DNA of 64,000 bases. Source: Heliopora coerulea (Eukaryota; Cnidaria; Anthozoa; Scleralcyonacea; Helioporidae). The notes under the pieces are model-generated. The model worked only from the letters and a program-made list of their open reading frames with translations, did no database searches and was not told the DNA's origin. Where the stretch lies: assembly GCA_030142905.1 (NCBI GenBank), contig JASJOG010000188.1, positions 62,001-126,000 on the forward strand. Direction: 5' to 3'. The translations under genes and the position numbers were made by a program. Shown here in pieces: positions 1-64,000 of this stretch (positions are counted from its first letter, which is position 1; every line of letters starts with the position of its first letter).

Positions 1-827
1 TATTGATAGTTCTAAATTTGTTGCCAGCATTTTATAGTTAGTCCAAGGTATCCATCGTATGTGTTGTTTGTTTGTTTGTCAACTTTGAGGACTGCTACAA
101 ATCACTTTTACACAGTTCAGAACTTTTATGATCAATAATATTTTTCAGTCTTTTAATACTGCTATTGATTAATATGGGCCACAACCAATACCACGCATTA
201 GCACTTGAGTCAAATCGGTCAACACACACACGTCATTCTCATAGTTATTCTTTGCACTGCAGGCCTATTTCGTTTAACTTCAAATTTGAATATTCGAATT
301 CTTTACTAAGAATATCAACCATGACTGAATTGCACTTACCGCTACCCCTTTGTGAAAGTGCACGACATCCTGGAGGGGACATAGAGGAATAACTCTTTAA
401 GCTGGAGTGCACTAAGACTATGCGTGCACTAAAAAATTCGTGTTATAGAATATGCTACATGTTATAGAATATGCCACAGCACTTAAACCATTGCCTTGAT
501 ATGCTATATGTATATATATATATATATATAATTCATTAAAAACTCATGAGGAAAAGACAAAAGAAAATCATAACCGTGTCGAATCTATATACGTGATAAA
601 GATACATGCGTCTTTATAATTGAAGATCAACTTCAATTTTTTCGCCTTACGAACGATATTTCCAAACTTTCTTCACGAATTAGCGTATTAAAAGGTGAAT
701 TTCGTAAGACATTTAAAAAACTCGCAGTCCGTGCTTTATCGGGTCTAAAAAGCTCGGCTATCGCCTCGTGTTTTAAATCCCGATAAAGCACTCCTGCTCG
801 GTTTTTAAATATTACATACATACATAT

Positions 828-829
<2 letters not shown>
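1..829. other. No gene recognised (AT-rich)
   Basis: I see no convincing exon, RNA gene or transposon end in this stretch. It contains a short AT run near 510-530. If the PNP exon at 1193 has an upstream partner exon, it is either before the window or too short to recognise here. Confidence 0.5.
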
Positions 830-893
<64 letters not shown>

Positions 894-978
894 CGGTTGA
901 TAGATAGATTGATAGATAGATTGATAGATAGATAGGTAGATAGATCAATCGATTGATAGATAGATAGGTCGATCGATC

Positions 979-1013
<35 letters not shown>

Positions 1014-1050
1014 CGGTAGGTAGATAGGTAGATCGATAGATTGGTAGATC
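830..1050. repeat. GATA-type microsatellite
   Basis: About 220 bases of GATA units, with interruptions by GATC and GGTA variants. It gives long open frames on the - strand that read as Ser-Ile-Tyr-Leu repeats; these are artefacts. The array ends about 140 bases before the acceptor of the first PNP exon. Confidence 0.95.
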
Positions 1051-1192
1051 GGTGCAATGTTTTGGATGGCAATTGATGAATTCTATATAGGTATTATCAA
1101 AGAAACTTGTAAATGTCAAACCTCCGCTGTGATTGCCAGAAAGAGTGCTTCAAACGCTAATAATGAGAATTCATCTCTTTTTTTGTCACAAG

Positions 1193-1819
1193 GACCTCCA
1201 GATATTCATCTTATTTCAAGAGAGGACGTTCATCCAACTGAGTTTACCTGGGATGGAAAAACAGTTGATGTTGTCCTGTTAACAGTCAATGAACGCGAGT
1301 TCCTCGCGGCATATGAGATTCTAAAAGATCCTTCCACGGCAGCTGTAGGGGATCTGGGGCCGGCATACTTCGGTGGTGTTGGTAATGTTGAAGTGGCTTT
1401 GGTGGAATCAGAAATGGGCGCTAACAACATCTCGGCAGCACAAGAAACCTGTAGAAAAGCCGTCGGTCTAATCAAACCAAAAACAATTATTTGTCTCGGG
1501 GTATGCTTTGGTTTGTTGAAAAAAGACCAAAACCTAGGCGACCTACTGATATCTCAGAAAATTCAAAGATATTCTCAAGTTCGCGTCAATGACGATGGCT
1601 CAAGAACGCCAAGAAGTGAAAGTTTTTCGGTGAATAGTGAACTTTTCAAACTTTTTAAAGATGGACGAAATGGCTGGAATTCGCAACTCAGCCGACATTC
1701 GGTTAAGGTCCACACCGGTACAATTCTATCCGGTCCTGAACTTATCGACAATGCAGTGCGTGGAATGGAGTTAAAAACAACGTACCGCGAAGCTCTTGGT
1801 GGAGAAATGGAAAGTGAAG
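1193..1819 (+). CDS. PNP/UDP-phosphorylase (nucleosidase-like) domain, exon A
   Basis: Encodes 209 codons covering most of a purine-nucleoside-phosphorylase/MTA-SAH-nucleosidase fold. The family cleaves the N-glycosidic bond of purine nucleosides; in animal and bacterial conflict proteins the domain serves as an effector fused to STAND ATPases. Visible signatures: strand 1 with VVLLTVNEREF near codon 25, the Gly-rich YFGGVGNVEVALVESEMG segment, the KTIICLGVCFGL strand, and GGEMESEG at the end, matching the Met-Glu substrate-binding motif. I start the exon at 1193 because a pyrimidine-rich tract ending in AG (1191-1192) precedes it and this gives phase 1. The open frame extends back to ATG 1057, so an unspliced start there is the alternative. 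The donor is AAG|GTATGC at 1820; the exon ends with one base of a Gly codon (phase 1). The frame closes 17 bases into the intron. Confidence 0.85.
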
Positions 1820-1846
1820 GTATGCGCAAGAATTAAATAACAGATT

Positions 1847-2081
1847 GATGTTTAGGAAACTGCTTCAATCATTATCTATATATAGTGGCTTCCGCTTAGG
1901 TCGCACATATATATATCGAATTTGCAACTTAGCTCGCCATCTGAGTCTCGGTAGCTCAATGGTTAGAGCGTCTAACCGGTCATCAGAAGGTTGCGGGTTC
2001 GATCCCCGTCTGGGGCTCAGATATCATTTTCTGAGTATCGAGCTTGAAGATCGTTCATCTACTTCAATTAAATAACAGATT
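1847..2081 (+). mobile_element. tRNA-derived SINE copy 1, with target-site repeat
   Basis: A tRNA-like core (about 1951-2018) has a box A-like TAGCTCAATGGTTAGAGCG and a box B GGTTCGATCC. The anticodon loop lacks the usual T at position 33, so it is a SINE rather than a functional tRNA gene. The same leader (GTGGCTTCCGCTTAGG) and tail occur in copies near 25.7, 29.1, 29.3 and 50.5 kb. A 16-bp direct repeat flanks it at 1831-1846 and 2066-2081, as expected of a retroposed insertion. It lies 11 bases after the PNP exon A splice donor. Confidence 0.85.
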
Positions 2082-2261
2082 AGTGGCTATCGACAAACCA
2101 GGCGGGAACAGTAATTCGAATATGAAAATCAATGCCCAGCAAAACAAGGGGAATAAAGCCATGAGCACAAACTTTGAATTTAAAATATTTTAATGGTTAT
2201 ATTTTGTTCCATCTTGCAATATCATTAGAGCTAGTGTGACAAAATAGTTAAGAAGAATCAC

Positions 2262-2823
2262 ATTTATATTATAGTCAAGGACGAGCTATATCGAATTACA
2301 AAGTGACACTAGGAAGCATCACCGAATAAATTGAAATAAAGAAAGAACTAATATTACAGTTGACAGAAGGCTTGATTTCTTTACTGTCAATGTTTTCTTG
2401 TAAGGGAAGCTAAAAACTAGGGGAACAGGAAGAAAGAATACTTTAATCATTGAAGGATAAGGGGTGACCAGTTTCGCGGTGATGGGACAAAATGCTTAAG
2501 AGAGTAGGATTACTGGGTTTCTTCGCTTGTGTGACTGAAATTCCGTTGTGGTCAGAGATACGCGTATAAATGTGTCGACAAGTTTTCCCGACACACATTG
2601 CATCACAGCATTGACACAAACAAATAAACGATGTGTGATCTCAGACCACAAGAAATGCTGTCCTTGACCCGGAAAGGAAAGAAATTAGAGAGGCAATAAA
2701 CAGCACCTTCTTTCAACTCTAATATAAGTTTCAACCCTCTTTCTTTAATTTGATTTATTCGGCGATGCCTCTAAGTGTCATCTTTGTAATACGATATGCC
2801 TCTTCCTTGACTGTAATATAAAT
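2262..2823. repeat. Inverted repeat pair around a Penelope-like fragment
   Basis: Arms 2262-2362 and 2715-2823 are imperfect inverted copies; shared stretches include the sequence around AGTGACACTAGGAAGCATC and its complement. They enclose the GIY-YIG fragment. The unit could be a foldback of a Penelope-like element tail or a MITE that captured the fragment. Confidence 0.6.
2440..2640 (-). pseudogene. GIY-YIG endonuclease fragment (Penelope-like element)
   Basis: Reading the - strand gives CVGKTCRHIYTRISDHNGIS followed by an ILSHHRETGHP-like segment. This is the [Y/C]VGKT-R-L-x-R-x-x-[E/D]H signature of the GIY-YIG nuclease at the C-terminus of Penelope-like retroelements. A stop interrupts the frame upstream and no reverse transcriptase is present. 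It is a short, 5'-truncated relic. Confidence 0.7.
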
Positions 2824-2914
2824 TTGATTTTCCTTAAAGTGCTTATCCAGCGTGTGGGGATTTTATATATTCGTATTCTTTGGATTTTTCAGATTAAAAA
2901 TCTAATAAATCTTA

Positions 2915-3795
2915 AGCCTAGTTTCCATATAGTTGTAATTGTTGTAATTCCATCGGCGATAATCGGCGACGGAATTACAACATTTTAGTTTCCATATCGT
3001 TGTAATTGTTGTAATTCGTCGCCGATTTCCCGCTAGTTCACAGGACTTCTCGGTCGAACAATCGCCGATTTCTGTCGAAACTGCGCATGCGAATGTACAG
3101 TTTACATGGCGTCTGGAAAGGCAGTTCTGTAGTAAGTCTATTTCTATAACAAACTGAAGATTGTAAGCAATCGTGAGGGAAAAGCACTGCGAGAAGGATG
3201 GCACGGCTAAACAGAAGGGTGCTTCTACATGCCCAATGCGTACTACTTTTAGCCATGGCTCGCCAAGAATTGGCCTTCTTGTTTTTGTCGCGGAAATCAA
3301 CTGAAGACCGCTTATATGCAGCAGGATAGTTTCTAACAATGTCCATGAACTCTTCGTTACTGATGTTTGAGTCGCCCATTTTTATCTCGAGTCGTTTAGA
3401 TCGTCTTTTGTCAGCCTTCTTCTACACTAAATTCTAGTTTAAGGTTTCTCTTTGGAAATGGAATCAATCCACGCGAGTCTCGTGATTGCGATACTTTACT
3501 ATGGCAACAGAAGATGTGCCATGATTGGCTACTCATGTCACGTGCCTTCTTTTTATCGGCGACTGTCGGCGACTGTTGTAGAAAGCGTTTCCATTAAATT
3601 TGACCGCATCAGCGACTGTTGTAATTGTTGTAGAAGTTGAACTCGATTCAACTTCTACAACAGTCGCCGATTCATCGCCGATTGGATTACAACAATTACA
3701 ACACGCGTTTCCATATAGTTGTAATTGTTGTAAGGGCTCATCGCCGATTATCGGCGATAGAATTACAACAATTACAACTATATGGAAACTAGGCT
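2915..3795. mobile_element. PIF/Harbinger-type element (881 bp)
   Basis: Terminal inverted repeats begin AGCCTAGTTTCCATATAGTT and are mirrored at the right end. TTA target duplications lie at 2912-2914 and 3796-3798, the 3-bp TWA duplication typical of Harbinger. Several internal copies of the subterminal motif (TTGTAATTGTTGTAATT, CGGCGAT) occur near both ends. It carries a MADF-domain gene piece but no DDE transposase, so it is a deletion derivative. Confidence 0.88.
3038..3379 (-). CDS. MADF (Myb/SANT-like) DNA-binding protein fragment of the Harbinger element
   Basis: The 113-residue frame begins MGDSNISNEEFMDIVRNYPA and continues with an SSVDFRDKNKKANSWRAMA-like segment. This is the MADF pattern of a helix starting F-[IM]-x-[IL]-V, a Y-P pair, the charged D-x-R-D-K-x-K linker and an aromatic W in the next helix. 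Harbinger transposons usually encode such a protein beside the DDE nuclease, where it helps bind the ends. After about residue 45 the similarity stops; this may be an intron boundary or the deletion junction. It is probably not functional on its own. Confidence 0.65.
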   Translation of the reverse strand: MGDSNISNEEFMDIVRNYPAAYKRSSVDFRDKNKKANSWRAMAKSSTHWACRSTLLFSRAILLAVLFPHDCLQSSVCYRNRLTTELPFQTPCKLYIRMRSFDRNRRLFDREVL

Positions 3796-4411
3796 TTACA
3801 TTTTGACAATTTCAACTTCATGGAGATTTTCGCGGTCAAAGTTTGAAATTTTGCACTTTAGCAGTGAGAAAAAAACATAGATAACTATTTACCGGAAGTG
3901 ACTTCAAATTGGGAACGAATGAGATCTGTAGTAATTGATTTACCTAGCACAAGATTAGGTTTCTGTTTGAAGAAATCGATTTTTGTTTCGACGAATTGCT
4001 CAGAATTGTTCAGAAACATTCAGAAATTCCCGTCATTATGGAGAAGAGCCTGCAGAAGACTAACGATACAAATACGTCTGCGTCGGTTAGAAAGGTCATA
4101 AACAGTGGATGACTGGTATGCGAGATTGTCACCATGTTTCTCTTTAGTCTTGAATGTTTCAATATTTTGGCACAATTTCTAGTAAGTGAAGAACCAGGCA
4201 GGAATCGTAATCTCAGAGTAAATATAAGTGTCCCACTCAATACGCAGTTGTGTATTGTGAAACCAACTCAGTTGGAATGCAGTGCTCGGTTTTTATTGTG
4301 CTGTGTACCTATATTTATTCAAAATCCTCGATTCTTACGATGATATTTTGACTCTATTCAAAGTCATTGTCAAACCAAATGAGTTAGTTTGAAAATATGC
4401 AACCGTGTAGG

Positions 4412-4599
4412 CAGTAGCGTAACGGAATAACAGGGAGCCCTTAGTAGATTTTCTTTCGGGGCCCCGTCACCCGCCTTGCTATAGGCATACATTTCAAGAC
4501 TTTTATCTCAATTGCCTATACAGATTCATTGGAGGCCCCTTAGAGGTCGGGGGGCTTTAGGAGTTGTTCTAACCCTGGCCATAGTCCGTTACGCCACTA
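4412..4599. mobile_element. hAT-type MITE (188 bp)
   Basis: Ends are CAGTAGCGTAACGGA and its near-complement TCCGTTACGCCACTA. An 8-bp duplication CGTGTAGG lies at 4404-4411 and 4600-4607, the length used by hAT transposons. No coding sequence. It is nested in the interior of the inverted-arm element. Confidence 0.8.
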
Positions 4600-5150
4600 C
4601 GTGTAGGGTTCTGGGCACTTTTAATTTTTGCAATGATTACGACTCTCGCCTCGGTCTTAGCGTACTAGGGATTGTGCTAAAATAATGACACATTCATGAC
4701 TGAAGGGAAACATAGCGATAGTCTCACATACAACTATCAGTGACTTTATTAGCGGGGCACAAATTCCTAGTAACTATCTGCGTTTCACCTTCCCCTTTTT
4801 CAATGTTTAGTGGTGAACAATGGTGAATTTTGTGCGATTCTTTGCGCCGAGACTAATTATTACTTGTTACCAAACAACATTGAAGTGGGGGGAGGGGAGG
4901 GTATGTTAGATTTGTGAAATTTCGGGGGTCGAGTAATGATTTGGTGAGGTGTCCCGGTCTAATTCGTCACTCATTGTAGTTATTCACTGATTCTGACCTA
5001 TCTAACCAACTCAGGCGTTCTTCTAAGCGCTCTTCTTCTGCATGTCTTTCTTCGTAATGACGGGTCATTCATTCTTCGTCCACCAAAGGTTCCCCTTCCT
5101 AAGGTTGGACCTTATCGTCAGCATCATTGTTGAATGCGTAATTTGTCGTG

Positions 5151-5169
5151 CCCCCCCCCCCCCCCCCCC
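5151..5169. repeat. Poly-C tract
   Basis: A run of 19 C residues. The length in an assembly may be unreliable. Confidence 0.9.
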
Positions 5170-5866
5170 TCGACCTCAATGACGTCTGTCTTTGAGTCGT
5201 CTCGGTTATAATCCGTGCTTAAAGAAGAAGGCATGCTTGAAAATGCTTCTGCATGTTTCCGAACAATTTTGTGCAATTGTTCGAAACAAAAATCAAGTTA
5301 TTCAAACAGAAACCTAACCTTGCGCCAGGTAAATTACTTACTGTAGTTCTCATTCGTTCCCACTTTGACGTCATTTCTGGTAAGTAGTTACCGGTGTTTT
5401 TTCTTACGACCAAACTGCAAAATTGCAAACTTTGATCTTGAAAATTTCCATGGAAATGAAATTGTCGCAAAGCATGATATGTCACACTTTTAATTCGGAA
5501 AGACCCAAAGAATGCGAACTTATAAAATCTGCACACACGGGATAGGCACTCGCTGTGACGACACTGCCAGTTGCAACAAAACGTAAGCATTAAATTATTT
5601 TAAACTCAAAGTTTGTGATCATGGCTTTATCCCGTTTGATTTGCTGGACATTGATTTTTATCTTCAGATTGAATACCAGATTATTAACTGCCAAGATCAC
5701 TCTCATGATGTCTCTCTCTCTACACCTCTGTATGTCTTTCTGTCTCTGTCTGATCGTCTATCCAACAACCTATCTCTCTATATCTTTGTCTCCGATACTT
5801 TTGACCCGATGTTGAGTTTTTATTTCAAGTTGTGCACAAGAGTCCCGAACTAAGCTTTATCCCCTC

Positions 5867-5935
5867 GCCCACCTCGCTAAGCGTGGTGCGATGGTACTAA
5901 TCTCGACGTGCGTGGAGTCCTTTTAGTGACTAGAA
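5867..5935. repeat. Dispersed repeat, copy 1 of 2
   Basis: Shares the stretch TCTCGACGTGCGTGGAGT and neighbouring sequence with 63594-63668. Both copies sit shortly before a TA microsatellite. The family is not recognised. Confidence 0.6.
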
Positions 5936-5979
5936 ATAAAAATTTTCGCATTCTGTATCTATGTTTATATATATATATA

Positions 5980-7322
5980 CGAGGGTCATCCAAAAAGTAA
6001 CGCCTGTTGTACAAGATCAGAGAAATTTTATTGTTTACATACACAAACTATATATGAAAATGACCGGAAATATGTCAGGAACACAACCCTATCCCTCAAT
6101 ATAGTCTCCTCTATTGTCCACAGCTGCTGTCCAGCGCTGTATCAGAGCCTCTATTCCTACCTCGTAAAAGGAGGATGGTTGTGAGCGGAGCCAAGACCGA
6201 ACAGCTGTCATAACCTCTCCATCAGTCGAGAATCGCTGACCACGCAGTGCTTCCTTCATCGGTCCTAACAAATGGAAGTCTGATGGAGCCAAATCAGGGC
6301 TGTACGGTGGATGGGGCAGCGTGGTCCACCCATGGCGGGTGATTTCCTGTCTGGCTCGCAAACTTGTGTGGGGACGGGCATTATCGTGCTGAAGGAGGAC
6401 ACCATCCATGTTGAGATTGGGTCGGCAAACGCCGAAGTCTGTTTTTCAGTTTGTTTAGAGTCGCAATGTAGGCGTCAGAGTTTATGGTAGTGCCTTTGGG
6501 CATAAAGTCAACCAATATCACACCCTAATAATCCCAAAAGACTGTAGCCATCACCTTGCCAGCGGACGGCTGCGACTTGAATTTTTTCTTTCTTGGTGAG
6601 TAAGAATGTCGCCATTCCATCGACCTTCTTTTGCTTTCTGGCTCGTAATGATGAACCCAGGTTTCATCCCAGTGACAATTCTTTTCAAAAATGTGTTATC
6701 ATCACTATGAAGCCGCAGAAGCTCAGTGGATGCCTCAACTCGTTGCTCCTTCATGGCATCTGTCAGCTGCCGTGGAACCCACTTTGCACAGACCTTGCTG
6801 TAGCCCAATTTACTGACCAAATTGCCTGCACTACCTCTACTGATGTCTAGTGGCTCACTTATCTCAATAATTGTAATCCTCCTGTTTTCTTTGATCAACT
6901 CATCAGTGCTTTTCAAGTTCATGTCTGACACTGCATGAGCAGGCCTTCCACTTCTTGGCTGGTCAGTCAGCACAGCCTCACCTTTGGCTGTTTCACCACC
7001 TTTAATACTGCTTGCCCATCTTCTCACATTGCTCACATCAAGAGTGTGATCCCCATACACATTTTTCAGCCTTTTGTGGATGGCTGCAGCACTTTCTCCC
7101 TCCAAAACCAAGAATTCTATCACAGCTCTTTGTTTTTTACATATTTCAGCATGGGCGGCCATCTTGGAAATGGAATTCTGGGAATGGAGGGAGCACACAA
7201 CTCCAAATTCATGATCACAATGAAGTAAACTTATGGTTGAATATGTTTTTCAAATTTGAAACAAATCCGCCTAAACCTGGAGAAATTATGGCTTAGCAGG
7301 CATTACTTTTTGGATGACCCTC

Positions 7323-7323
<1 letters not shown>
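5980..7323 (-). mobile_element. mariner element (1344 bp)
   Basis: Terminal repeats begin CGAGGGTCATCCAAAAAGTA at 5980 and are mirrored, ending at 7323. TA lies on each side, the mariner target. The length is typical for the family. The element sits in a TA microsatellite that also hosts the following Tc1 element. Confidence 0.92.
6089..7198 (-). pseudogene. mariner transposase, frameshifted
   Basis: The N-terminal 215-residue frame (7198-6551) holds the helix-turn-helix region and the WVPRQL linker signature. The C-terminal frame (6409-6089) holds LLQHDNARPHTS (second catalytic Asp) and YSPDLAPSDFHLL (third Asp region), which indicates a DD34D mariner. Where the first catalytic Asp (GDETW-type motif) is expected, near 6666, the frame is lost; the reading suggests a one-base loss in a G run. 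A further in-frame stop occurs near 6525. The gene is therefore broken and probably immobile unless helped in trans. Confidence 0.9.

Positions 7324-7361
<38 letters not shown>
7324..7361. repeat. TA microsatellite between two DNA transposons
   Basis: About 38 bases of alternating TA. Its left end forms the target TA of the mariner element and its right end borders the Tc1 element. Confidence 0.95.
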
Positions 7362-7363
<2 letters not shown>

Positions 7364-8786
7364 GCAGTGGAATTAAGTTTTTTCATCCCCAAGACAATAT
7401 ACTGCAACATGTTGTGTGAATGTCAGACAAGCTGTTCTCCGTACAAAAACGTAGAAGTCTTAAAAATATTGATGATTGCAATTATTTATTACCACTGTCA
7501 GTTACATTCAACATGTCATGCATAATTTTCTGAGATGAATTCTTCTTAATACATTGTATGCCCACCCCTAGCTTTGATTACAGTATCAATTCGTGTGGGC
7601 ATTGAGCGCGCCAAGTTTTGGCAAGTAGATGCTGATATTTGCCCCCCAGTGATGAGAAGCCATTTCCCACAAATCATCTAAATTTGTGGGTTTCTTATTC
7701 TCAATTTTTTCCAAGCTCCTGCCAGAGATTTTTGATTGGGCTCAGATCTGGACTCTGAGCTGGCCAATCCATGACATTGACGTTACTGTCTCTCAACCAG
7801 GTCATGCATTTCTTGGCCTTGTGACAAGAGGTATTATCCTGCTGAAAAATGAAGTTGTTATCATTGCCAAAAAATTCCCTAGCGGATGGTAGCATTGTAC
7901 TGTAAAGAATGTCAACGTATTGGTCTTGCCGCATGGAGCCCTTCACACGATGGAGTTTTCCAAGCCCTGAAGCTGTCATGAATCCCCACACCATGATGCT
8001 TCCCCCTCCAAACTTGACAGAGGGCAAGATACAGTCCGGATGAAACCTTTCGTTCTCGCGACATCTAATGTAAGCACGTCTGGGGTGGCAGATTTGAAAT
8101 GTAGATTCATCATTCCAGATGACCCTTGCCTATTGCTCTGCTGTCCAATGGCGGTGTTCTTTAGCCCAAGCCAACCGCTTTGCTTTGTGTACAATATTAA
8201 GCAGAAGCTTCTTGGCAGCTATCCTGCCATTCAGACCCATTGTTTGAAGCCTCTTTCTAATGGTTATTGGGTGAAGATGGACATTGCACTTTTCCGCCAT
8301 TCACCTTTTTAGATCTACTGATGTTAGGGCTCTGTTCTTCAGGCCCATACTTTTCAGATGACGATCATCTCTTTGGAGTAGCCTTCCTTCTCGCCCGAGT
8401 TCTTGGAAGATCTTTAACTGACCCCGTTTCCTTAAATTTCTGTAACACTCTGGATACTGTTCACATAACAACACAACATTTTTATCAATTTTGGCCATAG
8501 ATGCTCCTTATTGATGCATCACCACCATCCATAATCCCTGTTATTTAGTGCAATTTCTTCTTTTAACCATGGCTAGCAGATTATTAGTTTCTAGTAGACG
8601 TGGGGTTTCTTGCCATCAGATCATCACATTGTACACAAAGACATTTTAAGGATGTTATGTTGAAGTAAAATTGTGGGATGTGCTCAAAAAATATTGCACA
8701 GAAAATTTGCAATAGTCAGATATGACCTTAGTATTTCATAACAACATACATTGTCACTAGGAAGACAAAACTTAATTCCACTACTG
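7362..8786 (-). mobile_element. Tc1-like element (about 1425 bp)
   Basis: Ends match as inverted repeats: CAGCAGTGGAATTAAGTTTT on the left, and the complement of CAGTAGTGGAATTAAGTTTT on the right. TA-rich DNA flanks both sides. The transposase relic runs on the - strand. Confidence 0.88.
7701..8498 (-). pseudogene. Tc1-like transposase, decayed
   Basis: Three - strand frames (8498-8301, 8194-7976, 8027-7701) together cover a Tc1 transposase. The last has GGGSIMVWGFM, then FIFQQDNTSCHKAK with the second catalytic Asp, then WPAQSPDLSPIKNLWQELG. At the third catalytic position the family has Glu (P-I-E-N-L-W); here it reads Lys, so the DDE triad is lost even within the readable frame. Frame changes separate the three pieces. 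Confidence 0.88.
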
Positions 8787-8856
8787 TATATATATATGTA
8801 TATATATACATTAGTGGAATTATATATATGTATATATATATATATATATATATGTA

Positions 8857-8902
8857 ACTACAGACGGAACCGTTTCGGCCTATTGGGCCTCATCAGTGTA
8901 GT
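8857..8902 (-). ncRNA. Type I hammerhead ribozyme, complete
   Basis: On the - strand in order: ACTACA (stem I, 5' side), core CTGATGA, stem II GGCC with loop CAATA and GGCC, core GAA, short stem III ACGG/CCGT, then GTC as cleavage site, then TGTAGT (stem I, 3' side). Stem I pairs perfectly over 6 bp and stem II over 4 bp. All invariant core bases are present. Stem III is very short, as in animal retroelement hammerheads that often act as dimers. Predicted cleavage falls between 8863 and 8862. Confidence 0.85.
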
Positions 8903-9084
8903 GCTGATGAGCAGGATGGAGAAGCCTACATTATATAGGCAAATCAAATGTCCCACGCTTGTGGTACATCTAAGCCATGCCAGAGCGCTCTAACTAGAGA
9001 CTAGTGAGCGTGCGCAAATGCACTGGCAGCATGACTCATCCTGTAGAGCGCTCAATATGAACCAAGAGGCCATAGAGCGATATC

Positions 9085-9106
9085 TAACTACAGACGGAAC
9101 CGTTTC
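9085..9106 (-). ncRNA. Partial hammerhead (3' part)
   Basis: The - strand reads GAAACGGTTCCGTC followed by TGTAGTTA, identical to the 3' half and cleavage site of the complete hammerhead. The CTGATGA core and stem II are missing. It marks the other end of a 230-nt monomer. A shorter remnant (GGAACCGTTTC) recurs at 9127-9138. Confidence 0.75.
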
Positions 9107-9177
9107 TATGTATATATATGTACATATGGAACCGTTTCTATATATATATGTATCATATATATATATATATATGTATG

Positions 9178-9271
<94 letters not shown>

Positions 9272-9382
9272 TGTATATATCACTAGTCTCTAGTTAGAGC
9301 GCTCTGGCATGGCTTAGATGTACTACAAGTGTGGGACATTTGAGTTGCCTATATAATATAGGCTTCTCCATCCTGCTCGTCA

Positions 9383-9424
9383 GCACTGATGAGGCCCAGT
9401 AGGCCGAAACGGTTCCGTCTGTAC
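9383..9424 (+). ncRNA. Hammerhead ribozyme with damaged stem I
   Basis: Reads CTGATGA (9386-9392), stem II GGCC-CAGTA-GGCC, GAAAC, stem III, GTC (9417-9419). Five bases (CTACA) present before the core in the left copy are absent here. Stem I can form only two or three pairs, so activity is doubtful. Confidence 0.75.
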
Positions 9425-9425
9425 T

Positions 9426-11100
9426 TATATGTATATATATATATGTATGTATGTATACATTCATCCATGGATTCCGGTCACTCAAGAATGCCGTGTGCAA
9501 GTTCGGGACTGGTATGTTGTTAACCAAACCTTAGGTTACTTACGTCCGTATTGAAGCAAATCGGTTTGGTCTCGTTCTTTTTTCCGTTTTACGGATCTCT
9601 CAGACGTTGTTTATATCATTTGAACACTGAAGCAAGTAAATGATTTCAGACCGGCAAAGGAAATTGCTTTCTTGGTGCTTGCGGCTGGTTTCACTTTTGG
9701 AGGCCATCTTAGTATCTGGACAATTTATGACTTGAAAAAACAGTTTTCTAAGTTAGTTCCTTGGAATATGCATTGGCCAACTGCTCATTTGTTGCAGCAA
9801 CGCTTTGTCTTGGTTCTTCCTGATAAATAGGAACAAAAAACGTAAGGGAACTTGCTTGCTGTCAGGACATTTGGTGAGCGAGTAAGTGTAAACGACATTC
9901 TTCGCTGAAGTTGAATAGATGCTGATTTGTATAAATCTCGAGACTTTTCACGTTCTGGCAACCACTTACCTGAGCCGCACAATCGCAGGTAAGTCAGAAT
10001 CGAGTAGCTTTGAAATACAAGTTCTGCGAACTGACTTGTTTTGAGCAGCTTTCAAAAGTGGCTTTCCGACTTCATTCTTCCCCAAGGGAAAAAGTACGTA
10101 TTTTACTTTTCTCTACTCGTTCTTCTTTCGACCAAAACTTGCACAAGGTTTCCTTGTCGTATTTTGTTGTATGTTATGTATTTTTCTGATTTTTGGTCCG
10201 CAATAAAAATTCAGAACTCGCTCATGTTTTCTTTGTTTATTTCGTCGGTTTTGTAATTCGTTTCATCTTCGTTTCCAAAGTCTCGTACCTCCGGATGAAT
10301 ACTTTGCATAAATCTTCATCATAGTACTTCTAATACACATTTTGCAACCAATTTTGAGATAATGTAGAATTTACTAGTTTTTTGAGACAAAAAATATCAA
10401 AAACTTTTTCAATCATGAGCTGTTCGTAATGCTAGTAACCGACCGGTAACCTTTGAGGATGCTCCAATTTTAAGACGGAAAGCCGGGTCATCTAATAAAG
10501 TCTTTCTTTAAAGCAACAAGAGTGAAAAGTTTGACTGGAAAACGACTCGAAATAACTCGAATCGAAATTTTAATTATAAATATGACAACAAGCAGTTTAA
10601 ATATAAGCTATCTAGGTTGTTAATTTGAGAGCGAATTGTGCGTGTTTTTTCTTTTTTTTGATTTTTTGGGTTTTTTTTTTATTGTTATTATTATTTCATT
10701 CCGTCTTGCAGTTATAGTAAGGGCGATTTCTCTGACAAGTTGGAAAATTATCAATGTGACTTGAAAGTTTACTTGAAAGTTACGTGAAGAAAGTTTGGAA
10801 ATATCTTTCGTAAACCGAAAAAATTGAAATTCTTCTTCACGAGTGATATTTTGGAAGGGTGGGCGAGGGCTTGTTGTGTACACGTATTTCTAGTATTAGT
10901 TAAGTATGAAGATCAAAGCCAAGTCAAAGGATATGCAGAAAAGGCATAGAATTATGGAAAACTTTATCAAAGTCTAATGTTTCGCTGTATTTGACGCAAC
11001 ACTTATAAGCAATGAAATAAAATGTGACAAAGACTAGATACGTATAAACATATTCTTACAGGTTAATTAACACAATTTGGCGTTCGAGAGGAAATGGGAC
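9426..11100. other. No gene recognised
   Basis: Intron DNA of the PNP gene. I find no protein similarity, RNA gene or clear repeat ends here. It contains an AT-rich run near 9427-9455. Confidence 0.5.
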
Positions 11101-11229
11101 GCGAAAAGATGTCAGAAGTGACGAGGAGAGGTCAAGATGGCATAAAAAGACCTGAATATCAGGATTGAAAGTAGGATAAGGTTTTTCATTAAGTAGGCTT
11201 TCTCGGTTCCGGAGGTCAAAGATGGAAGA

Positions 11230-11490
11230 AAAGCAAGAAGAAAAAAGGATAGTGAAATCATCGGTTCAAACATGGTGACCAGTATCATGTATCAAAGAAT
11301 GCTGTTTGATGAAGGGTTGACACTATTTTTACCAGTTACAGCAGAAATTCCCACGTGATCGGAGACACGGGTGTGGAGACGTTGACTACTCTGACCAACA
11401 TGCAACGCGCTGCAGCATCAAAATTTCAAACGATCCACGACACCAGATTTACGACCCTTGGGAACTCTGTCCTTAACCCTTTATGTGGCA
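11230..11490 (-). pseudogene. GIY-YIG fragment of a second Penelope-like element
   Basis: The - strand reads HVGQSSQRLHTRVSDHVGIS, followed by an AVTGKN segment. This is clearly related to the fragment at 2.4-2.6 kb ([CY]VGKT..H..TR.SDH.GIS). Stops occur on both sides. It is a short relic with no reverse transcriptase attached. Confidence 0.7.
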
Positions 11491-11637
11491 CTCTTGCTAT
11501 TCTGCAACTTATTATATAACTCTGTCTAATGCCGGGCAATTTTACATGTCAAGGGAGACCTCCCGGCAAATTGTTACTTAAAGGGTTGAAGGCGAAACAT
11601 TGTGACAATGTGTTTGTTTTTACTTCCTTTACTTCAG

Positions 11638-11787
11638 GGTTGATTGGCCTAGGAGTGCCTTTCATTGTGTGTAAGAGTATCACAGATTGGGCTGATGGCT
11701 CCAAAACAAAAGAGTGGCAAAAGTTTGGCGCCAAAGTGTCTGCTTCCTTTGTGAAACACGTCTTAAAGTCTAAAAAGTTTAAACAAG
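11638..11787 (+). CDS. PNP/UDP-phosphorylase domain, exon B
   Basis: Completes the PNP fold. It encodes GVPFIVCKSITDWADGSKTK and the KVSASFVKHVLKS helix. S-I-[TC]-D-x-[AG]-D-G is the family motif whose first Asp acts in catalysis on the purine N7. The acceptor is a strong pyrimidine tract ending in TTCAG (11637) and the donor is CAAG|GTGAGT (11788). Both ends are phase 1, so exon A joins in frame. Between GGEMESEG and VPFIV the loop is about four residues shorter than is usual in the family; a missed micro-exon in the 9.8-kb intron is possible. Confidence 0.88.
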
Positions 11788-12490
11788 GTGAGTAAAACAA
11801 TTTTGTGATGTCAGGATACTAATTGTCCCACAGCCATGTTGAAGAAATACGTGCAAAATGGCATGTCGAGTAATGTTTCATAGTAGCACACTTGCCATAA
11901 TTTACTCCGTAACTTAATGAAACGCAACATTCGATTCTCAGTGCTCTGTAATCATTTAAGAAATACCAAATGGATTTCCGTGTTTGGATACTGTGATCCA
12001 AACTCGCAGGATGTCGTGAGACTCGAGAAAAGCGTAGAAAAACACGAGCCACTTTGGGAGTGTTTTTAGCTTTTAGATTTAGTTTTTAGCATCTAGCTTT
12101 CGCCGCTAGATGTCGAGCAACATCCCAAGTGTTTGGATCACAGTATGCAAACAAGGGAATCTATTTGGTATTTCTGTCATAAAATAATGGCAGATGAAAA
12201 GAAGTTAACTTGATAAACACAACGATGAAGTAAGCAATCCTCACGAAAATCATCAACTACCAATCAGAGTCAAGCTTAAGAACATCCAGCCCTGGTCAAC
12301 AAAGCGAAGCCACTTCAACGTAGTGACAAAGAGGAAAAACAAACGTATTTTTTAAGCTGTTTGAAAGTCCAGCAACATACTGTTTGAATCACAGTATTCA
12401 TACACACATAAGTCTGTACGTGTTTCTTTCATAAAATAACAAGACTGAACATGCAAAACAAACTTCAGTGCACTTTTGGCGGGAAATTTT

Positions 12491-15400
12491 CCGTGTTTGG
12501 ATAACAAGGGCAGATAATGTAATAAGCCAATCAGCGCGTTTGTTTACATCGATGGGGCTGACCAATCAGACTGCTTGATTTTACCAATATATCTGAATTT
12601 ACTGGGACATCACTGCGAAAAACTATACCTCAGAAAAAGCCTTCAGTGCACGAGAATTTTGCATTTTCAAAGAGAAAACTAATTGATTCGAATAGTATAT
12701 GAGCTTTTTTTTCAAATCTGTCGTGGGGATATGTAATGCGTTCCTTAAAAAGAAAAATATCGGCTTTCGAATCGGGAGTTACGAAATGCTAACGACCGAG
12801 TTCATGTTTAACGTTGTCTGTGTGAAAAAGCCAACATAAATTTATTATTCTGTATGGGTTTTAATACCCTAGAGCTTTCAAGGCTCTCCTTATCTCAAAA
12901 ATATATCACAAAGAACGTTATAAAGTAACTAAGGTGGCACTTTTCGTCATTATTGACGTCTAGTTTTCGTTCCATTCACCCCCAGCCAAGAACGGCGGGG
13001 AAATGTTAAAATAGTTCAGTTTTTCGAAAAAGAAAATCTTTGAAGTTTGGTGTAACGCTTAAATTCTTAACAAAAGTTATCACAACCACCCCCTTTATGA
13101 CCAGTGGTCAAAGGTTTGTGGTCAAACTCAACTGGCGAACCATAAAAAGTTCATAGTTTGACTGAGATATCCAAAGCATTTGCAAGTTTCATAAAAGATA
13201 TTTAGTAGCAAAATCACAGAGTGATTCACTGGCATCTTTGCAGTACCTGTTTCATACAATATATAAAACAGTGCATTTTTACTGAATATTTGGCAGCATA
13301 TTTTAGTCAAGGAAGCCAAGCAAAAGCAGAAAGAGGCAAGACATAAATCCTTATTACAGTGTATTGACGTTTACAGTAAAAGAAGACTTTATTTTTCATT
13401 ATGTAATTTGGGTATTGTTACAAAAGCAAAAAATTCAAATAACATTCATATTTTGTCCTTTTTTTTAATTTTGAATTAACATGAAGTATTACTTTTCCTT
13501 AATATTCTCATAAAAAGATCAGATAGCTTAGTACATGTCCTCTTATTTAGAAATGAATTGTGTTCACGTGTTCAGAAGAAACCATCCCTAGCCTCATTTG
13601 AACACGTCAATTGCAACCACACAATAGTCAAAAGGAACTGATAAATCAGAATGAAACCAATTTATTGGTATATCAAAATAACAACCCAGCATTGATTCTG
13701 CCATAATACATTAAATTCTCCAGAAACTATAGGATGATAACCATTGATTCACAAGAGACTGTAGTCAGCCATTTAGAAACATATGAAGAAAAGGAATGTC
13801 ATACAAATGACTGTATATTTGTTTTCAAAAAAGACAATAACCCTTATTTAATTTAGAACCTTGATGTACTGATATTAACTTATTAGTAGGCTCATCCTCT
13901 TGAGGAGTAAAATTCTCTGACATTAGCCAGAGTAAAATAAAGAGTATGCCCTTGTCACTTAATGGGTTAAGGAGATGGCTGTTAACTCATTAAGGTGCTG
14001 GCCTCATCCCCTTCATGAGTGAAATCCTCTGGTGTTAGCCAGAGTAAAATGACAGAGTGTGCCCTTGCCACTAAATGAGTTAAGGTTTACATTAACAATA
14101 TTTAATTAATACTTTTCTTACTCTAAATGTTTGCACAGCTCCGAGATGGACCCACATGAATTTGTAAAAAATTTTTTTTAAAGCTAGTGCAAAGATAATC
14201 AACAAAAACTAGGGTCACAGTTGTGAAAGACATCATGATATACTCACATACACAAAGACCAAACTGGTTTCATGTAGTATTATCCAGGACACTGCAATCT
14301 TGGCATCCTTAAGAAATTTGGGAATTGCAGCAGATCCCCACATTGTTAAAGCTGCATGCTGGAGGTTATTTATGGAGATTACATCTTTAAAACTTAGGGG
14401 ATCACACATTGTTTTCAGTCACTGTCCAAATACAGTACAGTCAGCACTTACAATCTGTATTGCAAGTATTTGTTACATTGCTGGGTAATGTTATGGTGCA
14501 CCACAGGCATCATTATCACATGGCTGTTCTGGTTGTACTTTTACTTCAGTTTATCAGCCCAAAAATAGTAATCTAACATCCCAACCTATGCTACATTCTA
14601 GCGTAGTCTTTGATGAATATCTTGTGGAAAATTTCCACCCCTTTTCACAAGTAAGTACAAAGGAAACTGATAGAGCTGGTTGGATAACTGACAAAACCAA
14701 GGAGGTAGATGCCTGCTAGCATGAAGTGCACTAATTTTAATGCATGTTTGTGCCACTGAAAAACTTGAATTCATAGCAGGAAAAGAAACAAAAGTTCGAA
14801 ATTTAAGCCTACTAAGTTTCTTCAGATTATCTGACAATAATTTTCAAAAGGGCCTGTTGAATTGCTTGGGATTGCTCGACACCTCTAGGATCGACTCATC
14901 AAGGTGTAAACTTCCCAATCTTTCTAGTGAAGAGATTGTTGCAAAGAAAGTTCTGTCACTTGGATTTATATCAGTAAAAAACCCTTCAAACCCATAAATA
15001 TTTAGTACATCAAAATTCAAAAGTGTATCTAATATTATGATATCAATCAACAGGACCTCTCACGCTAGAGAGAGCTGGAGTTGAGTTTGCCTGGAGTTTG
15101 CAGTTATTTGCTTATTACTCTTATGGATTTGTCTCACTCTTTGACAACGTATTTTCTGGTTGGTACCGTACTGGTTTCATGAACTCTCTGACTTTTGCTG
15201 TCAATGCGTCCCGGTGATAGCTTCAATAAAAAGGCCCTGCGAGTTCACCAGTGGATATGGGCAAGATCAGTGCTAAATTTCAAAACCTGTTGCAATTACC
15301 TTGAGTAGAACTAAAAGTCCATCGCGGAGGCGGATCTTTCGAGGATGCTGACATTCTTTCATCCTGACATGCAACACACGGATGTCAGTATTATCGAATT

Positions 15401-16245
15401 TGTCATGTCATCCCAGAATTTAAGGTTAAACGCCTAGGGAGACCAGTGAACGACCCCATCTTGAAGTAAGACCATTTATGAAAACTACAGTGAAGAGAAG
15501 AGTGACAATGATGACAACGACGATGGACGAGGAAAGGTCTCGAGCTGGTGGACGACTTCGATGAATTTGCAGGCGAATAGAGAGTTTCTTGTTTGCTTTC
15601 AAGGGTAAGCAATGATCGTCGGGTAGATGCACGAAAACAATAAATTCGTCATTCTACATTTCTATTCAAGTGGCATATTTTGAGCTAATGTTTTCCTAAA
15701 CTAGGTTTGAGTTTAATTTGACCAACGTTCCTTTCCTTCGCTCAGCTTCGTTCTTGCAAGCCACGAGGGTACAGAGAGGCCAAAATTGTCCGCCGATATC
15801 AGCCAGACACAAACTCTAGGCGTTCGAACCAGCTTTAGAGATAAGAAAAGTACCACTTTACGTACTTTCGTGTTTATGAGATAAGGAGAGCTTTGAAAGC
15901 TCAAGGACGTCAAAACCGCACAGAATAATAAATTTATGTTGGCTTTTTCACACAGACAACGTTAAACATGAACTCGGTCGTTAGCATTTCGTAACTCCCG
16001 ATTCGAAAGCCGATATTTTTCTTTTAAGGAATGCATTACATATTCCCACGACAGATTTGAAAAAAAAACTCATATACTATTCGAATCAATTCGTTTTCTA
16101 TTTGAAAATGCAAAATTCTCGTGCACTGAAGGCTTTTTCTGATAGCTTTTTCTGATTGGTCCGCCCCATCGATGTAAACAAACGCGCTGATTGGCATATT
16201 ACATTATCTGCCCTTGTTTGTTTGGATACTCTTATCCAAACACGG
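12491..16245. mobile_element. 3.75-kb element with about 400-bp inverted ends
   Basis: The left end starts CCGTGTTTGGATAACAAGGG; the right end finishes with the complement (TTATCCAAACACGG). The arms, about 12491-12897 and 15880-16245, share long inverted stretches, including the segment around TAACGTTGTCTGTGTGAAAA. The left arm has extra sequence relative to the right. The interior (12.9-15.9 kb) shows no transposase. It is a non-autonomous DNA transposon of unknown superfamily; no clear target duplication was seen. Related shorter motifs (GTTTGGATCACAGTAT) occur at 11.97-12.4 kb. Confidence 0.7.
13888..14087. repeat. Two diverged tandem units of about 90-110 bp
   Basis: Each unit holds a TTAGCCAGAGTAAAAT core and ends in a TTAATGGGTTAAGG-like or AAATGAGTTAAGG motif. 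They lie inside the 3.75-kb element. Confidence 0.65.
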
Positions 16246-16249
16246 GTAT

Positions 16250-18030
16250 TAAACAATCAAAGCTCGCGAACGAGTCACGTACTTTTATAAATAAACATCC
16301 TGCACTAGTTTCTCCAGAAAAACCCTCGACTTCTGGTGTACTCCGCTGCATTAAACAGCGCTCCAAAAGAACTGGTAAGGCAAAATATGCTTCTGCTCAG
16401 ATGTTTGATTAATATAAGCGGATACAAGGAGAACCTTTGGCACCTGAGACCCTCTTACCGCACCATACAACTTCGCTCGAGTTTTCAGTTATACTGAAGA
16501 CGTTGTTGGCAGAATACCACAAGACAGGAATAGGTTGTGCTTAAAGTGAATAAGTAAAAAATCCTCATAAATTCTTTCACGCCTGCATGATCTTATTTTT
16601 TAAGGATGATATTTCATGCAACATCTCGCTTCCTCAAAAGTTCGGTTAGACCTTGTTTGTTAGCTGTGCTGGGCCGTGCATCTTCCTGCTCGTAATCCTT
16701 ATTAAAAGTACAAGAAAAGATGCCAAAGTTGTGTCCCTTAAGAAACAGAGTAGCTCGCGTGTCAACACGGCAACGTTCACCTCAACTCGGTTTATAAGCT
16801 GAAACTTAACTGTTCTGAGCCATGCAGCACGTCTTAGATTTGTACGGCTAACTAGTAACTTACTTTATAAGCTGTACAGACAGCGTCAGCGTTATTCGGC
16901 TTGTGACTGTACAGCTTGTAAACTAGGCATGAAAATTATTCACAATTGGAATGTTAAGCGCACCAGCTTTGCAGCAGTCAGCATTTGTTGCAAACACAGT
17001 ACAAGTAATATTATTCATAGGTGGTCGAAAATTTATTGAGATTGCCAGTTATCTTGCGAACAAAAAACTTACCTTTGCCGGTATAGTGAGGCTTTTTTAT
17101 TGTTTTATTCAGGCTATCGCGAGGTGGTTTTATATGTCATGGGGGGACATCTTGCCGTGAAAGAATTATGACTTATTCGATAAACTTTTTTGGCAGTATC
17201 AACGCACCTTTCAGCTAATACCTGTTTCTCATGCCATTGTTATTTATTTTTGGTACAATGCTTCTTTTTTGCTTTATACTCCAACTCATGTTACGTAAAC
17301 ACTAATGGTTTTATAAACGCAATTGAAATATTCTTAATGTGAAATTCACGGGCGCATAGTGAATAGTAAATGTAAATGTTGCCGTGATATTATTATAGAC
17401 GTCAGGTCAATATGTTGATTTTGTCCGACAGAATTCTGTCGATGGGCCTCCCATTTTCCAAATCCTAGATCGCTCTTTGTTTGCAAACACAGAATTTTCC
17501 AAATAAAAATTGAAAAGAATTTTGCCAAAGTAATTATAACTTGGTTTCATATTAAGAGAATTTAACGGTTTTCTACTTAATTTATGAACTATGTAACTGC
17601 AGTAGTAAGATATTTTTATTTATAATTTGGTCTTTAGTAAAGAGCCTTACCGTTTGAGCAACTTACGTATTAGAGCAAAAGTCAAGAATGAAAATATCCG
17701 TCCCCAAGATATCTAAATTGTCATTGAACTCTTTCCTTGCGGGAGCTCACCCCTTGATGAGTAAAGTCGTGTAGCGTAACTAAGAGTGAAATAATACAAG
17801 TTGTATCTTGCTGCAAAAGATTTAACAACGTATCTTCTTGTTGGTCAACAAGTTGCGGACGTGCAATAATATGGCTCATTGGTAACTGTGGCGAATTCAA
17901 CTTCCGTTCCGTTTCTTTCGTCAATTTAGCTTTTCCAAACCACTTTATCATCGCAACATGTTTCATGGTGACAAGAGTCATGTTTAACATGCTTTTAATT
18001 TTATATTAGAACATTGTGTACACTGATCTT
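16250..18030. other. No gene recognised
   Basis: Intron DNA between the long inverted-end element and a small MITE. The open frames are short and show no recognisable family. Confidence 0.45.
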
Positions 18031-18268
18031 GGGCCCGGTTCACACGATACCGGTACGAAACTGCACCGGTATCAAAATATCACGGTACAAACCTGTTCAC
18101 ACGATACCGGTAGAGGTACAGTTTCATTACGCTTTCACATTACGGTTTCAACTCGTTACGGTTAGCATTACGGTTTCATGCTTTTTCATACCGGTACCGT
18201 GTGAACGCTAGGCCTAACCATAATTTCGTTACAATTTCATTTCGTACCAGTATCGTGTGAACGGGGTC
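18031..18268. mobile_element. MITE with internal copies of its terminal motif
   Basis: Ends share GTTCACACGATACYGGTACG in inverse orientation (left from 18037, right to about 18263). Internal copies of TTCACACGATACCGGTA occur, giving strong potential to fold. Non-coding. Confidence 0.7.
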
Positions 18269-18676
18269 TTGGTCATTTGTAAAGGTTATACACTGTGCAA
18301 GAGGTGTTCAGGTGATACCGAGGTTTAAGGTATATAACCGCCTTGTATCACCATTGGTGTATGAGGTTTTAGAAAACTAAGTTAACAAAGTTTGCAATTG
18401 GCTAGTCTCCGTTGACATTTCGTTCCAGATATTTCCATTTTCTAGGTTATAAGACCGACAGATGTTTGGATATGGTTGTTGGGAATATCAAACGTTTCCA
18501 AACGAAATATTGGTCGCGATTGTGGCGGATTAAAGATGCGGGAAAGGGAGGCACTTTGGGGACGTTCCAGCGGCTCCGCACTTTTTGGAGCTGCGCACAA
18601 TTTTTTGATAATGATAATGATATCGTTATTTTACCAGTTAGCTCACATCACGGAAGTGTTTTTCAGTGAGGCCCTG

Positions 18677-18709
<33 letters not shown>
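18677..18709. repeat. ATT microsatellite, 3' tail of a retrotransposon
   Basis: (ATT)n run directly beyond the 3' end of the - strand RLE fragment. Read on the element's strand it is a TAA tail. Confidence 0.9.
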
Positions 18710-18710
<1 letters not shown>

Positions 18711-19096
18711 TATCGCACATTGGTTTGTTGTTTTGGCCAATGATTTCTTCTTGAAGTTTGGTGGCAACAAGCCTCCTCAAATTTCAAGGACCATTCGTAG
18801 TATTCTCGCAGTGTATAATATAGCACTTTTCTGTAGTTCTACCAGCCGCGTCTTTATTCCCAACTGCTTCAATCTTTTCTGCAGCTTCTTTGGAATTGCT
18901 CCAATCGCTCCTATTACAATTGGTGAGATGCTTACTTTCATATTCCACATTTTCTTTAACTCTCTCCGCAGATGTTGGTCCTTTTCGATTTTCTCTTGTT
19001 GATTTAGTTCGATTTTGCTATCATACGGTATGGAGATGTCAATGATCTCACAATATTTATTAACCTTATCCTCTACAGTCATATCTGGTGATTATT
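18710..19096 (-). pseudogene. RLE non-LTR retrotransposon, 3' end only
   Basis: The frame 19082-18777 continues a PD-x(12)-D endonuclease core: PDMTVEDK upstream, then CEIIDISIPYDS, then the SPIVIGAIGAIPK and LGIKTRLVELQKSAILYTAR segments that also end the element at 19.1-21.3 kb. It is 5'-truncated right at the PD of the nuclease, next to an ATT run (19086-19096), and ends in ATT repeats at 18677-18709. No reverse transcriptase remains. Confidence 0.75.
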
Positions 19097-19139
19097 ATTA
19101 TATTTCCTGTCAGACAGGTCTTATGTCGTCAAAATTAAC

Positions 19140-21265
19140 AAGCAAGAGCTGGTCATAACTAATGACCAAGGGTCCTGGAGTTCATACTCCTTACAACATT
19201 TGTTGTACCCTTCTCAAAATTCTGGCTGTTCCCAAGAGTACAGTCTTTTGCAGCAACTCAGTTCGAATTTCCACACCAATCTTTGAGATCCACTTTCAGA
19301 TTCTCTTTGTTAGCACACCAAGGGCTCCAACAACAATTGGGATAACCTCCACTTTGTTCATTTCCCAAGTCCGCATTGTTTCAAATTTCAGTGGCTGATA
19401 TTTATCCACCTTCTCGTCTTCCTTCTCCGCAACCCTGTCATTTCCTGGTACTGTTATGTCAATCAAAAGGCAGTGTTTTCTTTCTTTATCTACCAGTACC
19501 AGATCTGGTCTTCTAGCTATGATATTCCTATCACATTGTATATTGAAGTCCCAGAGGAGTTTCACTTTTGTATTTTCCAGCGCTGCCTTAGGTTTATGCT
19601 CGTACCATTTCTCAGATCTCTCCAACCCAAAATTCCCACACAATAGCCACTGCATCAATGCATGCAACATTGTCGTGCCTCCGCTTGTACTCCTTCTGTG
19701 CTAAGATGGTACATGCACTAACTATGTGGGTCACAGTTTCCCCTGTTGCACCACACAATCTGCACAATAGAGAATCTCTTGTGTGATCAATATTGTATTT
19801 CACATAACTAGAGCGTAATGCCTGTTCTTGGGCTGCACAGATCAAGGCCTCTGTTCCAATTTTCAAACCAGATTTCTTCATCCAGGCCCATGTGTCATCT
19901 TTGTTAATCCTATCTCTGTGTTGCTCTTTTTCCATATCCTGCACAAATTGGCCATCCATTCTTTTCTCTCTCCACACTCTCATCTTGTCTTCTTTGATGT
20001 TCTGCTTGAATTCTTTTTTACTCTTGCCGTTTTCTGTGCCTATTATCCCTACTTGTCTCACTCCATTCAAAAATTGTTCTCCTTTATTACTTATGTACCA
20101 TCCTAGTCCATTTTCCTCACTTCTTATGCAATCCTCGCATCCAAGTCCCCTCCCTCCTTTGTTTCTTGGTATATACAGTCTATCTACATCACTGTTCAGA
20201 TTAAATGCTCCAGACATCATCATTTTCTTCCTGGTTTTCCCGTCCAATTCAATGACCTCATCCCGTGCCCACTTCAATATACCCGCTCCATATCGTAAAA
20301 CTGCAACAGCCCATGTGTTTATTGTAGTGGTTTTGTCCCTGCCATTCAATTTCGAGTCCAACACCAGCCCCAATCTCCAGTAATATTCAGTTGTAAATGC
20401 TCCCTTCATTTCAACCTCCTTAATTTTGTCCATCTCCAAAATCCAAAGGTATTTGTAACCATTCTCTTCTATGTCCTTCATCACCTGTCGATCAGGGAAC
20501 TCTATCCAGTCAGTTGTAATCGCCTTGCCTCTTTGCATCACCTATACGCCACACTTCCTAATGCCAAACTTCATAAATATAATCACTACTTAAAAGATTC
20601 ACCGTATTCTCTAATGAATCAATGTGATTCTGGTTCTTACCAAACAGCTTGAGATCGTCCATGAAAAGCAAATGGTCGATTTTCAGCTGTCTCTCACACC
20701 ATTCATATCCCATGCAAGTTTTTCTCAGCAGTAGTGAAAGCGGTATCATGCATAGACGAAAAGAAGAGGTGAAAGACTATCCCCCTGAAAAATTCCTCTT
20801 TTTATATTCACCTCTCCTAGCACTGTCCCTGCAGAGCTTAGTTGTGTTTTCCATGTTGCCATACTTCTCTTCATGAATTCAGTTACATTCTCAGCAATTC
20901 CAAATATCCTCATGCACTCCAATATCCAACTGTGGGGGACAAGGTCATACGCCTTCCGATAATCCACTCACGCTATGGCCAAGTTCTTATGTCTCCTCTT
21001 ACAGTCTCGAAGTATTGCCTTATCTATCAGCAATTGATTCTTTGTGCCTCTGCTCCTCCGTCTGCATCCTTTTTGCTCTTCTGGCAGTATGTTTTCAATG
21101 TCCATAAATGTATACATACTCTAAGCTATAACCCCTGTCATCAATTTCCACATAAGTGGCAGACACGATATTGGCCGAAAGCTGTCCACAGCATTCCCTT
21201 TTGCCGGGTCCTTCAAACATAGTACATTCCTCCCTTAAGTTATCCAACTTGGTATTGGTTTCACA
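19140..21265 (-). mobile_element. R2/R4-superclade non-LTR retrotransposon, 5'-truncated and broken
   Basis: On the - strand in order: reverse transcriptase with DYRKAYDLVPHSWI (first catalytic Asp), QGDSLSPLLF, and LLFMDDLKLFGKN holding the catalytic DD pair; a thumb/linker region; a CCHC knuckle CRLCGATGETVTHIVSAC; and a restriction-like endonuclease with RRPDLVLVDKERKH and LLIDITVPG (PD...D). Elements with this single-ORF, C-terminal RLE layout nick target DNA and prime reverse transcription there. The frame is cut by at least three stops or shifts (near 20.75, 20.55 and 19.65-19.61 kb). The 5' end is lost near 21265. R4/Dong or Hero is the likely clade; I cannot separate them by eye. Confidence 0.85.
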
Positions 21266-21269
21266 CTAT

Positions 21270-22500
21270 TTAATCGTCAGGCAAAGTGCAGTTCACTGTT
21301 TTAATTTTCCACCTAACTTTAACGGACGTAATGCTAGTCTTGGGAGGTGAAATTTTATTCGTTCCATGTTGGAGTTTTTGCCGACTTGAGTCGGAGTCAA
21401 GGTTGGTTGAAGATGTACAAGAGAGGGTGTTGAGTCAGTCACTGATTTTAACTGCAAGTCTCTTTGCTCCTGCCTTTTCGTGATATTGACGCAGAAGTTT
21501 ATCATTCAAAGCATCAAGCTTCTTCTTGTAGTTACTTCTTTGCTTCATGATACCCAAGCACGCACGGCGTCTATGTTGTGAGATGGGATAAATGACGAAG
21601 CGAAGGTCGTCAATCTCAAGTTTCACCGAAAACGTCCCTTATTTCCAACGAAACTTCGAGCTCAAGCTCTTATCAACGCCGAAAAATACAGAGCACAGCA
21701 AAAAACGCCATGAATTACAACACATAATTATAACATATTACGGAAATTAATTTTATTTAATGCCATTGAAATCCACGTGACGTCAACTACTCAGAACAAT
21801 CTCTTGAACTCCGATGCGCAGACCTTTAACAGGAACTGCACAAGCGTCTGCACCGCAGGCTAATATGTGTCAGGTTTACGGACAGGTTTTTTGTATTTTT
21901 AAGTATGCGGTCTACAGTGCGGCTTCACAGCCTTTTAAATAGTACATGTATTTGTTTTATTTAACGAGCTTGTGTAACCAGCTATTCAATGTTGATTATA
22001 AACGGTTTCTAAGACTTTAAAATATGGGTTTTGGATTAGGCGAGATAACAATTACTGCAGCATCCTGCTAACCGAATATAGATTGGTCTACTGCTGCGCC
22101 TAAATTTCTTCATGATCTGATTTTTCTTCCTTCGCAGACCTCGTGTCCACATCCTTACCAACGACCACGTACTCATGGTGACACTGCTGTCATAGTAGTC
22201 ACGATTTTAGTTTACGATTTAGTTGGATCCAGAATGTTGTTTCAAACGCTAATTGTCCATCTCTTTATGGCATCAGTCCATTATAAGTTTGAAAAATATC
22301 AAGGTAATTGAGGGTGCAGTTTTATCAGACAGTTGCCGAATTAAAAATATACGCAATAGACGGCCAAGAAGTCCTTTTTGCACCAAATGATCTTATTAGA
22401 ACTATTTAGAGAACAATTTTGGTCCATTCTTATTTGAAATGACAGAATCATGTCTTGTAATCTTGGATATGTTTTTTAATTGTTTCTATTGGTTTTCATG
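21270..22500. other. No gene recognised
   Basis: Intron sequence upstream of the TRADD-N-like exon. The short frames near 21.3-21.6 kb show no family signature. Confidence 0.5.
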
Positions 22501-22503
22501 CAG

Positions 22504-22899
22504 GGATTGACAATATGGGCAATCGTAATCAACAACAACGGAAACTAGAAATTGATATTAATGTGACCATAAATCAGGCTGACACAGCAGCGGTAAGCCT
22601 ACATGCACATTATACCAGCAATGACTCAACAAAGGAGGAAATTATGAGTATATTGAGAAACATCTTTGAGAGATCTATTGGTGGAAAAATCGATCCAGAA
22701 ATATTAAACATTTCCAAAGGATCTCTTCGCATGATACTACGTTGCTACTCACAGCAAAGCTTTTTGCAATTTCTTCATGATTATGAAACAGGAAGAGCAA
22801 AGGAGCGTTTGAATAAAGAATTCTCAAAAATAGGGATTGGCAACGTTATCTTAGAAATTGCTAATGCAGAGGAGATCAAAGAAAAGAAGAAAAATTTAG
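22504..22899 (+). CDS. TRADD-N-like adaptor domain, exon C
   Basis: A 396-base exon encoding 132 residues. The visible pattern is an N-terminal KLEIDINVTINQ strand, a helix STKEEIMSILRNIFERSIGG, a strand in ISKGSLRMILRCYS, then FLQFLHDYETGRAKERLNKE. The combination of a GS-[LV]-x-[IL]-x-L-x-C strand followed by L-x-D-Y-x-[ST]-G is what I associate with the TRADD N-terminal domain family. In animal and bacterial STAND/NLR proteins that domain sits between an effector and the ATPase. Acceptor TTCATGCAG (22503) and donor TTAG|GTAGGT (22900) both give phase 1, in frame with exon B. The family name is inferred from the pattern; a profile search is needed to confirm it. The exon itself is strongly supported. 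Confidence 0.75.
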
Positions 22900-22904
22900 G
22901 TAGG

Positions 22905-24400
22905 TAATACTTCGTTGAATTTTTGGCTGTCCAATAGAACTAGAGTTGGTATTCCAGATAAACTGGGTGCACCTAGGATTTCAAAAAGGCGAGTCAAAAA
23001 AGAGAAACTACTAAAAAATAGAAAAATTAATTTTATGTCAAAAATATACAAAACATGGTTACAATTTTTTGAATAAAAATGCTTTATTTTGATTTGTGAC
23101 AGGGAATTTGTCCCATTAGTGCAGGGGAGAGAAATGCCCCTATCTTGGTAACGTCATTGTGAGTTTCAAGGTAATCAAGAATAAGAAGAAAAAGTAGAAG
23201 AGATCCTATTGTGTCTTAGTTAATACCTTAAATACAGCCCTCATTTTAACACGTATGAGACGCTCTTTTCACGTAGAAACGTGTTTGACGAATCCACTAG
23301 TGAAACAAAAATGCATGAACAGCTCGCTTTCTGTATATGCTGGACGGATTCAGCCTAAAATCAGACCGGTGGTCAATTTTAAAAGTAGAAATCCAGAATG
23401 CGGTTTTCTCACCTCCTGACTATAAAATCATCATTCTGGGTTCAAAGGATTGCGGACAATCATTTTACGTTTACTTAAGTTTTGTTTTGTTGTTGCAGTA
23501 AGCAATAATAACCGCATTCTTATCTACGTAATGCTCTTCAAATACAATGACTAGACAACCCAGATATAGTGTACATATGGCCAGAAAACATCCATCAAAT
23601 TGAAGTACAAAAAACAAACATGTACTAAATCTCGTTTTGATCAGTTAAACGTCCTAAGTATTAAAGCGGTTAGGATCATGACCTCTTCTCACTTTCACAC
23701 TCACGCCCCACCTGTTTATAAGCTGCTAAGAATTCTCCAATTGAAAGACATTGTTTAAGTCTCATTGCTCTGTTAAATAACATGGTTCACGCTACACAGC
23801 TGGTTATATCAATTTTTCAAAGCTGAGACCTTACTTCCTGTTGCTGACTGCTGCTCCCACGAAATCATACTGTACAATCATTGGCCACCAACACTTCACT
23901 CTTGTTGAAAACCCTCAGCAACAGGCTATTTTTAGTATCAATTGTTGATATCGCCATTTCTTCGATGTCACCCTAAACGTTTCAATGATGCTAGATTTTG
24001 TTGCAAGTTGCACTCGAGCTCCTTTTTAGGGGCTCTCGTGCCGGCTGACAAGACAACCATGCGAGAAAATATGAATTGTAACCATCATTATCGAAGAAAA
24101 CCCGACATTTCAGAGTTTTGTGGTCAAATAAGCGGCAATCGGCTTCTTTCGACACTTACTGGGATAGGAAAGTCGTGCGGAAATCAAAAGCTTGTTCTTA
24201 ATTTATTTTTGACCAGAAAATCTCATTGTAGCTTCAACAACAGTCACTACGGTCTGGATCCACCCCTGTTTCAGGGCCAATTTTGACAACTATTTCACAA
24301 CCGCGAAGTCCGAAAGCAATATTGACTGCAGCTCTGGAATAATGCTATATAACTTTTCGATAGATCTTACCAGCTCGTGGGGAAGTTTAAGATAAATTGA
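22905..24400. other. No gene recognised
   Basis: Intron between exon C and a hAT derivative. No recognisable coding or repeat structure. Confidence 0.45.
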
Positions 24401-24407
24401 TTTAACC

Positions 24408-24979
24408 CAGGGATGTCCAACAGGCGGCCCGCGGGCCACAGCATGGCCCCCGAAGCCTTTCAGTGTGGCTCGCGTCAAGCTTTTATTTCTATTATACGTG
24501 CGCGCATGTCGAACTTTTTGCTGTTTTTTAAATGATTGAAATCCGCGTGTGACCGTACTGAGAGTGTGACATCTTCACCTTAGCTTGACAAGCTACTTCC
24601 GCTTTTGTTTTCTTGTTAGAATTATAACTATTGTCTAAAATAAAAATTTCTGTCTGAAAAACATCCAAATTTGTCACATCATGCCAAAAAAATGATCTCT
24701 CTTTTTGGTAGCACATGTTGCTGTGAGCAGTTTTTCTCAAAAATGAAGCTCACTAAAGGCAATTGCCGAAGTCAGTGCAAATTGTGCAAATTGTGCAAAG
24801 ACATAAAGTACCAAGTATCACACTAATAAAATTTGAATTGTTATTGTGTTTATTTCTTTAATGGAAAATATGCTAATACAAGTAATTTCTATTTAAAACG
24901 TGTATTCTTGGGGAAGACTGGCCCACGTTATTCCAATCCTCTGATGTGGCCCGCCAATGAAAATTGCTGCACCCCCCTG
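24408..24979. mobile_element. hAT-derived element (572 bp) with relic of the dimerisation domain
   Basis: Starts CAGGGATGTCCAAC and ends GCTGCACCCCCCTG. The flanking 8-mers ATTTAACC and ATCTAAGC agree at six of eight positions, which fits an old hAT target duplication. The terminal GGCGGCCCGCGGGCC and the mirrored TGTGGCCCGCC are typical of the animal hAT/Charlie-like group. On the + strand near 24700-24790, CEQFFSKMKLTKGNCRSQ resembles the C-terminal dimerisation motif (C-E-Q-x-F-S-x-M). It is an internal deletion of an autonomous copy. Confidence 0.75.
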
Positions 24980-25035
24980 ATCTAAGCAATCTATCCTGCA
25001 ATGCATTGCAAATTTTTAGTGAATACCACAGTCTT

Positions 25036-25567
25036 TCTACTATAATTTATTCATCGAAATTAACGCGTTTTACGAGTGGTTATTTAAGATATTAATGTTG
25101 TTATCAGGTAGAGAATTAGGGAGCTATCAACTAAGGGTCTGGATCGATCAACAGGTAGAAAATATTAATCTTAACCGTCTTATCAATATAAGTTAGTATG
25201 CCGTGCTTACTGCTCGCTCCAAATCAGATTTCCCACGGCCGATTACGTCAGTTTTTCATGACTATCTCAATTATCTTAATCGAAACTACTTATATTTGCA
25301 TTTTTCATTATTAATTTTTGGGTATAGTTCATCATACTTCGCTATTGATCTGAACGCTCCCAGACAGACATGCTGTGATCTCTCTTGGGATCTGTTAGCT
25401 ATTGATCATCCTTGATCATTCACTCCCCAAAATCCAAAAAGACCAATTGCTCAGTTCTTCAGGCTGCCTTCCGTGAATCAAGAACGTCTGTTGCTTAAGC
25501 TCTCAATTCTAATTTTATACTATTATGAGGAAATTTCTGTTGAGCGTATAACCCAGTGGTTACTAAA
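25036..25567. repeat. Long dispersed repeat, copy 1 (pairs with 48954-49482)
   Basis: About 530 bp align in direct orientation with 48954-49482, for example AACGCGTTTTA, AGGTAGAAAATATTAATC and CAGACATGCTGTGATCT. They differ by scattered substitutions. No coding potential was recognised. At its right end this copy meets the SINE array. Confidence 0.8.
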
Positions 25568-25573
25568 GGGTTC

Positions 25574-25874
25574 ATGAAATTTATGTTGGTAGTATGAGAG
25601 CTTGGAAATATCATGAGATGATAGATGAATGATCGTCAAGCTTTATCCTCAGAAAAGCGAATTCTACGCCCCAGACGGGGATCGAACCAGCAACCTTCTA
25701 ATGACCGGTGAGACACTCTAACCATTGAACCACCAAGACTCAGATGGAGAGCCAAGGTGCAAGTTCGACATATATGTGGGACCTAAGCGGAAGCCACGTT
25801 ATTTTAATGACGATATAGATTATGGATGAAATTTATGTTGGAAGTATGAGAGCTTGGAAATATCATGAGATGAT
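25574..25874 (-). mobile_element. tRNA-derived SINE copy 2 between 49-bp direct repeats
   Basis: On the - strand the tRNA-like core (about 25668-25743) contains box B GGTTCGATCC and the same leader and tail as copy 1. It is flanked by 49-bp direct repeats at 25574-25622 and 25826-25874 that differ at one base. Sequence similar to the SINE tail also follows the second repeat, so the arrangement may be part of a tandem unit of about 252 bp rather than a target duplication. Confidence 0.8.
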
Positions 25875-25888
25875 AATGGTCGTCAAAT

Positions 25889-25929
25889 ATATGATATATA
25901 AAATATATCATATATATATATATATATAT

Positions 25930-25960
<31 letters not shown>
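25889..25960. repeat. TA-rich microsatellite
   Basis: ATATATC and TA units over about 70 bases. Confidence 0.9.
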
Positions 25961-25966
<6 letters not shown>

Positions 25967-26158
25967 CTATTTTCTTATCTGAACTTGTACTTGAAATTTT
26001 TGTAAATGATACCTCCATATCTCAAGAAAACAGAATAAAATAGAGTATCGCTACAAACTTCAAGATATTCTATTCGATGGTACACACTGGTACCTTAAAT
26101 CCGTCACTGGCACCTTTCATTTCTTAGTAGTATAAGCTATAGTGAACGAATCTTAATG

Positions 26159-26768
26159 TCAAAGTTTCTTCCACTTTGCTACTGGCACGAATACCTCGAC
26201 ATACTGTACTTCTTCAAATCTAATCGGGGTATCATCAACCTGAACAACGATGCCCAGCCGACTCCTCATCAACTTAATGATGTCACAAGAACAGTGGACC
26301 CCGTAATACTGCGTTTTTGAAGATAAATTTACCATTTTTATCAACGTCCCATAAATCAATAAGTTTGTTTTCCAAGCAGGGTTGATTATTAATTTACATT
26401 TGATTTCGATTGTCCGATGTCGATTGTCAGCCAAAGTGTTTTGTCTTTTAATAGGTTGCCTTTGGGTTTTCGTTTGAATTCAGAGATATCAAAAAGTCAT
26501 TATTCGGTAAACAAATCTCATTGTCACCCTGAAGATGACTCTGACTCAGTTAAACAATTAATTACCCACCACCATAATCTCTCTCAAAACAACTCTATCC
26601 CGAACAATATACTTTAATTATCAATCAACATATCTTGCTTCTGTTTATTCACAAATTCCTGATTTTGGAGGTGATTCTTCTTCAGGAAGTGGAAACATTA
26701 ATAAACAACAGCAACAGTCGACTTCAAGACTATTTTCTCTCGTACCGTCGATCACTACAGTGTTTTAA
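26159..26768. other. Coding-like remnants of unknown family
   Basis: The - strand frame 26434-26159 ends with PIRFEEVQYVEVFVPVAKW, which has protein-like composition. On the + strand, 26500-26768 reads EDDSDSVKQLITHHHNLSQN, then after a one-base shift YLASVYSQIPDFGGDSSSGS, then LVPSITTVF and a stop. I do not recognise either. They may be pieces of a transposon gene. The strand and relationship are unresolved. Confidence 0.3.
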
Positions 26769-26856
26769 TATATGACCACTAAAGGTTGATTCAATTCAGT
26801 TACGATTTTCATTTTTGAAACATACATATACCGGTAACTGCTTTTTGTTTTTCAAG

Positions 26857-26925
26857 GAACAAAACCCTCAGAAGAGATAACGTTTAAAGGCAATGAATCA
26901 AGCACGACTGCACCGTTAGCTCAAG
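26857..26925 (+). CDS. Linker exon D of the PNP/TRADD-N-like gene
   Basis: A 69-base exon reading TKPSEEITFKGNESSTTAPL, then AQ. Acceptor TTTTTCAAG (26856) and donor CAAG|GTGAGT (26926) are good, and both ends are phase 1, continuing the frame from exon C. It is Ser/Thr/Glu-rich and probably an unstructured linker. Its KPSEEITFKGNESS pattern resembles exon F (KPTTEINMQGGESQ), which suggests duplicated linker exons. Confidence 0.65.
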
Positions 26926-26929
26926 GTGA

Positions 26930-29040
26930 GTTTGCCAATTATTGTATCGACTACTATTGTCCGGAGAAACAAGTCTTAAACGGATAACTATCAAGCGGCT
27001 GACCGGAAAAGTTCGGAAATATTAGTAACTGTCAGCTTACTAAAGTGATAAAGTAGTAACTGCCAACCCAATGACTACTTAAAACTTTTTCAGTAAACAC
27101 AAAGTTATAGTCCAAACAAAACACATCCAAATTGTTAGGTGAACAACTATAATATATCCAGTGATCATATTTTATTATGAATTGGATAATTACCCATAGA
27201 CAAGTTGGTGGATGCATTTTTCAATGCTCTTTCTCAGATTTCTATCAGATTTCTCCGCCAAATAGGCTGTCCAGGCCTCTTACAATGGACTCATTAGCCA
27301 ACGAAAAAAAACACCCAGTTGCAAATGATTTTTGCAAAGACTTTAACCATCTCATGTTCAAGTAGTCGAGCTCTCTACTATTTGCGGCGCCAGACGTCCT
27401 AGTCTAGGAGAGGATATTGAGGGACAAACAAAATTTTTAGGCTGGGCAAAACCTCGTCGAAAATATGCAAAATTTAATGAACTCCTGTAAAATATCATAA
27501 AACTGTACTAATAACCATTAGTTTGCCTTCAAAATGTGTTTTTCATGCATAAATAGCGACGGAGATAAACAAATCTTACACGTTCAATGCGAGTTTTGGG
27601 AGGGTATCGGCAAAATGGGTAGGGGTGGATACAATAATTTTTTTCTAAGGAAGCAAATGTCCCCTGATGCCCCTCACTTTCCGACGCCACTTCAAATCTC
27701 CAACGAATTTCGAATATTCAGTATACGGTTTGACAGCTGATGCCTCTAATTTAGATTTGGATTAAGCAACTTGAATATTCGCTTCTGAGCGAATAGTACC
27801 AATAATGCGAATAATATAAATTTAAATACTGACCAAATAAAGAATATACGAAATTCGAACACTATTACTTGTCGAACGACCAGACACGTGATAGATTATG
27901 AATAATTAGAATTTTCGACCCGAAGATGACAACAAAAACACCAACCAGAATGACATGTGATTGAATAAAGAACTGTGCACTTTGATTAGCTGATACATTT
28001 TTCATGGCGGGATAAGATACATGAAAGTGAGATTGGAAAATGGCCACCATTTTGACAAAGTTTAAGGAAGCGAGACACTTAAGATCAAAAAAGGAAAAGA
28101 TTCCGTATTAACCGACATATTGGCTTATTTATGGCCCTAGTTTGATTGTTCTGGTTTTCAACCTTGTCAAATCGGGAAATCAAGCAAAAAACAGCAACTT
28201 CAAATTATTTTAGATATAGCATTGTTAAAAACTGATTAAATACGCAAGCAAGAGGAGCCCTGTCGCTGCTACTTCTCTCAACTTTTTCCTATATACTCGC
28301 AGTATCATCCCGTTTCCTCTCTAGTGGGACGCTTCTTTCGCTTCTCAAAATAATCGGTCAGCAAATGATTCAGAGACCAGGGTCGCTTTCTAACCTCTCG
28401 ACCTTAAGGAGGGCTACTTATTTGAGGCAGCCTTAACATAGAATGTTTATATTTAATTCCTTCGTCGACGGAAACAAGAATTTTTCCATTGCGGTTTTTA
28501 AATTGAGATATGTATCTGTTTCCAATAACGTCATGAACATATGTCAGTGGTCAATAAGTAGTGCTTTGGGTACCGTTTATCGGTTATTAAGGCATCATTA
28601 TGATTGATCATTAAGTATGCAAAAATGTGTTACTTAAATGACAAAGTGCTCAATTTGAAATCAACTTACTTTGTTAGTTACTTCGTTATTCTACCGTACT
28701 TTCGACTTTAATCAACCTCCCAACCTATCCAGCGTTAGCGCCTTTTGTGAGCATTAGTTCTTTTTGGCTTCAATGTATTTCGTGGTATTTTTTCTAATCA
28801 GTTTTAGCAGTAAAGGTGCGTTGTCTTTACTTTTCGAAAACTTTAATAGTTCCACGTATCCTGTCTTTTATGAACCTTATTAACAAGTAACAGAATGTAT
28901 CATTTTACACATTTGAAGTCCAATATATTTTTTTGAATACGTGGAAAAAATGTAGAAACACCAAAAAAATGAAATAAGAAACCATGTAGTTATCCACGAT
29001 GCACACGTGGCAGCGTCATGGTGATATCACGGGCGATATA
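26930..29040. other. No gene recognised
   Basis: Intron after exon D. No domain, RNA gene or element ends were recognised. Confidence 0.45.
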
Positions 29041-29048
29041 CAAATATT

Positions 29049-29440
29049 TTTCTGTGGCTGCCGCATTTATCACACATATGTGAAACTTGCACCTTAGTTC
29101 GCCATTTGAAACTTGATAGCTCAATGGTTACAGCGTCTCATTGGTCGTCGGAAGGTTGCGGGTTTCATCCCCGTCCGGAGCTCAGAAATCGTTTTTCTGA
29201 GGTACGAGGTTATCGAACGTCCAACGAACATCTGCAACCTCCCACATTCCTAATATCAACCGTACTCGACAGAATTATTAACATATTGTGGCTCCTGCTT
29301 GGGCAACACATATGTTGAACTTGCACTTTAGCTCACCATTTTAGTCTGGGTAGCTCAATAATTATAGTGTCTCATCGGTCGTAAGGTTATCGATTCAACC
29401 CCCGTCCAGGGTCACAAACCGTTTTTCTAAGATATGCGGT
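29049..29440 (+). mobile_element. SINE copies 3 and 4 in head-to-tail tandem
   Basis: Two units with a period of about 234 bp, each beginning GTGGCT[CG]C[CT]GC at 29054 and 29288 and carrying a tRNA-like core. Copy 3 has box A-like TAGCTCAATGGTTACAGCG and a damaged box B (GGTTTCATCC). Copy 4 is more decayed. Both tails contain CGTTTTTCT. Confidence 0.8.
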
Positions 29441-29966
29441 TAACCAACGTCGACATGTCCGAGACTGAAAATGATTCCATGAACTGGGTTAAACTTATTC
29501 TCTTAAACTCTGCTGAAAACATACAAAACTGGAAAGCTATGAAAGAAATTGCAAAGAACTTAAAAGGATGATTTCGGCTTTTAAGCCGGAAAATAATGCA
29601 TGGTCGTATTTATCAGGGTACTAGTTATGTGGAAGGAATTAAATCTGGGCTGAAATGTCAGTCCCGCTAATAGGGCTAAAATTTCTAAAGTTCATTTTGG
29701 GATAAAATATTAAAAGCTATAGCAGAATGCCTCCCACACGAAAGATTTGTGGTAGCAGGTCACTGATCGGTCGCTTGTAATAAGCAATGCACGAGATATG
29801 TGTGATACACATGACACAGGATACGATTGAAATAGTTTCTCATATACGATACGAGTTCTATTAAGTGAATACTAATGATATTGATCATATCAGTATTACC
29901 TGTGATAGGTATGATGATATACATTATACTTAGAATGTGAGAGGCGCGTTTACTACAAATGATACG

Positions 29967-30181
29967 CAGGCCCGCAGAGAGACAACAGAGTTCCCCCCCC
30001 CCCCCCCCCCAACCTTCAGGTTATGGCCTATCCGCCAAAAAGAGTTTCATTCGGGATTACAGCGAGGCCTTTAAGGCATTTTGAGGAATTCTTAAGAATA
30101 AGGCCTTCACAATCTGAGGCCTCTCGGAGTACGAGGCCCTGGGGCAATCTGCCCCCCTTGCCCCCCCTCTCTGCGGACCTG
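29967..30181. mobile_element. hAT-type MITE (215 bp) with poly-C
   Basis: Ends are CAGGCCCGCAGAGAG and CTCTCTGCGGACCTG. An exact 8-bp duplication ATGATACG lies at 29959-29966 and 30182-30189. An 18-base C run (29993-30010) and C-rich sequence near the right end lie inside. Non-coding. Confidence 0.85.
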
Positions 30182-30189
30182 ATGATACG

Positions 30190-31855
30190 CTTGACACATA
30201 GCATACAAGTGATACAGGTGAGCCGTTTTGTGTAAGTGAGACGTGATGCTCAATAACCCAAATCGTAACATTATTTAACATTCCTTCCTCTCGAGACCAA
30301 TTACTCTCCTGATTACTAACCTAGTCTCCAGCAGAATAAAGTAAAGAGGGGAATGAATTAATCGAGTAACATTGCATGCAAAATAATTTTTCCAGAGCAG
30401 CATATAAATTTGCAAACCTCTCTGAAAACATCCTTTTGCTCTAAATCTAAAAACGACTTGACCGTTTATAAAGTTGAATTATATTTAATATTGTCATAAA
30501 ACTAGACAAAACTCGATCGCAGAAACTCGTTGCAGAAACGCTAGTTCAATATGCATAAAGTAAGACTGAAAAGGAGTTGTGCAGGTCTCCCAGATACATC
30601 ATTTTTGTTTTGTTGATGCCATATGCCGGGCCGGTCAAAATTCACTGGAAACAAGTAGTTAAAGCAGAAATTTTAAGACAGAGAAGAAGAGATTTACAAC
30701 ATGTGGGTTGGCTAGTTTGGAATGTATTTAGGAACCAATGTGTTTGAACAACTTGAATTTCACACGGCTCCCACGAGTTAGAACAACATGATATGGGTGC
30801 GAACAATCGATAGAGGAGGTGGCTAAATCGACAAAAATATCCACCGAAATTAGAGGATCGAATAAATCAATCTAACTCCCCGAAGAAATCATGTTTATTT
30901 GTTCGTGGATATCAGGGGGGGGAATGACCAATATCAAATCATGAAATAACTCTCGTGACTACCAATAGAGCTGTGGACAGGAATACGTTTTATCGAGCGG
31001 TATGAAAAACGTTTATAACACAAATAAAGAGAAATCATGAGACTGTGGGAGGGACAGGACAAGAGGTTGAAATAGAGCGGTTAAAAGTAGGAAAGAGCAA
31101 ATATGACAAATGAGACTTGCTTAGAGGCCAGTAGGTATGTTACGAGGGAAAAAAAAGAAAAAAAAGAATGATTCCATACGATCGTTTCTGACACTAGTTC
31201 CCATCCCATATAAGTTAGTAAAACAAACTCAAATATAGTTTTGGGTGATTGGGCAACTTCCCTTGGTTTTGAGGGACTAAAGAGAACCAAGGAAGCTCGG
31301 CATTTCCTCAATGAATAAAACCAATAAAACCATAGTATTGGATGGTCAGTGACTTAAATAGTACAGCTCTAGTGGGGGACCTGAACAGGGTCCTCATAAA
31401 TTTTGCCGAGAGCATTTAGCACATATTTGACGGGGTTCATCTGGAAAACTTAGGTGGGGATCATCTTGTACATCAGTAATCAGTGGGCGTATGGAATCAA
31501 TTTGGAGTGGCTGTGGAAATAACCAAGGTTTTTTATGGGAGGAGCCCTCCAGATCAGTTGTCGGCCAGACAAAGTTGTAATCTTCAAATACGATTTTATA
31601 AACAAACCTGGTTGGCATACAGATAACGCCGAATGCCACTGGCAGCGACGAAAAGCCTCTTTGCTGAAATATGGTTGTAGGAAAATTCAACTATTGTTCT
31701 TATCCTTTACGGAGTTCCCATGGCATTTCTTTGCATTCTTGATGACTTTTAGATCTATTTCTTGATACATGCGGATAATGGGCAATTAATCAACCCCCGT
31801 CGACGATCACATCTCAACGCGGACCTAAGTTAAGCTCCTGTCAGCGAACATACTC
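30190..31855. other. No gene recognised
   Basis: Intron sequence. A frame of about 100 residues near 31.39-31.69 kb (- strand) has no recognisable motif and is not called. Confidence 0.4.
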
Positions 31856-31859
31856 ACCC

Positions 31860-31894
31860 CTGATGATGACACGAGACTCAAGTATCGAAACGTC
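31860..31894 (+). ncRNA. Hammerhead-like motif of the Penelope type
   Basis: Reads CTGATGA (31860-31866), a poorly paired stem II region, GAAA (31887-31890) and CGTC. This is the CTGANGA...GAAAYRUC order with a two-pair stem III. Stem II does not pair well, so this is probably a decayed copy. Confidence 0.4.
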
Positions 31895-32228
31895 GAGTTT
31901 CCTTTTCGGGTATTTCACGTAGTGACTATCTCCAAGATATCAGTCAAATGTGTTCTTTCGTGTACATTTTATATGGTTGTACAATGCAACTCACGGTTGG
32001 CTTGTCTTGGGGGTTTCGGCGGACTTACTCGTCCAGTCCAAGAATTTTTGCTTTCTGTAGCAGGTTTCAATGTAATAGCGTAGTTTGACCATAGTCAAAT
32101 TGAGAAGTTTAAAGGAACTTTTCTTATTTGCTGTAGTTGGGGATTTAAAAAAGTAGTTTTTGTTCACAAATTAAAAAACACATTTATCAAGACTTATTGA
32201 AAATATTCTCGTTTTTCATCCTATACAG

Positions 32229-32276
32229 AGGTTGTGGAAGCATTTAAGAAAGAAACGAGTTCAACTAAAAGTTCAG
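32229..32276 (+). CDS. Linker exon E of the PNP/TRADD-N-like gene
   Basis: A 48-base exon reading EVVEAFKKETSSTKSS. Acceptor TCCTATACAG (32228) and donor TTCAG|GTAAAC (32277) are acceptable and both ends are phase 1. It is short, charged and Ser-rich, like exon D. Small exons are easy to over-call; the matching phase is the main support. Confidence 0.5.
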
Positions 32277-32334
32277 GTAAACATAGTTTTTTATTACACA
32301 TGTCAGATTTTAACAAATTTTGCAAATTCCGTAC

Positions 32335-32590
32335 GTATACCCGTAAAATAACGAAATTAATGCAATTACACAGGTGAATATTGAAAGTCCTGCATAGTGA
32401 TTGGTCAGAAAATTATGTCATAAATCTTGATATTCACCAACAGTTGAATATAACAGTGAAGGTTCGGAAGCAAGATGGTGGCTACCTTTCTAAATGTTAC
32501 CGAAGAGATTTTAAAAGTGAATATTCATGTGTGTAATTTTATCAATTAAATTCGTTTCGGGGCATATTTTACAATATTCACCTTGCCTTC
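32335..32590. repeat. Possible MITE next to exon E
   Basis: Imperfect inverted arms share AATTACAC and TGAATATT blocks at both ends. The ends are not sharply defined. It begins about 60 bases after the exon E donor. Confidence 0.4.
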
Positions 32591-32599
32591 AGCGAATAA

Positions 32600-33590
32600 T
32601 TGTTAAAAGTTAGAACATTGGCTTTCTTCGCTGTCGGTATATTTTTTGAATGAACAGATAACTTTTGGCGGGAAAAATTTTGGGCTAGTTATAAACCAAT
32701 GAATTAGAAGAATATGGTATTTTTTTAGTCCAAAATATTTCTCATATAAAATTGTTGTAAAACAGTGATATTGCTTTGGACATTATGAATGTTGTACATT
32801 GATATTATTCATGTTTTGCAAAGAAGTCCGCAATCCTTGTTAGTTCCAAGCCTGTAGTAGATCATGGCTGCCCTGTTCAGTACACTACTTTGTTTTAGTG
32901 TGTTACATACTTGGGGTTTCCCATGCTATATGCATCCGAGTTAAAATTGTACTGTCTCCGAGCACATACTTTTTCAGAAAAGCAGTGTTCTAAAGTAACT
33001 TCTTTCAATGAATGAATTTCAAAAACTTATTTCTTTCATAATTTCTTTTAGTAGTGCATAGACAATAATCGGACGTTGGCTTATTTTAAAACTGATTCCG
33101 CAAAACGTCATTCTTAACTTGTAATTGAAGTAAAAAAAGAACAGACAAAAAAGTATACGTGGTAATATTTCGACTCTTGGCCTCCCCATAGAACTACGTG
33201 CAACGGGTAATATAAAAACCAATTAAATACGGTGTGAAGTAAAAAAGAAGTAACTATGTTGCACTTGTTCACCCGAGCAGTAACTGACAGTTTACTATTC
33301 CTTAAGATCTGATGATAAGAAAAGTCTCTGACAAATTATCGGATATGGGTTGTTTGACACTAAAAATTCAAAAATTTTCCAGTTTTGGGAATTCCATATC
33401 TAGCCCTTTTCCGACAAAACTGATGTATTATCTCAGCACAGAATTCCGGCAGTAACAGTGATATCCTTTACTCTGATTTCATTTTGGTTAAGTCTGAAAA
33501 ACACTCCAAAGACAGGTTGATGGTGATGTTTCTTTAAGTCGATATCATCCAGTTCCTAAGATTCTGAAATATCTCTTTATTAGTACTATT
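32600..33590. other. No gene recognised
   Basis: Intron sequence with no recognisable family. Confidence 0.45.
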
Positions 33591-33717
33591 CTTATTTTGA
33601 CGTTTTGGTTTTCATTATTACTATGATTACTATTAATGATATTATTATTATTATTATAGCTATTGTTATTGTTACTCTCATTCTTAATGTTATTGTCATT
33701 ATTTTTATTATTATTGC

Positions 33718-34495
33718 AATTCGCACACCACCTAACCACTGACAGTGGAAGGGGTCTCAGCCTGGTGCAGGCTCCCAGAGTACCACCAGGTAAGGCCACA
33801 ACAGACATTGCATATTTCAGGGAACTCGTGGGGTAAGGAAATTTTACCAGCCATTATTCGCCCAACTTTTCCAGTCAGGAAGGAGTAAGGGATGCACAGC
33901 TCTCCGAAATCCCTGAAAGTACTCCCCGATGCGTATATCCAGTTTGACCTTAAGGGTACTCTGCTGTACTTCTGACCAATTAAGGTCAGCTTAGGTGTGC
34001 CACTGCAAGGGTTAAATCTAAACATTGTTTTATTCTAAGCCTAGTGGTTATCTGTTGCAGCATTTAAGGCTGTTTCATCTTCAACCAACTAAGGTCAGGA
34101 GGCATCAGCCTGCTGTACAGATTGTTTTCTAGTCCTAGGGGTAACAGGGCCGATTTGCCAACACGTGGAGGTAGTGTTCTTGCAGCTGCCAGCCAGTTAT
34201 GGCCAGCTGAAGCTTTCGGCTACCTGTCTACCGAACTGGCAAGGCAGGGCCGCTACTTCCAAAGACATATCATCGAAGCCTGTTTGTTTTATGGAGGTTA
34301 CTGGCACCGAATCAATGTCCTGCATACCTACTTCTGGTTTTATCTCTAAGTTTCCTCCCAGATAAATTGCCATCCAAGGCTAGAGAATCTTATCTACCCT
34401 TGCCTAAGGGGTAGCTGGCACGCGGACTCTCGTGAGCGGAAGGGTCCACATTTCTGTAGCAGGCTGAAATTTTGCTTGTCCTACTCCATGGCTCA
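33718..34495. repeat. Long repeat bounded by ATT runs, copy 1
   Basis: About 780 bp in direct orientation with 35505-36337. Shared marks include CGCACACCACC, GACAGTGGAAGGGGTCTCA and GCATCAGCCTGCTGTACAGAT. ATT-rich runs lie on both sides, and a 50-bp piece of the same sequence recurs at 34515-34565 between ATT runs. It may be the 3' part of an RLE retrotransposon or a non-autonomous partner that uses the same target. A - strand frame (34025-33732) is open but not recognised. Confidence 0.75.
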
Positions 34496-34629
34496 TATTA
34501 TTATTATTATCATTATTATTACAACTCGCACACCACCCAACTAAGGACAGTCGAAGGGGTCTTATTATCATTATAATTATTGTTATTATCAATATTATTA
34601 TTATCATTATTATTATTGCTCAATTTGCA

Positions 34630-35480
34630 CAGCTTGATGTTTTGGTGGTAATCCGTAATGTTAACCATCTGTATCCAGTAGTCCAGGGTGACATTGGTCC
34701 ATTCAACTTTCTAGAGTTTTTCTTAATATTCTTGCAGTTCGTAGAATTGACGTCTTCTGGAGATGTTCTGTCTTAAGTTTTATTTCTAACCTATCTATCA
34801 ATTTTTTCAGATTCTTGTTCACAATACCGAGTGCTACGATAACTACCGGTACTACATCTACCCTCTTCATTGATCACAACACTTTTATTTCCCATTTTAG
34901 CTCGTCATACTTCTGAATCTTCTCCTCTTCTTTCACTCCAACATTTTTGTCATCAGGGATGTCAATGTCAGCTGTTAAATATTTCTTTTCTTCTTTCTCC
35001 ACAAGAACTATATCTGGTTTTCGACATTCTTTATGATGATCACACTGTATCATGAAATCCCATCACACCTTTATGTCATCAGAATCTACCACTCCCTTCC
35101 GGGTATGATCATACCAATGAGCTGCTCGCTCCAAGCCATATTTCCCACATACTGTCCAATGGACTATTCTTGCTACGTTATCACGTTTCCTTTTATATTC
35201 CTTTTGAGCAAGTATTGTACATCTACTAATCAAATGTCCCACACTTTCTCCTTTTTCACCACACGTTCGACATAGGGGTGATTCAGCATTCTTATCTATG
35301 TTTTACTTAATGTATTTCGGTCTTAATGCCTGTTATTGCGCAGCACAGATATGAGCTTCTGTTTCTACTTTTAAATCAGTCTTTTTCAACCACAACCACC
35401 TCTTCTCCTAGTCAATGTTATTACTTGTCTCCCTACAGAAGTGGCCATACATCTTCTGATTGCTCCACTTCTACTCTCTT
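34630..35480 (-). pseudogene. RLE non-LTR retrotransposon fragment (3' part)
   Basis: On the - strand, WDFMIQCDHH, then RKPDIVLVEKEEKKY, then ADIDIPDDKN gives the restriction-like endonuclease core. It is followed by KIQKYDELKWEI and a C-terminal stretch like that of the 19-kb element (VVIVALGI, LQKTSILRTARIL). Stops are present. ATT runs flank it at 34571-34618 and 35490-35508. Confidence 0.75.
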
Positions 35481-35504
35481 TCCTCTATCTAATTATTATT
35501 ATTA

Positions 35505-36337
35505 TTACAACTCGCACACCACCCAACTAAGGACAGTGGAAGGGGTCTCACCTTGCTACGGGCTCCCAGCATCCCGCCAGATAAGGCCGCAACAGACATT
35601 GCGCATTCCAGGGAACTTGTGGGGTAAGAAAATTTTACCATTAATATGGATTTTAAGAAACACCCACCAGGTCAGCCCTTACTCGCCTAACTTATCCAGT
35701 CAGGAACGGGTAAGGGATGTAAAGCCCTTTAAAGTCCCTGAAAATACTCCCCGATGCGCATATCTAGTTCAACCTTAACAGTACTCTCTTGCACTTCCAA
35801 CCAGTTAATGTCAGTTTAGGCGTGCCACTGCAAGGGTTAAGTCTGAATACTGTTCTATTCTTAGACTAGAGAAGATCTGTTTCAGCATTTAAGGCTGGTA
35901 TATCCTCAACCAAGGTCAGGGGCATCAGCCTGCTGTACAGATCTTCTTCTAGTCCTTGGGTTAACAAGGCTGGTTTGCCAACACCTGAAGAAGGTGTACT
36001 TGCAGCTGCCAGCCAATTAAGGCAAGTTGTGGCTTTCGGCTACCTGTCTACCCAGCTGTAAAAGCAGGGGTGCCGCTCCCTAGGTCATCTCATCAAAGCC
36101 TACTCGTATTATGGTGGTCACTGGCTCCAAATCAATGTCCTGCCTACCTACTTCTGGTTCTATGTCAGAGTTTCCTTCTCCTAGATAAGTTGCCATCCAA
36201 GGCTAAAGAATCTTATCTACCCTTGGCTAAGGAGTAGCTGGCACATGCCAAAGGTGCCACCCCGGACTCTGGTGAGGGGGAGCTTCCACATTCCCACAGT
36301 AGGCTGAAGCTGTGCTTGTCCTACTCAAGTGCCCATA
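35505..36337. repeat. Long repeat bounded by ATT runs, copy 2
   Basis: Diverged direct copy of 33718-34495, again directly following an ATT run (35490-35508) and ending at ATTATTAC near 36340. Confidence 0.75.
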
Positions 36338-36703
36338 TTATTACTATATGAAATATGATAGCTACAAATCGTTATTGATAAATAGCCTAATTAACAAGGA
36401 CACAAACTTTTTCTGTCCCTTTACAACAGTTCTTTTAACACAATAAACACATAAGTAGGACAGAAGATGGTCAGATTTGATTGTTTGGTAATATTGGTTT
36501 ATAGCTTGTAATTCAAACTGGGCTAATTCCACTATAATCCACCCAACAGACAAACATGTTAGTTTTCTCCATACTGAACTAAGCCTGAAAGTATCTTTCT
36601 CAGTATCGTTTCGCTATCCACCAGTACCGTCTTTTGCATAGTTCCTACAATTTGTTTCGCCAATTCGTCATTTTCGAATATTCTTCGCACTTCCTTGATT
36701 GAT

Positions 36704-39010
36704 TTATTGATACCTCCTCCGAGACACCCTATCATAATTGGAATTTGCTATCACTTTGAATCCGACACGTCTTTCTCTCATTTCGAATGCTAACTGCTGG
36801 TACTTTGTTCGTTTCTCATTCGTCTTGGTTTCGATGTTATCTTCTTGTGGGCATGCCATATCACAAATCCAAATTAATTTCTTTTGTTTGTCCTCTAACG
36901 TCAAATCTGGTCGTCTGGATGTTGTCGTCTTTCTTAAATGGAATTCAAAGTCCCACATCAACTTTGCAGTACTGCTTTCCAAAACGTGTCCTCTTTCCCA
37001 CCTTTCTGCATACCACTTGGTTGGGCAATCAATTAACTTATATTCTTTTGCCCATTCAACTGCAAGTATCATTAATGCCGGGTTATGCCTTCTGATGTAT
37101 TCGCTTGGCGCTAACATTTTACATCCAGCCAAAAGATGATCCATAGTTTCTTTTTGCTCACCACAAACTCTACATTTTACATTAACGTAAGGCAATCCCC
37201 TTGATACTTTCCGCACTCTAGTTTCTATCATTTTCTCCATCATGTTAACTATTGCAGCTGTTTTTCTTGGATCAAGGCTTTGTTTCAGCCATATATTGCA
37301 CGACTCGTGTTGCTTCCTGTAGACCTCACTTTGTAACTCCTTCTGTCTGTAGTGTTCCTTTCTTTGTATCTCTGTTCCTTTTTTGATGACCTTTTTCACA
37401 CTTTTCCAAGTCTCCTTCCAAGATTTGTCTAGTCTTTCCCCTTCCAGTGTCACTTTTCGTTCTTCAAAGTCAATCCTTGAGCCAATCTCTTGCATTACTT
37501 CGTGTACTTCTCTCTTAACCGATGTATATTCCTTCTCTTTTTCTCTTTCCCAAGCTGCTTGTATCCATTTACTTGCCGACTTTTCCATATAACAAGTCAC
37601 TCTCAGCTTTGTCTCTTTATACACATCTCGTAATTACTTAAGTCGTCTTCCTCCTTCTTCTCGTTTTAGGTACAATCTCTCATAGCTGGATTGTCTTCCT
37701 AACATGTTGTTTCGCCTTAGTTCTCTTTTTATGATCTGATCTAATTCTTGTAACTCATCTTTGTTGAGTCGGCATAATTTCATTGGATACGCTGCAACTG
37801 GTATCACTATGCTGTTCATTGCCTTCATCAAATTCCTATCATTCAGTTCTGTTTTAGTCAAGAGATTTGAGCCTCCTTATCATTTTGGTTTTGATTCTTT
37901 CAAACACTTCTTTATTCTTAATCCCATCGACTTGTTCTACACCTAGAAACTTGTAGGTTTCATTTTCGTCTGGGTCGATAGTCTTCATTCTTTCTTGTAG
38001 GACTTCTAAACCTTCACCTTTTATCATCTGTCCTCTTTCAAAAATAATTTCAGCACATTTTGGAACCCCATAACATGTTCCTGTATCATGACTGGCCTGG
38101 ACTATGGTCTCATTTACTACTTGTAGCATCTTGTGGCTTTCCTGGTATACTTTGAGGTCATCTATAAATAGGCTATGAGTACGTTTTACGTTTCTTTTAC
38201 CAGGTCTTCCAATCTTGTACCCTTTCGAAGCTTTGAGTAGTTTGCAAACTGGAACTTCTGTAAGACAGAATCCCACTGGGGAATAACTGTCTCCTTGAAG
38301 GAAGCCACACAGGATTTGAATCCATCTACTCATTTGCTTTTGTCCATCGTTCCATATCTCAAGCCTTGTTTTCCTTTTATTCATCAACGCTTTCAATAAC
38401 GAGGTGACATTCTTAGGTATTCCTATCCAATTAAATACTCTCAGCATTCAGCCATGATGTACTTTATCATACGCTTTCTTATAGTCATAGTAGACAACGG
38501 CGATGTTTCTGTGGTAGCTTTTCACCTCTTCCATTATGCACACATCTATAAGTAACTGGTGAACTGTTCCTAACACGCCTTCAACTCCACCTAATTGTCC
38601 TTCATCCCAAATTTTGTTCTCCATGGCATGGTCTCTCATATACTTACCTATCAGTCCCGTTAGTAACTTATATGAAGTGTTCTGACATGTGATAGGTCTG
38701 TAATTCTTCTCATCACTTAATTCTTTTGTTTTTGGTATCAATACTGTACGTCCTGCTGGCCACCATTGTGGTATCACATTGTTATCTACTTTTATTTTCT
38801 CAAATGCTCTCTTCAAAGCTTTCTGTGTTGATTTAAACTTTTTCCACCAGAAGTTCTGAATTCCGTCAATACCTGGTGACGTCCAATTTTTTCGTTTCTT
38901 TGCAATCTTATGCAACTTTTCTTTTTCAATGGTGAACTCTTTAACCGTATCAATGCTGGCCTTCAGCTACTCTTTTACCTCATCCATCCACCTTAATTCT
39001 TTTTAATGTA
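36704..39010 (-). mobile_element. R2/R4-superclade retrotransposon with nearly whole RT-RLE region
   Basis: On the - strand in order: SPGIDGIQNFWWKKF, a VLIPKTKELSDEKNYRPIT fingers region, YYDYKKAYDKVHHG (first catalytic Asp), FLQGDSYSPVGF, SLFIDDLKVY (catalytic DD), a thumb, the CCHC knuckle CRVCGEQKETMDHLLAGC, and endonuclease motifs RRPDLTLEDKQKK and IWICDMACPQ. Only three lesions break about 760 codons: a TGA at 38448-38450 where Trp is expected, a frameshift near 37857, and a stop near 37634. An additional stop lies near 38970. The 5' end stops next to the Tc1 element. It is more complete than the related 19-21 kb copy. Confidence 0.88.
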
Positions 39011-39033
39011 TTATCGCCTTAGATATAAATATA

Positions 39034-40397
39034 CAGTCCTGGCAAAAAGTCTGGAATATTTTTCACTGTTTTCCTTTTCCCAGAATATAATGTGATAAAT
39101 CATAAAGTATTGAACGCTGTGGTTCATCTACTTCAAAGAAAACCTTAGAATGGTATTCGTTAGACACTAACTTTAAAACCTGGGTGCTAAGTATACCCAT
39201 AATTCCTTACACAATAAGTAATGTTGATTCTAGATGGCTGAACTGTCACCAAAGAAGAGAGCACGTGTTGCAGAAATGGGCCATCGAGGCCTCAAGCAAC
39301 AGGACATCGCAATCAAACTTGGTATTTCACAAGGCGCAGTATCGAAAACGCTTAAACGTATTAAGAATAATGATTTTGAGGGTGATTTGAGGTCGAAAAC
39401 TTGATCTGGTAGACCATTAAAGATTTTTCCTAAAACTGACCGAAGAATTCGACGCTTAGTGCAAAATGACCCCACTATCTCGTCTACTGATATTGTATTC
39501 CGACTGAATCTGTCAGAAAAGGTAAGCCCACGGACTGTGAGGCATCATTTCAGCAAAAAGTTAGGTTTAAAAGCATATAAACCTGTCAAAAAGCCTCTTC
39601 TTTCATCTAAAAATATACGTGATCGCCTCAAAGTTTGCAAAAAATACAAGGATTGGACACCACAACAATGGATGAAAGTGATGTTTAGTGATGAGGCAAA
39701 GATTGTCAAATTTTCTCGATCAAAACAGTTTGTGAGAAGGCCACCTAATCAGAGATATATGCCCAATTTTACAACCACTACTGTGAAGAATGCACCCTTG
39801 TTATGGTGTGGGAATGCATATCAAGAAAGGGTAAGAGTTCACTGTGGATGATGCTTAAAAACACAGCCATCACCTCAAAAGTATACTTGGATATCCTGAA
39901 GGGAAAGCTAGAACCATCCATGACAATTTTGGGCTGTGATACTTTCCAACATGATGGCACTCCAGTCCACACAGCAAAAATAGTGAAAACGTGGCTTTCG
40001 GAGAAGAACATCAAGGTCTTAGATTGGCCAGGTAGCAGACCTGATCTCAATGTTATTGAAAACTGTTGGATGATCCTTAAAAAGAAAGTTGCTGACAGAC
40101 ATCCTGCATCTCTTGCAGACCTTGTTAAGGTTATTAAGGACGTCTGGATGACTGAAATAATACCTGAATACTGTGAAAACTTAGTGAAATCAATGCCCAA
40201 GAGAATACAAGCAGTCATCAAAAATATGAGTTATCCTACAAAATACTAAGAGTTTTGGGCTTATGCTTATTGTTAAAATCGCTTTTAAGAGCCGTGTGCC
40301 ATTCAAAATCAATTTTGTTTTCATAGAAATGTCATTTTTCTTAATATTCAAAATTTGACTTTTTTGATGTAATATTCCAGACTTTTTGCCAGGACTG
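39034..40397 (+). mobile_element. Tc1-like element (1364 bp), full length
   Basis: Inverted ends begin CAGTCCTGGCAAAAAGTCTG at 39034 and are mirrored exactly at 40397; TA is duplicated at 39032-39033 and 40398-40399. Its transposase is almost complete. Confidence 0.95.
39234..40249 (+). pseudogene. Tc1 transposase (DD34E), two lesions
   Basis: Starts at ATG 39234. The N-terminal helix-turn-helix region reads KLGISQGAVSKTLKRIK. Catalytic residues are all present: VMFSDEAKI (first Asp), FQHDGTPVHTAK (second Asp) and RPDLNVIENCW (Glu), with 34 residues between the last two. A TGA at 39402-39404 interrupts the linker, and a frameshift near 39800 separates the two halves (39459-39851 and 39803-40249). 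The C-terminus runs to TAA at 40247. Few lesions suggest recent activity compared with the 7.4-8.8 kb Tc1 copy. Confidence 0.92.
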
Positions 40398-40399
40398 TA

Positions 40400-41935
40400 G
40401 TTATTAAAAATGAAGTATTACATATAGTAAATAGACGCACAATCATTTGAAAAACAGGAAACTGAACAGGCCACCGTGCTAAAATAAATGTAAGTAAAGT
40501 AAAGTAAAGTAAAATAAAACTCCCAAGCAACACTTCTGAAGTAACCTCGAGGTGTCCATTTAACAGACCGTGAAATCGAAAGTGTTTTAGTCTCTTTATT
40601 GCAGGAGAATTGGAAACTGAAGAAATATTCTCCTGAGGCAAACATGAAAAATGTAACGAAATAGTGTTTTTTATGACATCATTCTATATTTCTGGAAAGA
40701 TAGAAAATGCGGCAAATCGTCAATGAATAGCACTAGGTGAAAACGATGTGTAGGAGTGGGTTAAAAACATGTTAGAATTGCATTTTTGTTTGACGGCTTA
40801 TAAAGTCTGTCAGGTACTTTGTTCAAGTAATTTGTTCACGTCGTAGAACAGCAGCAACGCTGTTTGATTTTCATTCATTACTTATTTAGTCAACATAATT
40901 TTGATAATAACTTGTTCTTCTCGAGTGAGATTCTGAATTAAATGGAGTCGAAAGCATTTCAAACGAAATTGACAGTATAGCCGTAGGAAGACCACTGCTG
41001 CGTTTTATGCTTTGTTTTTAGTGTCAGTGAGTTAATTATGGAGCAGTTCACCAGGTATGAAGTCTGGTTTTGAGATGGGCAACTTTTTAAAATTTTTGGT
41101 AGGATCCCAGAAAACTTTTGATAATTTCGTTCTCGTTTAAATCCTCCTGTACGAGTTTTACCTTGACTGGGTCTTTTGATTGAGAACTCGGCGTTACAAA
41201 ACGTACCTTGAGCTGAATCCACCCAACGAGTTGATACATGTTTCCTTATGTCCTACATCCTTTGGGTACTTCTGAAAAGACAGAGACAATATTTCACGCT
41301 GTTGTTGGTATACGAAGTTCCACAATATGTCGAGCCACCTTTTCTGTACAACTTGCTGCCAACCATTTTGAAAGGTTTTAACTTTGTGACAGTTAAAAGT
41401 ACCCAGGAAAGAGCTCTTGAAATTGATGAAGAGCTTTAATGGCTGATGTACATCAACTCTTACAAGAACTCGAAGTGAAAGCTTCGATAATATATTTCAC
41501 AGGGCGAAAAAACCAAAACAATTACCACAAACTAAATTTAAAGAACTTTGACGTTCTAAAAACGACAACAAAGAAGGAAAATACAGTTGATAAAACAGGT
41601 TATCTTCCGTCTGATGCACTGCTTGATCCATTGAGTGCTTAGTTACAAACTTCAACTACCACTGACCAAACAGTGCATCAAAGGCTGCACGAAGATATGT
41701 GGCCGGTTTGACTTATGCAAACACGATTTTTGAAGCTACATGAGTCCAGCACAACCCAATCTTAGTGTTACCGGTAAGAAACAACGTACCACCAGTCTTA
41801 TTTTCCTTACACGAGATCTAGTTATCTTCTTACCATTTAAATATGTAAAAAGTCATAAAGTTAGGAGAACTATCTTAATCGAAGCTTGTAATGTAATTGC
41901 ATGCAAAGTATTATTCTGTAGAATCCCGCTGACTC
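40400..41935. other. No gene recognised
   Basis: Several open frames of 60-90 codons lie here (for example + strand 41248-41642), but none shows a known motif and they do not join into a longer frame. Confidence 0.4.
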
Positions 41936-41941
41936 GAACTA

Positions 41942-42596
41942 CAGTAAAAACCCGCATAAAAGAACACGTGTTTTTGGGGTTCAGGCTGATTTTGTTCTTA
42001 TATATCGGGTGTTTTCTGGAAAATCAGCCTGAAAATGTTCTTAAGGTGTTCTTAAAATTGTTTCTAAAAATTAAATACTGCATAGACTACCAACAGATGA
42101 AATCAATGTGCAATGACAAGCACTTGTGATTGTCAAGATTGACTTACCATGTTTTGAGTGACCAATTCAAAGGTATTTTTCATTGAGATGAAAAGTAGAA
42201 CAGTTCAACTGAAAGGTCAGGAGTTCGGAGTTGTAAAATTAAACAATTTCATGTCAACATGTTGTGTCTGCAGCAAATAAAGAATGTGATTGACAGACGT
42301 TAACAGTCATTTAGTTACATAAATTAGCCAAGTCTAAAAACAATTGCTAAATGTACCCTGGAAATTCCCATACCTGCTGTGAAACTCTATGTGTGCAATG
42401 GTCTAGCACATATATTGATCAACTTAATACTGTACCCAGGTAGGTTATTCTAATCTAACTGGCAGCCAATTTTTTTTATATAAGAACAAATTTCATTTTT
42501 CAGGCTGAATGTGTTCTTATGTATATGGTACTTTTTTGACCAAATTTCAGCCTGAGTGTTCTTTATCCACTTGTTCTTTTATGTGGGTTTTTGCTG
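41942..42596. mobile_element. Tc1/mariner-type MITE (655 bp)
   Basis: Ends are CAGTAAAAACCCGCATAAAA and its near-complement (TTTTATGTGGGTTTTTGCTG). TA lies at 41940-41941 and 42597-42598. Subterminal repeats around CAGGCTGA and GTTCTTA recur in inverse orientation. No transposase. Confidence 0.8.
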
Positions 42597-43116
42597 TACC
42601 AAGGGCAATGAGAAATAGTTCGAGTTAGCGGGGGTTCGAGTTATCAGGGAGGGCGTTGAATTTCAAGTATCCTGTATTCCTCTAAATAATTTATAAGGTA
42701 TCGTGATTTTAAGATTCATCCACTATTACAAGTCATTTCGGTAAAGTCACTTAAGAATATTTTAATTTTTCTTCATGGATAGAGTTGATTGTGTCGTCCT
42801 GAATACTTATACAACCATACTGCAATGTCTGCCACTATGGAGTTGAATAACTGTTCACAATGAAATTATATGACTATTCCAGGATACGTGTACAAGTTCA
42901 GTGAATGTTTGGCTCTTTTATATACGGCTGTATAAATTTGTGAAAGCCCTACGAAATAAACTAGATGAACTAGAACAATTTTTACAGACTACTCACGACT
43001 AAAAACCATGACCAGCCGACAACTTCAAAAAGCATAAAATAAAACATATTCCGAAGAATAAAGTCATCTTGAGAACTCAAGATATGAGTCAATGCAAGAT
43101 AAAACTATTGTTGAAA

Positions 43117-43157
43117 CTGTGATATTTCGACCTTATTTCAAAGTCATCTTCAGACAG
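43117..43157 (-). ncRNA. Hammerhead-like motif, left palindrome arm
   Basis: Mirror copy of the motif at 44298-44338. Confidence 0.5.
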
Positions 43158-43370
43158 AATGATAATTACAATAACCTGTCAGGGTCTATATACAGGAGGT
43201 GTGACGACATCATCGAGACGAAATTAGGAAACACTACCGGTAATCCCTAATTTACACTCTGAGATGTTGAGACGCTAGGTGCTAATTAGAAATTCTCACC
43301 ACCATTAATAAAGCGGTTGAGCGTGAATAGAACTATCGGCCTAACTGATAACAAGTGTGCATAATATCTA

Positions 43371-43722
43371 ATTAAAAAGGTTGAGTTCTTTGCTAGCTTT
43401 GAGCCCAGAATTATGTTCAGGTTTATTAAACTTAATGTGTAGTGCTTCAATTATTAGAAGTTTATTGGTGTTAGTAGATTTACTCGTATAAAGAATTTTA
43501 TAGTTATTAAAGATTAAATTTTTAATGAAGGTAGATATGTTAGAAGAAGAGGGAAGGTCATTTAGTCGGTCATACTGATCGTATAAGTCATTAATGAAGT
43601 GAGCGTGTTCACATTCGAGAAAGTGTTGGGCAACTGCACTGGTGTTATGTTGAGTAGAATGTTCGGAAAGACGTTTGTGAAGATAACGGTCGGTTTTACC
43701 TATATATGTTTTGTTGCAGCCA
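43371..43722 (-). pseudogene. GIY-YIG endonuclease domain, left arm
   Basis: The - strand reads GCNKTYIGKTDRYLHKRLSE, then HNTSAVAQHFLECEH, and continues to ELNLFN and a stop. YIGKT-x-R-x-L-x-x-R-x-x-E-H is the nuclease signature of the C-terminal domain of Penelope-like retroelements. The domain starts at its second strand, at the palindrome centre; the reading frame open across the centre (to 43856) uses antisense sequence of the other arm and is not real protein. No reverse transcriptase. Confidence 0.82.
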
Positions 43723-43732
43723 GGACAAGTAA

Positions 43733-44087
43733 TGGCTGCAACAAAACATATATAGGTAAAACCGACCGTTATCTTCACAAACGTCTTTCCGAACATTCTA
43801 CTCAACATAACACCAGTGCAGTTGCCCAACACTTTCTCGAATGTGAACACGCTCACTTCATTAATGACTTATACGATCAGTATGACCGACTAAATGACCT
43901 TCCCTCTTCTTCTAACATATCTACCTTCATTAAAAATTTAATCTTTAATAACTATAAAATTCTTTATACGAGTAAATCTACTAACACCAATAAACTTCTA
44001 ATAATTGAAGCACTACACATTAAGTTTAATAAACCTGAACATAATTCTGGGCTCAAAGCTAGCAAAGAACTCAACCTTTTTAATTAG
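43733..44087 (+). pseudogene. GIY-YIG endonuclease domain, right arm
   Basis: Same sequence as the left arm in the opposite orientation, ending at the TAG at 44085-44087. The 5' truncation is at the same point, just before GCNKTYIGKT. The open frame beginning at 43599 reads through the left arm in antisense first, so its first 40 or so residues are spurious. Confidence 0.82.
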
Positions 44088-44297
44088 ATATTATGCACAC
44101 TTGTTATCAGTTAGGCCGATAGTTCTATTCACGCTCAACCGCTTTATTAATGGTGGTGAGAATTTCTAATTAGCACCTAGCGTCTCAACATCTCAGAGTG
44201 TAAATTAGGGATTACCGGTAGTGTTTCCTAATTTCGTCTCGATGATGTCATCACACCTCCTGTATATAGACTCTGACAGGTTATTGTAATTATCATT

Positions 44298-44338
44298 CTG
44301 TCTGAAGATGACTTTGAAATAAGGTCGAAATATCACAG
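44298..44338 (+). ncRNA. Hammerhead-like motif, right palindrome arm
   Basis: CTGT (stem I), CTGAAGA core, stem II GACTTT/AAGGTC with loop, GAAA, TATC, then ACAG closing a 4-bp stem I. One unpaired T lies between the core and stem II, and stem III has two pairs only. This matches minimal hammerheads of Penelope-like elements, but activity is uncertain. Confidence 0.5.
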
Positions 44339-44424
44339 TTTCAACAATAGTTTTATCTTGCATTGACTCATATCTTGAGTTCTCAAGATGACTTTATTCT
44401 TCGGAATATGTTTTATTTTATACT

Positions 44425-45255
44425 CACAACTAAATTGCAGAACATTTAAGAATCATGGCGTAATATTCACCACCGATAATCACTCTAGGAAGGTCTTTCC
44501 TGGGGTTGAATTATGTTTCCATATATGTCTACACTGGACTCCCGAGCCTTAGAATTTCCATACGTTGTCCCGTTGTTTTCAGTAAAGATTCAAGATTTCC
44601 GCTAGTCCAACAGCTACGCCGTGACACTTTCAGGTTTACCAACCCACGTTTTCAAATTAGAGTTCGAATTAACGGGTATAAATTTGTACCAAGGAAGTAT
44701 AAAATTTGGTTCGAGTTTGCGGGGAGTTTGGATTAATCGAGTGCGAGTTATATGGTCGTAAATGACAGGGAAAATGAAATCAAATCCAGGGCAAATTTAA
44801 TTTGTTTGGAGTTAATGGGGAGTTTGAGTTAACCGAGTTCAAGTTAGCGAGGTTCTACTTGTAATTCGACAATCTTTATAACTGCCGGCCAAATACGCCC
44901 AAGAAACCCAAAAAAGGTCACGTTGGACGAGTTATTTCAGTTTCCTAAGCAAATTTTCCGTTGCAATTTGGTAAAAATTCTACATGACTTCACTCGGAAA
45001 GAAGCATCCACCATTTTCTAAAATATCTGAAGGATAATCAAACAATCGTCATGCACGGTCATACGGTCCAATGTGTCCTGCGGTCTTCGACTATAATCTG
45101 TTGTTCCATCCTGAGAAACCCTGAGTTATCGTTCCAGTCTTTTTAGACTTTCGATGCGTGTTATATTCTGCTGACTTCTGCTGACTCGAATTCTGTTCTG
45201 CTGGAATGGCTTTCTGCTGGTTGGATTTATGTCCTACGACATCAGATTGTGCTCT
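44425..45255. other. No gene recognised
   Basis: Contains a stretch near 44640-44870 with repeated GAGTTTGAGTTAACCGAG-like motifs, similar to 42610-42650. This may be the end of another MITE family. Confidence 0.4.
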
Positions 45256-45260
45256 GTGGT

Positions 45261-46815
45261 TTCCAACTGTGTTCTGTTAGTACGACTGCTATTTTGCAGG
45301 ATCAAATTATCTTCTGCAAGCTTGAATGTCGGTTGACTGTTTTGTACTTTATTTGGCTTCCCATACTATGATGGGCGAGTTTTAAATTTAATGCTGTTTC
45401 TGTCTCGTCTTTAATCCTGCAACAGCTCAAATTTGAAAACACAAGTCGTTGACTGAATATTGACCCACTTAGTGCTCCATACGACCACTGATTGATATCG
45501 ACATTGCTGAGCTCGGTTATTATCAAAGACCGGACATATGTCGTGTAATACTATCCGTGAACATTCGTTTTACGGAACGAAACGATTTTGGGATAATCCC
45601 TTGACACTTAAAAACCAAACGGATATTTGGCATTACAGAAAATTTTTTGGGCAAAGTAATGAATTAAAAAACTGCTTGCTTGCTGCTGATACTTGGAGGC
45701 TAATACTTCTTAAGCCCCCTGGTCCCATCTTCAATAATAACCAACGGTGTAAAGAAAGGAAAAATTGTGCGTACAAAATATACTTTCCGAAACGACTCAT
45801 AAATTGCCCACAATTTTGTTAAAAACCCTGATCAGTGGTCATTGGCGTTAGCCGATGAACCCATAAATTCCAATTCTGGAGACATTTCTCGCAACTGAAA
45901 CGCAGTGGGGCAAAGCAGTCCAGTATTCCATAAGTCAATCCACTGCGTAGTTATTTCTTAGTAAAACAAAACAAAATAGGACAAACAACAAAAGAAAAAA
46001 ACAATGTGCAAGATAACGGGTTAAGAAAAATATTCAGATTGTGTCCTGTTGTTTCAAATTGTGTTCCGTTAGTACGACTGCTGTTTTGCAGGATCAAATG
46101 ATCTTCTGCAACTCGAATTTTGTTTGACTGTTTTGTATTTCATTTGCCTTCCCGAACCTGATGGGCGAGTTTCAAATTTAATACTATTTGAGTTTTGTCT
46201 TTAATCCTGCGGCAGCTTAACTTTGAGAACACAAGTCGTTAACTGGATATTGACCCACATAATGCTCCATACGACCACTGATTGATATCGATATTGCTGA
46301 GCTCGGTTATTATCAAAGACCGAACAAATGTCGTGTAATACTATCCGGGACGATCCGTTTTCCTGAACGAAGTGATTTTAGGATAATCCCTTGACACTTA
46401 AAAAGCAAACGAGTATTTGACATTACAGAAAATTTTTTAGGCAAAGCAATGAATTAAAAAACTGCTTGCTTACTGCTGACAATTTTAGGCGAATACTTCT
46501 TAATCCCCCCTGGTTCCATCTTCAATGATAACCAACGGTGTAAAGAAAGGAAACACTGTGTGTACAAAATATGTTTTCCGAAACGACTCGTAAATCGCCC
46601 ACAATTCTGCTAAAAACCCAGATGAGTGGTTAATGGCATTAGCAGATGGACCCATAAATTCCAATTCTGAAGACATTTCTCGCAACTGAAACGCAGTGGG
46701 GCAAAGCAGTCCAGTATTCTATAGGTTAATCCACAGCGTAGTTGTTTCTTAGCAAAACAAAACAAAATAGAACAAAACAACAAAAGGAAAAATCAATGTG
46801 CACGATAAGGGGTTA
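45261..46815. repeat. Tandem duplication, two units of about 790 bp
   Basis: Unit 1 (about 45261-46040) and unit 2 (about 46051-46815) are direct copies, for example CGACTGCTATTTTGCAGGAT and CGACTGCTGTTTTGCAGGAT, and both contain GATTGATATCGA and TTATCAAAGACCG. They differ by scattered substitutions and small indels. No gene was recognised in either. Confidence 0.8.
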
Positions 46816-47385
46816 AAAAAATGTTCTTTATATATCCATTTTATTTGTATCGCAATTTTTACTCAGTAAGAAAATAGAAATAATTTGAAATCCTTGCATC
46901 GTGATGTGATTCCTGGTGCGTCGTTCAGTTATAAACTTGTCCAAAAGTCAAAAACACCAGTTCATGTGCTATCCGTCAATCAAGAACGTTTGTTGTTTGA
47001 ACCAGGAACCCAGCAAGAATTTAGCTTCATTGCAGTGTTGACCCTTTGTTTGGTATGTTCATTCTTTGAGTTTGTTCCTACTTTGAATAGTCTATGTACC
47101 AAGGTATTTCATATACTTTCTAGTTAATGGTTCCCTAAACTTTCTTATCGGGCGGAAATAACGTTCGTTTTGCGAAACGGCAGGTTTACCAGCTCTTTTA
47201 GAGCAACACAATTTTCCATATAGATCAATGATAGCCTTATTTACAGAAGCTCTTGGCCTTGAAAGACAATCCTCCAATCCTGTTGTACGAAGACAAGCTA
47301 AGCCCTGCAGAAGTTACGTGAGTGCTACTCATACTTCGAAGAGAAACACAATGACCTCGAAGTGATAGTACGATATTATGAGCCT

Positions 47386-47660
47386 TTTTAATGGTACTTT
47401 ATGAATTAGTTTTTAGCGAACATATTACTTGGTCACTATAGCCTTGTTGTTGAAGAGGAAAATTCAAGACGTTTCCTCTGATAGAAAGCAAAGTGTTGTG
47501 AAACACATTTTATCATCTTTGGTGGTCTGCATGTCGAAAGAGTTAATGGTACCTTACGAAGTAATCTTAAGTGTACTGATCACTTGGTCACTCCACCCTT
47601 GTTGTTGAAAAAGAATAGAAAGCAAAGTATTACGAAACGAGTTTTATCATCTCTGCAAGT
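47386..47660. repeat. Diverged tandem duplication (about 155-bp units)
   Basis: Two units share TAATGGTAC, ACTTGGTCACT, CTTGTTGTTGAA, GAAAGCAAAGT and TTTTATCATCT blocks in the same order. Confidence 0.6.
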
Positions 47661-47664
47661 AATT

Positions 47665-48950
47665 TGTGCTACGTAAGTTGTCATGAACTGAATAGTAATT
47701 CATTGAACGCCACAGTAATCTATTCAAAAAACAACGCCTAAGCTATATCAAGGCGATCTTATAAGTTATAACGAAAGTTGTACAGTTTGTTTTAGCTTTG
47801 TTAGGGTTAAGATTAACAAAATTATTTTAAGAATTCTTATCGTAACACAACTGTTACCCCTCTTGAAGATGTTATGAACAATGTTATCAGTGTAGTTCTA
47901 AAGCGTTTTTATTTAAGTCATCAAATTTTTGAGCTTAAGTCATTATTGTTAAATCCTTGCTCGGGATCAAGCTCCGAACTTGGTATGAAACTGTAAAATA
48001 ACACAACCATCAGGAAGACAGTTACTTTCCTGTCGTATTATGTCAGTTTGGTACAGAATCATATTCATCTAGCATCGAAATATCTTTTTGAAACGATCTT
48101 GTTGAAAACATCACATTCCAAACAACGCCTTCACCTGGTGGAGGAAAAGACTTGGTCCAAACGCAGCTGATTGGTCAACTTCCAGTCACACCACTGTCAA
48201 ACACTGTCAAATGAAACAGCCCACCAAAATGGATAAAGCAGAAAGAGCAAGCAGAAGTTCCACTGTAGGCACAAGTACAAGATCAACTTGTAAGAGTCAA
48301 CATCACTTCCGTTCCGCTTGCCTTATTTTAATTCTCTCCTTCTTCTACTTGTGACGTCTCATCTTTCTCCTTCCTTGATGTCACTGGCTTTAGTCTTAAT
48401 GTGATACCTTTCGCAAATATAATTAGCTTAATATTTCTATCAGTTAATTACTTTGAAAATGTTGCGCGTCGGCAACGAAACGTCAGTGAACTTCTATTAA
48501 ACTTTATTCGTGTGTTTCTGTCTATTCCTGAATGATGACATTACATCTCCGAATTTTGAGCTGGGCTCTCATCTTCTTTTTACGACTAATAAGAACTCCT
48601 TGTCAGAACTGACCACCATTTGAACTTTCGTTAGATATAGTGATCCTGTATCGATTTATGACCAAAAAAAGTCCTGTTTCTCGCAATTGCCGTGTCGGGA
48701 CCGAGCTAAATCACCTTCTTCATCACAAAAGGAAATAAGTTAATATGTGTACTAAAAAATATCTAAAATGATGTCATTAATGAATTAGTTCTATTTTTCG
48801 CGTTTGCTACATATCTGGTTGCATGACATGATCGAGGCTTCAAAAAGATCGTACCAGGAGCAACTTTATTGGCCTACAAAAGGTGAAGAATCATATCGCC
48901 TATATAGTAGGTGGCCCTGCAGATATAAATTTTACTTCGTCCTAGAAATG
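47665..48950. other. No gene recognised; retroelement-tail-like motif
   Basis: Near 48458-48485 the sequence CGGCAACGAAACGTC resembles the 3' half of Penelope-type hammerheads, but no CTGANGA core was found upstream. Confidence 0.35.
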
Positions 48951-48953
48951 TAT

Positions 48954-49482
48954 TTATTCATCGAAACTAACGCGTTTTATGAATGGTTATTTTAGATGTT
49001 AATGCTGTTATCTGGTACAAAATTAAGAAGCTATCAATTAAGGTTCTAGGTTCGATAAGCAGGTAGAAAATATTAATCTTAACCCGTCTTATCAGTATAA
49101 GTAAGTATGCCGTGTTTACTGCTCGCTCCTAATCAGATCTCCAACAGCCGATTACGTCAGTTTTTCATGATTATCTTAGTTATCTTAATGGAAACTATTT
49201 ATATTTGCATTTTTCATTATTAGTTTCCCGGTATGGTCCCTCATACTTCGTTATTTGTCTGAACGTTTCCACACAGACATGCTGTGATCTTTCTTGGGAT
49301 TTGTAAGCTATTCATCATCTTTGATCATTCACTCCCCAAAATTCAAAAACACCATTTGATCAGTTCTTCGGGCTGCCTTTCGTGAACCAAGAACGTCTGT
49401 TGCTTAAGCTGTCAATTGTAATTTTATACTATTATGGGCAAAATTCTGTTGAGCGTACATCCCACTGGTTACTAAAGCGTTC
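48954..49482. repeat. Long dispersed repeat, copy 2
   Basis: Direct copy of 25036-25567 with scattered differences. It is followed at 49500-49545 by AAAGAAGACGACG and TATCGAAGTC, a weak hammerhead-like tail. Confidence 0.8.
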
Positions 49483-49571
49483 TTGTTATCAGCTTTGATA
49501 TCTATTTTCGTCTTAAAGAAGACGACGTATAAACGTATCGAAGTCCTCGTAGATCGGAATCATATTAGTTG

Positions 49572-50100
49572 AAACTGACAGCCCATGTGAGCGCTGTAGC
49601 CTGCTTTTCGACTTCATTATTACCGCGGCGATATTTTTCCTGTAGCAAAGCTTTTTCAGAACATTTAGCCAAGTGTTCGTATATGTTTAGATTTTCCCTT
49701 TCGTATCTTTTACACTGATGTCGCAGCATCAAGCACCAACCCAGAGTGTTGAGCGATCTTTACAATAGCGAGGTGATTTCATCGTGTTGCAGCAGACTTA
49801 TTCTGATATTGACGGCTTTCTTTATGTAATTTTCGTCCTTGTTATTCTTCAGGTAGACCAAACACTCACCAATGCTATTCAGTGTTTTTCCGTGATATCG
49901 GTCGTCCTGCTTGTGGTAGAATATTCTTTGAATATCTAAGGCTTCTTAGAGAAACTTGATTCCTTTCTGGTATGTCTCTTGTTCGCAGTAATACATTGCG
50001 ATTAATTATGGTTCTAAGTGTACGTAATCTTGGCATTGACCTAATCACCCTCGGGCACTTTTCGTTTCATCTGAAGGGCTAACGAGTAATTTGTGTATAT
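49572..50100 (-). pseudogene. TPR-repeat exon remnant
   Basis: The - strand reads YSLALQMKRKVPEGD, then EALDIQRIFYHKQDDRYHGK, TLNSIGECLVYLKNN, KKAVNIRISLLQHD and RSLNTLGWCLML. The alternation of A-x-x-I-R/Q and L-N-x-I/L-G-x-C-L is the tetratricopeptide pattern of kinesin-light-chain/NLR-tail type repeats. Stops interrupt it before EALDIQ and before RSLNTL, and a frameshift lies near 49990. This is the type of C-terminal repeat found in PNP and TRADD-N proteins with STAND ATPases, but here it is antisense to the main gene and dead. Confidence 0.7.
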
Positions 50101-50469
50101 TTCGTCTTAAAAACCGCTGTGTTGTCAGGATATTCCTGACTCGAGTAAAGCCGGCAATGGCAGGATGGTCGATTTCCCCAGTGATAAATCGCCACTGAGC
50201 TTATGCTGATGTGGCTAATAAAAAACAGGCTCTACAAGCAAAGGATTTCTTCCTCTTCTAAATTTCCCATAAGTTATTCACGAGGGAAATTTGGCAGACA
50301 AAGGCAAAATTTCCCACTTGCATTAGCAATGAGGGAAATTTGTGATTTTGAACGTCCTCAGAGGACTAAAAAATAGGGAGTGAGCAGGGCATACAACGTC
50401 TGTAATAACGTGAAGTTTCCACATGAACTTTCTGTATAATATTCATGTCACTCACTAACATTATTATCA

Positions 50470-50640
50470 TATCGTGGCTGCTGCACAAGCAGTGCATATG
50501 TCGCACCGACTGACCGACATTATCTCAACGTCTGAGTGTCAGTACCTCAATAGTTAAGAGTGTCTCGCCGGTCGTCAGAAGGATGCGGGTTCGATCCGGT
50601 CTGGGGCTCAGAAGTTGTTTTTCTTTATGCCCACAGTTCA
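50470..50640 (+). mobile_element. SINE copy 5
   Basis: Leader ATCGTGGCTGCTGCACAAGC and a tRNA-like core (about 50534-50611) with box B GGTTCGATCC. Box A is diverged (TACCTCAATAGTTAAGAG). Confidence 0.75.
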
Positions 50641-51289
50641 TCCAGATTACAACCATTGTCCCTCTCCGTAATTACTTTCATCTCACGTCTCATCTTCTGG
50701 TGATCCGTCTTCAGATTTTATTACTAGTTCCTAGTTTACAGATTAAGCCTTGTTCACACGAAGCAATGTACAGCAACAAAGGGACAGGGCCAGGTGAATG
50801 TAAAACACGCTTACTTTATGTCAATATCTCCACAGTAGGGACCAAGCCTGGGTCTGCTGGCCTATGGGCTGGGCACGCTACTGGTTTGTGATGATACTTT
50901 GGGATTCTCGGATACTAATTCAACAGGAAAAGGTCGAGCTTCTTGGTTAGACTGACATCAGAGTAAAAATGATGTTGTTGAATGTGGGATTTCTTTTTCA
51001 TATTCCTATGTATCTTTTAATCTATAAACCCAAGCAATAGGACAAAAACTGACGTGTTACACTTACTTATGTAAGGGCATTTCATTTTTCTCTAAAATGG
51101 GCACTTTTCATGCTTAAAAAGGCACTTTTTGTCGTTTCAAAAAGGTTGTGGGGGCACGTGCCTCCAATACCTCGTGGTTCCTACACCTTTGGTCCTTTCT
51201 TTCCGTCAACACCGATAACTTTTAGCGCGGTCTTAATGTAGGCAAGTTATCAAGGCGTAATTCTGATTGACAGGGATAGGCATAGCTGT

Positions 51290-51421
51290 TGTTATACTAT
51301 TTTATTATTCAGCCTCGTTCCCAGTCCACGGAGACACATAGGACAAGGAAGGGAGAGCCAACAACATGGCTGACAATAAAGTTCGTATTCATACCTCATA
51401 CAACTTGTAAAGAACATAACA
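51290..51421 (+). repeat. 5' LTR
   Basis: 132 bp, similar to the 3' LTR apart from a few substitutions and small indels (for example CCACGG against CCGCGG). Confidence 0.9.
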
Positions 51422-51481
51422 TGGTGTCAGGATAAACATTTTACTACTATTCGTACAATATCCTAAATTACTAGTAACGAC

Positions 51482-52024
51482 ATGGATCGTTTTACTCCAC
51501 CTGAGCCGCTTCTCTTTGAAGGAAATATTTCCGAGCAATGGCGAAAATGGAAACAGGAACTCACACTATACCTCACAGCCACTTAGAAAGACAGGAAAAG
51601 GGATCAAGTCAAATCACGTATACTTCTAACGTGTATTGGTAAGAAAGGACGCGAAATTTATAACACCTTTACGTTCAACAGTGAGGAAGATAAGATGAAA
51701 TACAACGAAATAATCAAACATTTTGACGAATATTCTTCCCCTCAAAAGAATATCACGTTCCAACGATACAAGTTCTTCACGTGTGGCCAAAAAGAAGGTC
51801 AGTCATTTGATCAGTTTGTAACTGAATTAAAGAAGTTGAGTCAAGAATGTGAATTTGGAGAGCTGCGTAACTCCTTTATCAGAGATGTGATCATAATGGG
51901 ACCTTCAAATAACAAGCTCAAGGAAAAGCTCCAAAGGGAACCTGACCTAACCCTCGACAACGCTATAAAGCATGGTCAGGCTGCCGAAGAAACAAAGCAG
52001 CATGCCAGAGTATTACAACGCTAA
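51482..52024 (+). pseudogene. Ty3-type gag
   Basis: The frame starts at ATG 51482, with one in-frame TAG at 51584-51586, and reopens at 51695. The middle part has the gag-like pattern F-x-Y-x-x-P-x-x-N with Q-S-F-D-Q-F-V-T-E-L-x-x-L. It ends at TAA 52022-52024. Two zinc knuckles lie downstream in another frame, about 52124-52222: CKFCGGSHNRGNC and CRTCNQLDHFANC. Confidence 0.85.
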
Positions 52025-52389
52025 CTTGAAACTGAGCGAAGGTCAATTGATGCCATTAAAAGAAACACCAAAACAAATAACAAACAACCCTCTAGTTCTG
52101 AAAAACTAACATTCTTTAAAAACTGTAAATTTTGTGGTGGATCACACAACAGAGGAAACTGCCCAGCTTACTCAAAGAAATGTAGGACCTGCAATCAACT
52201 TGACCACTTTGCCAACTGCTGTTCCAAGACTTCCGTGAATCTTGTGGAACAACCATCTCACAGTGCAGACTCTACCTTGACACTATAATTGCAACAAGAG
52301 AAGCAACCAACATTCCTGGTAAAACAGCTGCTAAACAAGCTAACGTAATGACAGTAGATGATCACTGTACCACAGATGACTGAAATGTA

Positions 52390-54141
52390 ATACTTAACAA
52401 AAATGGCATCAACATTACATATAAGATAGACACTGGTGCACAAGTCAATGTTCTACCAAAGAAGCTCCTTAATTTCTTGAGGAACAGGCCAAGCATGAAA
52501 TCAACAACTGCTAAACTTAAAGCATATGGTGGCTCAGACATCCCTGTTGTTGGAAAATGTGTTGCCTACTTGAGGTTCAAGAACAAATCTGTTCCTGTGT
52601 TGTTTATAGTAGCTGAAACCTCCTCCTCATCTATCCTTGGGTTAAAGACGAGCCAGAGTCTTAACCTAATAAAGCATGTAAAGGAAATATCTTCTTCTAT
52701 ACCTACATTTACATAAAAATTTGCAGACTGCTTTGGAGAGATGGGATGTTTACCAAACACTCACCATATTACCCTGAAAGAAAATGCTGTACCAGTAGTC
52801 CACCCACCAAGACGTGTGCCTCATTCTCTAAAGACAAAACTTAAGGAAGAACTTCAGCGAATGGTCAACATGGAAGTCATTAAACCGGTGTCTGGTCCAT
52901 CTGACTGGGTCAACTCAGGGGTCATTTTAGAGAAAAATAATGGCAAGCTCCGGATCTGCCCTGATCCAAGGAATCTCAACCAGGTCATCAAGCGACGCCA
53001 TCTTCAGCTTGCAACAGCAGAGAAGATTGTTGCCCAAATGGCAGGGGCCAGACTCTTTACCAAACTAGATGCCAGTAATGGGTATTGGCAAATCAAGGTA
53101 GATGAGGAGAGTTCAAAACTGCTAACCTTCAACATCCCATTTGGAAGGTATCGCTTCTTACGACTACCCTATGGTGTACATAGTGCCTCAGAAGTTTTCC
53201 AAGCAAGTGTGGCGCAGATCATCGCAGGTAAAGATGGCTGCTGCAACTCACAAGACGACATCATAATATGGGAAGTACTCTACAAAAGCATGATGCCAGA
53301 GTCCACCAAGTCCTGACTAAGATCCGTTCCTCTGGTCTCAAACTTAATCTATCTAAGTGCATGTTTGGAGTGATAGAACTGACATTCCTAGGTCATATCA
53401 TCTCTGGGAAAGGCATCAAACCAGATCCGAAGGAAGTATCAGCCATTAAAGATATGCCACCACCAGAATCAAAAAAAAGATCTCCAAAGATTCATGGGGA
53501 TGGTAGCTTACCTCGGCAAGTTTATCTCCAATCTCTCTGAAATTACAGCACCCTTACGCAAGTTGCTCGAAAATGATTCAGAGTGCTCTTTTGACAAACC
53601 TCAAAATGAAGCCTTTAACAGACTCAAGGGCATTGTCACAAGGGGTCCAGTCCTCAAGTACGTCGACCCCAAACTGCCCCCAAGAGTCTCATCAGATGCT
53701 TCTAAATCAGGTTTGGGTGCTGCACTCGAACAGTTACATGACAATGAATGGCATCCAGTCGCTTACGCCTCACGCTCCATGACTTCAGCCGAGCAAAACT
53801 ACTGGCAGTTACAGAAAGAAACATTACCAATTTTGTTTCCTTGTGAACGTTTTCACGAGTATCTTTATGGCCGCAAGTTTCAAATAATCAACGATCATCA
53901 ACCTCTGCGCTCCATATTCCAGAAGCCACTAAACAAGTCTCCACCACGGATCCAGCGATTTCGCTTACGCCTGCAGAAGTATGATTTTCATATGGAGCAC
54001 GTCCCAGACAAGAACCTCTACGTCCCAGATACATTAGGCGTGCCTACCTTCGCGAAGCCAATCCTGAAGTCCCTGATGACAAAATGGCCCATCATGTCCA
54101 TTCAGTTATTTCAAGACTACCTTTTAGTACCGCAAAGCTAG
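52390..54141 (+). pseudogene. Ty3-type pol: protease, reverse transcriptase, RNase H
   Basis: The protease active site DTGA is at 52429-52440. The reverse transcriptase begins near 52741 and has LDASNGYWQI with the first Asp. At the catalytic motif near 53250 the reading is SQDD where the family has a Tyr in first place. Frames change near 53270-53316 and 53500. RNase H in the frame to 54141 has SSDASKSGLGAAL and AYASRSMTSAEQNYW. The gene is broken and described only as a relic. Confidence 0.88.
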
Positions 54142-54439
54142 AACAGTTCCAAAAGAAAACAGAAAAAGATCCAATCCTGCAACAAGTCAAACATTAAATT
54201 CAAAATGGCTGGCCAAAGTCGATCAATGAAGTTGAATTCACAGTAACACCGTTCTACAAGATCCGAAACGACCTATCCCACTTGCATAATCTTGCACTCA
54301 GAGACCAATGAATAGTTGTCCCAGTTTCCATGCGCCAAGAAATGAAAGAAATATTCCATACCTGACACGTTGGTATTGAATGATGTAAACGACGTTCCAG
54401 AGACACATTATGCTGGCCAGGAATCAAGGCACACCTCGA

Positions 54440-55154
54440 AGACTTTATTTCAAGCTGTCCAACCTGCCGTGAGTTCCAAAACCAACAGCGCAAAGAGACT
54501 TAGATTCCCCACCACATACCCTTCGAAATATGGTCTAAGGTTGGCACCGACCTTTTCACTCTTCGCAACAAGGATTATCTCATAGTTGCAGACTACAACA
54601 CCAAATTTTTTGAAGTCGCTGAACTACCCAACACTTTGGCATCAACGGTCGTATCCAAAACCAAGAATATATTTGCTAGATTTGGTATTCCGAAGACTGT
54701 GATCAGCGGTAACGGACCGCGGTTTACATCCGAGGAATACAAGATATTTTCACAGCAATGGGACTTCACTTATAACACTACGAGCCCAGTATTTTCCCAA
54801 AGCAACGGTTTTATAGAGAGAACCATACAAACAGTCAAAAATAGCCTAAAGAAAACCATGACTAGCAACGAAGACCCATTTCTGCCACTTCTCGCCTTAA
54901 GAACAACTCCTGGTAAGGACCAACTTTTTCCTGCTAAGAAGCTTATGGGTCGTACCCTAAGAACGATAATACCATCACTGAAGCACCATCTCAAGACCAC
55001 TAATTCAGTAAAGATATCGAAGAAAACTACTGCCCAGTACAACTCCAAAGCACGCAACTTAAATGATCTCCATCCTGGTAAGAGAGTACGCCTCAGAGCA
55101 GCTGTAAAGTGGTCAAAGAAAGGTGAAGTAATAGCACGTGACAAAAACCCATGA
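54440..55154 (+). pseudogene. Ty3-type integrase
   Basis: The first part of the catalytic core is spread over two frames near 54.5-54.63 kb. The frame 54636-55154 contains FGIPKTVISGNGPRF, in which an Asn stands where the second catalytic Asp of the DDE triad (S-D-N/G-G-P) is usual, and SNGFIERTIQTVKN with the Glu. A stop at 55152 cuts the C-terminus. This copy is inactive. Confidence 0.85.
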
Positions 55155-55488
55155 TCATATCAAGTTAAAACCCAAACAGGCAATGTTTTACGACGTAGCA
55201 GGCGACACCTTCTCAAGACCAATGGGACGCAGTCACCACCTAAATTGACACCCCCAATTCAATCTCAGCAACCAAAATTTCGTTCAGATACTACCTCAGA
55301 AGACACAATGACTTCACCTTCTCCCCATTCCACTCGTTATGGGCGTGCCATAAAGCCCCCACAATATCTATATTAAGAACATACTATATGCACTCTATGA
55401 TACTAAAGCTCAAACCGATAAAACTTGAACAGCTCATTTGATAACATCTTATTTTCATTTAGTTATTGTTTTCCTGGGAAAAGAGAGA

Positions 55489-55622
55489 TGTTATACTATG
55501 TTAATATTATCCAGCCTCGTTCCCAGTCCGCGGAGACACATAGGACAGGGAAGGGAGAGCCAACAACATGGCTGACAATAAAGTTCGTATTCATACCTCA
55601 TACAACTTTTAAAGAAATAACA
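55489..55622 (+). repeat. 3' LTR
   Basis: 134 bp. Preceded by a purine tract GGGAAAAGAGAGA. Confidence 0.9.
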
Positions 55623-56132
55623 GCTGTGGAGGACACTCTCCTGAAGGGAAAAATACTTGGAGTTTAAAGTCATTCAATGGCCGTCTTCACCTCATGTAAT
55701 TGTAACTGTTGGCAGTTATTATATATAAATAGTTGATACAGCGCTGGTGTAAAATATGAGCTGTTCTGCCCAGTTATGCTCAGGGCCGTACTCAGAAAAT
55801 TCTGCAGGGGGGTGTAAGCTCACTTCAACCGACTGACGCACGAGCTTGTACCGACTATATCCTATCAATCGAACCTTTTGTCTTTCCGTCGAGTGCCTAC
55901 TAAAATGACGCTTGTCAACTGGTGAAATGGTCAATTAGTCCTACGTTAATAAGTACGCACTATCAATACGAAATGAAAACATGATGGTATTTTAGTATTA
56001 AAATTCATGTCTTTAGTGATCTCTCGTTGATTACATATAAGCAAAACATTTAACATCAACTTTAGATTTGTGAGTATTAAATTTGGTAGTTTGAAATTAA
56101 TTTAAATTGATAAGTGCTAAAAGTTAATGATT

Positions 56133-59100
56133 CTACTTGTCCGGGCTAAATCGAACACGTCTTTTCTTCAAATGAACCCAGTTTTTAATAACAGTGTTTA
56201 GATCTAACCCCTCTGAAATATCTCTTTCACATGAAATCAACATAAGATCTTCCAGGCGATCTTGGAGCACAGTTCTTCTTAGCTTGTTCTTGACCACTTT
56301 CAGTTTGCTGAATGATCTTTCATTTGAAGCCACAGTGACTGGTGCCGTTTGAAGAAAGGTGAACGCCATGTTGCAAGTGGGATAGATGAGCTTTCTCTTA
56401 CTGACGAAGGCAGCAACTTCACGGACTGACTTAGTTTTCAACGGTTTTCCGCCAATGGACTCTTCTCTCAAGACAATGAGCTCTCCGACAAGGTTTTCAC
56501 TTGTTAAGCTTCCGCCCAACAACTTGCACAAGCTCTCTGTTAATTCTCCACTGATTTCTTCCCACGGTGGCAGCAAGACTGAAAAGGTTTTATGTTCATA
56601 AAAACCCGATTCCAGTTCGCTCTACAATCTGTAATAATCTCATCAAGAACAGAGAATGTTTCCTTCCGGTAAAAACTAGCGAAACCAACCTCAGCCTCGT
56701 TTTCACACGTATCATCCATCCTCCTTGGGGGCACTCTTCTCCTGTGATGATGACTGAATTCCTCTTCCGGGTCGCATTCAACGTGCCTTGCCATCGCTGC
56801 AGCAGACTTCACCTGCTTATTCTACATCAACTTCATTGCGAATCCTTTCCAAAGCCTTTGTTGTCGTGGACACCAAAGTAAGGGCATCAAGCAAGTTCAA
56901 ACCTTCTTCCTGAAGCTGAACGACGAGCACGTTGCAATGACGCATAATAAATCTCATTATTCCCAGGGTAAAAATGAAGTCGTACATTTTCATTTTCTTC
57001 AGAAGTGCATTGGCCTGATCACAGGTGTTTGTGTCCGAATCCAGCTCTTTGTCGATAATTTTCTGAAGCAGAGAGACTATCGACTCAAAGGAGATCCAAA
57101 CACTGTTGATGGACTCCGATCTGGCTATCCACCGAGTTTGCGAAAGATTTCGCAGCTTTAATACTCCTTCGACGTTCTCTTGTGCTTTTGCAAGTGCTTC
57201 AGACCGCTTGGTGCTGCTTGAGAAAAACGAGTACATTGATTGTAGGACGACAAACATTGATGACACGATGGTACAAGCTTTGCAACTTCGCTCTACAAAT
57301 GTATTCAACCGATGAGCTTAGCACGGAATGTCAGGCACTTCCTTCTCTGGGAAATCTTTTTTGATCTTCTCATTAAGCTTCTTGTGACAACCGTTGTACT
57401 CTCCAGACATACACGCCGTGAAGTCATAGGACTGGAAAAAGAGCTTCCCCACATCGACACTATGTTTGTTGAGACATCTCAATATCTCTGTTGCATGTCC
57501 ATCGCCAAATTTATCTCCTAGCACCGTCAAAGAAAGCAAACGTTCCACCAGTTTGTTATCTGCGACGTACCTCACAACAATAGACATCTGGTCTTTATTG
57601 CTCGTATCGGGAGTCTTGTCGACCATCACCGAGAATGCTGGTGCTTCTTCTAATTCCTTGACAACTCGATGTCGGACTGCATCACCAATGAGCTTGATAA
57701 ACTCATTTTGAGAACATCTACTCAAGTATGTGACATGATAAGGACGCATTCTCTCCTCGTTCAGCCAATAACTCAGTAGGCGGCAGTGGCGACTCAACAA
57801 CTGACTACTTGGTAGAAGTTGCTGGATTCATCTGTTTCTCCACGAAACGAAATTTCCTGCATGGCTAAAGTGCGGACAATATCACAAAGGATGGTGACCA
57901 CTCTGGTGTTGAATGTGGCATCATCTGCTTCCTCAATTAACTCCTGGCGACGAGATGAATCCAAAAGTGCATCAACTTTTTGATTAGGATTTATAAATCT
58001 GGCAAAATCCCTTAGTGACCCTACGTGTCCCTGGCTCGTGAAATGCTGTGAAAGTTTCCCTTTCTTCTTGGTTCCGACACTCTTCATCTTATGCCACTGC
58101 CTAACTCCATTTACTGTCCAAGCTTTGTCTGCTGAGTGTCTTCCAACTCCTTCTGGGAACAGGCAACACACGAAACAAAAAGCTGCATCTTTCTGGACGC
58201 TATATTCAAGGTGAGGGTAATCCTTGTACCATTGGCTCGAAAACCTATTTTGTTTACCAGGTGGGATATTTGAATCGTTGCTTGGGTAGGCCGCTAATTT
58301 GGGTTGGTAAGGCATCATGTTGATTAGAAATTCCCGTTGGTTATTGGATGAAATTTCACCTCGCTTTCCCGGATCGTGTTCCAGCAAATAAGCTGTTTCC
58401 TGCCGAGAAACTGATCCTCTGCTTTTCTCTTTCTTTATCTTTCCCAAACAGCGTTCTCCACATTTCTTTAACTTGTTGCTCTGGTTTGCCATACTTTCTG
58501 CAAGCTCAACCACCGAAACAGCAATTGTTCAATGTTAGGAACTCTTGGCTTTTTCATCTCTTCTAAAATTAAGTGGCCTGTTCTATCTAGACTGCTCGTC
58601 ATATGTTGGAGTTTCCCGGCACAAGTAATCCATGAGGCATCCGATTCATCTTCTGCATCACTTGACTCAGCAGACCCACAGCTATTCTCATTGACAAAGG
58701 TATCCATATCTGCCATCTGCGACTGCGACGTAATATCCACGAGGCGTGTCTGGCTAACTGTATCTTTCGTTTCCACTGGTGATACATCCACGCCAACCTT
58801 TTTTTTTGCTCCTGGTTTGAGGTGGTTCCACTATCCGAGGCTTGGTGGTGGAATTGCTCCTGTCGGCTGAGCCCGAGGTCAACGCTTAATTCATCACACA
58901 GTTCTGGACCGTCTCTCGTTGGGGAAGGCAATTTATCCGCCAAGCAGCTAACCTCCGTTTCCTTCTCTGATTCACGCATAAGCTGATTGGACAGGGTTGC
59001 CGTTGGCGTTAGTTGACGCTGATGTGTGTTTGTACTTGTTAAAACATCTTCATCGACATTGCTCCGAGGTTCTGTTTCACCTTGACCAAAGCACACATTT

Positions 59101-59564
59101 CTACGCTTAGCTACTTCAAAAGGATTTCTTGGTGCGCCAGCAGTCTCGTAAGGCGCGTTTCGTCCCCCATGTTGCTTACGGTTATGTTTTAGTCGATAAT
59201 CGCTGTTAAATTCCGCCCCGCAGTCTGTCGCTTTGCATACTGTTTTTACTCGTCGCCTTTTCATGTTTAAGCAATGCGGTATAGCACAAATTTGAAGCTT
59301 TGCCGCCGGTTCGCGGGTTGGTAGATCTTTGGTTAACGATACTTTAAAACCAGTCTTTATGCTAATCTTGCATACAAATGGACGAAGTTGTAGAAGATAT
59401 GTGTGCGCTATTAAACGACCAAACGCAGACACAGAATTCTCACGGATGTGAAGCTGGTCCGAAAATAACCACTTCCGTTTTATGTCTCGTCTCAATAGGA
59501 CAAAGTCCGGCCAGGAAACTCTATCTCGCAATGCTACTGAAATGTCTACTGTAAATGTCGCCAA
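56133..59564 (-). pseudogene. hAT transposase (TTF zinc finger / DUF4371 / dimerisation type)
   Basis: From the N-terminus (right): a region with a C2H2-like finger (CKATDCGAEFNSDYRLKHNR); a TTF-type zinc finger in 58513-57794 (RFSSQWYKDYPHLEYSVQKD, AAFCFVCCLF); a DUF4371 catalytic part in 57800-57318 (FSVMVDKTPDTSNKDQMS and SYDFTACMSGEYNGC); a middle part with LSQTRWIARSESINS (57308-56817); and the hAT C-terminal dimerisation domain (VTVASNERSFSKLKVVKN) in 56576-56133. The frames shift at each junction and small overlaps differ in phase, so either introns or frameshifts are present. Catalytic-type Asp residues are visible in VDKTPD and SYDF. Related host genes include ZMYM-like and THAP-repressor-like proteins, but the target duplication marks this as a transposon. 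Confidence 0.88.
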
Positions 59565-59862
59565 CTATATTTGGCAGTCTGCCGACTAGAACAATTTCTG
59601 CCGACTGAAAGTCGTGTTACTCGACAGATAGTAAAAACCCGTCGGCACAACAGTTCTTTACTTATTAAGACGATATCGCATTTCAATTACCGTCGTGGTT
59701 CACAGGTTCACGGGACGAGTACACAGGACGTTAATTGAAATGCGATATCGTCTCAAGTAAAAAACTGTTCTGCCGACGGGTTCTAATTATCTGTCGAGTA
59801 ACACGACTTTCAGTCGGCAGAAATTGTTTTAGTCGGCAGACTGCCAAATATAGTTGGCGACA
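59556..59862. repeat. Foldback repeat inside the hAT element
   Basis: Arms 59556-59690 and about 59732-59862 are inverted copies (TGTCGCCAACTATATTTGGC at the outer edge, GCGATATCGTCT at the inner edge) around a loop of about 40 bp. A third partial copy of GTCTGCCGACTAAAACA lies at 59910-59945. It may be hAT subterminal repeats or a nested foldback MITE. The start of the longest N-terminal transposase frame falls inside the left arm. Confidence 0.8.
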
Positions 59863-60359
59863 TAAAAATACGAAAAAGTCTTGGGTAAAACTTTACTTTA
59901 CGGTCTGCCGACTAAAACATAATTTCTGCCGACTGAAAGTCGTGAAAAAAATTTGGGGAGTGTCGCACCCCCCACACACCCCCTTAGCTCCAGGCCTGGT
60001 TATGCTAGTCTCAGTATGTCAGTAATTTGTTACTGATTATATCCATAAGTAATAAATGACATGTAGACACGCGAAGACCATGGCAGTATCTATGTTACAC
60101 CTATTGTAAAGCAGTAGACATATGAGCCAGCATACATTGTAATTCTTTCAGCCATTTGAGCTCTTGTATAGCTGAAAAGTCAAAAATGAGCAAGTCACTT
60201 GTGATCACGAGGTCACATGTTCCATTCTTAAGGACTCTGGTATTTCCTTTGAGCATTAACCCATTACATACATAGACTACCATGTTTAATTTATTCTGAC
60301 TATCATAAGACAAATTTCTTCGTGGAAGAGAGGGTTTGGGGTGGTTGTTGGGGCTGCAA

Positions 60360-60660
60360 TGGGATAAAAATCAACTGAAGCTTGAGAAGCATCCATAAAA
60401 AAAGTTTTATTTTGTTTCATTTCAATTCTGTTCATCTCATCTCTCTTCAGTTTATTTAATTTTATTTCATATATATTTTAATTTCGTTTCAAATTTATTT
60501 AAATCTAATTTTAATTTCATTTAAATTTAATTTCAATTTCATTTCAATTATTTTAAATTATATTTTATTTTTTTACTTTATTTTACTTTACTTTTCTTTT
60601 TTGCACTTTACTTTGCTTTATTTTATTTAATTTTGTTTTATTTACTTTACTATAATTTAT
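60360..60660. repeat. T-rich low-complexity region
   Basis: TTTAT, TTTCAT and TTTACTT units of varying length. No gene. Confidence 0.8.
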
Positions 60661-60835
60661 TGCCTGGCCAACCGCAACATTTGACGCCAACTACTGGGGT
60701 GCCTAAACGTAAAGATCCAAACTTAGACAACTGGAAACAACAAATATTCTAAGCATTTTCAATATTATATTATACTATATATCTTCTATCTCAACTAAAA
60801 GTCGTTTTCATGTATTTTTATATTTACTCTTATAG

Positions 60836-60890
60836 TAAAACCAACAACTGAAATAAACATGCAGGGAGGAGAGAGCCAGCAAGGGAAAAA
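60836..60890 (+). CDS. Probable linker exon F of the PNP/TRADD-N-like gene
   Basis: A 55-base stretch between acceptor TTACTCTTATAG (60835) and donor GTAAGTGC (60891). Entered in phase 1 it reads VKPTTEINMQGGESQQGK, similar in pattern to exon D (KPSEEITFKGNESS). Its length changes the phase from 1 to 2, unlike the other exons, so either the next exon compensates or a boundary is wrong. Confidence 0.45.
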
Positions 60891-61140
60891 GTAAGTGCGC
60901 GAATATTTACTTCAAAATTACTGTAATGATTTATTGCTCAATAATAAAGGGATAGAGCTTAACGTGTTTCTGGAAAAAAATTATGGAACTCAGTATTATA
61001 GGGTGAAACAATAATTTACATATGGTCGAAGAGGTAGGTGGCGGCAGACATGGCCTTACCGGAACATCGTTTATTGGCTATTATTGCATCAAACTTTATA
61101 ACTACTTAGGTAATGTCAGAATCATCCTCAGAGATATACA

Positions 61141-61455
61141 TGAGCAGAAACTTTTCATGATAATCTGACACTGCCGAAGTCAGTTGAAAAATGTTGACTC
61201 GAGCGGGATTTTAACTCGCACCTTCGGGATAACGGTAAGATGAAATATCCAGTCCATGGATAAGCGTTAAGTTGTCGCAAGAATATCTCGTGCAGTTAAA
61301 TTAGATAAATCTCACCTCCAATTCCTGTGGACTCGATAGCTCAACAGGTAGAGCGGCGGACCAGTATCCCGAAGGTAAGAGTTCAAATCCCGCTCGAGTC
61401 AACACTTTTCAGTTGACTTCGGCAGTGTCAGATTATCATGAAAAGTTTCTGTTCG
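61141..61455. repeat. Inverted repeat with tRNA-like sequence
   Basis: Arms 61141-61231 and 61375-61455 are inverted copies (GACTTCGGCAGTGTCAGATT and complement). The right side contains a tRNA-like unit at 61330-61401 with a 7-bp acceptor-like pairing (GACTCGA/TCGAGTC), box A TAGCTCAACAGGTAGAGCG and box B-like GAGTTCAAATCC. The T-stem pairs poorly, so it is a SINE-type element, not a tRNA gene. It is a different family from the SINEs at 1.9-50 kb. Confidence 0.7.
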
Positions 61456-61459
61456 CTTA

Positions 61460-62380
61460 GGTAATGTAGTTAATGCTATTTGCCTTCGACTTAAAAGTAA
61501 AGTAACGGATTGCCCAAATGTATTCCGTTTGTGACTTTATATTCAACTTTAAGAAGTGTTACTGAACGTGATTGCTGTCCATTGTGATTGATGGTTGCAC
61601 GAGGGTTATTAGCATTTGAACAGATTGATCAAGTTAGTGTTCAAATGACCAACTCCCATAAATTTAAACAGTCATTTCCTGTTTATTGCGACTATTAGCA
61701 GAGCCAGAGAAACCTAAGAGAAAGGAATTGTTGGTAACAAACCGAATGGCTGCTTGGGAATCGAGGGTTAACACAATGATTCAGGGAATGTACAGTTGTT
61801 GAGGCTGGTTTCAGAATTGTCATACCTGTTATGAAAGTAACTGAGACCTCTATCTGCACTATCTGCCATACTCCAAGAAAAGCGGGCAATTGCTAAATGT
61901 GTTTCTATTTGACTGCAGAACAGAAAACTTATCACAGTCGACCCAGAACCATAAAAAGCTTGTTATTGTTTTGTGGTCGGTGATAATTGTATAGCTATAG
62001 TTACATGTACGTGACTGATAAAGATCAAGAAAGCATGAGTAATGCATCACCAACATATTCCTGTAAGCATTGTCATTAATCATTTTGGTTTGATAGATGC
62101 ACCACAACTGCTCAGAAAGTTGAACGGAATAAACAAATCTTCTAATGTCCAAAGACTTCGAGGAAGTCTGGGCATTTAGCTGGGATAAAGGTTGCCTATT
62201 CATTCTCCCTGGTGATAATCCGAATTATCAATTGAAACTTAGATCTAAAAATCAAATTGTACACAGCCAGTTTATGTCTACATTACAATCCATTTTGGTC
62301 TTACTGAACTAATTTATATCCAAAATTGGTTAATTTTTGTATTTGAAACTCCAAATTGGCTTTTGATGTAGTTCAACTCT
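61460..62380. other. No gene recognised
   Basis: Intron sequence. A 114-codon - strand frame (62203-61859) has no recognisable motif. Confidence 0.4.
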
Positions 62381-62384
62381 TCAG

Positions 62385-62422
62385 GTCTCCTGCCCCTTGG
62401 CTGTGTATTGCCATCTGCTGTG
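62385..62422 (+). CDS. Possible exon G (weak)
   Basis: 38 bases between CTCTTCAG (62384) and GTAAGTGG (62423). Entered in phase 2 after exon F it reads SPAPWLCIAICC and leaves in phase 1, which would restore the phase used upstream. The residues are hydrophobic and match nothing known to me, so chance is a real alternative. Confidence 0.2.
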
Positions 62423-62429
62423 GTAAGTG

Positions 62430-63590
62430 GGAACAAGTGTTTCCATTAAAAGTGTACTGCTGGTAATGTTTTCAATAATCATGTGTCTGATGGGAACATA
62501 TTGCAGGTAGTGGTGTGGCCTCAATTCTGGCATCTTTATGGCGGTTAGGGTTACATAGTGACAAAGTATTAAGTAGTTTCGCTTTAGGAGAAGTTGTGCC
62601 AGAAATTTATGAAGTCCAGTTGAATGAACTTATTGCGATCAGCTAACCACAGCATTTTGTGCAATTGTACATTGAAAAATCACATTGAGGGGCAAGGGTA
62701 CACTTTAGAATTATTTTCATTCTACCTAAATTGCTAGATAATTTTATTGAGCAGAGTGGGGTGCTTGGTCCTTAATGCGTTAACCTCAAACTCAAGCAGA
62801 TTCAGTGTATTTATACTTTGGCCTATTGTCCTGTTTGCAACAAAGGACTCTTTGAATTGAAAATACGACTATTATTTCGTGAACTTTAATGAGATCATGG
62901 CACACAGTCACGTACAATACATTAGGTATTTTTTCGAACAAATGACTTTTAAACAATATTTTTCACCTAAGACTGGAAAAAACGTTGAGGTTAAGTGAAG
63001 CAATAATCATTGTCAGACTTCCATTCATCGTCATTTGATTGCACTATTCCACCTGATATCCACTTTATTATATTTCATGTAGAGGATAAATAGCGAGAAG
63101 AAAAAATACATGTTTTCAGGTTGTCTTCTTTCTTGGATTAATTATTGTCGGGGATTGCATATACAATCCAGGGTATTTCAGGTATTATACATACAGTGTC
63201 TCCCAGCTTTTCAAAAGCACTTTAGTTTATTAGGTTTCTTCGGGAGGACAAAACTCTTGAAAGTAGAAAGAAAACCAACTTAACCGTGTTTTGAGTCTGA
63301 GGATACAGTTTTAATTGACGCTGCTTTGAACGAGAATGCTAAGAAAGAGCCACTAGAGCAGTAATCCAGTAATAGACAGTAATTTGGCTTTATTTCCTGA
63401 GTAAGGTCCTTTTCCTTTCCAATGAATAAAAGCTGCTCAGTGTAGATATTCTTGGAAGCAAGTACATGTACCAATAAAATAAAATGACAAAGTGATTAGG
63501 AATAATAGCTACAGTCACAAAGCAAGCTAAAGACCTGGGTAAACTTATGATAATACTGAAATAGATATTGTTGGTTATTTCAATCCCCTC
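62430..63590. other. No gene recognised
   Basis: No motif, RNA gene or transposon end recognised. Confidence 0.45.
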
Positions 63591-63593
63591 ACT

Positions 63594-63668
63594 CACCGCA
63601 CAAAGTGTAGTGCCAAGACATTAATCTCGACGTGCGTGGAGTGTCTTTACACGCGTGGTGACTAGGTG
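63594..63668. repeat. Dispersed repeat, copy 2
   Basis: Second copy of the sequence at 5867-5935 (TCTCGACGTGCGTGGAGT core), again followed by a TA microsatellite. Confidence 0.6.
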
Positions 63669-63688
63669 AAGCAGAGTGTATGTTTGTA

Positions 63689-63848
63689 TATATATATATA
63701 CAACAAAATGTAACCGAAAAGCTACACAAGAGACTTGAATACGTAGAGCGCTCGATACCATTACAGGTAGAGCGAAAATGACACAAATAATGATCGCCAG
63801 AGCGCGTGAAACTCGGAGTAGCAACAGCTGAACATTTGTATCTATTTG

Positions 63849-63899
<51 letters not shown>
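63689..63899. repeat. TA microsatellites around a short unique spacer
   Basis: TA runs at 63689-63702 and 63850-63899 enclose about 150 bases that include TAGAGCGCTC, a motif also seen in the retrozyme-like repeat at 8.86-9.43 kb. Confidence 0.8.
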
Positions 63900-63906
<7 letters not shown>

Positions 63907-64000
63907 AGTATATGTCACCTCTATAATATATCTGGAATGCAGGTCTTCCTAAGAAATCACTTGCAGCGAGTGTCGGAAAAATGATGGTGTGAGGCTCTTG

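Follow-up and report, generated by a model that had tools for sequence, protein, structure and literature searches.

The window analysed, a 64,000-nucleotide stretch of Heliopora coerulea DNA on contig C99 (651.8 kb), carries what appears to be an immune effector assembled from exchangeable exons, not an NLR-type receptor. A PNP/nucleosidase domain is followed on the same strand by a TRADD-N domain, and the two probably share one mRNA. We lean towards a modular protein that acts inside the cell in immunity or cell death, made of a PNP effector, TRADD-N, linkers and possibly a Death domain. A duplicate of the locus lies on contig C238 (305.5 kb). Coordinates follow the numbering of the window.

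Exon structure and the PNP/nucleosidase domain

The candidate gene consists of the following features:

1193..1819, + strand: PNP/nucleosidase exon 1 (AG/GT; phase-1 acceptor and donor; PF01048)
11638..11787, + strand: PNP/nucleosidase exon 2 (AG/GT; SITDWADG; 104 matches in its own genome)
22504..22899, + strand: TRADD-N domain exon, exon 3 (b-a-b-b-a-b fold; copies in its own genome)
26857..26925, + strand: candidate linker exon 4, 23 aa (strict splice scan; unchanged in C238)
32229..32276, + strand: candidate linker exon 5, 16 aa, weakly supported (AG/GT, weak donor; unchanged in C238)

Each of the five exons lies between an AG and a GT and is a multiple of three nucleotides long; the introns are phase 1, and when joined in one frame the exons encode 429 aa with no stop. 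For this joined model neither a start codon or 5' exon nor a stop was found. The first-pass annotation had linked all five; with every splice predicted from sequence, exons 1 to 3 exceed what chance would give, and linker exons 4 and 5 are weaker. The exon 2 donor (AAG/GTGAGT) is strong, and its GT is retained in the two other paralogues read. The GT after GGEMESEG was present in all five exon-1 copies of the genome in which that position was read, out of six (the sixth being C42), and in the C50 paralogue indels upstream of the 1193 acceptor (nearest 1 bp) disrupt the upstream frame.

Exons 4 and 5 are 69 and 48 bp long. In a strict splice scan of 22.9-64 kb exon 4 was the sole candidate, whereas a relaxed scan of 22.9-63.9 kb returned 17 candidates, compared to 15 on an equal-length minus-strand control; therefore, exon 5 is not demonstrated by splice signals alone. 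Neither exon differs in the C238 duplicate (0/69 and 0/48), and the exon 4 protein is identical in C94, the surrounding DNA being 96-98% identical anyway in both cases. The introns, of about 10 kb, contain frames that were judged by eye to be transposase-like.

A Pfam scan of the joined protein matched PNP_UDP_1 at residues 30-249 (E 2.9e-16; 60.1 bits against a cut-off of 25.1), covering positions 6-227 of the 233 in the profile. Exon 1 provides the N-terminal four fifths of the domain, ending with GGEMESEG, and exon 2 its C-terminal part. The earlier call of a PNP/nucleosidase domain bearing both motifs was thus confirmed, with a score above the cut-off and a nearly full profile. EMESEG and SITDWADG align to the EME and SD of 6po4, in an alignment that does not include the N-terminal catalytic Glu; presumably these residues have the roles of catalytic Glu (EME) and catalytic Asp (SD) known from PNP_UDP_1/MTAN-like enzymes. 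By profile and motifs, the domain is a member of the PNP_UDP_1 superfamily, MTAN-like, and a predicted nucleosidase. A housekeeping MTA/SAH nucleosidase was rejected as the main reading, given a best equivalog score of 49.4 bits, far short of the cut-off of 169, and the 99 PF01048 matches in the same genome (matches, not genes, as some genes give two). Among the 104 exon-2 matches, 28 showed 77-100% identity (100% for the C238 copy), and 22 of these 28 closest copies, like 42 of the 103 used, had a same-strand exon-1-type match no more than 15 kb upstream.

The TRADD-N exon, its linkage and its divergence

The fold of exon 3 is RRM-like, b-a-b-b-a-b with kinked helices, as in the TRADD-N superfamily. 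G72 and S73, in the b2-b3 turn (strands 62-70 and 73-80), were invariant in all 15 alignment rows, and a conserved small-residue-Ser motif in that turn is described for the superfamily in section 8 of PMC8195603. A structural alignment with 1f3v (VIA-align) gave 15% identity. Against PF20694 the window exon alone scored 15.3 bits, below the cut-off of 23.7, and homologues reached an E value of 3e-4. The search of the coral's own genome with PF20694 produced zero matches, and therefore the model looks insensitive to this TRADD-N branch; no significant hit emerged when the TRADD-N alignment was searched against the sequences of solved structures. The proposed TRADD-N identity of the 22.5-kb exon was borne out by the fold and by the profile match of its homologues. 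Seven further close copies (one of them partial) and six distant ones were found in the same genome.

Reading through the exon 2 donor meets a stop after two residues in the window and after one in the 310-kb copy; therefore, a PNP-only product is possible. The locus could accordingly hold two adjacent genes, a PNP-only gene of exons 1 and 2 and a TRADD-N gene (22504-22899) starting at the in-frame ATG at codon 4 of that exon, an arrangement that we consider unlikely. Retention of the strong exon 2 donor speaks against it, as does the phase-1 AG kept before TRADD-N in five of eight copies (C99, C238, C94, C70 and C197), but this AG is absent in C47 and C529 and the sequence upstream of the C475 copy is unrelated, so that the exon may begin a separate gene there. 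In C197 a second, unlike PNP subfamily lies upstream of TRADD-N in the same order, which again argues for linkage, whereas a TRADD-N exon is found within 20 kb downstream in only 3 of 103 PNP exon-2 copies, the other 100 being without one. Also in favour of two genes, five TRADD-N copies (C94, C47, C70, C475 and C529) showed no same-strand upstream exon 1 within 60 kb or exon 2 within 30 kb in the lists used, the C94 contig ending 11 kb upstream of its TRADD-N exon. C529 has the opposite order, with exon 2 13 kb after TRADD-N. In C754 one of the distant TRADD-N exons is preceded, 35 kb away and in the same orientation, by an exon-1 match. None of 16 database homologues (sets of 6 and 10) joins PNP with TRADD-N; 15 of them are on contigs shorter than 25 kb and all were seemingly called without introns, and therefore this negative is uninformative, not contrary, to a shared mRNA.

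The family evolves fast. Summed pN/pS was 1.08 for the N-terminal half of TRADD-N and 0.54 for the more constrained C-terminal half. The divergence of exon and flank was tested on two pairs, and in the closest of them the exon showed 28/396 differences versus 16/952 in the flank (p 1.9e-6), an excess that drift alone would not give and gene conversion might. Exon excess over both flanks was seen in close pairs among C99, C238 and C94, over the upstream flank in C197 versus these three (no downstream flank was aligned), and over flanks in C70 versus C529. Such excess was rejected as a general rule, because in C99, C238 or C94 paired with C47, C70, C475 or C529 it is the upstream flank that diverges more than the exon. 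Neither is fast evolution a trait of TRADD-N only: PNP exon-1 pairs involving C50 or the 310-kb copy gave dN/dS values of 0.59-1.26, compared to 0.19, with mostly silent differences, for the window against C238.

These values also bear on a further reading of the locus, which seems improbable: a decaying or unexpressed gene fragment amid abundant transposons, its exons preserved by nothing more than recent duplication. The long introns with their transposase-like frames would fit decay, as would the in-frame TGA within the TRADD-N exon of C238, the loss of the second half of TRADD-N in C197 and the high pN/pS of the N-terminal half. However, all five exons of the window are open, and the low exon-1 dN/dS, the constraint on the C-terminal half and the exon excess in the closest pair point the other way, gene conversion being a possible source of the last.

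Related TRADD-N exons are preceded by differing upstream DNA. Mobile-element insertion is an alternative to recombination as the origin of these differences, above all in C94. Upstream frames in C94 resemble a mobile element by eye.

Downstream modules and the NLR reading

Ankyrin and Death exons lie downstream on the same strand; they were first recognised by inspection, and Pfam then confirmed them. The ankyrin exon (window coordinate 70170) opens with an ATG of its own and is out of frame with a phase-1 acceptor at the AG immediately before it; therefore, the ankyrin and Death exons were provisionally treated as separate genes. The first Death exon of C99 lies 45 kb after exon 5, beyond the ankyrin exon, and a Death exon of C238 lies 8.1 kb after exon 5. 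Among the Death matches listed (150 of 450), same-strand PNP-Death pairs within 20 kb comprised two with Death downstream and two with it upstream; within 50 kb there were 5 downstream, 11 upstream and none on opposite strands. Co-orientation of PNP and Death is thus clear among these matches, and the 5 versus 11 pairs give no clear PNP-to-Death order, so that Death near PNP was rejected as a general rule. That a Death exon ends the mRNA is plausible, with doubt slightly the heavier.

The first-pass annotation had placed an ATPase beyond the window and read the gene as an NLR-type receptor. A whole-genome search with PF05729 (NACHT only) gave 55 matches, none of them on C99 or C238, and a receptor whose STAND ATPase and repeats lie farther out is highly improbable. 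In the same search, 16 of 103 PNP exon-2 copies had NACHT 1-2.7 kb downstream, and 2 of 14 TRADD-N exons had it 2.2-5.3 kb downstream; these parts do get combined in this genome, but where they are, NACHT follows within about 1-5 kb. By that test this locus is neither PNP-NACHT nor TRADD-N-NACHT. On the joined protein TPR_30 scored 12.7 bits (E 0.17), short of its cut-off of 29.7. Of the earlier proposal, conflict or immune use remains the best-supported role, whereas the receptor form was not sustained.

Proposed action and related systems

In the modular protein that we favour, an N-terminal PNP-family nucleosidase effector would be followed by TRADD-N as a bridging domain and by short linkers, with a C-terminal Death domain possibly supplied by a further exon. 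Through Death and TRADD-N contacts the protein would be brought to an activated complex and gathered there in clusters; clustering, or release of a TRADD-N clamp, would then free the nucleosidase, whose purine substrate would be a nucleotide or nucleoside (ATP, or one of the MTA/SAH type). Metabolism might thereby be drained, or a signal made, and the infected cell killed or arrested. Substrate and trigger are put forward tentatively. Similarly speculative is a single PNP-TRADD-N-Death animal protein, an "enzyme-armed TRADD" that would be the animal counterpart of the bacterial PNPase-TRADD-N-caspase proteins; its gene family would swap effectors by recombination in the phase-1 intron before TRADD-N, and the TRADD-N exon would change faster than the introns around it. 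The swap idea comes from the finding that TRADD-N exons related to one another can follow either of two dissimilar PNP subfamilies.

Rousset et al. are said to have described bacterial ATP nucleosidase immune effectors in 2023; they have the PNP-family domain in common with this protein, whose activity is predicted only and whose nearest solved relatives are MTA/SAH nucleosidases. Vertebrate TRADD (PF09034 plus Death) shares the TRADD-N fold (1f3v, 1f2h), the GS turn and possibly a C-terminal Death domain, but has no enzyme; the Death tail here is a candidate only, and identity to 1f3v is low, as given above. Bacterial PNPase-TRADD-N(-caspase) proteins, such as AMV23994 of Gemmata, are described with a predicted counter-invader use in Kaur et al. 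2021 (PMC8195603). They resemble the present protein in the N-terminal PNPase effector followed by TRADD-N and in that predicted use, whereas here the host is an animal, the exons are phase-1 and the candidate tail is Death, not caspase.

The portions of the same paper that deal with cnidarian DEDD2-clade expansions of TRADD-N report variable partner domains, fast evolution and nearby mobile elements (Kaur et al. 2021, PMC8195603). The spread of paralogues, varied partners, fast evolution and mobile elements close by are alike here, but the probable partner is PNP, whereas among those named there for cnidarians are GT4, HEPN, Macro, PARP, vWA and ankyrin; as for PNPase, bacteria and the sponge Amphimedon are the cases given, the sponge with another order. 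PNP_UDP NLRs in coral and PNP with Death in sponge are mentioned in excerpts of PMC4986451 (citing Hamada 2013 and Yuen 2014); the PNP effector is common to these, and at this locus there is a TRADD-N exon and no NACHT match.

Should the joined transcript prove real, an animal would be combining an enzyme that destroys metabolites with TRADD's bridging domain, and the proposed TRADD-N switch could then be tested in an animal. The genome also offers internal controls for effector exchange, namely PNP-NACHT, TRADD-N-NACHT, PNP-TRADD-N and PNP lying close to Death.

Gene model and PNP module

In the assembly (429.8 Mb, 769 contigs), the window corresponds to C99:62001-126000. The five exons proposed in the first-pass annotation are found at the following places:

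1193-1819, + strand, PNP/nucleosidase exon 1
11638-11787, + strand, PNP/nucleosidase exon 2
22504-22899, + strand, TRADD-N exon
26857-26925, + strand, candidate linker exon
32229-32276, + strand, candidate linker exon

All are preceded by AG and followed by GT, have lengths divisible by 3 and are in phase 1 on both sides, and the predicted joins yield a single frame of 429 residues. Both domain calls were confirmed, whereas the linker exons were weak. The PNP module matched PF01048 at 2.9e-16, spanning almost the whole profile; its closest relatives of solved structure were MTA/SAH nucleosidases, 14 distinct sequences passing E <= 0.01, and the EME and D motifs aligned with 6po4. The PADLOC PN-superfamily effector model (6.3e-11) and the PDC-M60C model (9.5e-13) also matched. 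PNP_UDP modules are termed ATP-hydrolysing or immune-related ATP nucleosidases in passages of PMC12881547 and PMC10197012 that cite other work.

Two-exon PNP modules form a large family. The genome contained 99 PF01048 matches and 104 exon-2 matches, 28 of them at 77-100% identity. Of these 28 closest copies, 22 are preceded on their own strand, at a distance of up to 15 kb, by an exon-1-type match, as are 42 of the 103 copies used; among pairs within 15 kb, exon 1 came first in 43 and exon 2 in 3, with none on opposite strands. Since this arrangement recurs across the genome, the join 1819-11638 is well supported.

The locus would be a variant of an already predicted class, its expression as one transcript being a prediction from sequence. 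Bacterial PNPase-TRADD-N proteins are described in the relevant sections of Kaur et al. 2021 (PMC8195603), which also place PNPase among C-terminal partners in the sponge Amphimedon, report DEDD2-clade expansions of 17-168 copies in cnidarians, and model TRADD-N as a bridge releasing effectors. Part of PMC4986451 cites NLRs of the PNP_UDP type from the coral Acropora digitifera, together with a sponge PNP that has a Death domain. Judged by titles and abstract openings, supplementary tables aside, no animal PNP-TRADD-N-Death gene was found among the literature matches listed.

Linkage of PNP to TRADD-N

Two observations favour a single gene: the splice phase, and the shared order on C99, C238 and C197, where PNP exon 2 precedes TRADD-N by no more than 30 kb in the same orientation. 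The introns of the C238 copy are 96-98% identical to those of the window; it is therefore a duplicate or the other haplotype, not independent evidence. The C197 locus is more telling: its PNP exons share 42% and 51% identity with those of the window and, repeats aside, its DNA match starts ~1 kb before the TRADD-N exon, the second half of which is lost. On C94 and C70 the match starts 1.2 and 0.3 kb before this exon, respectively. A match starting there would be expected after recombination within the intron that precedes TRADD-N, and mobile-element insertions might also be its source.

Against a single gene, the TRADD-N exon has an in-frame ATG at codon 4, the phase-1 AG before it is lost in C47 and C529 (it is kept in five of eight copies), and the upstream DNA of C475 is unrelated. 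On C529 the order is reversed, with 13 kb between TRADD-N and exon 2. Eight of ten database homologues of the TRADD-N exon start at the codon-4 ATG, which says little because their source contigs are 1-23 kb long and they were seemingly called without introns.

NACHT and Death exons

The locus had been read as an NLR-type receptor with its ATPase beyond the window. By a direct test for NACHT, this does not hold for this locus: the PF05729 search gave 55 NACHT matches in the genome, none of them on C99, C238, C94, C197, C70, C475, C529 or C47. NACHT followed PNP exon 2 within 3 kb in 16 of 103 copies, with none upstream or on the opposite strand. All 14 NACHT matches on C174 belong to these 16, and this contig is an apparent PNP-NACHT NLR array; a same-strand PNP exon 2 precedes each match by 1-2.7 kb. 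Of the 14 TRADD-N exons, two had NACHT within 10 kb downstream, and both are distant members:

C763:180374, TRADD-N exon, NACHT 2.2 kb downstream, same strand
C763:237051, TRADD-N exon, NACHT 5.3 kb downstream, same strand

Four Death-domain exons lie beyond the window, in its numbering:

77790, + strand, Death exon
103910, + strand, Death exon
115992, + strand, Death exon
123185, + strand, Death exon

The C238 copy is colinear with the window up to about 38996. Its Death exon starts at ~C238:181604, 8.1 kb after exon 5 (3.5 kb between being inferred from a spacing equal to the window's within ~20 bases), and the surrounding block matches 77671-78102 at 87.5%; on C99 the corresponding exon lies 45 kb after exon 5, beyond an ankyrin exon that carries an ATG of its own. 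A Death exon lies 15 kb downstream of TRADD-N on C475, and 6.2 kb after PNP exon 2 on C549. Among eight close TRADD-N copies, two same-strand pairs with Death within 25 kb downstream (C238, C475) were found, against 0.035 expected from the density of 150 related Death exons scored genome-wide, an expectation too low because immune genes cluster and these exons are the best 150 of 450 candidates. A phase-1-compatible AG preceded all six Death exons examined, at least five of which showed by eye a pyrimidine-rich stretch before them. As the script sought phase 1 only, we regard a Death tail to the gene as quite possible, at slightly less than an even chance.

Divergence and neighbouring elements

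Two pairs were tested against their flanking 500-column stretches. The TRADD-N exon of C99 differed from that of C94 at 28/396 positions versus 16/952 in the flanks (p 1.9e-6), and from that of C238 at 13/396 versus 14/956 (p 0.05). Gene conversion is an alternative explanation for this excess; the upstream flank was often more divergent than the exon when less closely related copies were paired. Summed over 21 non-independent pairs of seven copies, without C197 and ignoring the stop codon of C238, pN/pS was 1.08 in the N-terminal half of TRADD-N and 0.54 from the GSL motif (the b2-b3 turn) onward. For PNP exon 1, dN/dS was 0.59-1.26 in the five pairs with the C50 paralogue or the 310-kb copy as a member; the pair of C99 and C238 gave 0.19. 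These values indicate a fast-evolving family in which the TRADD-N core is conserved.

Other features were as follows:

1945-2017 and 61330-61401, Rfam tRNA matches
43029-44426, inverted repeat, arms of ~690 bp, 10-nt spacer
51587-55373, Gypsy-type retroelement-like open frames (by eye, zinc knuckle, reverse transcriptase and integrase)
55581-64000, on to 66171, tandem duplication, second copy at 80945-91513, offset ~25.4 kb

The first tRNA match is probably a tRNA-derived repeat, because its stretch recurs in related loci. The inverted repeat, with 2 mismatches over the first 689 bases of its arms and the same 166-residue ORF on both strands (GIY-YIG-like by eye), is either a foldback element or an assembly hairpin. 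The tandem duplication shows 98.7% identity over 10.6 kb and extends out of the window; a hAT-like element was seen by eye inside it. The ankyrin exon further downstream is also doubled (70170 and 99638), with 90% protein identity.
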